A stretch of DNA of 64,000 nucleotides from Argopecten irradians (Eukaryota; Mollusca; Bivalvia; Pectinida; Pectinidae), in the NCBI RefSeq assembly GCF_041381155.1, contig NC_091141.1, forward strand, positions 21,286,828 to 21,350,827, in the 5' to 3' direction. The notes beneath the pieces were generated by a model. It saw nothing but the letters and a program-made list of their open reading frames with translations. It did no database searches and was not told the origin of the DNA. A program made the translations under genes and the position numbers. Positions 1-64,000 of this stretch are shown piece after piece; the stretch's first letter is position 1; the number at the start of each line of letters is the position of its first letter.

Positions 1-511
1 AAGACATGAGCGCAGCAGAAACTGACAAATTTACCAATTGAGCAACGCAATGTATGGGGGAAGAAGCCCGTACACGGATGGCCCGAACATGAGAAACCCA
101 GGCTTTAGTGACAACAGTACCCATGGTTATTCTCAGTCTACATCATCAAACGACGGAAACCCAAACACACACATATATAGGACAGTGTAGAGAGTATGTC
201 TACCTTATCCTGGAACGTTTATTGAGGGATAGGAGACAAACTTATATCAAAAGAGTTTTTAGATTTTACCAGTAGCAGTAATATTGTCTTTGTGTATATT
301 TAATTTCTATTTGTTTTCATAGTAAATCCGACTTTCTGATTGGCAGTTATTTTTTTCATATACTATGAAGAAAAAAATCCGAGAATGGCGCGAAAACTAG
401 AGACGTCGATGTTGCGTATTGATTTAGAGAAAATAATCCATTGGAAAGTCAATAGAATCGTACGTTTAAACGTATTTTATGTTATCAAGTAGTATGAAAA
501 AATAATTATAA
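1..511. other. Non-genic stretch
   Basis: I see no coding exon or repeat family that I can name. The minus-strand bases at about 15-50 contain a weak tRNA A-box-like string (TTGCTCAATTGGT), but no B box follows, so no tRNA or SINE is called. Confidence 0.5.
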
Positions 512-660
512 GCATTGATGTCACTATTTTTTAACTACATCGGGTTATGAAATAAATTTTGTTTGCACTTTTATGAGAATCCGCTACGCGGATTCATACA
601 ATTTGCAAACAAAATTTCTTTCATACCCCGATGCAGTTCAAAAAATAGTGACATCAGTGC
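512..660. mobile_element. Foldback (MITE-like) element
   Basis: The two halves are inverted copies. The left arm starts GCATTGATGTCACTATTTTT and the right arm ends with its near-exact complement, AAAAATAGTGACATCAGTGC. Arms of about 65 nt pair around a centre containing GAATCCGC/GCGGATTC, itself a small inverted repeat. No coding content is present. It is probably a non-autonomous DNA transposon of hairpin type. The superfamily is unresolved because no clean target duplication is visible. Confidence 0.8.
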
Positions 661-819
661 TTAAATGAATGTTGGGACCGTGATTTTAATTAAAAATGCA
701 TTGCTGGATTAATGTGAGGTGATAGAGATCTTAAATGAGAACTTTGTGTTGATAAAATTATCAACTGAAAAGAAATCTACTTCACTGTTTGTTTGCTATT
801 TTTCTTACAGTAAATAGCA

Positions 820-1690
820 CATACTATGCCAAATGTGATATAAACTTGTTCGAGTACGTATATAGAAAATATGATAAGTCAGTCTAAAGAGGGAAACTAT
901 GTTATTGTCATGGGAGACTTTAATAGACGTACGGGTGAAAGACATGATTTGATTTTAGTTGATGACAACCTAGGTGCCGATGTTCTCTGATATACTTTCC
1001 AACACCTACTGTCACTTTGTAACACAACTTCATTGCGGATACTGAATGGTAGACATAAGGATGATCCGAATGGTACAATCACGTTTTATAATGCAAATGA
1101 GTCCAGTCTGATAGATTATACATTACAGAATATACCACTTTTCAACATATAAGATTCTTCAATGTCGGTTTGTTTAATGAATTTTCAGATCAGTCACCTA
1201 TAGATATATCGATTAATACAAGTTTGAATTATAATCCTACTGAAAATGAGATTTTGGTAAGCATTGCTGGAGTGAAATGGAACGATGGTACTAGATAGAC
1301 GGTTTGAATGTAGTGGAAGAAAATACTTTTCAATTAAATGGAATTTGTAATTATGAAGAACTTGACCAAATTAATATTAACAGAAACATGGAACAATTTT
1401 ACGGACCGTCTGAACGAGAATATGTCACCCAACTGCACAAAGGTCTTTTCTAGGAAGTATCCAACCAGAAAAACTTAGAATAAACTAGATGTAGACAAAC
1501 CATGGTTTAATACCCTTTGTAAATTTCATTAGAAAGAATTTCATTATGGAGAATATTTAAGTGCATTACTTACATTCACGACCGTTCTAAATAGGAATAA
1601 AATAGAAATGACCTCGTCTTTAAAAAACTGTAATACAAAAAGTTACAATGAAAACTACTTGGGATTACCAAGGATACCAGGGTAACATGT
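820..1690 (+). pseudogene. Decayed LINE ORF2 endonuclease fragment
   Basis: Conceptual plus-strand reading gives a degenerate apurinic-endonuclease-type LINE ORF2. The region near 890-930 reads GNYVIVMGDFNRRTG, containing the GDFN signature. This is followed by CNTTSLRILNGR and SLIDYTLQN (about 1018-1130), by FSDQSP near 1185, and by KPWFNTLCK near 1500, which matches the usual linker after the endonuclease. Many stops and frameshifts interrupt it and no reverse transcriptase follows. It is an old dead copy from the CR1/L2/Jockey-like group; the clade cannot be fixed from this fragment. Confidence 0.7.
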
Positions 1691-1720
1691 TAAAGTATAT
1701 ATAGAGGTTACACAATGATT

Positions 1721-1813
1721 GGTTGTTGAATATTGAATTTATTCCACACGAGTAAGTTATTTTTAAAAATTACAAAAGATACTCGCTTAGCGTCAATTCA
1801 ATATCCAACAACC
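1721..1813. mobile_element. Short foldback element
   Basis: GGTTGTTGAATATTGAATT at the left pairs with TCAATTCAATATCCAACAACC at the right, and inner CGAGTAAG/TACTCG also pair. It is a 93-nt hairpin inside decayed LINE sequence, probably a small MITE or foldback remnant. Confidence 0.7.
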
Positions 1814-2925
1814 GCGAGAAGTATGAGCTGTTTCTACCACAATCATATTCGGTTTTAGCCGATAGAAATAAGGCGGGAGACAGTAACGTGTATTTATCGA
1901 AATATGCAAATAAGGTGTAGTCATATTGTCATCAGCAAAAAGACACTCATTAGTATTCAAACTTCATCGTTTGATAAAGAATCGATATAAAATTCTTGTA
2001 TTAAGGAACATCTTTAGGGTGAAATAATACTCATTTAACGTCTTATTAAGTTCAAATCTTCATAGTGACTTCCAGAAAATAAAACTCAATGTCGGACTAC
2101 ATGTATACATGTAAAAGCATTCGCAAGACTCGGCATTGTCTATTTCCCACCAGATAATCAACAAGCCATTACCATCAAGCTCAAGTTCGTTTCACACACG
2201 TTAAAATACGCAACTCATCAGTGAAATTCTTGTCCATCAAGATCTATTATCAGTACTTAAAGTCAATGTAACATGTATGAAAACGTCACGTATTTTGACA
2301 CAACGACCACGACGCATACGCTTTTCAGCAGCAGGTTTGGGGGTCAAACGGCGATCACAACATAGAATGACGTCGTTTGATAATTGATGACATTAACAAT
2401 GATAACGTGACTCTGAGAAATAAGTAGTGTGTCAAAGTTCACAGTGTCAGCCAATCAGAATGCGTACAGAGTTTATACCACGTGTGGTATAAAAAATTGT
2501 TAATCAACAGCGTCAGTGCTTATTAAATGTCCTGAGAATTGAAGAACACCGCCTTTTGTGGTAGAAAAGAAAATTAACCCGAAAGTATTTCATTTAAAAA
2601 AAAAATTAAAAAAAAACAAAACAAAAACGCAAACAGTTTGAAAAAAGTGTCTTAACTCATGAAGATTTATGGTTTTTATGAACATTTCCAAAACTTCGCA
2701 AGGTATGAAGCATTAGTGAACGAGGTAGTGTCTGAATCAATATCAAAAACATGGTGTTACGGAGTCAACGGGATTTTTTAGGAATCGGGTGAGGAAATAT
2801 GAGAAAATGAAATAAGAAAATCTATTAAAAAAATAACAGAAATAAGTCCTGTGGATTAGACAATGCTTTAAACGAATATTTTATTTTTAGAAAAGACGTT
2901 TTTATGCCTATAGCCTTCTGTTTTT
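1814..2925. other. Non-genic stretch with one E-box palindrome
   Basis: I see no supported gene. Positions 2472-2493 form a 22-nt inverted repeat (TTTATACCAC, GT, GTGGTATAAA) with an E-box CACGTG at 2479-2484. An A-rich low-complexity tract lies at 2597-2631. Confidence 0.5.
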
Positions 2926-3000
2926 AGCTCACATGGTCCGAAGGACCAAGGTGAGCTTATGCATAACCCCCTTCCGTCCCATCTCCGTCCTTTTTGATTC
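2926..3000 (+). mobile_element. Solo 5' end of Helentron-like family 1
   Basis: TTTTTAGCTCACATGGTCC is followed by GAAGGACCAAGGTGAGCT, which makes the terminal hairpin, and then by GCTTATG and a degenerate CCGTCC tract. The same 5' end occurs at 46853 as part of a full element. Core units and the 3' end are missing here, so this is a truncated copy. Confidence 0.65.
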
Positions 3001-4620
3001 CGTGGTACATTGATAGCCTGGCCTTTCAATAACTCTGTCATACTATCAGAAGCCTGTGGGATACGTTTCTTGAATCTTATATCCTGTTCTGATGTATCCA
3101 ATTGCAGATTTTCCTTCTCTGATGAATGCACGGCAAGTATTGTATTTTATATGTGAAAGTCAATTACTCTTTTACAGTTTGAAGTTCTTAGATATATCTT
3201 TGAACCATTTAGGGCTGTAAGATCTTTTGACCACGTTTCAAGAGTGTGATATCGACTGCAGACAACATTTGTTTTTCCAACTTATGTACCCACACAAAGT
3301 CTTAACATTTTCACAGCTTTGCATACAAGTGTAACAATGTTTAAGTCATCCAAAGAGAATACATATGACCCCTGCCTATTCCCACTATCTATTACATTGA
3401 CCTAAAACCATTTTTAATATTTTTATTAACACTGACCTTTGTAATTGACATTTTGACCAAAATTCAATCCCAGGCTGTGTTACTTGAAGTTTCATCAGAC
3501 TCCATCATTCTGTTTTAAAATTATTTATGCTTGAAACCATCATCCGTGACAGGATAAGCGCTATCCTAACAAGGTGTTTTTATTAGCCCACCTCCCATTG
3601 GCCGAATTTAATATTCTGATATCTAGAAGATACTGGTCATTACCTCGTCGATGACTCGGCAGGCACGGACTTTGCTGCTTCTTGATGTGTAAAGGATAAA
3701 TGAAGCATATGAGAGGCTACAATGGGATATGCAATATATCAGCAGAAACGGACCTGAAGCTGAATTTGGACTAAGAGTTTGTAAAGAAGTAATGAATCAT
3801 CATAATAAGTTGTTCAGTGCAGACATTGTGTGGACAAAGTCGCCCTTCCCACCGATTTAATGTATTACAAATACTTTCAAACATCTACCATTTTGAAGAT
3901 CCTCGTTACAAACTCCTTCCGCGGACGGAAGGCGTGTTAACGATGTCCTATTTTTTCTTGAAAAACAGTAGATCAGTATTGCAACAAAGAGTTTGCAGTA
4001 ATATCTGCAATTGTTGACGGTATAAACACATGCGAGGCAGTTTAGTCTGACAAACTGATTAATGTTTATTCCAAACTGCCTTCTACTGTTTGAGGACAAG
4101 TCCCTTAAAGAGAAGCTCAGTCACACAGAAGTTACTCTTTATCTATCTCCATCATGAAGTATTTACTTCAGAGAAAAGTTGATCTCTTACAAAAAGGGAA
4201 ATCTACCATGAAAGTTCATAGAGAAATGACCAGCGTTGCCTTGCGATAGTAAGATATGTTGGTGGCTGCTGTGCCAGGAAGATCAAGTATGTACATGTAT
4301 ATATTCAGAGACAGCTACATTCTGCCTACAACGTTTCTGCTGAAGATCATGTGGAATATGAAGAATCATCTACAGCCGTAAAACTTTAAGATGCATTAGA
4401 TATGAATGAAAGTAGTAATGAATGAAATGGTAGTAGTGTTCACCTAACACTACACAGTGGTGTTTTTCTGCTCTGACTTGTTTTTGTGAATAACCTGATT
4501 CTATATGAACATTTCTACATCAAATTTGGCATAGTCTCTGGAGGGTTTCTCCTTATTGGACTTGTGATACAAAATGTGTGATTTGATGGATTATATAATG
4601 AAAATTGGACTTTTTAGTTT
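3001..4620. other. Non-genic, probably old transposon debris
   Basis: Short open frames occur on both strands between 3817 and 4099, but they overlap antisense to each other, have no splice context and no recognisable motif. I see no gene or structured repeat that I can support. Confidence 0.4.
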
Positions 4621-5721
4621 TTGCACTCAACATGGAACACGGTCACGTCTGATCGGTCACCAGGTAAGACCACTAATCTTACCTGTCTGCTATTATGGAT
4701 GACCATCATCAGTGTTTCCCTACAAATCGTCCATGACCTAGTCAGAAATTCCCCACCGGTAGCCCCTGAGTACATGTACTCAGGAGACATTCTCTACCTA
4801 CCCAGCCTATGTACAAACTATTTTATTGGTAATAAGCAGGCTCATATTTAGAATGGGAACAGAAATGAAACAATTGATCATGACTTTAACCTGCCAGCTG
4901 GTTTTGAAATTTGTTCCTGGAACATCAGAAGTATATTCAACAAACTCCCGCAGATTTCATTACACTGTCACAACCACCCGTTGGATATATTGTGTTTCCA
5001 AGTAACTTGGCTTACATCTTCAATCCAGAGTGAAGAAATATCCATTCCGGGATACTCTCTAGAACGCCTTGATCGACGTGATGGGAGCCGTCATGGTGGT
5101 GTGGGTACTTACATTAAAAAAAGATACTCCATGCATTAGGCGCTCAGATCTTGAAATCGATGATCTCGAAGTAATGTGTATCCAGATACACTTCAAATGT
5201 TCAAAGCCATTACTTATTGGGAATGTGAACAGACCCCCAAACTGTAACTCTACACTATGGCTTGAACAGTTTAAAGTATTTTTATCCAAATGTCAGCGGG
5301 AAGGAAATGAATTCATTTTACTTGGTGATTTTAACATAAATCTGAAAAGTGCAAATTGTGAAAGATCTAACTGAAACTTTCAATTTGCATCAAATGGTTA
5401 ATGAACCAACTCGCGTCGCTGATACCTCAACACTCATTGACCACCCAATGTATGCTGTGAAAGTAGTCAAAAACAGTCTCGGTGATCACTATCCTGTGTG
5501 TATCGTACGTAAACGATCATTTGGCTCAAAGTTCATGCACTCCAATATGACATACCGATCGTTAAGAACTTTGATGAGCACGTGTTTAGGGACGCCTTCG
5601 CAAACATCCCGTGGAAACCTTTGGAAACTTATACATGAACTTAGTCCTAAGCAAACCTCATCATCTCCAAACATGTTAACTATCAATGATGAAAGTGTAT
5701 TCCAAAAAGTGAAATGGAAAT
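4621..5721 (+). pseudogene. LINE ORF2 endonuclease domain, frameshifted
   Basis: This is the 5' part of a second LINE. The readable pieces in order are FEICSWNIRSIFNKLPQIS near 4900, then IPGYSLERLDRRDGSRHGG and VGTYIKKRYS near 5045-5125, KPLLIGNVNRPP near 5205, EFILLGDFNIN near 5308 (the catalytic GDFN motif), FNLHQMVNEPTRVADTSTL near 5380 and LGDHYPV near 5480. This order is the normal one for an apurinic endonuclease domain of CR1/L2/Jockey-like LINEs. Frameshifts and stops, for example around 5135 and 5370, break it. The reverse transcriptase that should follow is absent and a minisatellite sits in its place. Confidence 0.85.
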
Positions 5722-6903
5722 AGAGGTAAATCCTTTAAATCGCTACTAGTCATAGAGTGCTGCATGGATTGTAAAACAAATTTGGCCTCAAACATCCTTG
5801 GGGGAGGGGGGACAGAACTTGTATAAATTTTGGCTCTGATCCCCCGGGGCAGGAGGGGCGGGGCCCAATAGTGGAAATAGAGGTAAATCCTTTAAATCGC
5901 TACTAGTCATATAGTTCTGAATGGAAAGTAACCAAAATTAGCCACAAACATCCTTGGGGGAAGGGGAACAGAACTTGTATAAATTTTGGCTATGGTCCCC
6001 CGGGGGCAGCAGGGGCGGGGTCCAATAGGGGAAATAGAGGTAAATCCTTTAAATCGTTACTAGTCATAGAGTTCTGAATGGAATGTAACCAAATTTGGCC
6101 ACAAACATCCTTGGGGGAAGGGGAACAGAACTTGTATAGATTTTGGCTCTGGTCCCTCGAGGGCAGGAGGAGCGGAGCCCAATAGGGGAAATAGAGGTAA
6201 ATACTTGAAATCGCTACTTGCCCTAGAGTTCTGCATGGATTGTAACCAAATTTGGCCACAAACATCCTTGGAGGAGGGGGAACAGAACTTGTATAAATTT
6301 TGGCTCTGGTCCCCCGGGGGCAGGAGGGGGCGGGCCCAATAGGGGGAATAGAGGTAAATCCTTTAAATCGCTACTTATCATAGAGTTTCTGAATGAAAAG
6401 TAACCAAAATTAGCCACAAATATCCTTGGGGAAGGGGAACAGAACTTGTATAAATTTTGGCTCTCTGATCCCCCCAAGGGCAGGAGGGGCGGGGCCCAAT
6501 AGTGGTAATAGAGGAAAATCCTTTAAAATCGCTACTTGTCATAGAGTTCTGAATGGAATTTAACCAAATATGGCCAGAAAATATCCTTTGGGGAAGGGGA
6601 ACAGAACTTGTGTAAATTTTGGCTCTGATCCCCCGGGGGCAGGAGGGGCAAGGCCCAATAGGGGAAATAGAGGTAAATCCTTTAAATCGCTACTTGTCAT
6701 ATAGTTCTGAATGGATTGTAACCAAATTTGGCCAAAAATATCCTTGGGGGAAGGGGAACAGAATTTGTATAAATTTTGGCTCTGGCTCCCCGGGGGCTGG
6801 AGGGGTAGGGCCCAATAGGGGAAATAGAGGTAAATCCTTTTAAATCGCTACTAGTCATAGAGTTTTGAATGGAATGTAACCAAATTTGGCCAGAAATATC
6901 CTT
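5722..6903 (+). repeat. 157-bp minisatellite (core of Helentron-like family 1)
   Basis: About 7.5 head-to-tail units of 157 bp are present. Landmarks in each unit are TCCTTTAAATCGCTAC, CATAGAGTTCTGAATGGA, CAAATTTGGCCA, CATCCTTGGGGGA, CAGAACTTGTATAAATTTTG, a GC-rich CCCCCGGGGGCAGGAGGGG and CCCAATAGGGGAAATAGAGG. The same unit forms the core of the complete element at 46853-47973. Here the flanking 5' hairpin and 3' terminus are missing. Short open frames on both strands in this block are by-products of the repeat. Confidence 0.9.
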
Positions 6904-7486
6904 GGAAAATAAAGATTCTCATGTCAAAATAATTTTAAAGTGTCCTAAACAGAACTGTACCAAATTTTTATTCAAAGCAATTTCTTGTAAATTTTGGCAT
7001 CAATGATTGGAATCTTTTACCAAATGACATGAAGAAAATTCAAAACTATCCAACCTTTAAACGAAATCTTGTCCAGTACTAGAGGTATAAAATTTCACTA
7101 TCATAGACCAGTATTATATTTTAATTGTGATGTCTAATCATTTTTTCTATCTGAGTTTCTTATTTGAATTCCTTATAATATTATGCATACTTATTTTAGA
7201 TTATGCTATATTAGCATGTAACTATGTCAATGTTTTTGCTATATTAGTATATATGTATACAAGGCATATGCCTTTTAATGACGTATTACTATGCATGAGA
7301 TTTGTGCATCCTGTGATAATTTTAATTATATTTTCTGTGACATTTTTGTGATTGTTTATAAATTTGCTTATTTTGTCTGCTATTTTAACTAACAAATGAT
7401 ATTATGTTTTACTAACATGAGGACCATGTGGTAGATAAGCCTTTTGTAAATCAATCCTCAATAAATAAAATTTATTATTATTATTA
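6904..7486 (+). pseudogene. LINE 3' end: ORF2 C-terminus and 3' UTR
   Basis: The reading near 6990-7080 is INDWNLLPNDMKKIQNYPTF followed by KRNLVQY and a stop. This is the standard C-terminus downstream of LINE reverse transcriptases. A 3' UTR follows, containing GACCATGTGG and AGATAAGCC, and ends at AATAAATAAAATTTATTATT with a TTA-repeat tail at about 7462-7486. It is most simply the 3' end of the same copy whose endonuclease lies at 4621-5721. Confidence 0.8.
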
Positions 7487-7930
7487 AAGTGTTCTTCAAC
7501 AACAAAGTCAGATACCTGAAACACTTATAGATGTCTCAAAAATCTTATGGAAGGTCTTACCCATATCTCAGATGAACTAAAATATTTTGTTATGCTTGCT
7601 TGCATATCCAGCAAGATGAACAAACAAATACTCATTTGTACAATTCATATTTGAAAAAACTCTGAGCAACAGTAAAAGTTACATTACCTCTGATGTATGT
7701 ACACACATAAACCGCAATTTTATAGAAGATACAGGAATCCCATGTATCATTCGTGACATTGTCCTGAAGGCATCTGTAGTTCATATGGTCTTCATCAAGA
7801 TTATACAAGAAAGATCTACTTCAAGCTCTTACTGTTGAAAAAATTTAGCACATAGGAAGCAAATTCAAGTAAGAAAAAAACAAAAAATCAAAGCGACAGA
7901 AACAACCATCTACAGTCTCTCAACCAACAA
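7487..7930 (+). other. AT-rich leader before the Ser/Thr/Gln repeat block
   Basis: This sequence joins the LINE 3' tail to the repeat block. It looks degraded (AACAACAAAGTCAGATACC, then many stops) and probably belongs to the same decayed ORF as the PHD-like segment downstream. No intact frame is visible. Confidence 0.35.
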
Positions 7931-8680
7931 CCCCAAGTCAGTCAACTTCACAAGAAAACTATTCTACAGTCTCTCAACCAACAACCCCAAGTCAGTCAAC
8001 TTCACAAGAAAACTATTCTACAGTCTCTCAACCAACAACCCCAAGTTCAGTCAACTTCACAAGAAAACTATTCTACAGTCTCTCAACCAACAACCCCAAG
8101 TCAGTCAACTTCACAAGAAAACTCTTCTACAGTTTCTCAACCAACAACCCCAAGTCAGTCAACTTCACAAGAAAACTCTTCTATAGTTTCTCAACCAACA
8201 ACCTCAAGTCAGTCAACTTCACAAGAAAACTATTCTACAGTCTCTCAACCAACAACCCCAAGTCAGTCAACTTCACAAGAAAACTATTCTACAGTCTCTC
8301 AACCAACAACCCCAAGTCAGTCAACTTCACAAGAAAACTATTCTACAGTCTCTCAACCAACAACCCCAAGTCAGTCAACTTCACAAGAAAGCTATTCAAC
8401 AGTCTCTCAATCAACGACCTCAGTCAGTCAGCTTCACAGAAACAATCAGAGGCAACAACTAGCAAATCTTCATCTGGATCTAAAATAGTATGTGCACTGT
8501 GCAACAAAGTGTGGAAATCAATATATTGGATCCAGTGTGACAGTTTTTCAAAGTGGCTACATACAAATGTAAGAATCATACTGGACTTGGAGCTAAATCA
8601 AAGTGAGATGCTATTCAAACTGTTGAGGTTTATTGCACCAATGGTTACCAATTATCGGACATATATATTTAACTTGTTTA
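7931..8680 (+). pseudogene. Ser/Thr/Gln 18-residue repeats plus PHD-like zinc finger (probable LINE ORF1 remnant)
   Basis: About nine copies of a 54-nt unit encode QPTTPSQSTSQENYSTVS in one frame. A single-base insertion near 8045 and base losses near 8415-8440 shift the frame. After the array the reading is SKSSSGSKIVCALCNKVW and then WIQCDSFSKWLHTN. This gives Cys-x2-Cys, a WIQCD block and a Trp-Leu-His, which is the PHD-finger pattern, although a later Cys is replaced (CDSF for the usual CDxC). PHD fingers of this kind occur in ORF1 of CR1-like LINEs. A decayed ORF1 is therefore likelier than a host gene; a host PHD gene fragment is the alternative. Confidence 0.6.
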
Positions 8681-11600
8681 TGAAGTATGTGATTAATGGA
8701 ACTAGAAACCAGAGTCGCATGCAATGGATTCATTATCAATTGTATATTTTTTTTTTCAATATGAACAGCTTATTTCGCAACGAATCTATGAGGAAAAGCG
8801 TTACTTAATTTCAGTCTACTTGTTGCCTAATTTCAGTTTACTTGAACCTTAAAGTTTACAGTATCATGATGGCGATGGTCATAAACTTCAATGAATTCTG
8901 GGTTGTTACATAGTGCGTACTAGTTGCTTCAGTAGTCAAAGACTTGTTTTGATATCACCTCTTTATGTGAGGTGTTACCAACCCTCATCAAGATACAGAT
9001 TCATGATAATTATGGAAAAAAATCCATGGATTCCTGATTGTTTGGTTGAGAAATATATTTAATGCACAATGCAAAATTACTTATATTACCGAAAAATAGT
9101 ATAACTAATATTTCTTGATGACGCGAAAGCAAAATACTATACTATATGGAAACATTCATTCCTACCTGTGATTTTACATTGGATTTCCAAATATTTAATG
9201 CTCATCCTCTTCATTACCATAATGAAATCATTAATTTTCCTTTTCTGTTCATTGTCGATAATTTCAAGTTGTATTTCTACTTCAGGTGCCAAGGCCTGTA
9301 TATCATAAACAGAATGGGTTTAATCACATAGTGATGTAATTAATTTAATAACACATTACTTTAATTCATACATGTACCTGTTTTTTCATAATTTTTTTTA
9401 TTTTTATTTTATATGGCAATTGACCCACACATACATGGTTCATCAAACGTTCCTTCTGTATCATATGACACATGTAATTTGTAGTGTTTGAAGATACAAA
9501 AGAAGAGGTCACCTTTGAAAATTACTTTATATGTGATTTCTGTCTACTTGGCCAGGAATAATACCAAAGAATTGTACTTTGTTCTTTGCCCATAGGTGTA
9601 ATTAATGATGATAAGCCATGGCCAGTATACATTGTACTACTGGTGTTTGAGGCAGAAATGTCCTGGCCCTTTTCACTACTAGGTGTACCGGTGAGCCGGT
9701 GTACCTATTACCTGATGTATATATTGATCCTTGTCATTGGCCAGTGGCACATAATTTTAATTGCATACAGGTACATATTAGTCTTAAACTTTACCTTAAT
9801 CGTAAGATACATGAAATGAGAATAAAGGACAAATAAACAAAACTAATTAAACGGATGTCAATTGAACAGGTAATTGAAATACAATTAGAGGTAATTGGCT
9901 ATTACATGTTTGTTGTAATATGATAAAATACATTACTTTCATAAAGAAAGAGTGCTTATTAGAACATTTATGTACATTCGATCTATTATATTATTCGAGA
10001 CTTTTAATTACCACATTTTGCTAAATCATCTTAATATTGTGTAATTATATTATATTGAAGTTCTATGATCGATTAATTTACTGTTGGTATTGTTATTCGT
10101 AATTCTTTGATATATTGTTGTTGGCTTTAACTCTGAGTAGTAATTATATCTATTTATTGTGTAGTGTTAACTGAGCAGTATTAAGGAGTCTAGACCAGTC
10201 CAACCAGGTGTGACACTTATCCCCAGGACAATGGACAATTATTTTACCTGCCGGACGTACACTTGAGTTCAAAATGCCTTGTGTTAATCTTCCGTGTTAT
10301 TGTTAAATAATAATATGTGTTATGTTTTGTGATGAGTTAGTTAGGGTCTAGAGCTCGGACGGCACGGGTTGATTTTCGGATACTCCGGGAATCGCCTACC
10401 GACTTCTAGGAAGTTACATTTAATGAAATGATATTTGGAAAATTATTCAGTATCTTTGGATTTCATACCTTAAATAGATATATATCACAACGACGTCATC
10501 CCCGTTGTGAAATTACCATTACATGTAATTGATTTTTGCCTCAGTTCATTGTATACGTGACGAACTTTACGGAGCCATATTTTGGTTACCATCTATTCTT
10601 GTGAAAAAATTAGCGATCTAGCTCACAACACAATTTTTCACAAAAATCTTTTTCTGCAAAAATCTCGTCCATTTTGAAATTTTCGCAACGGAGACTTTAA
10701 CATATTGTACAGCATGCAATTGTCAATCTGTGTACAAAACATTAGCGCTCTAGCTCAAAATACTATTTACCGAAAAGTAAGCACGAACACGGAACTTGAT
10801 AAGTCGTGTCAAATTTCGTGGACAAAATATCGGCCATTATGAAGAGGTTCCTACTTCATAAATACGCCTTATTGTCAGGCATTTTCTAGACCTTTTTCGG
10901 TTGAAAAATCAAAGCGATATATAAAAAACAAATTTGTACCGGAAGTGGTCAAAGTTGAACGCAAAATATGTTCAAATCTTTTGCCGGGTAAAAAAACTAA
11001 GGTTTTACAGTTATATACATCTAAATACCCACCATAATGTAGCCTATGCACGTGTGTACAGCTGTGCAAAAAAATCGGATCAACATATCAAAACAACATG
11101 GATAAATCGTCTGAAATTAGGCGGTCAAAGTTGTGTTGCAAGTTAAGTCGTTTTTAACTTTCGCGGGCAGTAACTCATTAGTAATTTTTGAGATAATCGT
11201 GTTACGAGCTCGTGTCCGTCCAACCGATATTCAGATGTATTCTGAGGATCGTAGTTGGATTCAGACATGTATCGTGGAACTATAGACTTATTTCGTACCT
11301 CATTTAAAAGATACATTCATCATCTTCACGATGCTATATGGATTTCAGATATAGAATTGTTTTATGTTACAGTCGTTTTAAATGACATACCTTTATTTAC
11401 GGATTTTGTGGCAGTAGTATAAAACATTAAATTCGAAGACTTTGAACGCAAACACTTCACACACAGTCCTTGAGTCATTCATGACCGACTTAAAAAAAAT
11501 CCATATTTTATCTTTGCTGAATATAACCCATTGTTAATAACCCATTTTACTAGAGAAAATGATGAACAGGATAATTTAACAATAAAGTAATATCGGCAGA

Positions 11601-11856
11601 CGACCTATGTGATATTTAGGTGTAAGTAAGAGATTTAAATAGGTATTACCGACCGTTTTATCAGAGATGTAAGGTGAGAAACTTCTTATAGACAACTGAA
11701 CCGAATTAACACTTTGAATCGATCCATTTACACCGTTTTGTTTAAATCCAAGTCGTTTATTCAATTAGTCAGGTTTTTGGTTATAGCCGCCGAATCCTTG
11801 AAGAATCTTAATAACTTTAATGCTTTTATTGTTATGAAAACATCTAGAGAATTGAA
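8681..11856. other. Non-genic stretch
   Basis: It is AT-rich with only short frames on both strands. Two related fragments near 10608-10650 and 10741-10780 share TAGCxxTCTAGCTCA and look like a small divergent duplication. A minor inverted repeat (AGGTGTACCGG/CCGGTGTACCT) lies near 9681-9706. No gene is supported. Confidence 0.5.
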
Positions 11857-12078
11857 ATGGTACAAATCACTTTACACGCAATAGAAAATCGTCGCCGCGT
11901 CCCGCGGAGGTGCACTGTCGACAACGCAGGACAGAAAGGCCTCGCGTACCCGATAATATCTGGAAAAACCGTTACACGAGATGATGAAACTATTTTCGCT
12001 GATTCTGTTTTGAAGGTGCTAGCTTGTCAACAGGGAGTGACTCCGGAGTCGGTATTATACAGAATTAAAACAGCGTGA
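11857..12078 (+). CDS. Unrecognised 73-codon open frame
   Basis: The open frame runs from ATG to TGA and has higher GC and more ordinary codon use than its surroundings. It begins MVQITLHAIENRRRVPRR and includes DETIFADSVLKVLACQQG. The opposite strand is also open over much of it, so strand is not certain. There is no signal peptide, zinc-finger pattern or clear splice site at the start. It may be a single exon, a gene relic or transposon debris. I do not recognise it, and it could equally be chance. Confidence 0.3.
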   Translation: MVQITLHAIENRRRVPRRCTVDNAGQKGLAYPIISGKTVTRDDETIFADSVLKVLACQQGVTPESVLYRIKTA

Positions 12079-12159
12079 TCCTTTAAAACACATTATAACT
12101 GGCACACAAGACCATGTATCACAGAATATTGTCTTTGATACTTCTAGCAAGTATAATCC

Positions 12160-12315
12160 ACCAAATGTATGCAGAATTAGCTAGTAGAATTCATCGAGTG
12201 TCCGTAGGAAGAGTAATAGGATTCATCAAGTGTTCGAAGAATTAGTAAGTAGGATTCATCGAATGTCTGTGGAATTAACAAGTAGAATAAGTAGAATTCA
12301 TCGAGATTCTGTATA
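12160..12315 (+). repeat. Degenerate ~40-bp tandem repeat
   Basis: AGAATTCATCGAGTGTCCGT recurs with variation about four times (GGATTCATCAAGTGTTCG, GGATTCATCGAATGTCTGTG, AGAATTCATCGAGATTCTGT). Unit length is irregular. Confidence 0.6.
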
Positions 12316-13430
12316 GAATGAACCATGATAATTAGAACCAGCGGATAATATTCCACGGAAATGAGACAGACCCGGTGTTTTCTGAATTATCCAGAGTCAT
12401 CCCGAAAACAAACCCCATCAAACTACGTCCAGTACCTGACAACTGCTTCTTTTGTTGCTAACTTCCCTTGGGAATAGCCGTAGGCCGACCCGTGCTATGT
12501 ATCACACCATATTTTATGTAGCTCGAATATAATTACTACTGAGATGATTTATTGTTAAACCTTGTTTTTAAAATGTGAGGTTGTAATCGGTAACGGTTTG
12601 CAAATGAATTGCTATTCTTGGTCAGAATACTAGCAATGAGTTTTGAATCGTATGAACGTAATGTCCTATCATACTGTCGAAATTGAAACTATGTTGGCTT
12701 TTAACATAGTGTCCGTGAATTAAGAGACATTATTGAATGGTTTATATTTAATTGTCCGATTCTGATTATACTTCAGATGTTATCAAAAGTGTTACATTGC
12801 AAAGTCGCCCAATTATTTTGAAAAACCAAGTGTCGACAGCTGCTTGAGACTCGGAAGGTGCGACTTTCTGTTTTTAAAAGACGTCAACTGAAACCAGTGG
12901 AAATTATTTTTTTAAATCTACTTTCAATGACCGCTACTGAATAAAATCTTCATTCTGAAAGAAATTATTTCTTTTACTGGTGGCCAGAGGCGATTGACGT
13001 GGGATGCCAAGGAAACGTCTGTATGTACTATATATTGGTCGGTTTAAAACCACACATCATCAAATAGCAGCTGCTCTGCCTGCTTCCAGGAAACATGCGC
13101 CATGTTCGCGTCCCAATTATCGTTTAGTACCAGAGGCCTTACTTATATTTTCTATAACATAATTATTTCACAGGTTGTGCTGACGTAACTGTTCCTCACG
13201 GTGACACTGCTTTCTACTATTGACTGCTGGAAATATACAGTTGATCATGGGTCGTTTACATTTTCTCATTTATCAGATTTGTTTTACGTGAAATATCGGG
13301 TTATAATTTATGTTGCCTCCTAATGCTATGATAAAAATGAAATTAAAATTAGAAAAAAAGAAGTGCATTTATGCATGGAATGTCATAAATGATAACATAA
13401 CATGGTTTTACTTCTGAAACAAATTATTTT
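12316..13430. other. Non-genic stretch
   Basis: No gene can be supported. A short plus-strand reading near 12355-12460 (FHGNETDPVFSELSRVIPK) is open but has no start, splice context or known motif. Confidence 0.4.
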
Positions 13431-13690
13431 AGGTCACCTTTTGTTCGTGTATAAAGAGTCGTCCGTCGTTTGTCCGTAAGCAATTTACATTTTCAATTCT
13501 TCTCCAAAACTTCTTAAGCAAATTCAATGAATTTTTTCACAACCTTCTAAGGCATAAGACCAACGAAACTTGTGAATTATATGTTTCTTTCCCTTCGAGG
13601 GTTGTTAAACATTTCGAACCCTCTACAAAAAATGTGAATTTCATGGTTCTTGGGTCTGAGACTTTTACAAGTTACAGACATGGGAGTAAC
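13431..13690 (+). mobile_element. Fragment of Helentron-like family 3 (5' end)
   Basis: TTTTAGGTCACCTTTTGTTC, then CGTCCGTCGTTTGTCCGTAA, then TTCTTCTCCAAAACTTCTT resembles the 5' end and first unit of the element at 28382. There is no hairpin partner, no tandem core and no CTTGTT end, so it is a diverged or truncated copy. Confidence 0.45.
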
Positions 13691-14505
13691 AAGCCGAGCA
13701 GGGTCAACAATTCAGACTCTGAGGCAATCAACTCAGTCAGAAAATAGATCCTAAATCAGTAATCAATTGTTTATATATTTGTTTTAAAGTTTCAGTTGAT
13801 TCTCGAAATCCGGCTTGGTATACAAATAGGCATTTTATTTTACATCGACTATATATTTTTAGCACTAATTAGCGCCCTTCTTCACTTCCCACCGTGAATG
13901 GATTCAGACATCAACATGCACAATATTTTAGTCGTTTATTTTAATTTTACATTTGGTCGTCTGCTATCAAATATATTTCTGTGGTCCTACACCCCAATCT
14001 CTTACACACTAACATAAGAATCACACATTAGAATAATATATTTGAGACAGAAACATGCCTCTCTGGTTTGTGTCTTGCTATTCGATCAATCCTTATTTTC
14101 TGTGTCAATACAATATACCCCGCGTTTGATCTTTGTTTGTAGATACTTAAAACACTTGCTTTTTACTATTCAGCAGTTGACCTATGTCTCTTTGGCGGGT
14201 TCTATCCCTTATCGAGATAAAATTACCAATACCTTTCTTACTAACTTTGATCTGCCATGGGGAACGACAATCTGTCCGTATAATTCGGAGTAAACTGATT
14301 GGATGAAGTGTCCTGTTGCAGTATATGTATGCTTCTCTTTAAACAATCTCTAGGAAATTTAAGTAGAATTTTATCAAAAAGTAATTCTGAGTTATGAAAT
14401 TTGAAGAATATAAGCGATCTTCAAAGCTATGGTGAATATAGTGCGTTTGTAAATAACAGAACAATGTAATGTGTCACATGTATAATACATATAGGTTCTA
14501 CATGA
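13691..14505. other. Non-genic stretch
   Basis: One 83-codon open frame (14042-14293) is present but is low in coding signal and unrecognised. Nothing else is supported. Confidence 0.4.
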
Positions 14506-14627
14506 GTGTTTATTTCATATGAGATTTTATGAAACGAGTCTAAGATTTGTTTTATCTTTGCGAGCCTTGGCGAGAAAAAAATAAATCTTCGAAACGAGTT
14601 TCATAAAATCTTATATGAAATGAACAC
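14506..14627. mobile_element. Foldback element
   Basis: GTTTATTTCATATGAGATTT at the left pairs with the complement of AAATCTTATATGAAATGAAC at the right. The inner ATGAAACGAGTC and GAAACGAGTTTCAT also pair. A half copy lies at about 35258-35325 (TTTCATATAAGATTTTATAA, then GCGAGCCTTG). It is probably a MITE. Confidence 0.7.
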
Positions 14628-14950
14628 AAATTAAAGATACTTTTTATCAAATAACTACAAATACCTACACAACAAAGAATTTCAGGTCAAAATGTATTCC
14701 GAAAATCCAGCAAAGACCGCCATTTTGTCCCGCCATTCTCGTAATACTGACGCCACGTTATTTTTTCTGACGTCATTTTCTTGTGTCTGTCTGATCACAA
14801 TTGATTTCCAGCCAATGAAAATCGTTCCATGTCATATTACACTAGTAATACAACCAAAATATTACACGGGCGAAATAACTGGATATCAGGCGGATTAATG
14901 GAGAATTGAAACACAAATGTAATCAGAGTAATGTTACCAGTTGTACGCCA
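14628..14950. other. Unique flank of the 22-bp satellite
   Basis: No gene is called. This flank matters because a scrambled second copy of it appears inside the satellite at about 15608-15921. Confidence 0.5.
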
Positions 14951-17532
14951 TGTTAGATCAATCTGGTAGTACTGTTAGATCAATCTGGTAGTACTGTTAG
15001 ATCAATCTGGTAGTACTGTTAGATCAATCTGGTAGTACTGTTAGATCAATCTGGTAGTACTGTTAGATCAATCTGGTAGTACTGTTAGATCAATCTGGTA
15101 GTACTGTTAGATCAATCTGGTAGTACTGTTAGATCCATCTGGTAGTACTGTTAGATCAATCTGGTAGTACTGTTAGATCCATCTGGTGGTACTGTTAGAT
15201 CAATCTGGTAGTACTGTTTAGATCAATCTGGTAGTACTGTTAGATCAATCTGGTGGTACTGTAAGATCAATCTGGTAGTACTGTTAGATTCTGGTAGTAC
15301 TGTTAGATCAATCTGGTAGTACTGTTAGATCATCTGGTAGTACTGTTAGATCAATCTGGTGGTACTGTAGATCCATCTGGTAGTACTGTTAGATCAATCT
15401 GGTAGTACTGTTAGATCAATCTGGTGGTACTGTAAGATCAATCTGGTAGTACTGTTAGATCAATCTGGTAGTACTGTTAGATCAATCTGGTGGTACTGTT
15501 AGATCAATCTGGTAGTAGATGGTAGTACTGTTAGATCAATCTGGTGGTACTGTTAGATCAATCTGGTCGTACTATTAGATGAATCTGGTAGTACTGTTAG
15601 ATCAATCTGGCGAGAAAAAATTAAATCTTCTGAAACGAGTTTCAAAACAATCTTATATGAAGATCAAATCTAAGTAGTACTTTTTATCAAATTAACTAGA
15701 TCAATTTCTGGTGGTACTGTTAGATCAATCTGGTTCTGTCAATACTGTACGTAATTTTTTCTGACGATCATTTGGTGCTGTGTCTGTATGATCACAATCT
15801 GGATTTCCAGCCAATGTTAGATCGTTCATGGTCAGCTATTACACTAGTTAATACAACCAAATATTACACGGGCTGAAATAACAGGGATATCAGGCCGGTA
15901 TTACTGGAGATTGAAACACTGGTGGTACTGTTAATCAATCTGGAGTACTGTTAGATCCATCTGGTACGTACATGTTAGATCAATCTGGTAGTACTGTTAG
16001 ATCCATCTGGTGTTACTGTTAGATCAACTGTAAGACCATCTGGTAGTACTTGTTAGTTCAATCTGGTAGTACTGTTAGATCATCATCTGGTGGTACTGTT
16101 AACCATCTGGTTACTTTAGATCAATTGGTGTACTGTTAGAAATCATGGTCGACTGTAAGATCCATCTGGTAGTACTGTTAGATCAATCTGGTAGTTACTG
16201 TTAGATCAATCTGGTGGTACTGTTAGATCCATCTGGTGTAGTACTGTTAGATCAATACTGGTGGTACTGAATCAATATGGTGGTACTGTTAGATCAACTT
16301 TTGGTGGTACTGTTAAGATCAATCTGGTCGTACTGTTAGATCAATCTGGTGTACTGTATAGATAGTACTGTTAGATCAATCTGGTAGTTACTGTAAGATC
16401 CATCTGGTAGTACTGTTACTGTTAGATTCAATCTGGTAGTACTGTTAGATCAATCTGGTGGTACTGTCTAGATCAATCTGGTAGTACTGTTAGATCATCT
16501 GGTGGTACTGTTAAGATCACATCTGGTAGTACTGTTAGATCAATCTGGTGGTACTGTTAGATCCATCTGGTAGTACTGTTAGATCAATCTGGTGGTACTG
16601 TATTATGTTTAGATCAATCTGGTAGTACTGTTAAGATCAATCTGGTAGTACTGTTAGATCAATCTGGTAGTACTGTTAGATCAATCTGGTAGTACTGTTA
16701 GATCAATGTGGTAGTACTGTAATATCAGGTAGTACTGTTAGATCAATCTGGTAGTACTGTTAGATCAATCTGGTAGTACTGTTAGATAAAATCTGGTAGT
16801 ACTGTTAGATCAATCTGGTGGTACTGTGTTAGATCAATCTGGTAGTACTGTTAGATCAATCTGGTAGTACTGTTAGATCAATCTGGTTAGTACTCAGTTA
16901 GATCAATCTGGTAGTACTGTTAGATCAATCTGGTACTGTACTGTTACTGTTAGATCAATCTGGTAGTACTGTTAGATCAATCTGGTAGTACTGTTAGATC
17001 AATCTGGTAGTACTGTTAGATAATCTGGTAGTACTGTTAGATCAATCTGGTAGTACTGTTAGATCCATCTGGTAGTACTGTTAGATCAATCTGGTAGTAC
17101 TGTTAGATCAATCTGGTGGTACTGTAGTGTAGATCAATCTGGTAGTACTGTTAGATCAATCTGGTAGTACTGTAAGATCAATGAGGTGGGTACTGTTAGA
17201 TCAATCTGGAAGTACTGTTAGATCAATCTGGTAGTACTGTTAGATCAATCTGGTAGTACTGATCAATCTGGTGGTACTGTTAGAGACTGTTAGATCAATC
17301 TGGTAGTACTGTTAGATCAATCTGGTAGTACTGTTAGATCAATCTGGTAGTACTGGTAGCTAGATCAATCTGATAGTACTGTTAGATCAATCTGATAGTA
17401 CTGTTAGATCAATCTGGTAGTACTGTTAGATCAATCTGTACTGTTAGATCAATCTGGTAGTACTGTTAGATCCATCTGGTAGTACTGTTAGATCCATCTG
17501 GTGGTACTGTTAGATCCATCTGGTAGTGCTGT
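14951..17532 (+). repeat. 22-bp satellite, about 115 copies
   Basis: The tandem unit is CTGTTAGATCAATCTGGTAG plus TA. The first units are nearly identical. Variants (CCATCT for CAATCT, GGTGGTACT for GGTAGTACT) and single-base gains and losses rise sharply from about 15280 on. The indel-rich texture in the middle looks like unresolved long-read consensus rather than natural divergence. No coding frame is conserved. Confidence 0.95.
15608..15921 (+). other. Scrambled duplicate of the left flank inside the satellite
   Basis: Segments match 14568-14912 in order: CGAGAAAAAATTAAATCTTC, GAAACGAGTTTCA, ACTTTTTATCAAAT, ATTTTTTCTGACG, GATTTCCAGCCAATG, ATTACACGGGC, GATATCAGGC and GAGATTGAAACAC. Pieces of the 22-bp unit are spliced between them. 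It reads like two sequences averaged together. Confidence 0.7.
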
Positions 17533-18750
17533 AAACGCGGAAATATTCGCTCGCGAGTGTTTTATTTTACGACGTTCTGATTTTCATGATATCTATGACT
17601 GTTAACCTTTTCAACACTGTTTCATCGACACAATATCTTACGCGAGGGGAAATTTTCGAGTTTTAAAAGACATTAGCGCAATTAACGTATATTTTAACGT
17701 TTACGGTAAGCTTCTGTGATGTTTTCATCCTTGAAAAAATATCTTTAGTTTACCAGAATAATTGCCCATCAAAAATTGTCAAATTATAGCATCAAACTCG
17801 GAATCCAAAGTATCTACTTGTGTAAATAGCATGTAGTTCCGATGTATCATACAAGACAATATACTACATGGAGGTGATAGACACATGCAGAAGGCTTGCT
17901 GGATGGTGAGTGCAAATATGACATATATTCGTTTTTTCCAAATTAAAGACTTCTGGTGTCATCGAGTTTAATAAAAACAAATTCTCGTTTCCAATTTGGA
18001 AGTAAAGTTGATCACGTCTTATCGTAATTACGGTGATATGTATGTAGGGCGTGGGTTAGGCGATCACATATATACTCAATAAGTCCGAACAAAAATGACC
18101 AGCCCGATGTTTAATTATAGTGTTATAGATACGTATCGTCACGTATTACCTGGTACAGGTTTTGTATCAATTTGTACAATAAAATGTCCACCTTTGTTGG
18201 GGCATCATACTTATTGTATTTGGCGTTGTCCCCACCAGTCACGTGATAATGTGGGGCGTTAGATAGAAACTAGTATTGATTTGAGAGGCGTACAAAGCCA
18301 GCGTAGTACCGTCACTAGATTGATCCGTATTGAATGGAAGCTGTGATAGATTTCACATCACTTCTATTTACCGTCTAGTTTCAACAACTAACGACAGAGG
18401 GCGTCAGAACGCGCGCGCGGCTTGAGAAGTTGTCCAACCAGAATTGTTGGCTATCGGTCCCCACCATCTACCCAGGAAACGGAAGAGCATTAAAGCCGAG
18501 GACATTACAGCACGTGCATTTGTCTTGTTCATGTCTGCTTTTGATCTGACGACACTTTTGGAGATTTGTAATTTTTCGCAATGGAAACTGACAAAATTAA
18601 CCAATTATTGACATTTTGAAAAGGAACCTACAGTATCGTAAATTACTTAATTTGGAGAATAAAAACAGGGCGCATTCATCTTTTATTTCCATATTAGTGT
18701 TGTTGTGTTAGGCTCACACCAACGCCCACTGGTGCTACTATCACACCGTG
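17533..18750 (+). other. Upstream region of the micro-exon gene
   Basis: This is unique sequence. A CpG-rich island-like patch lies at about 18388-18425. A short frame ending at about 18607 (PELLAIGPHHLPRKRKS near its start) is open on the plus strand and the opposite strand is open too; neither is recognised. A possible small upstream exon is ATGGAGGTGATAGACAC near 17870 running to a GTGAGT donor at about 17905, unsupported otherwise. Confidence 0.35.
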
Positions 18751-18760
18751 TAATATAAGG
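18751..18760 (+). promoter_or_regulatory. TATA-like box
   Basis: TAATATAAGG lies 60 bp upstream of the ATG of the signal-peptide exon. A start of transcription near 18780 would leave a 5' UTR of about 30 nt. It is a plausible core promoter, but a spliced 5' UTR exon further upstream cannot be excluded. Confidence 0.35.
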
Positions 18761-18810
18761 CCGTGGATAGGTGTTATTCTTACATTAGCGGACTTTCTAC
18801 ACTATCTGCC

Positions 18811-18892
18811 ATGACGAATACACAGGTGTACTTTCTTCTACTTGGTTTTCTCCTCGTCCTACCCGCCTTCATCACATGCCAAGGAGTCAATG
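18811..18892 (+). CDS. Exon 1: signal peptide
   Basis: ATG opens MTNTQVYFLLLGFLLVLPAF followed by ITCQGVN. A hydrophobic core of about 15 residues and a likely cleavage after ITC (mature start Gln, able to form pyroglutamate) make a classical signal peptide. The exon ends AATG with donor GTAAGA, leaving phase 1. An open continuation past the donor runs into an inverted repeat, which supports splicing here. Confidence 0.8.
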
Positions 18893-21800
18893 GTAAGATT
18901 GATTTGTTTCAATGTTATGTTATATCCGTACTTATGATCTTGCCACAAATAACTTTTTACCATTAAGAAAAAAAGCTGCGACGACAGTTATGTTTTGGAT
19001 GATTTTTGTATGATATATCATACAAAATATAACTGCTATCGCAGCTTTTTTCTTTATGGTAAAAAGTTACTTGTGGCAAGATCACAAGTACGGAAAAAAT
19101 GCAATGTGTAAGTATTGTGGTTTAAGACAAAAAAAAAGTTTAAATACTAAATTTAAAAACTGCTCTCTTACCTTTTACCGCATTGTGCGTTTTATTGTCC
19201 TTGAAAAAATCTTGTAATTTATCAAGTGTAAGTAAATTAATTTCCATGACTGTCAGGATAGGAAATCAGCTATTGTCTCTGTATGGTCAGGGGACCCTAT
19301 ATTTATATTAGTTTATCTGTTTTAACGTGTACTTACAAAAGTTTTATATGTGGACATAAGTAAAAAACTGATGTAAAGTTAGCAACATCTATCACTAATT
19401 AACAATGATATAAATATGTCAGACATACAAAATTATTGATAACATCCAAATATTGAATTTTTCACAAATTGTTGTTACTATCAAAATACTGTAAACCAAC
19501 TGTCTTTAACGTGCGATTTATTTTCGCAAATTTCGCTATCAAGGTAAATTCGCGAAAGTTTATCTCTGCGAATTGATGTCTTCCGCAATTCTTACACAAT
19601 TAAATTCAAAGGTATTTCCGTTCAATGTTAAATACCCGATACTTGATCTCCAAGAACATGCTTTGAAACAGAAATTACGACGTTGATTAGCCTCGACAAT
19701 TGGTTTACAGTTTTCCATAATGTATATAAACGTGAATGATTGCCGTTTTGTATTTGTTTGACATCATGTTCTGGTCAATAGCAATGATTTTTTGATAGGA
19801 GCATCATTTTGTATAAAACATAACATAAATGACATAAAAAATATTATCTAGTATTTTTCGTTCAATGTTGTTTCTAAAAAGATTTTGATTCTTAAATGGC
19901 ATATTGATTGAACAATATACGTGATTTGCAACATTTAAATGGTGTCGACAAATTTGCTATTATTTGTGTTTTCCGCAAACATAATTGATTTAGTTGTGAT
20001 TTCTCTAACAGGAAACTGTTATTAGTAATGTTGGTAACTGACAGGGTATTCTGGTATAAGTAATGTTGGTAACTGACAGGGTATTCTGGTATTGGTGATG
20101 TTGGTAATGTTGGTAACTGACAGGATATTCTGGTATTGGTAATGTTGGTAACTGACAGGATATTCTGATATTAGTAATGTTGGTAAATGACAGGATATTC
20201 TGGTATTAGTAATGTTCGTAACTGACAGGATATTCAGGTATTAGTAATGTTGGTAACTGACAGGATATTCTGGTATAAGTAATGTTGGTAACTGACAGGG
20301 TATTCTGGTAGTAATGTTGTAACTACAGATATTCTGGTAATGTTGGTAACTGACATGTAATGGTAACTATATTCTGGTATTAGTAATGTCCGTAACTGAC
20401 ATGATATTCTGGTATTAGTAATGTTCGTAACTGACTGGATATTCTAGTATTAGTAATGTCCGTAACTGACAGGATATTCTGGTATTAGTAATGTCTGTAA
20501 CTGACAGGATATTCTGGTATTAGTAATGTTCGTAACTGACAGGATATTCTGGTATTAGTAATGTTCGTAACTGACAGGATATTCTGGTATTAGTAATGTC
20601 CGTAACTGACAGGATATTCAGGTTTTAGTAATGTCTGTAACTGACATGATATTCTGGAATTAGTAATGTTCGTAACTGATGTACAGTTGGACAGACCTTT
20701 CTCAAAGCAAGTCTCGTTGAACAGTTACCAGCCAGTATATAATTAAACAGAAATAAGTAAAGCATTAAAGCTGCAAAAGGTTTGCAAAACAATTTTATTT
20801 AAAAAAGGAATTTAATATTTCATTTGCGTATCTTCAGCTCAATATATCTATTCCTTTCGCCGCCCTTTGATATTAAACACGGTATTGCTTTGTTTTCGAT
20901 TTTAATTTTTCTATGAGGTTTGTAACACAATCAAGATCTCAGTACAAGTGAAGCAATACTTGGATATATCATATTCGAACAATAGTTATAATTTTCTCCA
21001 AAACCTTCAGAAGTGACTTTCTACGATTTGCAGGTGGTCAATTTTAGGTGTAAGTTTTCATCTCTAAAGTTAAAACTGTTTATGAATTAGCAACACCAAT
21101 GCGTTCCTTACCAGTCCAATATCAATAGAAAGCCCTGTCGACTTGTTTAGATGTGTGATGAAGAATAAGTAAATTCAAAGTCTATGAAATATCCAAAATT
21201 CGCCATTTTCAAAATTTAATCTAAAATAACTAAATGTGTCTTAAGTTTCCTACTAAATGCCGACGCTTTTTGTTAACAGAACTCTTTTAAGAATACGTTT
21301 ACTGCGTTTACTGAATTTACCCTAACAAACTTTTATAGCTGCCCCTGTAATTTGTTAATATATACCTAGAAAAGCTGTTTTCTCGGACGGGAAATGATGT
21401 ATCTATTCAAAAAAGTTCGTAAAGTTATATGTACTGTAATTTTCATACTGAGTGATCACGACGAACTTTTCACATGTTATTCACCACTAAATATTACACA
21501 CATCTGAGAAATATGATTCGTATAATGTATAAGTTTTAGTTTCACACAGACAATTAAGAGCTTCTGCCTATATGGTCATATTACTATTAGTAATTGTGAA
21601 GTGACTGATACCGATATGGTTCATCGAAACATACTTATCATAAAAGCACTGACAGTCCGAAATGTCGGTGTTGCAGCTAATGTTATAAGGCATAATAAGT
21701 GTATGTCTGTGTCTTTGAAAGGATTTCACATCTTAATTCATCAAAACCTTCTCGTTTGCAGCAGATTATAGAAAAAGGAATAACATATCAAAATCTCCGC

Positions 21801-24800
21801 TAATATATGGCATATATAACCGTTTTAACGCACGGGTCAGTAAGCAAACATTTGTATTGAAGGGCCTATACTCTCTCCCTACACAAGAAGCATAAAACAG
21901 TGGAACCTTCTCATCACATTTTCGAATAAAGACGTTTTGCTTTGGTGTCGATTTAGTCTAATCTACTCTCTGGAGAAATGTTGGGTTTGTTTTATTATGA
22001 GGCAAAGGGGTTGTTAGGATTTCTGTGTGGACGCATAGTCTCCACCGGACACCCATAGACATATGTCATCCTGGTTAAGGGGGGGGGGGGGGGGGGGGGC
22101 GGCGGTGACTTCTGTATAACTGTCCCGACTAATCAAGAAGTTGTATTGCTCGCAGGGAAAGAGTAAAGAAATAACAGGGGTGTTAAGGGTCGCCATTGTG
22201 CTGGGGCGAAAATATTGTCAAGGCGAACGACGGTATTATCCTAGATTGTAGTTATTCTATCTGGAGAAAGGGTAAGGACAATGTCGTCGTTTAGGGAAGA
22301 GCATTACCGAGTGTTCTTGAGTAACACATGATACATGTATGGATTGGTTTGTGTGGATAATAATCATCTACATGGAGATCAGTTACTGATATCTAAACGA
22401 TAATAAATTATTTACTGTACAAACATTACAGCATTGTGTTATACTGCATTCTGTATTAGCTAATGCAAAGTTAATAATGCCTGAACGAAATTACCGTGGG
22501 AGGGATAATCATTGTAGGCATTAACCCTTCGATATTATATAGGACAAACGTTATCAAGGTCCTACATGATTTTCAGTAATATTGCCAATATTGCTACCGC
22601 AAAATGTCTTAAAGCTTCCAAAATTAAAATAGTCACTTGATATTGTTTTACCATAAACGAATTTAAATCTTCTACATATTCTGGATAAGATATTTTCTAA
22701 TCACTACATTTTATGCACATTAATTATTTTGAAACTTATAAACATACCATTTAAAATGTCTCTCTCGTTTTTAGTACTTCATTCAAACAAATCGTAAATT
22801 GTGGAGGTAATACATCTGCTGTGTTGGGAATAACGTACCTAACATAAGCAGGCTATCGTGTGTTACATTACATAATTACGTTTTCTGCTAGGGCACGGTT
22901 CATTCCATGGTATTATGAGGGAATAGTGCCCTCTGAGCAAGGTCAAAATGGAAAATATTACTTAGCTAAGAAGTTGTCGACACGTTTTGAAAATATGTGG
23001 AAATACTTCCCAATATTACTATAAGTACAGGGTCACTAGATCCCAACGGAACCTGTTTAAATATTCCCTCCTCACTTTGCATGCAATCATTTCGCGTATT
23101 TTCAAAGTTGTCATATGTCAACGGATTTTCCGACAAAATGTTTTATACAAAATTTTACAACGTGAATTACTTAACATACGAATTTGTCATTCGTTAGAAT
23201 GGAAAAGTTTGAGACTTTTGATAAGACCGTTTTCCATGTCTGCACACGTTTTCTACGTGCCTGTTCACACATCGTGAATGTTGAACTCGGTACACTGAAC
23301 AATTTTTCCCATTCAAGTGTGTCCATAAATCATAAAACGTAAAACGTTTTACAACCGTATACAACGTGCTTTAGGTGACGTTTATGCTATAGTATTTAGA
23401 CTTTATTATTATGTAACTTTGTACGATAAAGTTCACCGCCACCTCTTCACAGTAATACTACATTTATACATTATATAATGATGTAACTTTGTACGATAAA
23501 GTTCACCGCCACCTCTTCATAGTAATACTACATTTATACATTATATAATATGTAACTTTGTACGATAAAGTTCACCGCCACCTCTTCGGAATGATATTAC
23601 ATTTATACATTATATAATATGTAACTTTGTACGATAAAGTTCACCGCCACCTCTTCGTTATACTATTACATTTATACATTATATAATGATGTAACTTTGT
23701 ACGATAAAGTTCACCGCCACCTCTTCGTTATACTATTACATTTATACATTATATAAATATGTAACTTTGTACGATAAAGTTCACCGCCACCTCTTCGTTA
23801 TACTATTACATTTATACATTATATAATTTTGTAACTTTGTACGATAAAGTTCACCGCCACCCCCTGGTTATACTATTACATTTATACATTATATAATTAT
23901 GTAACTTTGTACGATAAAGTTCACCGCCACCCCCTGGTTATACTATTACATTTATACATTATATAATTATGTAACTTTGTACGATAAAGTTCACCGCCAC
24001 CCCTTAGTTGTACTATTACATTTATACATTATATAATTATGTAGCGTTGTACGATAAAGTTTCTCGCCACCTCTTCGTTATAATATTACATTTATACAAT
24101 ATATAATTATGTAATTTTGTACGATAAAGTTCACCGCCACCCCTTGGTTATACTATTACATTTATACATTATATAATTATGTAACTTTGTAAGATAGAGT
24201 AGCCGTTTATGTCCTCACAGAAATCAGGACACAGCTCATCCTATAAACAAAGGAGAGGTGTCATGTATGGCCTCTTATTTCTAGGGGAGGTGAAAGCCGA
24301 CAAGGCCAGTCATGTAGAGCCCTAATTGGCAGTAACACTGGTGCTTCTAATCCCACAATAGTTCAGGCAATCTTCACCTGAGAATAGCCTTAGCTCAATA
24401 GACCGAAGACAACACGAGGAATTATAAGGCGGAAAATATGATTTGTGGTAGACAACAATATGTCTCAGATAATGATGTTATGTATGATTAAATCCCCTTT
24501 GGCCTACTGACGAGTGGGGCACTGTGACCGTGTTATACTTATATTTATCTATTGTGTATGGGAATGTTGCTCTATTTTGGTTAGTACAGTATACAAAAGG
24601 TTATCCATTAGTTTCTATATCTATAAGTCTAATCCTTATATTTTTCTTTATCTACTTTAAATTATAAAATGAAATACGTTTACACGTACGATTCCATTGA
24701 TTTTTCTAAGGGATTATTTTTGTCAAATCAATACGCAACGTAAATGTTTCTATTATGACGTCATGATAACGTCGGATTTCCGCACCATTCCTGGATTTTT

Positions 24801-27800
24801 TTTATCGTGGAATGCAAAAAATGAATAGGCTAATCAGAAAGCTGGAAACAAAGAAAAATTAATTATTTCTATATAAAAGTGAGTTAGTGAGAAGTGTTTA
24901 TCTTACGTCTTTATGGTTACTTAAGGTTTCAAAGACTTATTCAGGTTTTCACTTTATTTAATCAAGATTTGTAGTTTGCAATAGATTTCTAAATAATATA
25001 CAACTGTTCAAAATTTGTTAGCCAATTGATACATATATATTAAACATTGTTTTTAATTGTCAGATTAACATGGATTTCCGATACTATTTTTGCATCTGCA
25101 TTTCTATATGTGTACTGAAGAAATTGTTCATATTAAAATTAACGACAAATCAAATAAAAAATTATCAAATAGTACCAAATCCAAATGTAAAATACAATTA
25201 TCCACTTATGAAATAGCAATGTAGATCATCTACCACTTTGAGAACCGGCAAATATTTGTCATTTACAAAAAATGACGAACAAAACCTGAATATTTGTCAC
25301 GCTTCGACATCCGCGGGAACCTGTACAGTAGAGTTCACACATAGTGATATTGTCGTAAGCTCACCACAATTTGTCACAAATTAACGTCAAACTGTGAGTA
25401 AAACTGTGTAATACGTACCAAGCCCTTTCCTTGTCTTCTTGTAACTAGTGAACACAACCCAAAGTCCTTTGTTTACTATATATCATCACCTGTCTGTGTT
25501 GGCAAGGATTTAATAACGAAACAATCAGACGCTATGTGATCATTCCCATAAACGTCACTAGCAAAGTTAAACTCCTGACAATTAACCATAATACAAAATA
25601 TATTTCATGCGTTGTCTTTCAAAAAAGAAAACAAAATTATTTTTAAATGGAAACAGTTTCTTTTTTGACGGAAACTGTCGTTTACGCATTAGGTTTCTAT
25701 AATGTTGAGTAGCGCGTCACTTTTTCTCGCACACAACGGGGAATAGGTCTACTCTTAGATGAACAATACATACAATGTAACAAAGCCATTATTCCAAAGC
25801 GATGTATTCAGGCCTGATAATTTATTTAGTTTTCGTTTTAGTGTATTGTGTCTTTAGTAGTTATCATAACATATCATAACTGCTGCAGTTATACTTTTGT
25901 GGAATTATTTCGCTGTAAAACTGATAGAGATAGATGACATAAGTATATCTACTTTGTGTTTAATGAATAGACGTAGCATTGTGAGTAAAATCGTGATGCC
26001 AGAAACATTTTTAGCCCACCATCATCAGATGGTGGGCTATTCAAATCGCTTTTTGTCCGTGGTCCGTCGTCCGTCCTTCCGTCCGTCCTTCCGTCCGTCC
26101 GTCCGTCCGTCCGTCCTTCCGTCCGTCCGTCCGTCCGTCCGTTAACAATTCTTGTTATCGCTATTTCTCAGAAAGTACTGAAGGGATCTGTCTCGTATTT
26201 CATATGTAGGTTCCCCTAGGGCCCTAGTTGTGCATATTGAATTTTGGGACCAATCGGTCAACAAGATGGCCGCCAGGCAGCCATCTTGGATTTTGATACT
26301 TAAAGTTTGTTATCGCTATTTCTCAGAAAGTACTGAAGGGATCTGTCTCAAATTTCATATGTAGGTTCCCCTAGGGCCCTAGTTGTGCATATTGCATTTT
26401 GGGACCAATCGGTCAACAAGATGGCCGCCAGGCAGCCATCTTGGATTTTGATAGTTAAAGTTTGTTATCGCTATTTCTCAGAAAGTACTGAAGGGATCTG
26501 TCTCAAATTTTATATATAGGTTCCCCTAGGGTCCTAGTTGTGCATGTTGCGTTTTGGGACCGATCGGTCAACAGGATGGCCGCCAGGCAGCCATCTTGGA
26601 TTTTGATAGTTAAAGATTGTTATCGCTATATCTCACAAAGTACTGAAGGGATCTTTCTCAAATTTCATATGTAGGTGCCCCTAGGGCTCTAGTTGTACAT
26701 AATGCGTTTTTGGATCGATCGGTCAACAAAATGGCCGCCAGGCTGCCATCTTGGATTTTGATAGTTAAGATTGTTATCGCTATTTCTCAGAAAGTATTGA
26801 ATGAATCTGTCTCAAATTTCATATATAGGTTCCCCTAGGGCCCTAGTTGTGCATATTTCGATTTGGGACCGATCAATCATCAAGATGGCCGCCAAGGAGC
26901 CATCTTGGATTTTGATAGTTGAAGTTTGTTACTGCTGTTTCTCAGGAAGTACTGAAGCGATCTGTCTCAAATTTTATATATAGTATGTTTGCAAAAGTTT
27001 GAAAAGCAGAGAAAAGATCCCTCTTTCCATTGTCAGACATAGATCATTCTTTGGTGGGCGCCAAGATCCCTCTGGGATCTCTTGTTTAAATTTTTGTTTT
27101 ATTGATTTGCATTTTCTCTGTAAACTTATCAGACCACCCGCTGAGATAAACAACGCTACAATGATGTCTCATACATTCCTGGATTATATCCTGTTACATA
27201 GCTGTGAGTTTTGTCGTTTTCTGATTGGTCTAGACCGCTTGAAAAGATCTTGACAAAATGCAATGTCAATCTGAGACCGATGAACACCTGTTCAGATGTT
27301 GACATTGCAAATCCGGTAACCTGGCTATAAATAGACACAGGTAATTCCCTGTCTCTTGCACATTTTTGACCAATCAAAATAGAGCATTGCCGATTATCGG
27401 GCAATAGCCAAATCCAACATGGCAGACAATAGTTAGGTAGGATTAGAAAATATGTGTCAACACATTTTAAATGTTAAAATTAAATTAATGTTAAATTAAA
27501 TTTTAATATGTTCGAAAGTTCTATTGTGAAGAAGTACAGCAGAAGTACTATAAGTACTTACTGAGGCTACGTGAATGAAGATTTTCTTGATTTTTAGCCC
27601 ACCATCATCAGATGGTGGGCTATTCAAATCGCCTTTCGTCCGTGGTCCGTCGTCCGTCCGTCCTTCCGTCCGTCCGTTAGCAATTCTTGTTACCGCTATT
27701 CCTGAGAAAGTGCTGAAAGGATCTTTCTCAAATTTCATATGTAGGTTCCCCTAGGACCCTAGTTGTGCATATTGCATTTTGGGACCGATCGGTCAACAAG

Positions 27801-30800
27801 ATGGCCGACAGTCGGCCATCTTGGATTTTGATAGTTGAAGTTTGTTACCGCTATTTCTCAAAAAGTGCAGAAGGGATCTTTCTCAAATTCCATATGCAGG
27901 TTCCCCTAGGACCCTAGTTGTGCATATTGCATTTTGGGACCATTCGCCATTCGGTGAACAAGATGGCCGACAGGCGGCCATCTTGGATTTTGATAGTTAA
28001 AGTTTGTTATCGCTATTTCTCAAAATGTTTAGAAGGGATCTTTCTCAAATTTCATATATAGGTTCCCCAAGGTTCCTTGTTTTGCATATTGCATTTTGGG
28101 ACCGATCGGTCAACAAGATGGCCGACAGTCGGCCATCTTGGATTTTGATAGTTGAAGTTTGTTACCGCTATTTCTCAAAAAGTGCAGAAGGGATCTTTCT
28201 CAAATTTCATATACAGGTTCCCCTAGGACCCTAGTTGTGCATATTGCATTTTGGGACCAAAAAGTGCAGAAGGGATCTTTCTCAAATTTTATATATAGTG
28301 TGTTTGAAAAAGTCCCTCTTTCCATTGTCAGACCCAGATCATTCTTTGGTGGGCGCCAAGATCCCTCTGGGATCTCTTGTTAGGTCATCTGACCCGAAGC
28401 CGTGCGCCTTCCGCCGTCCGTGAATTTTTCACATTTCAATCTTCTTCTCAAGATTGACCAGTGCGATTAAGCTGAAACTTACATGAAATGATCCTGATAT
28501 GGTCCCGACCAAGTGTTGTTATTTTTCGGGTCGATCCGGAATCCAAGATGGCCGCCACAGCCGCCATCTTGAATGAAAACACATTTTGAACTTCTTCTCA
28601 AGTTCTACTAGTGCGATTTAGCTGAAACTTGCATGAAATGATCCTGATCTGGTCCCGACAAAGTGTTGTTAATTTTTGGGTCGATCCGAAATCCAAGATG
28701 GCCGCCACAGCCGCCATCTTGAAAACTTATTTTGAACTTCTTCTCAAGTTGTACAAGTGCGATTGAGCTGAAACTTGCATGAAATGATCCTAACATGGTC
28801 CCGACAAAGTGTTGTTATTTCACGGGTCTATCCGAAATCTAAGATGGCCGCCACAGCCGCCATCTTGATAACACATTTTGAACTTCTTCTCAAGTTCTAC
28901 TGGTACGATTTAGCCGAAACTTGCATGAAATGATTCTGCCATGATCCCGACAACGTGTTGTTATTTTTCGGGTCGATCCGAAATCAAAGATGGCCGCCAC
29001 AGCCGCCATCTTGAAAACACATTTTGAACTTATTCTCAAGTTCTACTTGTGCAATTTAGCTGAAACTTGCATGAAATGATCCTGACATGGTCCCGACAAA
29101 GTGTTGTTACTTTTTGGGTTGATCCGAAATCCAAAATGGCCGCCACAGCTGCCATCTTGAAAACACATTTTGAACTTATTCTCAAGTTCTACTGTTGCGA
29201 TTTAGCTGAAACTTGCATGAAATGATCCTGACATGGTCCCGACAAAGTGTTGTTATTTTTCGGGTCGATCCGAAATCCAAGATGGCCGCCACAGCCGCCA
29301 TCTTGATAACACATTTTGAACTTCTTCTCAAGTTCTACTGGTGCGATTTAGCTGAAACTTGCATGAAATGATCCTAACATGGTCCCGACAAAGTGTTGTT
29401 ATTTCACGGGTCTATCCGAAATCTAAGATGGCCGCTACAGCCGCCATCTTGATAACACATTTTGAATTTCTTCTCAAGTTCCACTGGTGCGATTAAGCTG
29501 AAACTTGCATGAAATGATTCTGAAATGGTCCCGACAAAGTGTTGTTATTTTTTGGGTCAATCTGAAATCCAAGACCGATGCCACAGCCGCCATCTTGAAA
29601 ACACATTTTGAACTTATTCTCAAGTTCTACTAGTGTGATTTAGCTTAAACTTGCATGAAATGATCCTGGCATGGTCCCGACAAAGTGATGTTATTTTTCG
29701 GGTCGATCCGAAATCCAAGATGGCCGCCACAACCGCCATCTTGAAAACACATTTTGAACTTATTCTCAAGTTCTACCAGTGTGATTTAGCTGAAACTTGC
29801 ATAAACAGATCCTGACATGTTCCCGACAAAGTGTTGTTATTTTTCGGGTCGATCCGAAATCCAAGATGGCCGCCACATGAAATGATCCTGATATGATCTG
29901 GTTGATCCCAAATCGAAGGTGGCTACCATGACACCATATATGATTAATTTGACTATTGACCGTTAAGGTCCTTGGGCATCTTGTTTGTTTCAGTAGTCTA
30001 TCGCTCTCCTTGCTTCAAAATTGTTTCAGGTAGCAAAACTTGTATCATTGTATCGTTTCATATAACAAAACAAGTATTGACTTTTTGTAGGTTAATACGA
30101 GGAATTGTTAAACTTGAGAAAGGTGATATTCCCCGAGGCCGAATATTTGTTAATTATTGAACATGTAACATATATAATATCAACCACATCCATATGGAGA
30201 GAAATGGTATAGAATTCATTTGACTGTATCATCTTCACTGTCGATCACATTTGTTGAATTAAAATTTCATTGTTTTTATCATTGTATTTGCTAGATTACA
30301 TGCTAGAAGAGGAGGAAGAAGATGTACTTACGCCCATACAGATACTAAAAAAAGGAGTAAGTATTTTTATATCCATTTCGTCATGGTGACTATTTATCGT
30401 TGTTTCCGTGGACATTGTGATTATATTAAGTCGATCATACCACGTGATCAATTATAGTTAGTGTATTGATGATACTGAACCACCAACAATCTATTTGACG
30501 ATACCTAAAGATACTTTAGTGTTATCATTTCAACTTCAGACATAAGTGTTGTTATATTGAGGATATTTTGAGATGTTAAGATACCATGCTATTGGCATAA
30601 TCACAAGATTTACATGTAAATAAGTATCAGCATATTGATCACACCAAGAGATGCCTAAGTGTTATTTCGATAGATTTATTGAGTTTTCTATTAATATATT
30701 TCGAGAGGATTGACTGATATTGACATTGATAACAAGATATACATGTAATAAGTATCATCATATTGACAAGCTTCACAGAATATTCAATATCGTTTACGGA

Positions 30801-33800
30801 TATGATAGATTTTATAAAATACAAAACATGTCGTTATACCTTCAGAAAGAAAGAAATGAAAGACGATTTGAATTAAGGGACATCAGATATGTTAATTGCA
30901 GACGTTTGGTAGTTCCTGGTATAAATGTTTTATGGATAAACAGCTCTTCCTATATGTACATTCCACAAACTAGTGGCAACCAAAATATCCTCACAAATAA
31001 TCCAGCATTATAAATTAAAGTATCAACATGCCAAAAATATTTTACAAAGTCTTGTGGAACAGATGAAATATGCATTTGTAGCTTCTCATATTTCATCAGC
31101 CAGGGTTAATGATATAATATATTCGCTTTGTCCATTAATCTTTACAATGCTTCTAATTTAAACCTAATTTAGGCTAATTAGTAACGTCAGTATAAGACAA
31201 TTGTGTTCATGTAATATAAACACTAATAAGTGATTGTTGACGTCAGTATCAGACATTTGTATCCCTGTAATATAAACACTAATTAGTGATTGTTGACGTC
31301 AGTATAAGACATTTGTATCCCTGTAATATAAATACTAATTAGTGATTGTTGACGTCAGTATAAGACGTTTATATCCATGTAATATAAATACTAATTAGTG
31401 ATTGTTGACGTCAGTTTAAGACATTTATATCCCTGAAATATAAATACTAATTAGTGGTTGTTGACGTCAGTATAAGTCATTTGTACCCCTGTAATATAAA
31501 CATTAATTAGTGATTGTTGACATCAGTATACGTCATTTGTACCCCTGTAATATAAACACTAATTAGTGATTGTTGACGTCAGTATAAGACATTTATATCC
31601 CTGTAATATAAATACTAATTAGTGGTTGTTGACGTCAGTATAAGTCATTTGTACCCCTGTAATATAAACATTAATTAGTGATTGTTGACGTCAGTATACG
31701 TCATTTGTACCCCTGTAATATAAACATTAATTAGTGATTGTTGACGTCAGTATAGGACATTTGTATCACTGTAATATAAACACTAATTAGTGATTGTTGA
31801 CGTCAGTATAAGACATTTATATCCCTGTAATATAAATACTAATTAGTAATTGTTGACGTCAGTATAAGACATTTGTATGCCTGTAATATAAACACTAATT
31901 AGTGATTGTTGACGCCAGTATAAGACATTTGTATCTCTGTATACAATACTGTATGCTGTAATATAAACAGTAATTAGTGATTGTTGACGTCAGTATAAGA
32001 CATTTATATCCCTGTAATATAAACACTAATTAGTGATTGTTGACGTCAGTATAGGACATTTGTATCCCTGTAATATAAACACTAATTAGTGATTGCTGAC
32101 CTCAGTATAAGACATCTGTATCACTGTAATATAAACATTAATTAGTGATTGTTGACGTCAGTATAAGACATCTGTATCACTGTAATATAAACACTAATTA
32201 GTGATTGTTGACGTCAGTATAAGACTTTTCATCATTGTAATATAAACACTAATTAGTGATTGTTAACTTTGCAGCAGAGTATTATGGTAAGTATAATTTA
32301 ATAACGCTTCTCTATCCTCTCTCTGCGTGGTTTTCTATCTGAGCGAAAGATTAATCACAGAATTGTCACTTGCGCTGCTTCTTGCTACTTATCTATGGCG
32401 TACGACTATAATCTCTAACTGTCTATCATTGTTGTATTATTATAATATACAGGTAAGAAAAATCTCAATCTCTCTTCTTATGTACTATGTACTATTCGGT
32501 GCGTTTTGTCATTTTGTGATGTTTGTCTGAATGGGTAAATATGGTTTACTTTGCGTGACTGATTTTCACACTTTAAGATATGATTGGACCAGTGAACGGT
32601 GTACCTGTAGAATCACTGGTTGATTTTTGAGACTAGTTTGCCACAATACTGTATGCTGTTATATTATGGCATGTGATGACACCAATATGGTGCAGCTTTG
32701 TTTGATAGCCTTTACAGGACGTCAGGATGCGTATAACAATAATTTATAGAGTTAAACTGAGGAATGATTTATTTACTAAGACAGTATTACACCAATCTGT
32801 AATAACCTGACAGAAAGACAAAAATAAAAATGATCAAAATTATAATGTGCACTTTACCACTAACACCTCGCGTCTTCTCGTCCAACACGAGATTCTCGTC
32901 TCCCTGGGATTGGGACAAACTGTTCTGAAAAGATGACTTCAGTGTGTTTAAGATGGACATTATCCGTATGTTTAATCTACTGATGTGCCGATTAACTGAA
33001 AACATCAATGTATTTTTAGATTACAAATGTCATACATCCGCATGGCACCGGTGTAGGGTAACACGTGTTACTATGGAGATACGGATGTGACGTATGAGGC
33101 ACTTTACAGGAGAATGGTTTATTTTATTAAAATAATAGAAATTGACAATTTTTAGATTTTATCTAGATCAATGATTTTTATCATTAACACATTGATATAG
33201 TGATCAAGAGAAAAATGCATTAGTAAAATAGTTAATCGGTATTAGAATGTTATCGAAATATTGTCTCCCGAATAGGAAATGCTGATATTAAGATTGGAGC
33301 GATAAAGTAAACAAACTAATGACTCAGTAATATCAAGTGCAATCACACAATGTAGTAACGTAAATCACGTGAGATGTAAGTTAGATACAAGGTGTAGTGA
33401 CCAGAGTTACGACTACTATGAATGATTGAGTTTTTATTAACGGTATTTAGAACTGGGTCACTTTCCTTCTTGATCATTGCAATTTGCTTTGCTTCTTTAT
33501 ACGTCAACAGTCTACTAGCAACAATACAGATTTGAACTGTATTCTACATTTAATCGAATTGAGGGAAATCCTCTTAAGAAAATGTTAGAGATGATACTTT
33601 AAAAAATAATTCTTAAGGTTCTTTCAAAAAATATTAAATGGTTTGCATGAAATAAAACAAAGCGCTTTTTCAGGATATGTTATGCATCTAATCAATAAGA
33701 TTATAATGTTTACATTGAATAAAAGCGCATTCTTTCTGCTTGCAAATTACTTTTTTTGGAACTATTTCAATTGCATTTGAGCATGCGCCCTTGATAATTA

Positions 33801-36800
33801 CTATATATACACCTTTATTTCATAGCCTAATCAATGAAATTTCTCTTCACAGGGTCTACGGGTGAGTTTGAGTATTGTATTATTTTTCATTATCCTGAGA
33901 AAAAATGAAATTCCCTCTTACCTTCTGGTGATGTTGTCTGTGTGTTAACTACCCTTTCTGATATCATGTGAGAAATTGTGTATCTCTGTTTTCTGTTGGT
34001 TATGTCTAAATCACCTTAATAAAAAATAGTGCTAATTATATCGGATATAACTGGCATAAATAGCGCATGTTTGTTAGAGTTAGATCGATCTGATCAAATA
34101 GGATGAAGGCATGCTTTTGTCATGTCGTCAGAGCCACGTATTGTGTCGGGGTATCTTTAATGTGAAAAAGCACAGGTCGCCAAGGGTTTACAGATTGAAA
34201 AGTCAAATCATTGACTCTTCAACACGTTATAAATCCGTTCATTGGCTAACAGGTGTTTTTAATGACAGTTGTGTGTTCGCCTATTGTTTTAGTATTTGTT
34301 TTGAACACTTCCTTGTTAGTTGTCTAATTATCACCTTCATTATTCACCTGCCGTGTAGTAATACGTTCATTCTTATACTTTTGGTATTGTAACTTTGATA
34401 TGTTATATCCGACATTTTGATTCCATTACTTTTTTTGACATACATCTATTTCTTGTAAAACCTATTTATTCTATACATTGTGATAAATACCCTAAGGGCT
34501 CCTTTGATTCCCTTTTCATTACATACATTTCGTGTAAAAAGAAACCCAATTATCCCCCTGTATGGGGAATTCCAATACATGTGGTAATGTTCAATGTTCA
34601 GATATGTTTTATATATAGACGTATGTCTTTAATATGACATAATTAGACAGAGAAGTATAAACATTCCTGTCACGAGAGCAATCTCCCACTACAGTGGTAT
34701 AACAGGCGTGACCTGTACTGTGGCGCTAGTAATTAAAACCGAACAAAAAGTAATTAGATTTCAACAAGTTTGAGACCTGCTCGTGCGGTAAGGGCGCTCT
34801 CTCTGTTACAAATACAGCCTGACAACAGTGCATACCTGATAATGCTACAAACTATCAATATCGGTAATAAATCTGGCTACAGCTGCCACTGAACATAGTT
34901 TCAAAATCGTGATCTCTCTGATAATTTGGTTGTTTGTTTAAATGTAATCTTTATGGTTTTTGAAAGATTAATTATAAACAGTTTAATCTATATATTTTAT
35001 TTCTATTTCCATTTCTTCCCCGTGGGATTATATAGATGGTAAGTGTTACTTTGACGTATTAAATCACCACATTCATGGTCAAATTTGGCATCTAGGTCTG
35101 TATGATTTATCCCTACAATGTTATTTATTCCAAATTAATGTTGTATTTTATAATACGTGTTACGATAATAATATATTTTTGTTTGTTTCAATGTTAAGTA
35201 TTCCATGACAGCTAATAATCCTTCAATGTTATAGAATCATAAATAAAGTTTCATTTCTTATTTCATATAAGATTTTATAAAAGAGTCTAAGAAGTCTGTT
35301 TTTAATTTCTGCGAGCCTTGACATGTGAAAACTGAATTGATTTTTTTATGTTAAAATGCCTTCAAACTACATTTAAATTTAAATCTTATTTTAATTTGAG
35401 TTTTATTTTGTTTTGATGCTGTCTGTCTGCTAACAGATGTGCCTAGTAAGTATAATTATTTTGATTTGTGTACACTGTAGCTCGATCTTGTTTGTGACAT
35501 TTGTTACATTATAATTTTCATAACGTACAGAGAAACGACTTCGTTGAAAGGAATATATGTATACTTTAAGCTTGCTCTCCAATTCTCAAATATTCTATGT
35601 TTGGTATGCATATGTGTATCAATATATGAGAAAATACAGTTTAAACTAAATGACTTCACCATTTGTAACGTCCCTTCTTATTTGTTGATATAACGGCGTT
35701 GTTTATTTTTCACGAGAAAAGAGTTCAAAGAAATTATTTATTGATATTTCAACCAAAAGTCTACAGCATAATGTTATAGTGATGTACCTGTAGGAATGGG
35801 ATACGATGTGTGTCATTGGTAGTGATCATGATGACCTAACATTTACAAATATCAAAACCCACTTGGATTATGATAACAATATAAACTGAACCGACAGCAT
35901 TGTCATCTGCGTCTTATATTTCTTGATTTACATTAGGATATTTGTTATACAGAACAGTATGTAATTATACTATGTTTATATAATGTTTATAACGGTTTTA
36001 TTTGTTATTATAGCTACATCCACGAGTAAGTACCGACTCCTTGACACTCAAATGTTGTTTTCTAAAGTTTGCTTCCTATTTCCTAAAATATCTGTATTAT
36101 ATATATATATATAAGATAGAATAATATAGATATTAAAGATATGTGTGCCGTACTGACGAATCTAGATCTTTTCATGCTATTCACCACCAAAGGTTTTGAG
36201 AATTATAATACTTTAAATGCATAGGTTTTAAGTATCCGCATTCAAATAAAAGCGCAGAATGTGTTTTTACAGTATTGTCCAAAAACATTATAAGTACATA
36301 CGGTCAGACAATAAATAAAAGCAGTTGTTTACAATTTCTTTTCAGATTGATGAAGATATGTTTTTATAAACATACATAAGGTACAAAAAAGAATTTTAAC
36401 AGTGCATAAATTATGTACTGTAAATAATGTATACAATGTATCGTACCTGTCTATTTGAATGAAATTCACAGTTAATTAATCAAACCAATGAAAGAAAACC
36501 ATTTTAAGATTTTCGCCTAGTTATGGCACATATAAGTTTAATATCGAGATAGTGTTCTGTCTGCCTACTCAGATGATCTTTTCTGTTCCCTTATGGCGCG
36601 GTGTCCCTTTGTGATTTGGATAAATAGAGAGCAACCAACTAAATAATTTTACATAGACCACAGTGTTAAACATTGTTAAAGTTTTGTACTGTATTATTAA
36701 AACAAAGGAATATTAGTTAGCTATTGTGTTCTATAATTAAAGTCTAGGTTCTCATATAACACTAAATAGAAAAAAAAGTTTGGGTCCTTCTGCTCAAACT

Positions 36801-39800
36801 CCAACCAGGGTAGCTTTATTGAAATCAGGCGCATTTTGCACTAAAAAATCCTGAAATTCTAATGCTTTTACCTATTCATTATCAAAGTTGATATTTTGAA
36901 TCTAAATCTCAATATGAATTTCCAAATTCATATCATGGTTATCTAGGAATAATTACCTGTCAGAAAACATTTTTACTTTTGAAATTCATAATTAGCCAGC
37001 CAATCAGCGGCCGGGTTAAAATTCTATCCTGGGCTCAAGGGGCCATTTCGAAGGTCTTTTTTTATTTAGTTGGTTGATCCCTAAAGACTTTAAACGTTTA
37101 TGTTGTAGTTCATTTTAATCCCTGTTTATTGCCATGCCTTAGTAATAAGTTACAGTGTTACATTTGTGTGTCAAATGTTCCAGTGTATTTGATCATCATG
37201 TATGTATAATTTGATTAGTAGGTCTTCTAGTAGATTTTTGTATCGAACCACACATAACTTCTTTTATGATAAATCTATTTTATTTGATAATTGCAGTTAG
37301 TTTGGATTAGTGATATCAGTCTTTTATCGTCTTTGGGATACAATGTTGTTTGTCAAGATTTCCATTATTAATCCCCTGCCGGTAAAACCGGGGGACTCTA
37401 TAGTGTTTTTTCCCGTCTGTCTGTCTGTCTAGATCTGTTTGTCCGGATTTTACAGATGATAATTAGAAAAAAAAATACTGATTTTGATCAAACTTCATAT
37501 GGGGAAAATAAAGCTTAGGTTTGAATTTGGGATAAAAAGTTCAACAACAAAGCTTACTGTTACTAAAAACAGAATGTTAGAAAAAAATTCACTTCCAGAC
37601 GATAACTTGAGAAAACATCAACGGATTTTGATAAAATTTCACACAATCGTAGCACATGAGAAAAAGAGAATTGGGATTGAATTGGGATCAAAAGGTCAAC
37701 TACAAAGGTTACTGTTACTAAAAATTGATTGTTTCACAAATTTTAGTGTCCGAATGAGAACACGTCAACGGAATTTGTTCAAACATTATACAATGGTTAC
37801 ATAGGAGAAAACATAGCAAGGGATTGAACTTAGGGGTCAAAAGGTCACTGTTACTAACAAAAATTTGTTTCATAAATTTTCGTTTGCAGACGAAAACCTG
37901 AAACAGAATTTGGTCAAACTTCATACAACGATAGCATAACTAAGCAATAATAACTGGCCATATATTAAAAACAAATAATTGACGGCAGGGGACGTGTGTT
38001 GCTTACTGTAAGCTTGTTTTACTTGATTTTATTTTGATATTGCCATCATAATTTGATTTTATTTTGATATTGCCATCATTTTCATATATAGAAATTCTTT
38101 AACATGATTTGTTCTTCTCAAATATCTGATAAAATTTTTACATCTTTAATTGTTAAAGTTGTATTTCTTGTAATTTTCACCGTCACAAACTGTCTTACTG
38201 ACATACAATGTTTGAGTATGTATGGTTACATATGATGGTTCAGATCCATAAAAGCACCAATATACTATTAAAATATCGGTAAATGTCGCATGAAATATCA
38301 CACGTTTTAAAAGAACCGCCACAGTCAACGCTATGTTTCAAACTTTCGGGTAATATCGGAAAACCAGGTTGCATTACGTGACCGACATCGGCATACCGAC
38401 ATACCCGTATAGATCGGAACCTCCCTGAGCCGTATCACGTGGTCAATATCGGCAATACCCGTACAGATCGGTATAGATCGGATCAGTACGGATACTTCCG
38501 AGCTATTTTAAACGTATACATGTTTATAATCAATATTTTAATTGAATTATTTTAGTAACTTTGCGAATACGAACTTTATCATAGTCGATAAATATCAAAA
38601 GTTCCAAACTTAGAGAGGCGGAGAAAAATATGTAGAACACTTTAAAACTTTTTCAGTGCCATAAATACAACAAGTCACAGACCATACAACTTTAAAAGCT
38701 TACCATACATAAGGGAGTTCCAGAACAGCTATTAATTGTACTTAAGCCGTGGAACACCTCCATAGAATTAGGATAGCTCGACATCAACTGTTAATATGAT
38801 GTGGGAGCATGTGAGAAAAATGTTAAAACATTGATGTTTAAAAATGTCATGTTTTAATTACTTTAATACCTTTAACTCATTTCAGTTTCGGTAAATCCCG
38901 CAGAGATTTAGGTATCGATGTTTTGTGAAAATTGTGTGTTCAGCATTGTACCCACGTGTCATCTAAAAGCTTTTCAATGTCACGTTGAGAAAATTTACAC
39001 TAAATGTGAACATTGAACATTGTCTCTGTGTATTTGTAATATGTCTTATTTTTTTCATTTTCAGAATTGTCCTGCTGGGGTAAGTTAACCTTTCACAACG
39101 TAATCATAGTATTTCATAAGTTCACCAAAATGATAAAGCCAAGGGAAAGAAGTAGCAATCACTATGGGAATGACTTATTGTTACAAAACGTTATGGCTAC
39201 AATGTGAACTTTATTGATAAGAAATTAAACTGAAGAGATTACGATAATTCCTGATATCTGAGTTCACTTATAAACGCGAATCTGGATTAACTGAAAGTGA
39301 ATATTTTGTTATTATCAATGTCATAGACAGTCGTTACATTATATATTTATCTTCTTTCAGTTCCGAAAACGAGACGCACCTAAAGTAAGTATTTTCCATT
39401 GATATTTCTTTAAAAATATGAGGCAACTAAATCTCATATTTACCTATAAACTTTTCGGCTTAATCTTAATTGGGCAATACACATTAGGATTGAATTTGGG
39501 GTCAAAAGGTCAATTACAAAGGATATTGTTACAAAAAAACTGATTGTTAAAACAAATTTTAGTTTCCGGATAATAACTTGAGAACACATCACCGGAATTG
39601 GTTCAATCTTTATACAATGACTAAGCAATAACAATAACATGCCATAAAGTAGAACATGTAATTGACGGCAAGGGACGTGTGTTGCTTGCAACACTTACTG
39701 TAAACTTGTTAAATTGTAACTTACATATAAATGACATCTACTACATAAATTCAGGAATAGTAAAATTTAAACGTATGTAAATATAAATATAGATTAGTAG

Positions 39801-40789
39801 AATCATATACAAGTGTTTGGAACCATGTGTTAAGGAAGAGTAATATTAACACCCTCAACAAATCTAGGAAAATTTCAGGTCAGGGCTTATGTGCTCCATT
39901 TAATAGAGACTCAATGATGTTACCTGTAATGATATTGATCGTTTAACATCTCTTGATAAACATAGTTAACATCACTTGATATAATTAGTTATAGTTAATA
40001 TCCCTTGATATAAAAAGTTATATTATATAAATAGTTATAGTTTAACATCTCTTGATATAAATAGTTATAATTTAATATTTCATGATACAAATTGTTATAG
40101 TTTAACAGCTCTTAATATGAACAATTAAAGTTTAACATTTCTAGATAAAAATAATTATGGCTAACATATCTTGATATGAATAGTTATAGGTAATATCTCT
40201 TGATATAAATAGTTATAGTTAAACATCTCATGACGTAAATAGTTATAGTTAAACATCTCATGACGTAAATAGTTATAGTTAAATATCTCATGACGTAAAT
40301 AGTTATAGTTAAACATCTCATGACGTAAATAGTTATAGTTAAATATCTCATGACGTAAATAGTTATAGTTAAACATCTCATGACGTAAATAGTTATAGTT
40401 TAACAGATCGTGATATAAATAGTTATAGCTAACATCTCTTGATATAAATAGTTATAGTTAATATCTCGTGATATAATTAGTTATAGTGAAACATGTGATG
40501 CAAAGAGTTATAGTTAAACATCTCATGACGTAAATAGTTATAGTTTAACAGATCGTGATGTAAATAGTTATAGCTAACATCTCTTGATATAAATAGTAAC
40601 AGAGACATGCATTCATTTCCACAGCTGACAGACAGCACTGCTGATATTAAACAACCTAGACGGAAAGAAATGATGAATATTTTACGTCGTTGGCTAAGGT
40701 CGTACTTGGACCAGAAGCACGACATTGTGGTGGACTATATGCCGAGGCGGATACTTCTCGGCGGAAGTAAACAAACCTCTCGTCGGTGA
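18811..40789 (+). CDS. Micro-exon gene for a secreted, prohormone-like protein (ten exons, about 130 residues)
   Basis: Ten exons join without a stop: 18811-18892, 30295-30356, 32275-32286, 33853-33861, 35036-35038, 35437-35445, 36014-36025, 39065-39079, 39361-39384 and 40625-40789. The first junction is phase 1; all later ones are phase 0. Seven internal exons are 3-24 nt long. The product has a signal peptide (residues 1-23), an acidic stretch, Lys-Lys, a Cys-x6-Cys loop, Arg-Lys-Arg, and a basic tail with three Arg-Arg sites and a final Arg-Arg. This is the arrangement of a secreted precursor cut by furin or prohormone convertases. The loop has the ring size, and a Pro at the fourth ring position, seen in allatostatin-C peptides, but the flanks do not match, so I assign no family. 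The symmetric micro-exons recall micro-exon genes of schistosomes; that is analogy only. Confidence 0.72.
18926..19093. mobile_element. Foldback (MITE-like) element in intron 1
   Basis: CCGTACTTATGATCTTGCCA at the left is the near-exact inverse of TGGCAAGATCACAAGTACGG at the right. The arms continue through ACTTTTTACCAT and AGCTGCGA to about 70 nt each. It starts 33 nt after the donor of exon 1. Confidence 0.85.
19094..20019. other. Intronic, nothing recognised
   Basis: AT-rich intron sequence without open frames, exon-like signals or repeats of note. Confidence 0.5.
20020..20680 (+). repeat. 35-bp minisatellite
   Basis: About 18 units of TATTAGTAATGTTCGTAACT plus GACAGGATATTCTGG are present. 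The first units carry TTGGTAAC, later ones TTCGTAAC or TCCGTAAC. The block at 20310-20380 is irregular. Confidence 0.9.
20681..22078. other. Intronic, nothing recognised
   Basis: AT-rich sequence. No exon, RNA gene or repeat family is visible. Confidence 0.5.
22079..22099 (+). repeat. G21 homopolymer
   Basis: Twenty-one consecutive G precede CGGCGGTG. On the plus (transcribed) strand of intron 1 this can form a quadruplex. The exact length is likely to be unreliable in sequencing. Confidence 0.9.
22100..23410. other. Intronic, nothing recognised
   Basis: Two overlapping plus-strand frames at 22987-23277 are AT-rich and unrecognised. No splice-compatible exon is evident. Confidence 0.45.
23411..24196 (+). 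repeat. ~71-bp minisatellite
   Basis: Eleven units start ATGTAACTTTGTACGATAAA, continue GTTCACCGCCACC and end ATTTATACATTATATAAT. The middle alternates between CTCTTCGTTATAC, CCCCTGGTTATAC and other forms, giving sub-families that run in blocks. Confidence 0.92.
24197..26007. other. Intronic, nothing recognised
   Basis: AT-rich unique sequence with no supported feature. Confidence 0.5.
26008..27086 (+). mobile_element. Helentron-like non-autonomous element, family 2, copy 1
   Basis: The 5' end is TTTTTAGCCCACCATC with ATCAGATGGTGGGCT, which folds into a terminal hairpin. A (CCGT)n tract at 26064-26141 follows, then about five units of ~155 bp (GTTATCGCTATTTCTCAGAA; GGTTCCCCTAGGGCCCTAG; AAGATGGCCGCC; GCCATCTTGGATTTTGATAG). 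The 3' end is GATCCCTCTGGGATCTCTTG plus TT, a hairpin next to the terminus. The layout matches HINE/pearl-type Helentron derivatives; that classification is inference. Confidence 0.8.
27087..27590. other. Intronic spacer between elements
   Basis: Unique intron sequence with a minus-strand open frame that carries no recognisable motif. No feature is supported. Confidence 0.45.
27591..28381 (+). mobile_element. Helentron-like element, family 2, copy 2
   Basis: It has the same hairpin 5' end, a shorter (CCGT)n tract, four core units with GGCCGACAGTCGGCCATCTT in place of the copy 1 hairpin, and the same GATCCCTCTGGGATCTCTTG plus TT end. The next element begins at the following base. Confidence 0.8.
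28382..29985 (+). mobile_element. Helentron-like element, family 3
   Basis: The 5' end is AGGTCATCTGACCCGAAG with CCGCCGTCCGTG. About ten core units of 146 bp follow: CTTCTTCTCAAGTTCTACTG, GCTGAAACTTGCATGAAATG, GGTCCCGACAAAGTGTTGTT, GGGTCGATCCGAAATCC, AAGATGGCCGCCACAGCCG, CCATCTTG. The 3' end is AAGGTCCTTGGGCATCTTGTT. There is no coding content. Confidence 0.8.
29986..30294. other. End of intron 1
   Basis: It carries a T-rich run (TTTTTATCATTGTATTTGCTAG) that serves as the polypyrimidine tract and acceptor of exon 2. Confidence 0.6.
30295..30356 (+). CDS. Exon 2: acidic propeptide ending Lys-Lys-Gly
   Basis: The acceptor TTGCTAG is followed by 62 nt. Entered in phase 1, it reads DYMLEEEEEDVLTPIQILKK and G, with no stop, and exits in phase 0 at donor GTAAGT. 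In the phase set by exon 1 it is fully open. It supplies five Glu in a row and a Lys-Lys that would be a convertase site. Confidence 0.78.
30357..31171. other. Intron 2, proximal part
   Basis: AT-rich sequence. Open frames at 30720-31161 have no splice context and are probably chance. Confidence 0.5.
31172..32264 (+). repeat. 56-bp minisatellite carrying CRE sites
   Basis: About 19 units contain CACTAATTAGTGATTGTTGA, CGTCAGTATAAGACATTTGT and ATCCCTGTAATATAAA. About 15 units have an exact TGACGTCA, the palindromic cAMP-response element bound by CREB/ATF proteins. Others have one change (TGACATCA, TGACGCCA, TGACCTCA). The last unit turns from GTGATTGTTGACG into GTGATTGTTAACTTTGCAG, so the array runs straight into the acceptor of exon 3. 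Confidence 0.93.
32275..32286 (+). CDS. Micro-exon 3, 12 nt (QSIM)
   Basis: TTAACTTTGCAG precedes CAGAGTATTATG, and donor GTAAGT follows. Phase 0 in and out. The acceptor is a tandem CAGCAG, so use of the second AG would drop Gln and leave a 9-nt exon. Confidence 0.65.
32453..32458 (+). promoter_or_regulatory. Possible recursive splice site (zero-length exon)
   Basis: TATAATATACAG abuts GTAAGA with no bases between acceptor and donor. This matches the structure of ratcheting sites. The pyrimidine tract before it is modest. Confidence 0.35.
32858..33005 (-). CDS. Candidate minus-strand first exon, unrecognised
   Basis: Read on the minus strand, an ATG at 33005 (MFSVNRHIS) or a second in-frame ATG at 32960 opens MSILNTLKSSFQNSLSQSQG followed by DENLVLDEKTRGVS. 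It reaches donor GTAAAG after 32858, leaving phase 1. GC content and codon use rise clearly within it compared with the intron around it. A cluster of palindromic binding sites lies just upstream at 33058-33094. No downstream exon was found, and the product is not recognised. It would be a gene nested antisense in intron 3. Confidence 0.4.
33058..33094. promoter_or_regulatory. Promoter-like cluster: E-box palindrome, X-box-like site, CRE half-site
   Basis: GTAACACGTGTTAC (33058-33071) is a perfect 14-nt palindrome with a CACGTG E-box. GTTACTATGGAGAT (33067-33080) resembles an RFX X-box with one mismatch. TGACGTA (33088-33094) is a CREB/ATF-type core. All three lie within 37 bp, 50-90 bp upstream of the minus-strand candidate ATG at 33005. 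Confidence 0.4.
33853..33861 (+). CDS. Micro-exon 4, 9 nt (GLR)
   Basis: A good acceptor (TTTCTCTTCACAG) precedes GGTCTACGG and donor GTGAGT. Phase 0 in and out. Confidence 0.68.
33862..35035. other. Intron 4
   Basis: Frames at 34111-34637 are AT-rich and hydrophobic by composition, without splice context. No other feature is called. Confidence 0.5.
35036..35038 (+). CDS. Candidate 3-nt micro-exon 5 (M)
   Basis: A pyrimidine tract (TTCTATTTCCATTTCTTCCC) and acceptor ATTATATAG are followed by ATG and donor GTAAGT. Including it adds one Met in phase 0; skipping it does not disturb the frame. It could instead act as a recursive splicing step. It is the least certain exon of the series. Confidence 0.45.
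35437..35445 (+). CDS. Micro-exon 6, 9 nt (MCL), first cysteine of the loop
   Basis: TGTCTGTCTGCTAACAG precedes ATGTGCCTA and donor GTAAGT. Phase 0 in and out. It carries Cys 1 of the predicted disulfide loop. Confidence 0.7.
36014..36025 (+). CDS. Micro-exon 7, 12 nt (LHPR), loop interior
   Basis: TTTTATTTGTTATTATAG precedes CTACATCCACGA and donor GTAAGT. Phase 0. It contributes only residues between the two cysteines, so skipping it would shrink the ring from six to two residues. Confidence 0.68.
36026..36626. other. Intron 7, first part
   Basis: AT-rich, with a short (TA)n run near 36100. Nothing else is visible. Confidence 0.5.
36627..37081 (+). mobile_element. TA-flanked MITE, copy 1
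   Basis: Terminal inverted repeats are GAGAGCAACCAACTAAATAA at the left and the complement of TTATTTAGTTGGTTGATCCC at the right. TA flanks both ends, suggesting a Tc1/mariner-type target. The body is non-coding (about 455 bp). Copies 2 and 3 lie at 40844 and 42050 in the same orientation. Confidence 0.85.
37372..38018 (+). mobile_element. Helentron-like element, family 4, full copy
   Basis: The 5' hairpin is CCCCTGCCGG with CCGGGGGAC; a CTGT-repeat tract follows. Three to four diverged units of about 140 bp (GGGATTGAATTGGGATCAAA; GGTCAACTACAAAGG; TTACTGTTACTAAAAA) come next, and the 3' end is GACGGCAGGGGACGTGTGTT then TAAGCTTGTT. A 106-codon open frame inside is a by-product. Confidence 0.7.
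38019..39064. other. Intron 7, distal part
   Basis: A GC-richer block at about 38370-38490 contains a local duplication (CACGTGGTCAATATCGG, CGTGACCGACATCGG, then ACCCGTAxAGATCGG twice). The last 20 nt (TCTTATTTTTTTCATTTTCAG) form the acceptor of exon 8. Confidence 0.5.
39065..39079 (+). CDS. Micro-exon 8, 15 nt (NCPAG), second cysteine
   Basis: A very strong pyrimidine tract and TTTTCAG precede AATTGTCCTGCTGGG and donor GTAAGT. Phase 0. It carries Cys 2 of the predicted loop. The string NCPxG also occurs in vasopressin-type peptides, but ring size differs and no neurophysin follows, so homology is not claimed. Confidence 0.72.
39361..39384 (+). CDS. Micro-exon 9, 24 nt (FRKRDAPK), convertase site
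   Basis: TTTATCTTCTTTCAG precedes the exon and donor GTAAGT follows. Phase 0. It encodes Arg-Lys-Arg, a furin/prohormone-convertase motif, placed right after the Cys loop. Confidence 0.75.
39457..39710 (+). mobile_element. Helentron-like family 4, 5'-truncated copy
   Basis: It matches the last one and a half units and 3' end of the element at 37372 (GGATTGAATTTGGGGTCAAA; GGGACGTGTGTTGCTT; TAAACTTGTT). The 5' hairpin is missing. Confidence 0.65.
39930..40605 (+). repeat. 30-bp minisatellite with TGACGTAA sites
   Basis: The degenerate early part reads TTGATATAAATAGTTATAGT. From 40220 the units become ATGACGTAAATAGTTATAGT plus TAAACATCTC, about seven of them with TGACGTAA, a CREB/ATF-type core. 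The array stops about 20 bp before the acceptor of exon 10. Repetitive minus-strand open frames here are artefacts of the period being a multiple of three. Confidence 0.9.
40625..40789 (+). CDS. Exon 10: basic C-terminal propeptide with stop
   Basis: CATTCATTTCCACAG precedes the exon. In phase 0 it reads LTDSTADIKQPRRKEMMNIL, RRWLRSYLDQKHDIVVDYMP and RRILLGGSKQTSRR, then TGA. Three Arg-Arg sites and a terminal Arg-Arg would free fragments such as WLRSYLDQKHDIVVDYMP. A weak donor (CAG/GTACTT) follows 3 nt after the stop, which would place a 3' UTR intron there. Other weak donors inside (GTAAAC at 40767, GTGACA at 40786) would change the C-terminus. Confidence 0.75.
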   Translation: MTDSTADIKQPRRKEMMNILRRWLRSYLDQKHDIVVDYMPRRILLGGSKQTSRR

Positions 40790-40843
40790 CAGGTACTTAA
40801 CATTCGATCTATTGAACTTTTTACAAGCATGAATTTGGTCTTA

Positions 40844-41316
40844 GAGAGCAACCAACTAAATAATTTTACATAGACCACAGTGTTAAACTTTGTTAAAATT
40901 TTGTACTGTATTATTAAAACAAAGGAATATTAGTTAGTTATTGTGTTCTATAATTAAAGTCTAGGTGCTCATATAACACTAGATAGAAAAAAAAAGTTTG
41001 GGTCCTTCTTAAATCCTGAAATTGAAACCAGGGTAGCTTTATTGAAATCAGGCGCATTTTGCACTAAAAAATCCTGAAATTCTAATGCTTTTACCTATTC
41101 ATTATCAAAATTGATATTTTGAACCTAAATCTCAATATGAATTTCCAAATTCATATCATGGTTATCTAGGAATAATTACCTGTCAGAAAACATTTTTACT
41201 TTTGAAATTCATAATTAGCCAGCCAATCAGCGGCCGGGTTAAAATTCTATCCTGGGCTCAATCTTGTATACACAGTGGCCATTTCGAAGGTCTTTTTTAT
41301 TTAGTTGGTTGTTCCC
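40844..41316 (+). mobile_element. TA-flanked MITE, copy 2
   Basis: It has the same inverted ends (GAGAGCAACC...GGTTGTTCCC) and TA flanks as copy 1, with about 95 percent similar body by eye. Its right end supplies a T-rich stretch and a TATAG that could act as a splice acceptor for the open segment that follows. Confidence 0.85.
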
Positions 41317-41321
41317 TATAG

Positions 41322-41464
41322 CAGAAATTAAAATTCCAATACTCACCTATGATGTAAAGTGTATTTCGGCTGTATGTCAAATCTGTAATACAAACTTAAT
41401 CGGTCAAGTGGTTTGTCCAGGACAGGGCTTCACCTTCGGACAGTCATTCGCGGAGCAATTATGA
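41322..41464 (+). CDS. Candidate alternative 3' exon, Cys-containing, unrecognised
   Basis: After acceptor CCCTATAG, phase-1 entry gives 46 open codons to TGA: EIKIPILTYDVKCISAVCQI, CNTNLIGQVVCPGQGFTFGQ and SFAEQL. Cysteines are spaced Cys-x4-Cys-x2-Cys-x9-Cys. A phase-1 donor (GTAAAC at 40767) exists inside exon 10. The minus strand also offers a 36-nt exon-like segment at 41347-41382, so strand is uncertain. It lies between two MITE copies and may be transposon sequence instead. Confidence 0.3.
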
Positions 41465-42049
41465 AAACATGAAATATTGAACTTACACACTGTGTTGATC
41501 AATGGCAAATTATGTATTAAATATTGAAATAGTATTAATGTTGTTTAAGTTAATTATTGGTTACATCATTAAACTTTCTGAATATAATGAAAAAATAGGA
41601 AAAGTCCCCAGCCAAGGGGAGATAATCCATTACATAAGCAGGTACCCCTATAATATAGAAAATGTCAAGATTTTGGAAGAAAACCAGATATACCAAACCT
41701 TTTACATATTCAAATTTACCAGGAACATGGTTCCAAAGCCTTTCTGTTTAAAATAAACAAATTAAATAAAGATCAAACCTGTAATGAGCACAAAAGATGC
41801 ATGTCTTTGTCCATGACTGGAATCTGTGCAGCCAACACATAGTTCCGGAAATCTTGAATGACCCTGAAACACCATTAATATGTTTCATTAACAGAAAAAA
41901 ATATTCACAAAATGGTATTTTTCTTCATTATAACATAAAATGCATACTTTTAATAAACTAATTAGCCCTAATATTACAATTAATCAGTACAAGTAGTTAA
42001 ATTGGCTTACCTGAGATGAACTCTTTTACTTCCGGTTGCGTTCGCTATA
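41465..42049. other. Spacer between MITE copies
   Basis: An AT-rich 84-codon frame (41502-41756) is present but unrecognised. Nothing else is supported. Confidence 0.4.
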
Positions 42050-42517
42050 GAGAGCAACCAACTAAATAATTTTACAAAGACCACAGTGTTAAACTTTGTT
42101 AAAGTTTTGTACTGTATTATTAAAACAAAGGAATATTAGTTAGCTATTGTGTTCTATAATTAAAGTCTAGGTGCTCATATAACACTAGATAGAAAAAAAG
42201 CTTGGGTCCTTCTGCTCAAACTCCAACCAGGGTAGCTTTATTGAAATCAGGCGCATTTTGCAATAAAAAAATCCTGAAATTCAAATGTTTTTACCTATTC
42301 ATGATCAAAATTAATATTTTGAACCTAAATCTCAATATGAATTTCCAAATTCATATCATGGTTATCTAGGAATAATTACATGTCAGAAAACATTTTTTCT
42401 TTTGAAATTCATAATTAGCCAGCCAATCAGCGGCCGGGTTAAAATTCTATCCTGGGCTCAATCTTGTATACACAGGGGCCATTTCGAAGGTCTTTTTTTA
42501 TTTAGTTGGTTGTTCCC
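42050..42517 (+). mobile_element. TA-flanked MITE, copy 3
   Basis: Same ends and body as copies 1 and 2. TA is present at the left; the right end passes directly into the next element at TTCCC/TTTTACCC. Confidence 0.85.
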
Positions 42518-43054
42518 TTTTACCCTACCAACATCAGATGGTGGGCAATTCAAATCGCCTTTCGTCCGTGGTCCATCCGTAAACAATTCTTATTTCCGCT
42601 ATTTCTCAGAAACTACTCAAGGGATCTTTCATTTATTTTCAATTTATTGGTTTCCCTAGGATCCAAGATGTGCACTGCATTTTGGGATTGATCCGTGAAC
42701 ACGATGGCTGACAGGCAGCCATCTTGGATTTTGATAGTGAAGTTTGTTACCGCTATTTCACAGAATGTACTTAAGGGATCTGTCTCAAATTTCATAAGTA
42801 GTTTCCCCTAGGACCCTAGTTGTGCATATTTCAATTTGGAACCGGTCGGTTAACAAGATTGACAACAGGACACCATTTTGGATTCTGATAATTGAAGTCT
42901 GTTACCGCTATTTGTCAGTACTGAAGGGATGCTTTTCAAATTTCGTATATAGTTTGTAGTAGAAGTTTAAAAAGCGCAGAAAATATCCCTCTTACCATTG
43001 TTAGACATCAACCATTCTTTGGTGGGCACCAAGATCACTCTGGGATCTCTTGTT
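42518..43054 (+). mobile_element. Helentron-like element, family 2, copy 3
   Basis: The 5' end TTTTACCCTACCAACATC with AGATGGTGGGC is a mutated version of the family-2 hairpin. There is no long (CCGT)n tract, about three core units, and the 3' end is GATCACTCTGGGATCTCTTG plus TT. It sits flush against MITE copy 3. Confidence 0.75.
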
Positions 43055-44173
43055 AAACAAATGTGCATGTGTAGGTAATTTTAAACGGGTAACGCAAACG
43101 TTGATTCTAATAATGACTTTTTCATGCATGCCTTTTGGATACTTGATAGTTTTTTCCCAATTAAGTAATTTCCGCATGTATTGTTTTCGATTCCATTAAT
43201 AATACATAGCAAGTCCCTATTGGATGATGCTCAATAAATATCCGTAATTTGATTCACAGAATGTAAACAATGTTGTAATATGACAGTATGTGCGTGTTTC
43301 CCTATATTACTAGGGGGTGGATTTGTTGGGACGGGATCATTGTTTTAATTACATATGTCATTTTCAGCTCTGACAAAAACATATTTATTTCGTATTTCTC
43401 AATCAATAATAATTTTGTATCGTTCTATCATCCGCATCTAAATAATAAAAAAGGAAAGCGGTATTGGTTTAAAGTGAGCCGTACCCAACCCTTGGCCCTC
43501 GTTCCAAATAAAATATGGGGATATAGACAAGTAAAACAAGAATTCATTTATAAAAGCTAACAATATGAATAAGTGTCAGACATGGATGATGTCAGGGGAC
43601 ATAGATTATGTCAGGGGACATGACCGATATTAAAACAAACATTGGGAAACGTCTAATGCATGGGGAAGGTTAGATACAATCGATTTCCCTATATCCCTAG
43701 GTAGCTCTGAAGAACCCATGCCAAGTATTAGCTTTGCTTGGCTTGGCTTTACCAATAACGTGAACGATACGCTTAGTTGGTGCTAAGTCTCGGCATGTGG
43801 CTATTTTCGTGTGTGGAGGTTTTCGTTAAGTCAGTTTTCCAACTGTTCATTGTGTGGTATACTGTTCATCAATAGCCTTATTATGTCGAGATGTATTTTC
43901 GCGGAGATTCAATGGAAGCTGACTCAGCCAAAATGTCCTCCAGTACAGTATAAAACAATCTACCAACCAGCATGCACGAGTTCTCTTGGTTAATTGTACT
44001 TCAAAATACAAGCTGTGAAACAGCCTCTATAACCTTTAAGATGTGTGAAAGTTGGCGAGATATGATTATTTTCAGATTTTCGTTTAATATTTGATAGAAG
44101 TTTTCAAGGAAGCCACTAACCCAGACTACAGATAGGACAATACCTTATATGAATATCCCTTTGTCTATTACAG
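43055..44173. other. Distal intron, nothing firm
   Basis: A short direct duplication (GATGTCAGGGGACAT, twice) lies near 43590-43622. Open frames at 43288 and 43811 are unrecognised. The end (CCCTTTGTCTATTACAG) is a good acceptor. Confidence 0.5.
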
Positions 44174-44303
44174 GTACCCAGCCAGACAACGGAACCTCTC
44201 GTTGATGGACTCCTCTCGTCGAGACTCTGTTGCAAAAGATTTAAGAAGACTAATTGAAAATACAGAAAAAATGGGAAAAATAGGAAAAAACATTGTATTT
44301 TAA
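44174..44303 (+). CDS. Candidate last exon: 3' UTR or alternative coding 3' end
   Basis: After acceptor CTATTACAG the sequence is open in two frames. Phase 0 (for example directly from exon 9) gives 27 codons, VPSQTTEPLVDGLLSSRLCC and KRFKKTN, stop at 44255. Phase 2 (from GTGACA at 40786) gives 42 codons, including RNLSLMDSSRRDSVAKDLRR, stop at 44301. Phase 1 gives a short TSR ending. If the normal exon 10 stop is used, this is 3' UTR. AACCTCTCGTTGATGG echoes AACCTCTCGTCGGTGA at the end of exon 10, hinting at a duplicated terminal exon. Confidence 0.5.
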
Positions 44304-46852
44304 AGCAAAAATAACGGATCGGAAGACAGATGTTTTAAATTTGATGGGTTTTGATAAAAATTGTATGTTATGTTATAAAGTTCAAACATCTTGTCTGTGT
44401 CCATGTGAAATGATGTTGGAATATAAATTGACGACGTCAAAAGACGTTATTTACGTGATAAAATCTTAACTTGAAATTTTGAAAGATAAATCACATTGGT
44501 CCCAGAGATTCGGATAATTCATTGCTTTGTGCATGGAATTAAATTAGATTTAATAAAAAGATGACAACATCAATACATAATTAATATTAATGAGCAAATC
44601 AACGGAAACATGATAATTTATGTTCTAAGATTATTTATGGCGAATTAACAAGGAATTTAGAACTGTCATAAAATATCAGATTATAAATACACCATCCTGC
44701 GATAAATAAGATTAAAATAATCTTGATAAAGGAAGATGGATGTAGGTGATAAGTAAAAATATAACTTAAGGACATCAAAACTTACACAGAACCATTTAGA
44801 TAAACCTAAGGTTAAGTGTAGTAAAGGACATTGTTCAAGGTTACAGTTCTGAAGGTTAAACAATGAGCAAAGATTACAAAGAAGTCTATCTATCTACGTA
44901 TCACCTTAGTTAGTGCATAAAATACCGGAACTTAAGTATGAAATCGAAAATTATGATTATTACAGGTTATAGATTCGTAATACATATAAATATTAATGAA
45001 TGTGTATGTTTTTGATGACTAATTTGAATGTTCCGAGTTTTTTTTTTAAACAAAGATAAAGAGGGAATTCGGCCGGGATCTGCAAAGTACTTCGTAAAAA
45101 GCTAGGTTGTCGAATTATCCGAGTTCGTATCAACCAAGTTCTATGGTATATCTGAAGTTACTAATAGAAATGTTTTAAATGATAGTAGATGGATTGGATG
45201 GAGCTTAAGTCTGCATCACTGATAAGTAGATTGATGAAAGGTAACTGTAACATCAGAAAAATTAAAATGTACAATTTATAAAAAACACAAAAATGATTCT
45301 CCGAGTTTTGATATATATCTTTAGTTATGAATTTAGGACACTCATTCATATTCGATGACAATTTATACGAACAAGACCCCTAACAATCCGGTAATTTCAT
45401 GATAGAACGTTGGTCATTTGTTTATAAAAGAATAAGTAATGCAATATACTTACATAATATATAATGGATATAAGAATATGCTATATTTGTAATAAGTGTG
45501 TGATATATGAATAATAAAACTAAAAATACATTTTAATCGTCTTTCGATGGATGATATTACATATGTCTGACATTAGATAACTTAGATAAGATATTTGACT
45601 ATATAATTACGAATTGTAAGACATTTCACAATTGCATTTCATGATAAATGAGCATTTTAATCATGTTTACCGTTACTTAAAGTATTCCTAATGCTAAATG
45701 CATCTCAGTTAGTGTTGATGAAGATATTGAGAAAATATAAAATCATGTTGAAAGCTCAAGAATTTAATCATGTACTAATTAAGTATTGAAAAATTAAAAA
45801 TAGATTATTAACATATTATTTCAGGTTATATTGTTAAAATGATTAATATTTGAAACTGTTTGATAATAGTTAATTGGTTATTAATTACTTTTAATAGTGT
45901 ATTATATTAAAATGATAAATACAATGTTGTCTTTTTTCTTTTCTTAACAACAACAGATCATGTTTTCGGACCAATTCAATAGAAAATATAAATCAGAGCA
46001 AACAAGTTAAAAAGCCCCCGGTTTGGTTTTATACGGTCAAGAAAAGTATTTGAAATCGATGAAAATTGAATTTCTCTCAAGTCGACAAGGGCAATGTTCT
46101 TTAGACGATAGCAAATCGTATCTCCATTTTTGAGGTTGTTATTTCAATTTTATTTTACGGCAATAATACAAGGCAGACAGGCACAATAAGTGATGTCAAT
46201 AACAATTATTTTAAATAAACAGGGGAAGTTAAGTTGAGATTGACTTTGTTTTTGATTGATACAAATAATACACATGCAGACAGCTTGTATGCTGAAGTGC
46301 TTATACCAGCTCGGAGCTTCTATATAGAGTTTACACAAACTTTGAAGCTTGTTAATAGCATTTTAAAAAATAGAGATAATATATACCAGTGATAAAACTC
46401 ATGGGCTAATACATTGCGGTTATACAACTATTCGGGGCTACTATATAGCGATTTTACGTTTCAGTTTTAGTTGCCTTCAAGAATTAACGGCATGGATCTT
46501 TAAGCATATCTAACGAGTCTAGATAAAACAGCTGTTTTCTTCAATAGTGTTAATCATCGTGTATGGCGTTTGTACAATGTTTTAAAGGTTATTTTTAATT
46601 TAAAGGAAGATCCGTCAAACATGAATTTTTTGTCTTGTCTCTTTGTTTCATTAAATATATTTGAATGTGTCTTGTTCTGAATTAGCCCTCTTTATTCAAC
46701 AATTAAATGATTGTTAGATTGCCATCACCGAAGATATGAATGCAATCGGTGTGACAGATAATTAGGCGCTATGAATATTTGTCTGCCATCGAGATTGCAA
46801 TTTATATCTCCAATAATTACAATCTAACACTCCTTTAATTGTTATATTTTCA
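44304..46852. other. AT-rich stretch downstream of the gene
   Basis: Apart from the poly(A) signal I see no exon, repeat array or mobile element. Confidence 0.5.
44552..44557 (+). terminator. Possible polyadenylation signal
   Basis: AATAAA lies about 250 nt after the candidate last exon's final stop. It is the nearest canonical hexamer on the plus strand that I saw. Confidence 0.4.
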
Positions 46853-47973
46853 TTTTAGCTCACCTGGCCCGAAGGGCCGGTTAGCTTATGTCATGGCGCG
46901 GCGCGTCCGTCGTCCGTCCGTCCGTCCGTCCGTCAACATTTACTTTAAATCGCTACTAGTCATAGAGTTCTGCATGGATTGTAACCAAATTTGGCCACAA
47001 ACATCCTTGGGGGAAGGGGAACAGAACTTGTATAAATTTTGACTCTGATCTCCCAGGGGCAGGAGGGGCGGGGCCCAATAGGGGAAATAGAGGTAAATCC
47101 TTTAAATCGCTACTTGTCCTAGAGTTCTGCATGGAATGTAACCAAATTTGGCCACAACCATCCTTGGGGGAGGGGGCAACAGAACTTGTATAAATTTTGG
47201 CTCTGGTCCCCCGGGGGCAGGAGGGGCGGGGCTCAATAGGGGAAATAGAGGTAAATCATTTAAATCGTTACTTGTCCTAGAGTTCTGCATGGAATGTAAC
47301 CAAATTTGGCCACAAACATCCTTGGGGGAGAGGGAACAGAACTTGTATAAATTTTGGCTCTGGCCCCCCCCGGGGGCTGGAGGGGTGGGGCCCAATAGGG
47401 GAAATAGAGGTAAATCTTTAAATCGCTTCTCGTCATAGAGTTCTGCATGTATTGTAACCAAATTTGGCCACAAACATCCTTGGGGGAAGGGAAACAGTAC
47501 TTGTATAAATTTTGGCTCTGATCCCCCGGGGGCAGGAGGGGCGGGGCCCAATAGGGGAAATAGAGGTAAATCCTTTAAATCTCTACTAGTCATAGAGTTC
47601 TGCACGTATTGTAACTAAATTTGGCCACAAACACCCTGGGTGGAAGGGGAACAGAACTTGTATAAATTTTTGCTCTGACACCCTGGGGGCAGGAGAGGTG
47701 GAGCCCAATAGGGGAAATAGAGGTAAATCCTATAAATCGCTACTTGTCCTAGAGTTTTGCTTGGATTGTGACCAAATTTGGCCATAAACATCCTTGGGGG
47801 AAGGGGAACAGAACTTTGGCTCTGACCCCCTTTGGCAGGAGGGGTGGGGCCCAATAGGGGACTCAGAGGTTAATATTAAAATTCCTTCAGAAAAGAAACA
47901 ATGAACCTGTATTCAGAACATTACTTGGCATTACAAACCAGGTGAGCGATACAGGCCCTCTGGGCCTCTTGTT
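46853..47973 (+). mobile_element. Helentron-like element, family 1, full copy
   Basis: TTTTAGCTCACCTGGCCCG with AAGGGCCGGTTAGCT forms the 5' hairpin. A (CCGT)n tract follows at about 46905-46932, then about six 157-bp core units. The 3' end contains CCAGGTGAGCGATACAGG, pairing with the 5' end, and the hairpin AGGCCCTCTGGGCCT followed by CTTGTT. Minus-strand frames of up to 167 codons here come from the repeat and are not genes. Confidence 0.85.
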
Positions 47974-47999
47974 CTATTTCACAGTAAAACACATTTTAG

Positions 48000-48315
48000 G
48001 TGTGAATGAACTTTTGAATGTCCCACTTCAACCAGTTAAACTGAACAGCCAAAGTTAATATGATAAAAAAAATCGGGAGAGGGCTAAAACAGGCATAGTC
48101 TATAGCCCAATCCCAATTGCCATACTACTACAATAAAATATTCTGAAATGAAAAAAATAGTCCCTATGGATATTAAACTGAACAGCCAAGGTCAATATGA
48201 TAAAAATAGTCCCTAAAACATTAAACTGAACAGCTAAGCTTAATGTGATACAAAAATAGTTCCTATAAATATCAAACTGAACAGCTAAAGTCGATATGAT
48301 AAAAAATATTCGTAT
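48000..48315 (+). repeat. ~50-bp degenerate tandem repeat
   Basis: About five units of TATTAAACTGAACAGCCAAG, GTCAATATGATAAAAA and TAGTCCCTA with increasing divergence towards the left. Confidence 0.75.
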
Positions 48316-48720
48316 TCGATGCTTCATGATATCATTATCATTTTACATAAAGGGAAACTACACAAAATGGAATCAATGTTATTGAATCTTGACAAAATTG
48401 ACGCTATTCAACAGCTATAAATACAAACAAATAGGTAAAAACACTTATATATATATAATAAATATATAATATCGGTCTTCGGCTTCGTGGGAAATCACAA
48501 TTTTCAGGTTTAACGATTTCACAAAAGTCAATATTTGTATAATATCAAATCATATCCTTACTGATAAAGGTCAGATTATTATTGTTTATTATTCAAAAAA
48601 TACTATAGGCCCGTAGACAAAATCAAAATTGTTCTCTTTATAGTGGATAAAACCCTGAAATTATTTTATTTCACAATGAGTATTTCATCTGATATACAAA
48701 AAACACTTTGATGGTTATAG
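48316..48720. other. Non-genic stretch
   Basis: AT-rich, with a short (TA)n run near 48447. Nothing is supported. Confidence 0.5.
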
Positions 48721-48808
48721 GTCTCGGACTGCTACGAAATGTATCTAAACTGATAAAAGAGTATTATAGGAATATTTCATATGAAGATAGGAATATTTTA
48801 CCAAGGGT
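48721..48808 (+). CDS. Weak candidate exon, unrecognised
   Basis: Acceptor GATGGTTATAG, 88 nt, donor GTAAGA. Entered in phase 1 it reads LGLLRNVSKLIKEYYRNIS and YEDRNILPR and leaves in phase 0. The pyrimidine tract is poor. It could feed the 10-nt micro-exon at 55279, but an AT-rich chance frame is at least as likely. Confidence 0.22.
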
Positions 48809-49699
48809 AAGAAAATACACAATGTTTTACAACTTTTTTGTTATCCTGATATACGAATATTCCTATCGTTTCAATTCACATATAAAAAGGTATCTTTCTC
48901 TCTCATACCTCAACGTCATTATCACAGATAAGCCGCTATTTTTATTGTTACGGTAATAAGTTCAAAAAAACATTTACTACAAACCACTTCTTCAAGCATA
49001 AAAAAATACACTGAGTATTTGATGTAACACCAATTGTTTGTCCTCTGGATATTAACACCAGCCAGGTTTCTGAAATTGACGTTCAAATGTATTGCATAGG
49101 ATAGACCAGTATTACACAGACAATATAACCTCAGTGATGTTTTAGCAAACACACAATGTAACTACAAACAGTATTGGCATATCGCTATCGCAATAATCAT
49201 AGAGTTTAAATCAATCACGGAAACAGTACAGAAATCAGAAATGACAAAGACGCAAAAAAGTCTGGAAATATTTCAGACAGAAAAAACAGAAGATAAATCG
49301 AAAACACAGTAAAGGTCAATGATTATAAAGATAGGTCAATAATGAACAAGGCCAACTTAAAAAAAAATACTAACCAATACAAGAAATCAAGGCCAAATTA
49401 GTTGATTCAAACAAGGAAAATATATAAGAAAAAATGAAATTTAATCAAAGTTAATAAATGGTTTAGATTGGTCCGTGGTCAAATTATTTTCATTGTTCCT
49501 GAAAGAGGTAATTTAAACACTGTCACGACAGAAATTTAAAAAAAATCGTCCAAACATATGAACGTTAACCAACTGATTTCCGCGGCGGATGCGTTTTCAT
49601 GTCTAACAAACTTTTCACGACTGTTGTATTTGGCGATTTAGAATGAGATGGTTCTACTTTTCTACTTATGTAAATCTCCTATCTCTGCCGAAAATAATA
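48809..49699. other. Non-genic stretch
   Basis: AT-rich. No feature is supported. Confidence 0.5.
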
Positions 49700-51335
49700 T
49701 GACATAGTGTATGACAAAACAACAGCTCAGAAAGAACCAAGAAAATCAGTTGAAATAGAGTATGAGCAAAACCTCAGCTCATGGAGAACCACGAAAATGG
49801 GTTGACATAAAGTATGACAAAACCATAGCTAAGGGAGAGCCACGAAAATCAGTTGACATAGAGAATGAGCAAACCACAGCTCAGGGAGAGCCACGAAAAT
49901 CAGTTGACATAGAGAATGACAAGCCCACAGCTCAGGGAGAACTACGAAAATCAGTTGACATAGAGAATGAGCAAACCACAGCTCAGGGAGAACCACGAAA
50001 ATCAGTTGACATAGAGAATGAGCAAACCACAGCTCAGGGAGAGCCACGAAAATCAGTTGACATAGAGTATAACAAACCACAGCTCAGGGAGAGCCACGAA
50101 AATCAGTTGACATAAGTTTAACAAACCACAGCTCAGGGAGAACCACGGAAATCAGTTGACATAGAGTTTAAGCAAACCACAGCTCAGGGAGAACCACGAA
50201 ATCAGTTGACATAGAGAATGAGCAAACCACAGCTCAGGGAGAACCACGAAAATCAGTTGACATAGAGAATGACAAACCACAGCTCAGGGAGAGCCACGAA
50301 AATCAGTTGACATAGAGTATAACAAACCACAGCTCAGGGAGAGCCACGAAAATCAGTTGACATAGAGTATAACAAACCACAGCTCAGGGAGAGCCACGAA
50401 AATCAGTTGACATAGAGAATAACAAACCACAGCTCAGGGAGAGCCACGAAAATCAGTTGACATAGAGAATGACAAGCCCACAGCCAAAAGAGAACCAGCA
50501 GGAGACTCGGAACCACATCGAAATCAGTGACTAGAGAAGACAAGCCCACAGTCAGAAAAAAAAAGGAGCAAGTGAAAAATATGCACCAAATTGATGACAA
50601 AACCACAACTCAGGGGGGAGAACCCTGGAAATAAGATGATATAGAGTATGACAAAACTACAGCTCACGGAGAAACCACAAAAATCAGTTAACATAGAGTA
50701 TGAGCAAACCCCAGCTCAGGGAGAGCCACGAGACGAAATATAAGTTGAAATAGAGTATGAGAAAAACACAGCTAAGGGAAAACCACGAAAAAAACCAAGT
50801 AAAGAATCCGCAACAAAGTGATAATAAAACCACAGCTCATAGAGAACCACGAAAAAAAAAAAACAAGTAAAGATTATGTACCAAAGTGATGGCAAAACCA
50901 AAGCTTAAAGAGAGCCATGATATAAGTTGACATAGAGTATGAGAAAACCACAGCTCAGGGAGAACTACGAAAATCAGTTGACATAGAGTATAACAAACCA
51001 CAGCTCAGGGAGAACCACGGAAATCAGTTGACATAGAGTATAACAAACCACAGCTCAGGAGAGAACCACGGAAATCAGTTGACATAGAGTATAACAAACC
51101 ACAGCTCAGGGAGAGCCACGAAAATCAGTTGACATAGAGTTTAACAAACCACAGCTCAGGGAGAGCCACGAAAATCAGTTGACATAGTGTATAACAAACC
51201 ACAGCTCAGGGAGAACCACGGAAATCAGTTGACATAGAGTATAAACAAACCACAGCTCAGGGAGAACCACGGAAATCAGTTGACATAGAGTATAACAAAC
51301 CACAGCTCAGGGAGAACCACGGAAATCAGTTGACA
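49700..51335 (+). repeat. 51-bp minisatellite with a 17-residue open frame
   Basis: About 30 units contain GACATAGAGAATGAGCAAAC, CACAGCTCAGGGAGAACCAC and GAAAATCAGTT. From 49762 to 50115 the plus strand stays open for 117 codons, repeating TTAQGEPRKSVDIENEQ. Later units lose or gain single bases (50- and 49-nt forms) and the frame breaks. The opposite strand is also open in places because the period is a multiple of three. It could be a decayed repeat protein exon, but a pure minisatellite is the simpler reading. Confidence 0.85.
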
Positions 51336-52755
51336 AAACCAATAAAAATAAGATCTTGTATATGATATATTTTATATCACCAATATACATTATCTTATCT
51401 TTACTCAGTACATGCACTCATTACCTGAACATGAAATCAACTGCTTGGAAGTGAATTAGAATTCAAATCACGGAAGATATATTTAGAAGTTTTTAAATTG
51501 TTATAATAACTATTATAGTAATATTTTCTCTCTCTACAATAACCGTTCCGTTCGATTATAATGTGATTATTTATTATTAACATGGACGTTAGTCACCAAA
51601 TACTTATTAGTATAAGGGTTTGTAACATATTACATATATTCTATTGATAATAATGTAACATTTTTTGTAATGTGCTGTTGTAATCTTCAATATGAAAATA
51701 AAAAACTATAAATATGAAATAAAGACTGTTATAATTCTGATATTTACGTGTTTCGGGGCTAACAGTTCTACAAATATGACAATGAAAACTAAAAGAACAA
51801 CAAGATCAATTTATTATCGTTATGATGCCGTTCTATCTGATATTTTACATTTAATGATGTACGTATTTCAACTAATAACATTTACGTTTCCAGTTGTATG
51901 ATTTTCAGCGACCTTGTGTAGGTAATTGTATGCGTTAGCATGAGAGTTTGTTCATTTATTTATGTATCTTTAATAAAAATACTAAAAATACTAAAAATAC
52001 TCTAGAATCATGTCACACCAAGAATTTTTAAGTCTCGTAAACGTCCTTTTTCTTATCTTATACTTCGCCTTGTACATATTTATGAATCAACTAACTGTCA
52101 GGCTAGTCTAGTGTTAATTGACTGAGCTGGGTTGACATCAGCAACAGTTTGTTGCAGACAGCTGATCGACATGTTACGTCCGTTTTTGGTCCGTGCGTCA
52201 CCTCTTGTTTTAACAGTTTTATATCTGGGTCATCTCATAATTCCGGTGTACTTTGTGAATCATTCATTAAAACTTTACAGCTTCTCCTTATTACCAAGAA
52301 AATCTCCATCAAAGTTGATTGATACTTGATATGTCCTTATCGTCAAATTTTCAAATATTATCCATTTATGCTACAAATCATGAGCTCCATAACAGGTGCG
52401 GATTGATCGATAGGGAAGTCCATAGGTGACGCGGTTAGCCTAATCACTCAGTGTTCCTCCGCCATTAATCAGACATATTGTATATCTAATGTTAATCTTC
52501 AGTAGCCGTCAGTATCCCTTGGTATCGGCTAGAAAAATAATCATAAGCGTCAACCGTAATATCATTTCTGAGAAAGAGCAATTCATAGCGTCTTTGATGG
52601 TCTTAGCTAATGATAAATTATTCAATTATGTTCTCCTGATCCAATATTATTGATTATTTCTCGTCTTATTGGTTACAAAAATAGCAGAAATGACTCTTAC
52701 ATTTGGTTAAGTGTAATGACAGTCAAAATTTGACAAACAGAATAGCAATTATTGA
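51336..52755. other. Non-genic stretch
   Basis: Frames at 51692 and 52132 are AT-rich and hydrophobic and unrecognised. No repeat or exon is supported. Confidence 0.45.
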
Positions 52756-53300
52756 AGATGCTATACGGGAGACGAATTATCTATCAAAAATATTACTTAC
52801 TTTACACCATTACCACCATTGAAAATTCTTACTTTACTTAAATATAAAAATATCAAAAACAATTCATTGCGTCCAGAAAAAAGACTATGTGGAATGAAGT
52901 GCTCATTGCACATGCACCAAAAGCAAAATGATTCATTTTATATGTATTTTTTTTTGTTTATTAGACAATTATATAAAATAAATTTTAACTTTATTTCTTT
53001 TACATCGATTACGAAACAAGTTATACAACTTATGCAAATCACTCTCGATGACCCGGATGTAAGCGCGCGAGGGGTCTTAGTGTGGGAGGAAACCGGAGTG
53101 CCCGGAGAAAACCCACGTGATCGGGCAGGTGACCCCTAACCTTTTCACGTCCGTGCCGGGGATCGAACCCCGGCCGGCTAGGTGAAAGGCGAGCGGCTTA
53201 ACCACTACATCACCCGACCACCCACGATATATATACACGATTAGACATAGGTTATTGTTCAAATTATGAGTATCGTTTATACTCCTGTGGTAGAGCATCT
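52756..53300. mobile_element. TTAA-type MITE, copy split by a SINE
   Basis: Ends AGATGCTATAC and GTAGAGCATCT are inverted, and both sides are flanked by TTGA, a variant of the TTAA target duplicated by piggyBac-type elements. The body matches the intact copy at 58510-58842 (ACTTACTTTACACCATTA; GCACCAAAAGCAAAATGAT; TTATTGTTCAAATTATGA). The match is interrupted at about 52972-53225 by a SINE. Confidence 0.8.
52972..53225 (-). mobile_element. tRNA-derived SINE (MetaSINE-like)
   Basis: Read on the minus strand from 53225, GTGGTCGGGTGATGTAGTGG and TTAAGC supply a Pol III A box. GGGTTCGATCCCCGG supplies the B box. Then comes a conserved block with GGGTTTTCTCCGGGCACTCC and GGTTTCCTCCCAC, as found in the MetaSINE superfamily of molluscs and other invertebrates (from memory). 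An AT-rich tail ends near 52972. It is inserted inside the MITE around it. The apparent plus-strand frame through it is not a gene. Confidence 0.85.
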
Positions 53301-53827
53301 TTGATACAGTCTTTAGATACATTTACATTTTACATTTTACTATTTCATTCAGTGGCTAGAAATATGCGATGTGACAACTTACTGCAATTAAAGGCTGTTA
53401 ATGTTGTTACTATAAAATAGACTACAATGAAAAAGGTAAAATCACAGCTGAAAATAATAATTAATTAAAGATAATAACATCTCCATAGAACGGAAAAAGA
53501 AAAGCAATGTCAGACGTGTGAACGATAGACATCACATCTTCTTACAGTGTGTTGTCAGGAATGGTTTCAGAGTGGACGAGCGCGTAAAGTAGGAAGAGAA
53601 AAGCGCAAATGATCTAAAGAACAAAGTAATAAGGAATAATCAGTGTACAGACAGTATTTTCTAACAACACAAAAATGTATACACCATTTTAAGCAATATC
53701 AAGAAAGACAACCGTTGTAAAGGATATGGTTTTTGGGATGTAAGTTATAATATACAGTACTATCAAGAAATAAACAAGACACATTAGTTTACAAACTCCA
53801 CCATCAAGGTATGATGATACGTATCCG
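53301..53827. other. Non-genic stretch
   Basis: Nothing recognised. Confidence 0.5.
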
Positions 53828-54515
53828 CTATGGTATACAGCGTTTACAAGTCGCTATGGTTACGGCGTATATTAGTCAGTATGCATGGTTACAGCGTATA
53901 TAAGTCACTATAGTTACGGCGTTTAATAGTCACTTTGCATGTTTACAGCGTATATAAGTCACTGTTTACGGCATAAATTAGTCAGTATGCATGGTTACAA
54001 CGTATATAAGTCACTGTAGTTACGGCATAAATTAGTCAGTATGCATGGTTACAACGTATATAAGTCACTATAGTTACGGCATAAATTAGTCACTTTGCAT
54101 GTTTACAGCGTATATAAGTCACTGTAGTTACGGCATAAATTAGTCAGTATGCATGGTTACAACGTATATAAGTCACTGTAGTTACGGCATAAATTAGTCA
54201 GTATGCATGGTTACAACGTATATAAGTCACTATAGTTACGGCATATATTAGTCACTTTGCATGTTTACAGCGTATAAGTCACTGTAGTTACGGCATAAAT
54301 TAGTCAGTATGCATGGTTACAACGAATAAGTCACTGTAGTTACGGCATAAATTAGTCAGTATGCATGGTTACAACGTATATAAGTCACTATAGTTACGGC
54401 GTATATTAGTCACTTTGCATATTTTACGGCGTGTATTAGTCACTGTGCACGGTAACGGCGTATATTTGTCACTATAGTTACGGCGTATATTAGTCACCGT
54501 GCATGGTTACGGCGT
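53828..54515 (+). repeat. 54-bp dimeric satellite made of two ~27-bp monomers
   Basis: Monomer type a reads TTACGGCATAAATTAGTCAG plus TATGCATG; type b reads TTACAACGTATATAAGTCAC plus TGTAG. They alternate a-b-a-b over most of the array. At both edges the monomers become more alike (GGCGTATATTAGTCAC), as expected if a single 27-bp ancestor gave the dimer. Confidence 0.88.
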
Positions 54516-55278
54516 CTAGTTCTCTAAGGAAGATGTAAGTTGTTTTACGTGTATATTTACTATGGTAATGGTGTCTATTAGTTGCTATCGTTATAGATAC
54601 GGCGTTACGTAATCGTTATGTATACGGCGTTACGTGGTTAATATGTGGAAACAATGTTATGTCAAGTTTAGAATCGACATTACAGACTACACGTATCCGA
54701 CGTCGACATTACCTGTTTCCCGAAGAAGCCATACATCAGTATAGTATACATTATTGAAGTGATTCTCACATGTCCGGTGATCGTTTATAAACCCATTAGG
54801 GTAGTACCCAGCGCGATGATTGGGCTGGTATTCCCCTTAGGGACGTTTTAACCGATTATAACTCTCCGGAATATAACAGGAATGTGTTACCGTAGACAGA
54901 TATGGTGTGGTCCCAAGGAGACAGTACCTTCTAGCAGTATAATGTCCTAAGACCAGAGGAAGCTGTCATTACCAATACCTTAGTGTTAATTGTCCAAGGT
55001 AGATCTCGATAGTTTAAAGTCGTTTTGTCTACACCTGCCCAGGTAACAATAGCACGAATGATGAATGGTTCACGCTTCACATTGATTATAGGGTACTGGG
55101 GAGTATACACGGGTGGTTCTGATAGGGAAATACACGGGTGGACTGCCCTTTACTCGAAACCTTTACTTACGGATGGACCTGGGGTCTCTTACTTACGTAT
55201 ATAACTCTGTTGTGGGGGACACCAAGTTTATTTGATGGACTAATTTAATCATATCCAAGGAAGACGATTTTTCCACAG
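54516..55278. other. Non-genic stretch
   Basis: Unique sequence. No coding exon is supported. Confidence 0.45.
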
Positions 55279-55288
55279 GGGAAATGTA
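55279..55288 (+). CDS. Candidate 10-nt micro-exon of a second locus
   Basis: GACGATTTTTCCACAG precedes GGGAAATGTA and donor GTAAGT. If entered in phase 0 it reads GKC and leaves in phase 1, the phase needed by the exon at 57586. No upstream partner is established. Confidence 0.32.
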
Positions 55289-57585
55289 GTAAGTATAAAT
55301 TTATCATGATAATTAACAATCAACATATAAAGAACGGTAAACATTAAGAAAGTACAGTAAGAGTTTGTTCTCTGACTAAAATCCAGGTTAAAACCTGATC
55401 TTAGATAAAATTGAAATTATAACAAGATAAGTGAAGGAAGTGTAAGTTTAGTGTAAGTTTAAGTGTAATTATTAATAATAATGCATATAATATGGATCTA
55501 TCATCGTTATAGCTTGGGAATAAGGTATTGGGTCGACAAAAGAGTGATGGGTATATATAAGTAATATAAGATAAAATGGGTATACAATGATGTCTGTCTA
55601 AGCTATAGGGTATAGCGTAACAATAGCTTGCATATTTGATGATATTGCCAGTGTATTTAAAATCCCCGGGAGTTTTCTGTTCTGATATTAAGTGTCACTG
55701 TCGTGCCTTTCATCGTGAAATAAAGAATGCATTGACATGTTTGTAACGCGACAAACATCTCATCTTCGCCTTACCTCACGAAGTACTTAGAATTAATACT
55801 GCATGTAATACGATGTAACGAAACGGTTGACGATGAATATTCATGAAAATCTGTCTAAATCGCATGGTCCCCGTTTAAAGCTAATCCCATAACCCCTATT
55901 ACAATACGTAATACTTACATAACTGTATTCAGTAGAATATTTCGGTATACCTTTTACGATAGACTTCAAGATATGTTTTACTAATCTCATTCTATATTAA
56001 TCTCTCTCCCCATTAGGTTCTGACTGACACATGGTAATCAGTAACCCTTTTTAACGAAGCCATGTAATTCTTTATTTCTTTTAACCTTACAGTTCTAGTA
56101 TTGCTATAACTTTATATCGTCCACTCAGGAAATAAATTCAGTAAGCAATGTCTTGAATTCGCCCCTCCTCACAAAAGCAAATGCTGAATCATTACACAGA
56201 GAAGTGCGTGTGATTTGTTTCCTCTGTCATGAACAAAAAGGGCGAGTTGTGTTGTCATGTCAAATAACTTCCAGTCACAGAACCATACCATGCTGTAGTT
56301 TTCATCACGTTCTCGTGATTACAATTTGTTTTAATATATTTTATTAAAACTAGCAAAGTGATTGCGCATAGTTTTTGTACAACATCTCGAATTTGTTCAG
56401 AAAAAGTTTTGTCTTTGTCTCAGGTGGCATGTACATTGTATATAGTAACTAGATTCATCAGACGACTTAAATTCGTTCTGTCTTTGGATTTCACATCACC
56501 GCAATATAGGATTGATAGGTCAAAGTTCAAGATCCGTCTATGAGTTTACAAAACAATATGTTTACATGATGATTGATGACGCCACTAAGCCGGTATTTTC
56601 AATTGTAAAGTCATTAAGTTCGAGAGGCAATCTTATCTGTAAACACTAATCGAATGCTTCACTAAATATTTCCCTGACGATCAGACCTTGTCACACGTAC
56701 CCGTTCACTACTACTTAAGTAGACCTCTTTCTACAGTTTGGGTGCCTAATATTTACTTTCCTTCATAGTGCCCTCGTCGTCTCGAGAGAACCAATACACA
56801 CACGTCGGACCGTCATCGTGACTCGTGACATCCATCACAACCGGAAGCCATCAACCACACGTGGTTGTGATTAGTTAGCCACTGTTCCGTACTAATTAAT
56901 TATGTTAAATGTTATTGCTAATTCGAACTCTCCATTAAATACAAATGTTAAATACCGTTCATGGTATTCTTTATACCATTAGTAACATGATGTAGATATT
57001 CATTGGCTCAGACACGGAACTTAAAACGCCGTGTGTGAACATCGTAACAAATAAACAGGAATTCATTTAGAGAACTTATTAAATTATACAAGGATCATAA
57101 ATCTCTCTGATACCCTGCTGCATATATAACAGGAAAATGTGTTCAAAGTTCTTTTAATTCCTTGCCAGTTACCTACAAGACTATTGAGTTTAACAGCCAG
57201 GGTTACTTGAGGACGACCTCTTCTGTACGTGATACGTTCATGTTGTGTCTCCTTAAAGTAGTGCCGTATTATACTACAACTTCGTTATGGTAACTGTTGA
57301 AAAGCCTTAGCAGTATTGAACAACAAGACTGGGATATCTCTCTCTTTGAACAGAATTATTACACTGACTGTTACAAGGACGTTAGATGAATTACACCGAG
57401 CAGTACTTAAACCTTTTCAGCTTGTTCTTTAATATCATTGGTTCAATTGTATCCAACCTGATGACGCTATCCAGAAATGTTGCTCTGAATCGATTCAGCA
57501 TCTAGTTCCCCCTTAATGATACCGTAACCCCTATTTTTTGTTTTTCTTTTTCTCCCCATTTCGGTGTTGTTTGGTCTACTCACAG
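55289..57585. other. Possible intron of the second locus
   Basis: Frames at 56153 and 56358 are unrecognised. The last 50 nt form the strongest polypyrimidine tract in this half of the window. Confidence 0.4.
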
Positions 57586-57630
57586 ATAGTGCATGCAAAT
57601 GTTTCCTGAAGCCTCCACAATACACTAAAA
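57586..57630 (+). CDS. Candidate 45-nt exon, Cys-x-Cys, phase 1-1
   Basis: A very long pyrimidine tract (TTTTTGTTTTTCTTTTTCTC and on to CTACTCACAG) leads to 45 nt and donor GTAAGC. Entered in phase 1 it is open, SACKCFLKPPQYTK, and leaves in phase 1; the other two frames contain stops. Joined to the 10-nt exon it continues GKCNSACKCF. The family is unknown. Confidence 0.45.
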
Positions 57631-58509
57631 GTAAGCGTCAATTATAGATATGGGCCAAAGAAGTACATTTATATCAACAGCATGGTCCAGATAACACGGG
57701 AACCTCACAAACGTATGTATGTAGGATAATAATTACTTCAAATAGTACATATGGGGCAAGGAAGTAATGAACATTTTGTGTAAAGAAAATTAATTCTAGT
57801 ATATGAATTAATAATTTCTCTTCGCCGGATTCAATGCATTAACAGTCATTTCATTTCCCGAATTTTTATTTATTTTCTGAACATCATACATAGTCTTGCT
57901 GTCGTCTGTCGTCTAACTCGCACTGATGTCCAGCTAAGGTGATCTGTCATACTACAGCTGTAGCTGTGATAATCCAGGGGTTCTTATATTTTCTTATATG
58001 TTGTTATTGATATAGTCTAACAGTAAATTATAAATGATTTGATCTTTACTTTAAATAGTTATACAATAATAACATGACATTCGTGTTACTATTCAACTCT
58101 GAGCACTTGACATGTAATAAGTTTAATGCACTGTATGCATGGTTTTGGTGTTTCTAAAGTTGATGTTATAAGACTTAGACGGTCCGTTTTTTAACTTTCC
58201 TATAGATATAACTTATTGCTAGCTTTCTTTCTTGTCCTGTGTGAATGGTCAGAGTATTTGCTTGCAGTCACTGCTTTCAATGTGTGGCTATGGACGGTGT
58301 GTAGATGCATGTGGCGGATCTTTTTGCTTTTTATGGTGTTGTTTGTGTAAATGTATGAGGTGTTATTATTGGGCCATTAGGAAATAGACCCGATCAGTGG
58401 CTACATCTACATGATCTACATAGTTTATTGAAAATGTGTTTCTTGTGATGTATTTACAAAGGTCAACAGTTCAGTATTTTTAAGATCACTTCTGTCTGAA
58501 TTCAATTAA
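57631..58509. other. Non-coding stretch
   Basis: Nothing recognised; it is possibly intronic to the exon at 57586. Confidence 0.45.
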
Positions 58510-58842
58510 AGATGCTCCACCGCTGACAAATGGTACCTTTTCACTATCAAAAACAGGAGCAGACGTTTTAGTATTTTTCTTCAGTTACAAAAGCTACTTA
58601 CTTTACACCATTAGTACCATTTAAAAGTTTTCGCTTCTAATTTTACTTCAGGTTAAAAATATAAAATTAAGATTAATTGCATCCCGAAACACTTCTATGG
58701 CACTATGATTGCGCATGCGCCAAAAGCAAAATAAAATATTTTATATTATTTTTTGTGTTAATTAGACATATATGCACGATTAAACACCAATTATTGTTCA
58801 AATGATGAATATCATTTATGCTCTGTCGGTGGTGGAGCATCT
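58510..58842. mobile_element. TTAA-type MITE, intact copy
   Basis: AGATGCTCCACCGCTGACA at the left and TGTCGGTGGTGGAGCATCT at the right are inverted. TTAA flanks both ends (58506-58509 and 58843-58846), the piggyBac-type target. The body is non-coding, 333 bp. Confidence 0.88.
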
Positions 58843-59219
58843 TTAAGATTTAAAATGCAATGTAAAATTATCAAATTATTAGCTAACAACATATTTCATT
58901 TATCTATTTTCTTCTTGGCTGAAAAACGGTGACTGTTGCCCATCGTGTAACTAAACCTCTGCCGTTTGAATGTTGTGCTCATCTGTTAATTGGTAGAAAT
59001 TAACATTGTAATGAATGATATATAGAGTGTGTTGAGATTGAGATGGCTAATAATGTTTCCCCGGTTATTTTTTTTGAGCTACCTTACTAAAATGTCTCAG
59101 CTAGGCTAGATTATATGCATCATTTTCCCCGAATATTTCTATTGCCCAAATTACAATATTTGTATTTACAATGAGTGAGGAACAAGTCCTCTTTTATGAA
59201 ACACCGTATTTATTTCCAG
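58843..59219. other. Non-coding stretch
   Basis: It ends in an acceptor-like TATTTATTTCCAG at 59219. Phase-1 entry after it gives an immediate stop (AGA TGA), so it could start a terminal exon of the second locus or a 5' UTR exon of the ORF at 59315. Confidence 0.35.
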
Positions 59220-59257
59220 GATGATAAAAGCAGGCATCTGTAACTGAGAGGTAAAAA

Positions 59258-59461
59258 AACGTCATGCTGTCCGACTATATCTACGTCATTGCGCGTGCCT
59301 AAACACTAAGCAAGATGACGTCAGCTGTCAAGCCCCGTCTTAAGAGCTCACGTGACGTCCCTTCCCCACGACGTCACAGCCCCGTGAGACCAGCCACGGC
59401 GATGTCCTATCTGTCACAGAAAGAAATCACATTTTTAACACATCGGACCCCATTTACGTCA
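59258..59461. promoter_or_regulatory. Cluster of six CRE-type cores
   Basis: ACGTCA or TGACGT cores occur near 59259, 59284, 59316 (full palindrome TGACGTCA), 59353, 59371 and 59456. The spacing is irregular, so this is not a tandem repeat. They surround and overlap the start of the open frame at 59315. Confidence 0.5.
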
Positions 59462-59473
59462 TTTAGGAGCTCG
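59315..59473 (+). CDS. Candidate first coding exon, basic N-terminus, unrecognised
   Basis: The ATG opens 53 codons (MTSAVKPRLKSSRDVPSPRR, HSPVRPATAMSYLSQKEITF, LTHRTPFTSFRSS) with ordinary, non-AT-biased codons, and ends exactly at TCG with a consensus donor GTAAGT, phase 0. The first 30 residues are Arg/Ser/Pro-rich and probably disordered; there is no signal peptide. Reading through the donor reaches a stop 10 codons later. The next exon was not found. A promoter without coding role is the alternative. Confidence 0.5.
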
Positions 59474-60933
59474 GTAAGTACGCATGCGCAAACGTATTAC
59501 TAGTTATTGTGAACTTAAATGAAAGAGCTAGTGCTAATGATAAGTATAAGTCTACTGTTGGGCAGGGTTGAGTGGCAAAAAACAGAATTTTGCCTTCCTA
59601 ACAGAAACAAAATAACATTGGCCTACAATTTATGTTGAAGCTCAATATGCTTACATGTAAGTTATATTTTACGCAATAATATGTTTGTCTTTATTAAATC
59701 ACGCGTAAAGAACTTCAAAGTTGATTAGGCAAAGAAAAACACATTCACTGTAAACCAGAAGAATGGGAAAGTTTATTGAGAAAAGGGATTCAGTTTCGGT
59801 CCCCTAATGCAGCATCGTATCATAGACGTAGCTGGTATAGTATTTTCTTACTTCACTACAACGTTGCAGGTACGAGTATTTTAACCAAACGTCCTCTACA
59901 AGGTGAAATTAAAACCCTAACTTTGGCATGCACTACAATCTCAGTAACAAAGGTTGGTAAACCATGTTTATAATATAGCGGTTTATTGTGATGCTGTGTT
60001 TACACTGGAATATCACGAGTCAGTTTTAGTGTGCAAACAGCTTAAACATAGTGTACGTCCCAATGCAAACAACTTAAATGGGATTTTCGTATTTGTATGG
60101 GGAAACATTTGTAATTTTTTATGATTGAAAACACAGTTTGATACCAGGCCCCGAGCTTGCCGACTCAATATTCTGTGGGTTAATTATGTTTGGGTTGTCT
60201 AAAAGAAGTCTCGGATTGACACATAACTTCAAACAACCTGAAGTAATGGAGGTTTTAATAGGCTGATCGACTGTCATGTTTTGTTTATATAAGAAAGAAT
60301 AAGTCAGTCAGTGCTCTATAACATGAGTAAAAGTCTACATTTGTACAGTGTTCCCTACATCATGGCCCTGATTTCTCGAAACAATAAAGTCGCCTTCCTT
60401 TGTAACCCCAGTCATTTTCTATTGAAGTGATAAGTTCACTTCTTACTCAAGTTTGTTTCGAAAAATTGAGATTCAAACGTACCATGCCTTCTATCTGACA
60501 ATGTATTTGATTTACGATGTCTAATGGAAGCGTCAGGTGTAAAAACTAAAAGATAAAACCGCGTCAAACAAAAATACAAAACGACGACAATTCACCCCAA
60601 CCAAATCATATGGAACGTTTAACAGAGATGAAACCGTCAATAAATTGAATATTTCTAAACAGGTTCTTTAGTTGGTTTGGCCTAACGTTTTGTTTTGTGT
60701 TTTTATTGGTGGATCCAGGGAACTATCATTGGGGTTTTCAAATTCCGGGGTCAATATCCATCAGTGGAAAAATTGAATAACACGATAAAAATACATGGTT
60801 TGAGAAGAATATAAAACGAATAGTAGATAGGTACCACCAAGACAAAGGGTGAACTTAATGTTCATCTATCTGTTGAAAATGATTTTCACATTTCTCGAAT
60901 TTAATCACTGTTAATGATTTCTATGTTTTCTAG
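59474..60933. other. Non-coding stretch
   Basis: A 65-codon frame at 59776 is unrecognised. Nothing else is supported. Confidence 0.45.
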
Positions 60934-60936
60934 AAG
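60934..60936 (+). other. Possible 3-nt exon or recursive splice site
   Basis: ATTTCTATGTTTTCTAG is followed by AAG and GTAAGC. It reads either as a 3-nt exon AAG or, using the second AG, as an acceptor abutting a donor. Confidence 0.28.
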
Positions 60937-61985
60937 GTAAGCTTATTATGTAGTGTAGAACCTGACTAAAATCTCTGTAATATCGATAATATTTAACTCC
61001 CTTATTAATACCGTACCTATGGGTAAATATTCAATTCATTTTCACCTCATTCAAACTTTACACTATCTGTACACACATAATACACCGTTAATGTTGATGG
61101 ACAGCCGGTCATTGTATGTAAATAAGACTACCATCTATTACTGTACATTATGTATAGATGTATAGATCTATGTAGATATGACATTGAAATAGCCGAGAGT
61201 AATAACCGTTATATTGTCCTCTATAATCGCACAGTCATTGTTCTGATGACTGTTCAAACTTGGTAAAACTTTATCACGGAAAACAGTGATTGTGTCTACA
61301 CCTCTGTTACTACACCTGAACTGGAGTGAATTTGAGGCACGAGAAACTGTGTATCTCATATAGATCAGTAGTGTTGATATTGATTTCATTGAGATTACGA
61401 TAGGTCGTTTGACCCTGTTAGCCATGGGCTACTGATGTTAAAACAGTACAGACTTTGTTTTCTCTCCAATGTACAATCACAAAACATTTCTCGAATTTAA
61501 TACATTTTTATTTGAGGAATTACAAAAATTCATATTTTGTATTGTAATATTACTTTGTTTTATGGTTTGTAATTGACCTTTTACGCCAAAGTTTTTATTC
61601 ACGGTGGGGTTAATTACTGTCCTGAACAAGGTTTATGGGATATGATACACTGACAAAGTGTTAATTATGAGGAAATTAACATGAAATAGCGTTGTAAATT
61701 TCAAACAACAAACCATGATAACGGTACAATGATATGTCATGTCTTTGTTGATTGTAATGGTTGTATTGTTCTTCGACCTATGTTATAACGTTTATAATAT
61801 GGACACTGTATTGTAGAAGCTTTCATGTTCCATGAAAGTCAATTACTACAATGTCTGTAGACAGAGTCAAATGTCTCTGTAAGATAAGATCTATATTACT
61901 CCTGTATAACGAGTATTCCAGTGTACGTGGCGACCGGAGACTAATTTCCATATGTAAACTGTCTAAATATTGACGGTTATATTAG
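60937..61985. other. Non-coding stretch
   Basis: A minus-strand frame at 61168-61425 (MANRVKRPIVISMKSIST at its start) is open for 85 codons but unrecognised and without clear splice sites. Confidence 0.4.
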
Positions 61986-62015
61986 GACGTCCTAACAAGG
62001 ACCACTTACCGTCCG
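61986..62015 (+). CDS. Candidate 30-nt exon with palindromic donor
   Basis: GACGGTTATATTAG precedes 30 nt and donor GTAAGT. In phase 0 it reads DVLTRTTYRP, and in phase 1 RPNKDHLPS; both are open. The donor lies in ACTTACCGTCCGGTAAGT, so an equally good donor exists on the minus strand. Confidence 0.28.
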
Positions 62016-63052
62016 GTAAGTACAGGCCTATCCTCTCTACATGTTTAGTGTTCAGATTGAAATATTCGCTATGGCCAAATTATTCTTTTCATTACCGACA
62101 ACATTAAACAATAATTTATTTTCATACTTGATCCATTAAAGTCGATTGGTTTTAAATGTTCGTGTCAACAGTGGTGACATATGTAAAATATTTGAATACA
62201 GTGTGCTGGGAATATATCCGTCAGACCGAAAGTTGTGTGTTACCTTCTGAAGTTACCGTCTTTAGTCATTAAAATTTTAGCTGTAAGGGTAAGCATAGAT
62301 ATGAATGATGCAGCTCTGTACACGACCTTCCATTTGTCTCATGAAGCGATATTGCAGTTCGACAGCGGAGTTGGGCAGTATGTAAAACAGATATACATGT
62401 AGAACGCTGCTTGACCATCCACATCTCGAACTGAAATGATTGGTAGCGAGTGCATAAAGGTTGACCGTGAATAAAACGTTTGTATTACGTCTTCTTCCCA
62501 AATAATTTGCGAAGAATCAGCTTATCCAAATGCAAACCTTACCCGTAAACCAAAAGAACAATATAAATGTTGCTATAAAATCAACCGGTTTTTTTCCATT
62601 CATTGCCAATCAAACTATGTAAAATGGTTTGGTTTAATTTGTACTATAATTGTCAGGATCATGAAATGGGAAGCCAGATTTAGGAGACGGAGGAAATGGG
62701 GAGTACATCAGAAAAAACCCCCATTGTGAAATAAAATCCCAATCAGTGTATATATTTCCAGCGCGGACAATACGTGGCAACTGCCTCAATTGTGATTAAA
62801 ACTTTCTAAAATCAAGTAGAAACATGAACCGTGCGGCGCTGCCAAAGAAAGCGTGCAACAAAATGTCAGATAGAAGTGACAGTCTTGCCACGTGCATGCA
62901 TGTTTAGTTAAAAAACAACAACAACAAATCGAAGTGCGAGGGACTGTTTATACATATCATATCATACGCTCGCTAAACTTTGTACACCAAATATGCACGT
63001 AGTTAGTCTGCGGCTGTTTGTGCGCTGGCATATGTGTTGAAATTAAACTCAC
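62016..63052. other. Non-coding stretch, possibly minus-strand intron
   Basis: A minus-strand frame (62277-62501) includes a CAATCATTTCAG acceptor-like site and an alternative reading RDVDGQAAFYMYICFTYC. It is unrecognised. Confidence 0.35.
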
Positions 63053-63148
63053 CATGTGCACGTGCAATGCCGTTACACGAGTCCCAACAGATCCCGGCAA
63101 GTTCCGCTTGAGATGTGGCTTCTGTTTTCTTCTATTGCTACATGCCAT
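63053..63148 (-). CDS. Candidate minus-strand first exon, basic, unrecognised
   Basis: From ATG at 63148 the minus strand reads MACSNRRKQKPHLKRNLPGS and VGTRVTALHVHM, 32 codons, ending at donor GTGAGT in phase 0. The N-terminus is strongly basic. Codon use is less AT-biased than the surroundings. CSNRR recalls the start of THAP zinc fingers, but the rest of the pattern would have to lie in the next exon, which I cannot identify. The region 63200-63320 upstream is CpG-richer and could be its promoter. Confidence 0.4.
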
Positions 63149-63677
63149 CTCTGAATTTAATTCCCTATAGATATCCTAGGGTGCTACCTAATCCATTATA
63201 ATTTCCTTCACTTTGTTGCCGATTCAGATATATTTTTTTCATCGCACACACACTTTCGTTCAGCCATTTTGTTTACTTTTAGTGTGTGACAATGCGATGC
63301 GCCAAACTTCGACAACACAATCCATCGCAGCTTCATTTGCATATTATTTTGTCTGACGGACACCGTAATAAATCAAGGATTTCCTTCAATTTTGTATTCA
63401 AGACACATTTGTTCAATCTCAAACACATAAAGAAATTAAATTGAGATATTTTAATATGTATTTTTCATCTTTTCTTCCGCTTATCGCATTTCACAAAAAA
63501 TATTTATTTGGTTGGGCGAAACCTACCTTTAAGTATCTCTCCTTCCATGTTTGACAAAGGAACCAGCCATCTTCAGACCTAACACAGACCGTGTACAGTA
63601 GCTACCATACAGTATGCCTGTCGGTATTTCAGTTCTAACATGCTAGGAAATGGCGGTACATCACCGAATCTACAATC

Positions 63678-63735
63678 ATGGTGAGCTAAAGATATAGAAA
63701 ACGACATGGTGAGCTAAAGATATAGAAAACGACAT
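63678..63735 (+). repeat. 28-bp direct duplication
   Basis: ATGGTGAGCTAAAGATATAG plus AAAACGAC occurs twice in tandem, with the second copy incomplete at its end. Confidence 0.85.
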
Positions 63736-64000
63736 CATTGTTGGTCCCTGTCCATTGACACACAAGATGTTTCCTACTTCTTTGTGGGTGATGATGGGAT
63801 TTTGTGATATTTGGCAAATTGCTGCGGACGACAAAGAACGGTTGCAACTTGTGCACTCAATTCGTTCGCAATTAATATGCCCTCTACACAATGGGCCAGG
63901 CCTGTACACTCGTATTGTAAACATTCATCTTGTTTCTTACGGGGCTTTAACTAAACGGCACTTGCTTAAAATCACGCAAAATTGAAAAGCATTTGTTAAT
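63736..64000. other. GC-richer end segment, open on both strands
   Basis: The plus strand is open at 63755-63985. On the minus strand one frame reads CLQYECTGLAHCVEGILIAN and ELSAQVATVLCRPQQFAKYH, which looks more protein-like. Neither has splice evidence inside the window and neither is recognised. Confidence 0.3.

Follow-up and report, generated by a model that had tools for sequence, protein, structure and literature searches.

The forward strand of the Argopecten irradians window (the whole 64,000-nt stretch of DNA that was analyzed, to which all positions refer) carries what seems to be a gene for a small secreted peptide precursor, with a middle part that appears to be made of seven exons of 3 to 24 nt. 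This bivalve gene, which extends over approximately 25 kb and includes a series of symmetric micro-exons, probably encodes a small secreted peptide prohormone. An initial annotation had proposed a micro-exon gene encoding a secreted precursor, and this is still the best reading of the locus, supported by its anatomy, by an excess of candidate micro-exons over chance and by the join between exons 9 and 10 in a protein from the scallop Mizuhopecten yessoensis.

The coding part of exon 1 (82 nt; 18811..18892, + strand) includes the start codon, a signal peptide called by eye, MTNTQVYFLLLGFLLVLPAFITCQGVN, and the first base of the next codon, and it is followed by a GTAAGA donor in phase 1. Exon 2 (62 nt; 30295..30356, + strand) encodes an acidic spacer, D-YMLEEEEEDVLTPIQILKKG, and KK, and ends in phase 0 before a GTAAGT. 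The seven micro-exons that follow on the + strand (micro-exons 3 to 9) have lengths of 12, 9, 3, 9, 12, 15 and 24 nt, respectively. Micro-exon 3 (32275..32286) encodes QSIM, and its CAGCAG acceptor makes a 9-nt version also possible; micro-exon 4 (33853..33861), with a GTGAGT donor, encodes GLR. The least certain of all is micro-exon 5 (35036..35038), a single ATG encoding M, which has a strong donor and a weak acceptor (score 2.5) that does not pass the strict acceptor filter. Micro-exon 6 (35437..35445) encodes MCL with the first cysteine, micro-exon 7 (36014..36025) LHPR, micro-exon 8 (39065..39079) NCPAG with the second cysteine, and micro-exon 9 (39361..39384) FRKRDAPK, which contains a KR processing site. 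Exon 10 (40625..40792, + strand) encodes LTDSTADIKQ...PRRILLGGSKQTSRR, followed by a TGA stop codon (40787-40789), and two donors compete at its end, CAG/GTACTT after 40792 and TCG/GTGACA after 40785. Exon 11 (44174..44303, + strand) has a strong acceptor; with the 40785 donor it would add 42 open codons (YPARQRNLSLMDSS...), and otherwise it would be 3' untranslated. The predicted precursor therefore has 130 aa, or 172 aa with the alternative last junction, and the micro-exons account for 84 of 393 nt of the coding sequence (84 of 519 nt in the long form), approximately a fifth. The presence of micro-exons 3 to 8 in the mRNA is predicted from the sequence of the window alone.

All seven micro-exons are preceded by AG, and six are followed by GTAAGT and one by GTGAGT; the segment lengths and flanking signals listed in the initial annotation were thus reproduced to the base. 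The join between exons 1 and 2 is in phase 1, and all later joins up to exon 10 are in phase 0. As all seven micro-exons are in phase 0 and divisible by three, each could be skipped without breaking the frame, and all 128 possible inclusion patterns leave the reading frame open; without micro-exon 6 or 8, the product would have one cysteine fewer. In-frame upstream stop codons limit micro-exons 3 to 9 in phase 0 to 27, 24, 3, 12, 12, 63 and 84 nt, respectively, which rules out longer versions in this phase; in other phases, lengths of up to 143 nt would be possible. When the acceptors with scores above 0 in these stop-bounded stretches are compared, the predicted one is the sole in-frame choice for six of the seven micro-exons and the better of two for micro-exon 3. 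All splice-site scores given here come from matrices based on general metazoan frequencies and serve for ranking only. Of the 9 GTAAGT or GTGAGT sites on the + strand between 29901 and 41000, 8 close exon 2 or a micro-exon. The earlier statement that nearly every GTAAGT follows a tiny segment holds for this 11-kb core but not for the whole of 18811-44303, where the same 8 are found among 16 sites on the + strand. The position 44303, at which the earlier annotation ended, is where a possible final exon read in another phase would stop; exon 10 carries its own stop codon.

A strict scan of the 11-kb core identified seven candidates, all divisible by three, which correspond to the six micro-exons that pass the strict acceptor filter and to a nested acceptor inside exon 2. 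In 1000 dinucleotide shuffles, candidates with lengths divisible by three numbered 0.45 on average (maximum 4) and those of any length 1.24 (maximum 7). Both strands of 20 random 10-kb stretches from the same genome were used as a genomic control, and these 40 strand-windows showed a mean of 0.2 candidates divisible by three (maximum 2) and of 0.725 candidates of any length; one donor-rich control stretch (40 donors) had six candidates of any length, just one of which was divisible by three. With a relaxed acceptor rule, the region 29901-39900 yielded exactly the seven micro-exons, compared to three or fewer candidates in every control.

The search with an 82-aa query returned a sole candidate, KP79_PYT18747 (E 1.2e-13), a 73-aa "hypothetical protein" of M. 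yessoensis. The two proteins share 42 of 68 aligned residues across micro-exon 9 and exon 10, including all 8 residues of FRKRDAPK, which is joined to exon 10 at the predicted point, and both proteins have the same C-terminal SRR end. Nothing of the signal peptide, exon 2 or micro-exons 3 to 8 is present in KP79_PYT18747, where MSHQP stands directly before FRKRDAPK; no stretch encoding MSHQP was found on the + strand of the window. The last micro-exon is thus confirmed and all upstream parts are missing, which shows the gene to be real and misannotated in Mizuhopecten, and the expectation that such a gene would be unannotated or misannotated was borne out in this relative. Since exons 1 and 2 are also missing, the start of KP79_PYT18747 is most likely an annotation artefact; micro-exons 3 to 8 may be skipped, absent or different in Mizuhopecten, and a start with MSHQP rather than NCPAG speaks neither for nor against them. 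Among the basic sites, KP79_PYT18747 retains KR, SRR and the PRR that precedes ILLGGS, but has lost the RR found in LRRW; at the PRRKE site the relative has RK, so a basic pair is still there. This comparison covers micro-exon 9 and exon 10, as exons 1 and 2, with the signal peptide and KK, are missing in the relative. This case represents a concrete annotation blind spot: the Mizuhopecten protein retains one micro-exon and neither the signal peptide nor the loop peptide, and its product is therefore not recognizable as secreted. Further invertebrate peptide genes may be missing through the same blind spot.

The absence of segments 3 to 8 from the sole relative, which has exons 9 and 10, could also indicate a conventional gene in which exons 1, 2 and 10, possibly with 9, are used, whereas segments 3 to 8 resemble exons by accident within introns or act as rare cryptic exons. 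Exons 2 and 10 could be joined in frame without them, since both borders are in phase 0, and the acceptor of the 3-nt exon is weak. We nevertheless consider this unlikely, given that the relative lacks exons 1 and 2 as well, which points to an annotation artefact, and that five of the six segments pass the strict filter, compared to at most two candidates in any of the 40 control strand-windows. Moreover, segments 3 to 8 are all in phase 0 with upstream stop codons near, and when joined they yield two cysteines followed by KR. Recursive splicing, where some of the AG/GTAAGT-type sites would be ratchet points for stepwise removal of a long intron and leave little or nothing in the mRNA, would suit the gene extent of approximately 25 kb, and its chief candidate sites are the 3-nt ATG and a 0-nt AG/GTAAGA at 32453 with a good score. 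Other 0-nt sites nearby score equally high, however, so the one at 32453 may be due to chance; ratchet points leave no exon, whereas six of the seven segments are 9 to 24 nt long, all have lengths that are multiples of three and one serves as coding sequence in the relative, which makes this explanation quite improbable. Random splice-site look-alikes strung between unrelated exons would be hardly credible. While a single segment of this kind is nothing unusual (the 40 control strand-windows contain 29 candidates when every length is counted), six occur here within 7 kb, compared to an average of 0.2 for 10 kb of control sequence, and for exons 9 and 10 chance is already contradicted by the homologous protein that spans their junction.

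A different question concerns the C-terminus, as the normal form could possibly, although we lean against it, be one in which exon 10 is cut at 40785 (TCG/GTGACA) and coding continues into exon 11, adding 42 codons and two further RR sites. The 42-codon open frame of exon 11 exists only in the phase set by this donor (27 and 9 codons in the other phases), the acceptor of exon 11 has the top score in the gene and its first 77 nt have a GC content of 49%, compared to 35% for the window. By contrast, GTGACA scores 3.45 against 6.92 for CAG/GTACTT, GC content is as low as 19% in the final 53 nt of exon 11, and the Mizuhopecten protein stops at the exon 10 stop codon. A splice choice resulting in two C-termini would be compatible with the prohormone as the best explanation.

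In the proposed prohormone, the exon 1 signal peptide would direct the product to the secretory pathway and exon 2 would form an acidic spacer with KK at its end. Micro-exons 3 to 8 would encode a 20-residue stretch, QSIM-GLR-M-MCL-LHPR-NCPAG, with two cysteines six residues apart, and micro-exon 9 would supply the KR cleavage site; exon 10 would contribute a segment of 44 aa that another scallop shares in conserved form, followed by RR, ILLGGSKQTS and a terminal RR. Prohormone convertases could cut at KK, KR and RR, releasing a putative disulfide-looped peptide, for which GQSIMGLRMMCLLHPRNCPAGF is the candidate, and one or more linear peptides, with DAPK...DYMP and ILLGGSKQTS as candidates, and the products may have a hormone-like role. 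The amphipathicity of a helix in exon 10 was not significant (6% and 8% of shuffles were equally high).

Further searches in Pfam, PDB and protein collections found no known family matching the gene product. A search of the 846-Mb genome for a second copy, with E values of up to 10 allowed, returned 4 matches, each to an exon of this same gene; micro-exons are too short for such detection. Among 5.8 billion proteins, searches that demand shared 5-residue words and similar length found no relatives beyond KP79_PYT18747; none of the 36 candidates for the 172-aa form scored, the length limits placing the 73-aa relative outside the reach of this query, and a two-sequence profile added nothing among 18 candidates. 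The PDB gave no match with a single sequence, and its best match, a cell-division topological specificity factor (E 0.055), was taken as chance. The same applies to Pfam DUF1347 (E 0.21 and 0.083) and, in the exon 11 frame, to ATR1_N (0.042), Peptidase_C11 (0.08) and an AAA lid domain (0.19); none of these Pfam matches reached the curated cut-offs. Peptide fragments (LLHPRNC, HPRNCP and others) led to no paper with this peptide; FRKRDA matched two scorpion-venom papers, taken as unrelated, and "micro-exon" with "bivalve" retrieved a vaccine review only. Passages of the bivalve surveys PMC5996578, PMC4200219 and PMC8398477 do not contain the peptide, which their supplements could still list.

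Micro-exon genes (MEGs), known from parasitic flatworms, "appear to be restricted to platyhelminths" according to a 2015 paper (PMC4350168), and the operational definition given in PMC7653826 comprises at least seven exons, at least half of them micro-exons (<70 nt, divisible by three). Conditional on our gene model, the layout of the scallop gene agrees with this definition: it has 10 or 11 exons, of which 7/10 or 7/11 are micro-exons in this sense, arranged as a run of seven with one of them confirmed in the relative; exon 2, at 62 nt not divisible by three, is no micro-exon by this definition. As described for schistosome and tapeworm MEGs (PMC4671649, PMC7653826), the signal peptide lies in a comparatively long 5' exon, tiny symmetric exons follow one another ahead of a longer 3' exon, the predicted product is small and secreted, and the gene is hard for gene finders. 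Among the traits given for schistosome MEGs (PMC4671649, PMC4350168), the location of all or most of the signal peptide in a long 5' exon is shared by exon 1, as called by eye, whereas very small symmetric exons do not form most of the coding region (84 of 393 nt). The scallop gene also differs from flatworm MEGs in its mollusc host, the lack of a detected second copy, its dibasic prohormone sites and the extra asymmetric exon 2, and no flatworm protein was matched among the 5.8 billion proteins in searches based on shared 5-residue words and similar length. A MEG layout in a bivalve gene that resembles a peptide prohormone gene would mean that this arrangement is of more general use and not peculiar to parasites. 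A broader proposal, which we regard as rather doubtful, is that a mollusc builds, and by skipping varies (up to 128 frame-preserving forms with fixed cleavage sites), a disulfide-looped peptide hormone; the flatworm micro-exon strategy would then have arisen independently for signaling peptides and be masked in other bivalves by annotation that loses such exons.

The predicted product resembles molluscan neuropeptide precursors in its signal peptide, dibasic sites and short two-cysteine peptide, but it matched nothing in Pfam significantly, and protein searches linked it to no named family. Vasopressin/conopressin was considered and rejected, as the ring is C-x6-C followed by PAGFRKR rather than C-x4-C with PxG-amide, as in scallop conopressin (CFIRNCPPGamide), and the Pfam scan showed no neurophysin domain. 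Mammalian casein genes likewise encode part of a secreted product in series of short, skippable phase-0 exons, but they are not related to the scallop gene and have longer exons of about 20-45 nt.

The gene region was read base by base, and every claimed splice site was located in the window. Exon 1 (18811-18892, + strand) encodes the signal peptide and ends at a phase 1 donor, GTAAGA, while the acidic exon 2 (30295-30356, 62 nt) ends in phase 0 at GTAAGT. These are followed on the same strand by seven phase 0 micro-exons, numbered 3 to 9, which encode QSIM (32275-32286), GLR (33853-33861), M (35036-35038, 3 nt), MCL (35437-35445), LHPR (36014-36025), NCPAG (39065-39079) and FRKRDAPK (39361-39384), and by exon 10, which begins at 40625, reads LTDSTADIKQPRRKEMMNILRRWLRSYLDQKHDIVVDYMPRRILLGGSKQTSRR and has its TGA at 40787-40789. 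Joining of exons 1 to 10 gives a predicted 130-aa product, MTNTQVYFLLLGFLLVLPAFITCQGVNDYMLEEEEEDVLTPIQILKKG-QSIM-GLR-M-MCL-LHPR-NCPAG-FRKRDAPK-LTDSTADIKQPRRKEMMNILRRWLRSYLDQKHDIVVDYMPRRILLGGSKQTSRR. An alternative donor after 40785 would reach exon 11 (44174-44303, + strand) and lengthen the predicted product by YPARQRNLSLMDSSRRDSVAKDLRRLIENTEKMGKIGKNIVF to 172 aa. The 3-nt exon, the choice of exon 10 donor and the placement of exon 11 appear to be the less certain parts of this model.

The initial annotation held that nearly every GTAAGT follows a tiny in-frame segment; this is true of the core of the gene (29901-41000), where 8 of the 9 + strand GTAAGT/GTGAGT sites lie at the end of exon 2 or of a micro-exon, but not of the whole gene (8/16). 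A strict scan of the core (YAG, at least 9/15 pyrimidines, no nearer AG, and 3-30 nt to GTRAGT) identified seven candidates, all divisible by three, which represent six of the seven micro-exons and an acceptor nested within exon 2; the 3-nt micro-exon 5 was not picked. Dinucleotide shuffles (n=1000) gave 0.45 candidates divisible by three (maximum 4) and 1.24 of any length (maximum 7). In 20 random 10-kb stretches of the A. irradians genome, scanned on both strands (40 strand-windows with a mean of 4.65 donors), the means were 0.2 (8 in 40, maximum 2) and 0.725, respectively, and multiples of three were not favoured (8, 7 and 14 candidates by remainder after division by three). The highest control, a stretch with 40 donors, had 6 candidates of any length, only one of them divisible by three. 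Moreover, under a relaxed acceptor rule the candidates in 29901-39900 were exactly the seven micro-exons, and no control had more than three. With a Poisson mean of 0.2, P(>= 6) is 7.5e-8, which is a guide only, as genuine genomic sequence shows more clumping than a Poisson model assumes.

If these are the donors used and the reading is in phase 0, the micro-exons must be short, since nearby upstream stops set upper limits of 27, 24, 3, 12, 12, 63 and 84 nt for micro-exons 3 to 9; the best in-frame acceptor was the predicted one in all seven cases. Other end phases permit stretches of up to 143 nt. Apart from one piece beyond exon 9, the 150-nt flanks of the micro-exons did not match the 20 control stretches. 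Compared with the rest of the window, the sequence to the left of exon 3 proved to be a tandem array (18 matches, of which the 4 listed all lie outside exon 3), and that to the right of exon 9 resembled a short repeat (3/3 matches outside exon 9). A 56-bp tandem array at 31184-32264 ends 10 nt before micro-exon 3, and the introns also hold arrays with periods of 35, 70, 155, 146 and 30. Intron 1 contains 21 consecutive G (22079-22099). At 32453, between micro-exons 3 and 4, an acceptor is fused to a donor (tatacag/gtaagaaa), which may be an exon of zero length or a ratchet point for recursive splicing; a number of further 0-nt acceptor/donor sites score about the same. Three copies of an element of about 470 bp (36624-37083, 40841-41313 and 42047-42520) flank exon 10 on both sides; judged by eye, these limits enclose inverted ends like GCAACCAACTAAATAA, and aligned pieces are 83-98% identical to the first copy. 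The element is a MITE-like repeat and probably young.

An 82-aa query comprising the micro-exons and exon 10 had a single match among 5.8 billion proteins, the 73-aa hypothetical protein KP79_PYT18747 of the scallop Mizuhopecten yessoensis (E 1.2e-13), which reads MSHQP-FRKRDAPK-MTSDAAMPESLPVRKDLMNILSRMLRSYFDNTQTNQRQDIVVDYVPRRILLGGSRDNSRR (hyphens added) and is identical to the predicted product at 42 of 68 aligned residues. FRKRDAPK and exon 10, separated by 1.2 kb in the window, are contiguous in this protein and join at the predicted residue. In a relative, therefore, micro-exon 9 is coding sequence, and so is the place where it joins exon 10. Both sequences also end at the same SRR. KP79_PYT18747 gives no support to micro-exons 3-8; the five residues ahead of FRKRDAPK, MSHQP, are unlike NCPAG, and no stretch encoding them was found on the + strand of the window. 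The protein has neither signal peptide nor exon 2, so that the start annotated for it is most likely artefactual. A profile built from both sequences did not find a third family member, and a search of the A. irradians genome matched only exons of this gene.

The anatomy of the product suggests a prohormone, in which the signal peptide would be followed by an acidic spacer with a net charge of -7, then KK, a peptide with two cysteines, KR, a segment of 44 aa (its Mizuhopecten counterpart has 50 aa), RR, ILLGGS... and RR. KK and KR sit at the two ends of the micro-exon run, and the putative loop peptide, encoded by exons 3-8, takes its first cysteine from exon 6 and its second from exon 8. In this comparison of just two sequences, KR, the PRR ahead of ILLGGS and the final RR are common to both species, while the RR of LRRW is absent from the Mizuhopecten relative. 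The PRRKE site is VRKD there; the basic pair RK remains, and this site may therefore still be cut. All 128 of 128 micro-exon inclusion patterns stay in frame, and each skipped exon would thus cost the product between one and eight residues; loss of exon 6 or 8 would leave an unpaired cysteine, and loss of exon 9 would remove KR. Constitutive inclusion is equally compatible with the data.

One published definition of micro-exon genes (MEGs) sets a minimum of seven exons, of which half or more must be shorter than 70 nt and divisible by three, with four or more such exons consecutive (PMC7653826); the scallop model has 7 among 10 or 11 exons, all seven consecutive. It also has the layout given in PMC4671649, in which two longer exons, the 5' one containing most or all of the signal peptide, flank a centre mostly of exons below 36 bp, except for the 62-nt exon 2. 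By comparison, PMC4350168 describes MEGs as apparently restricted to platyhelminths, with very small symmetric exons forming most of the coding region, whereas here micro-exons account for 84/393 nt. The protein searches (5.8 billion proteins) found no sequence relation to flatworm proteins. Therefore, the gene works like a MEG and qualifies as one by one operational definition, yet does not belong to the families known from flatworms. No bivalve micro-exon gene appeared among the literature matches listed, preprints and most closed journals being outside the coverage.

Elsewhere in the window, open frames at 5063-5723 contain apparent LINE endonuclease sequence, including the GDFNINL motif, and at 7839-8808 repeated open frames (SLSTNNPKSVNFTRKLFY / VSQPTTPSQSTSQENYST) run in three frames across a tandem array. 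In the A. irradians genome, 9 of the 13 listed matches to globin-like exons lie at 43-68 Mb on a single contig, here designated G000:C3 (loci L007-L011, L013 and L015), and perhaps represent an expanded family.
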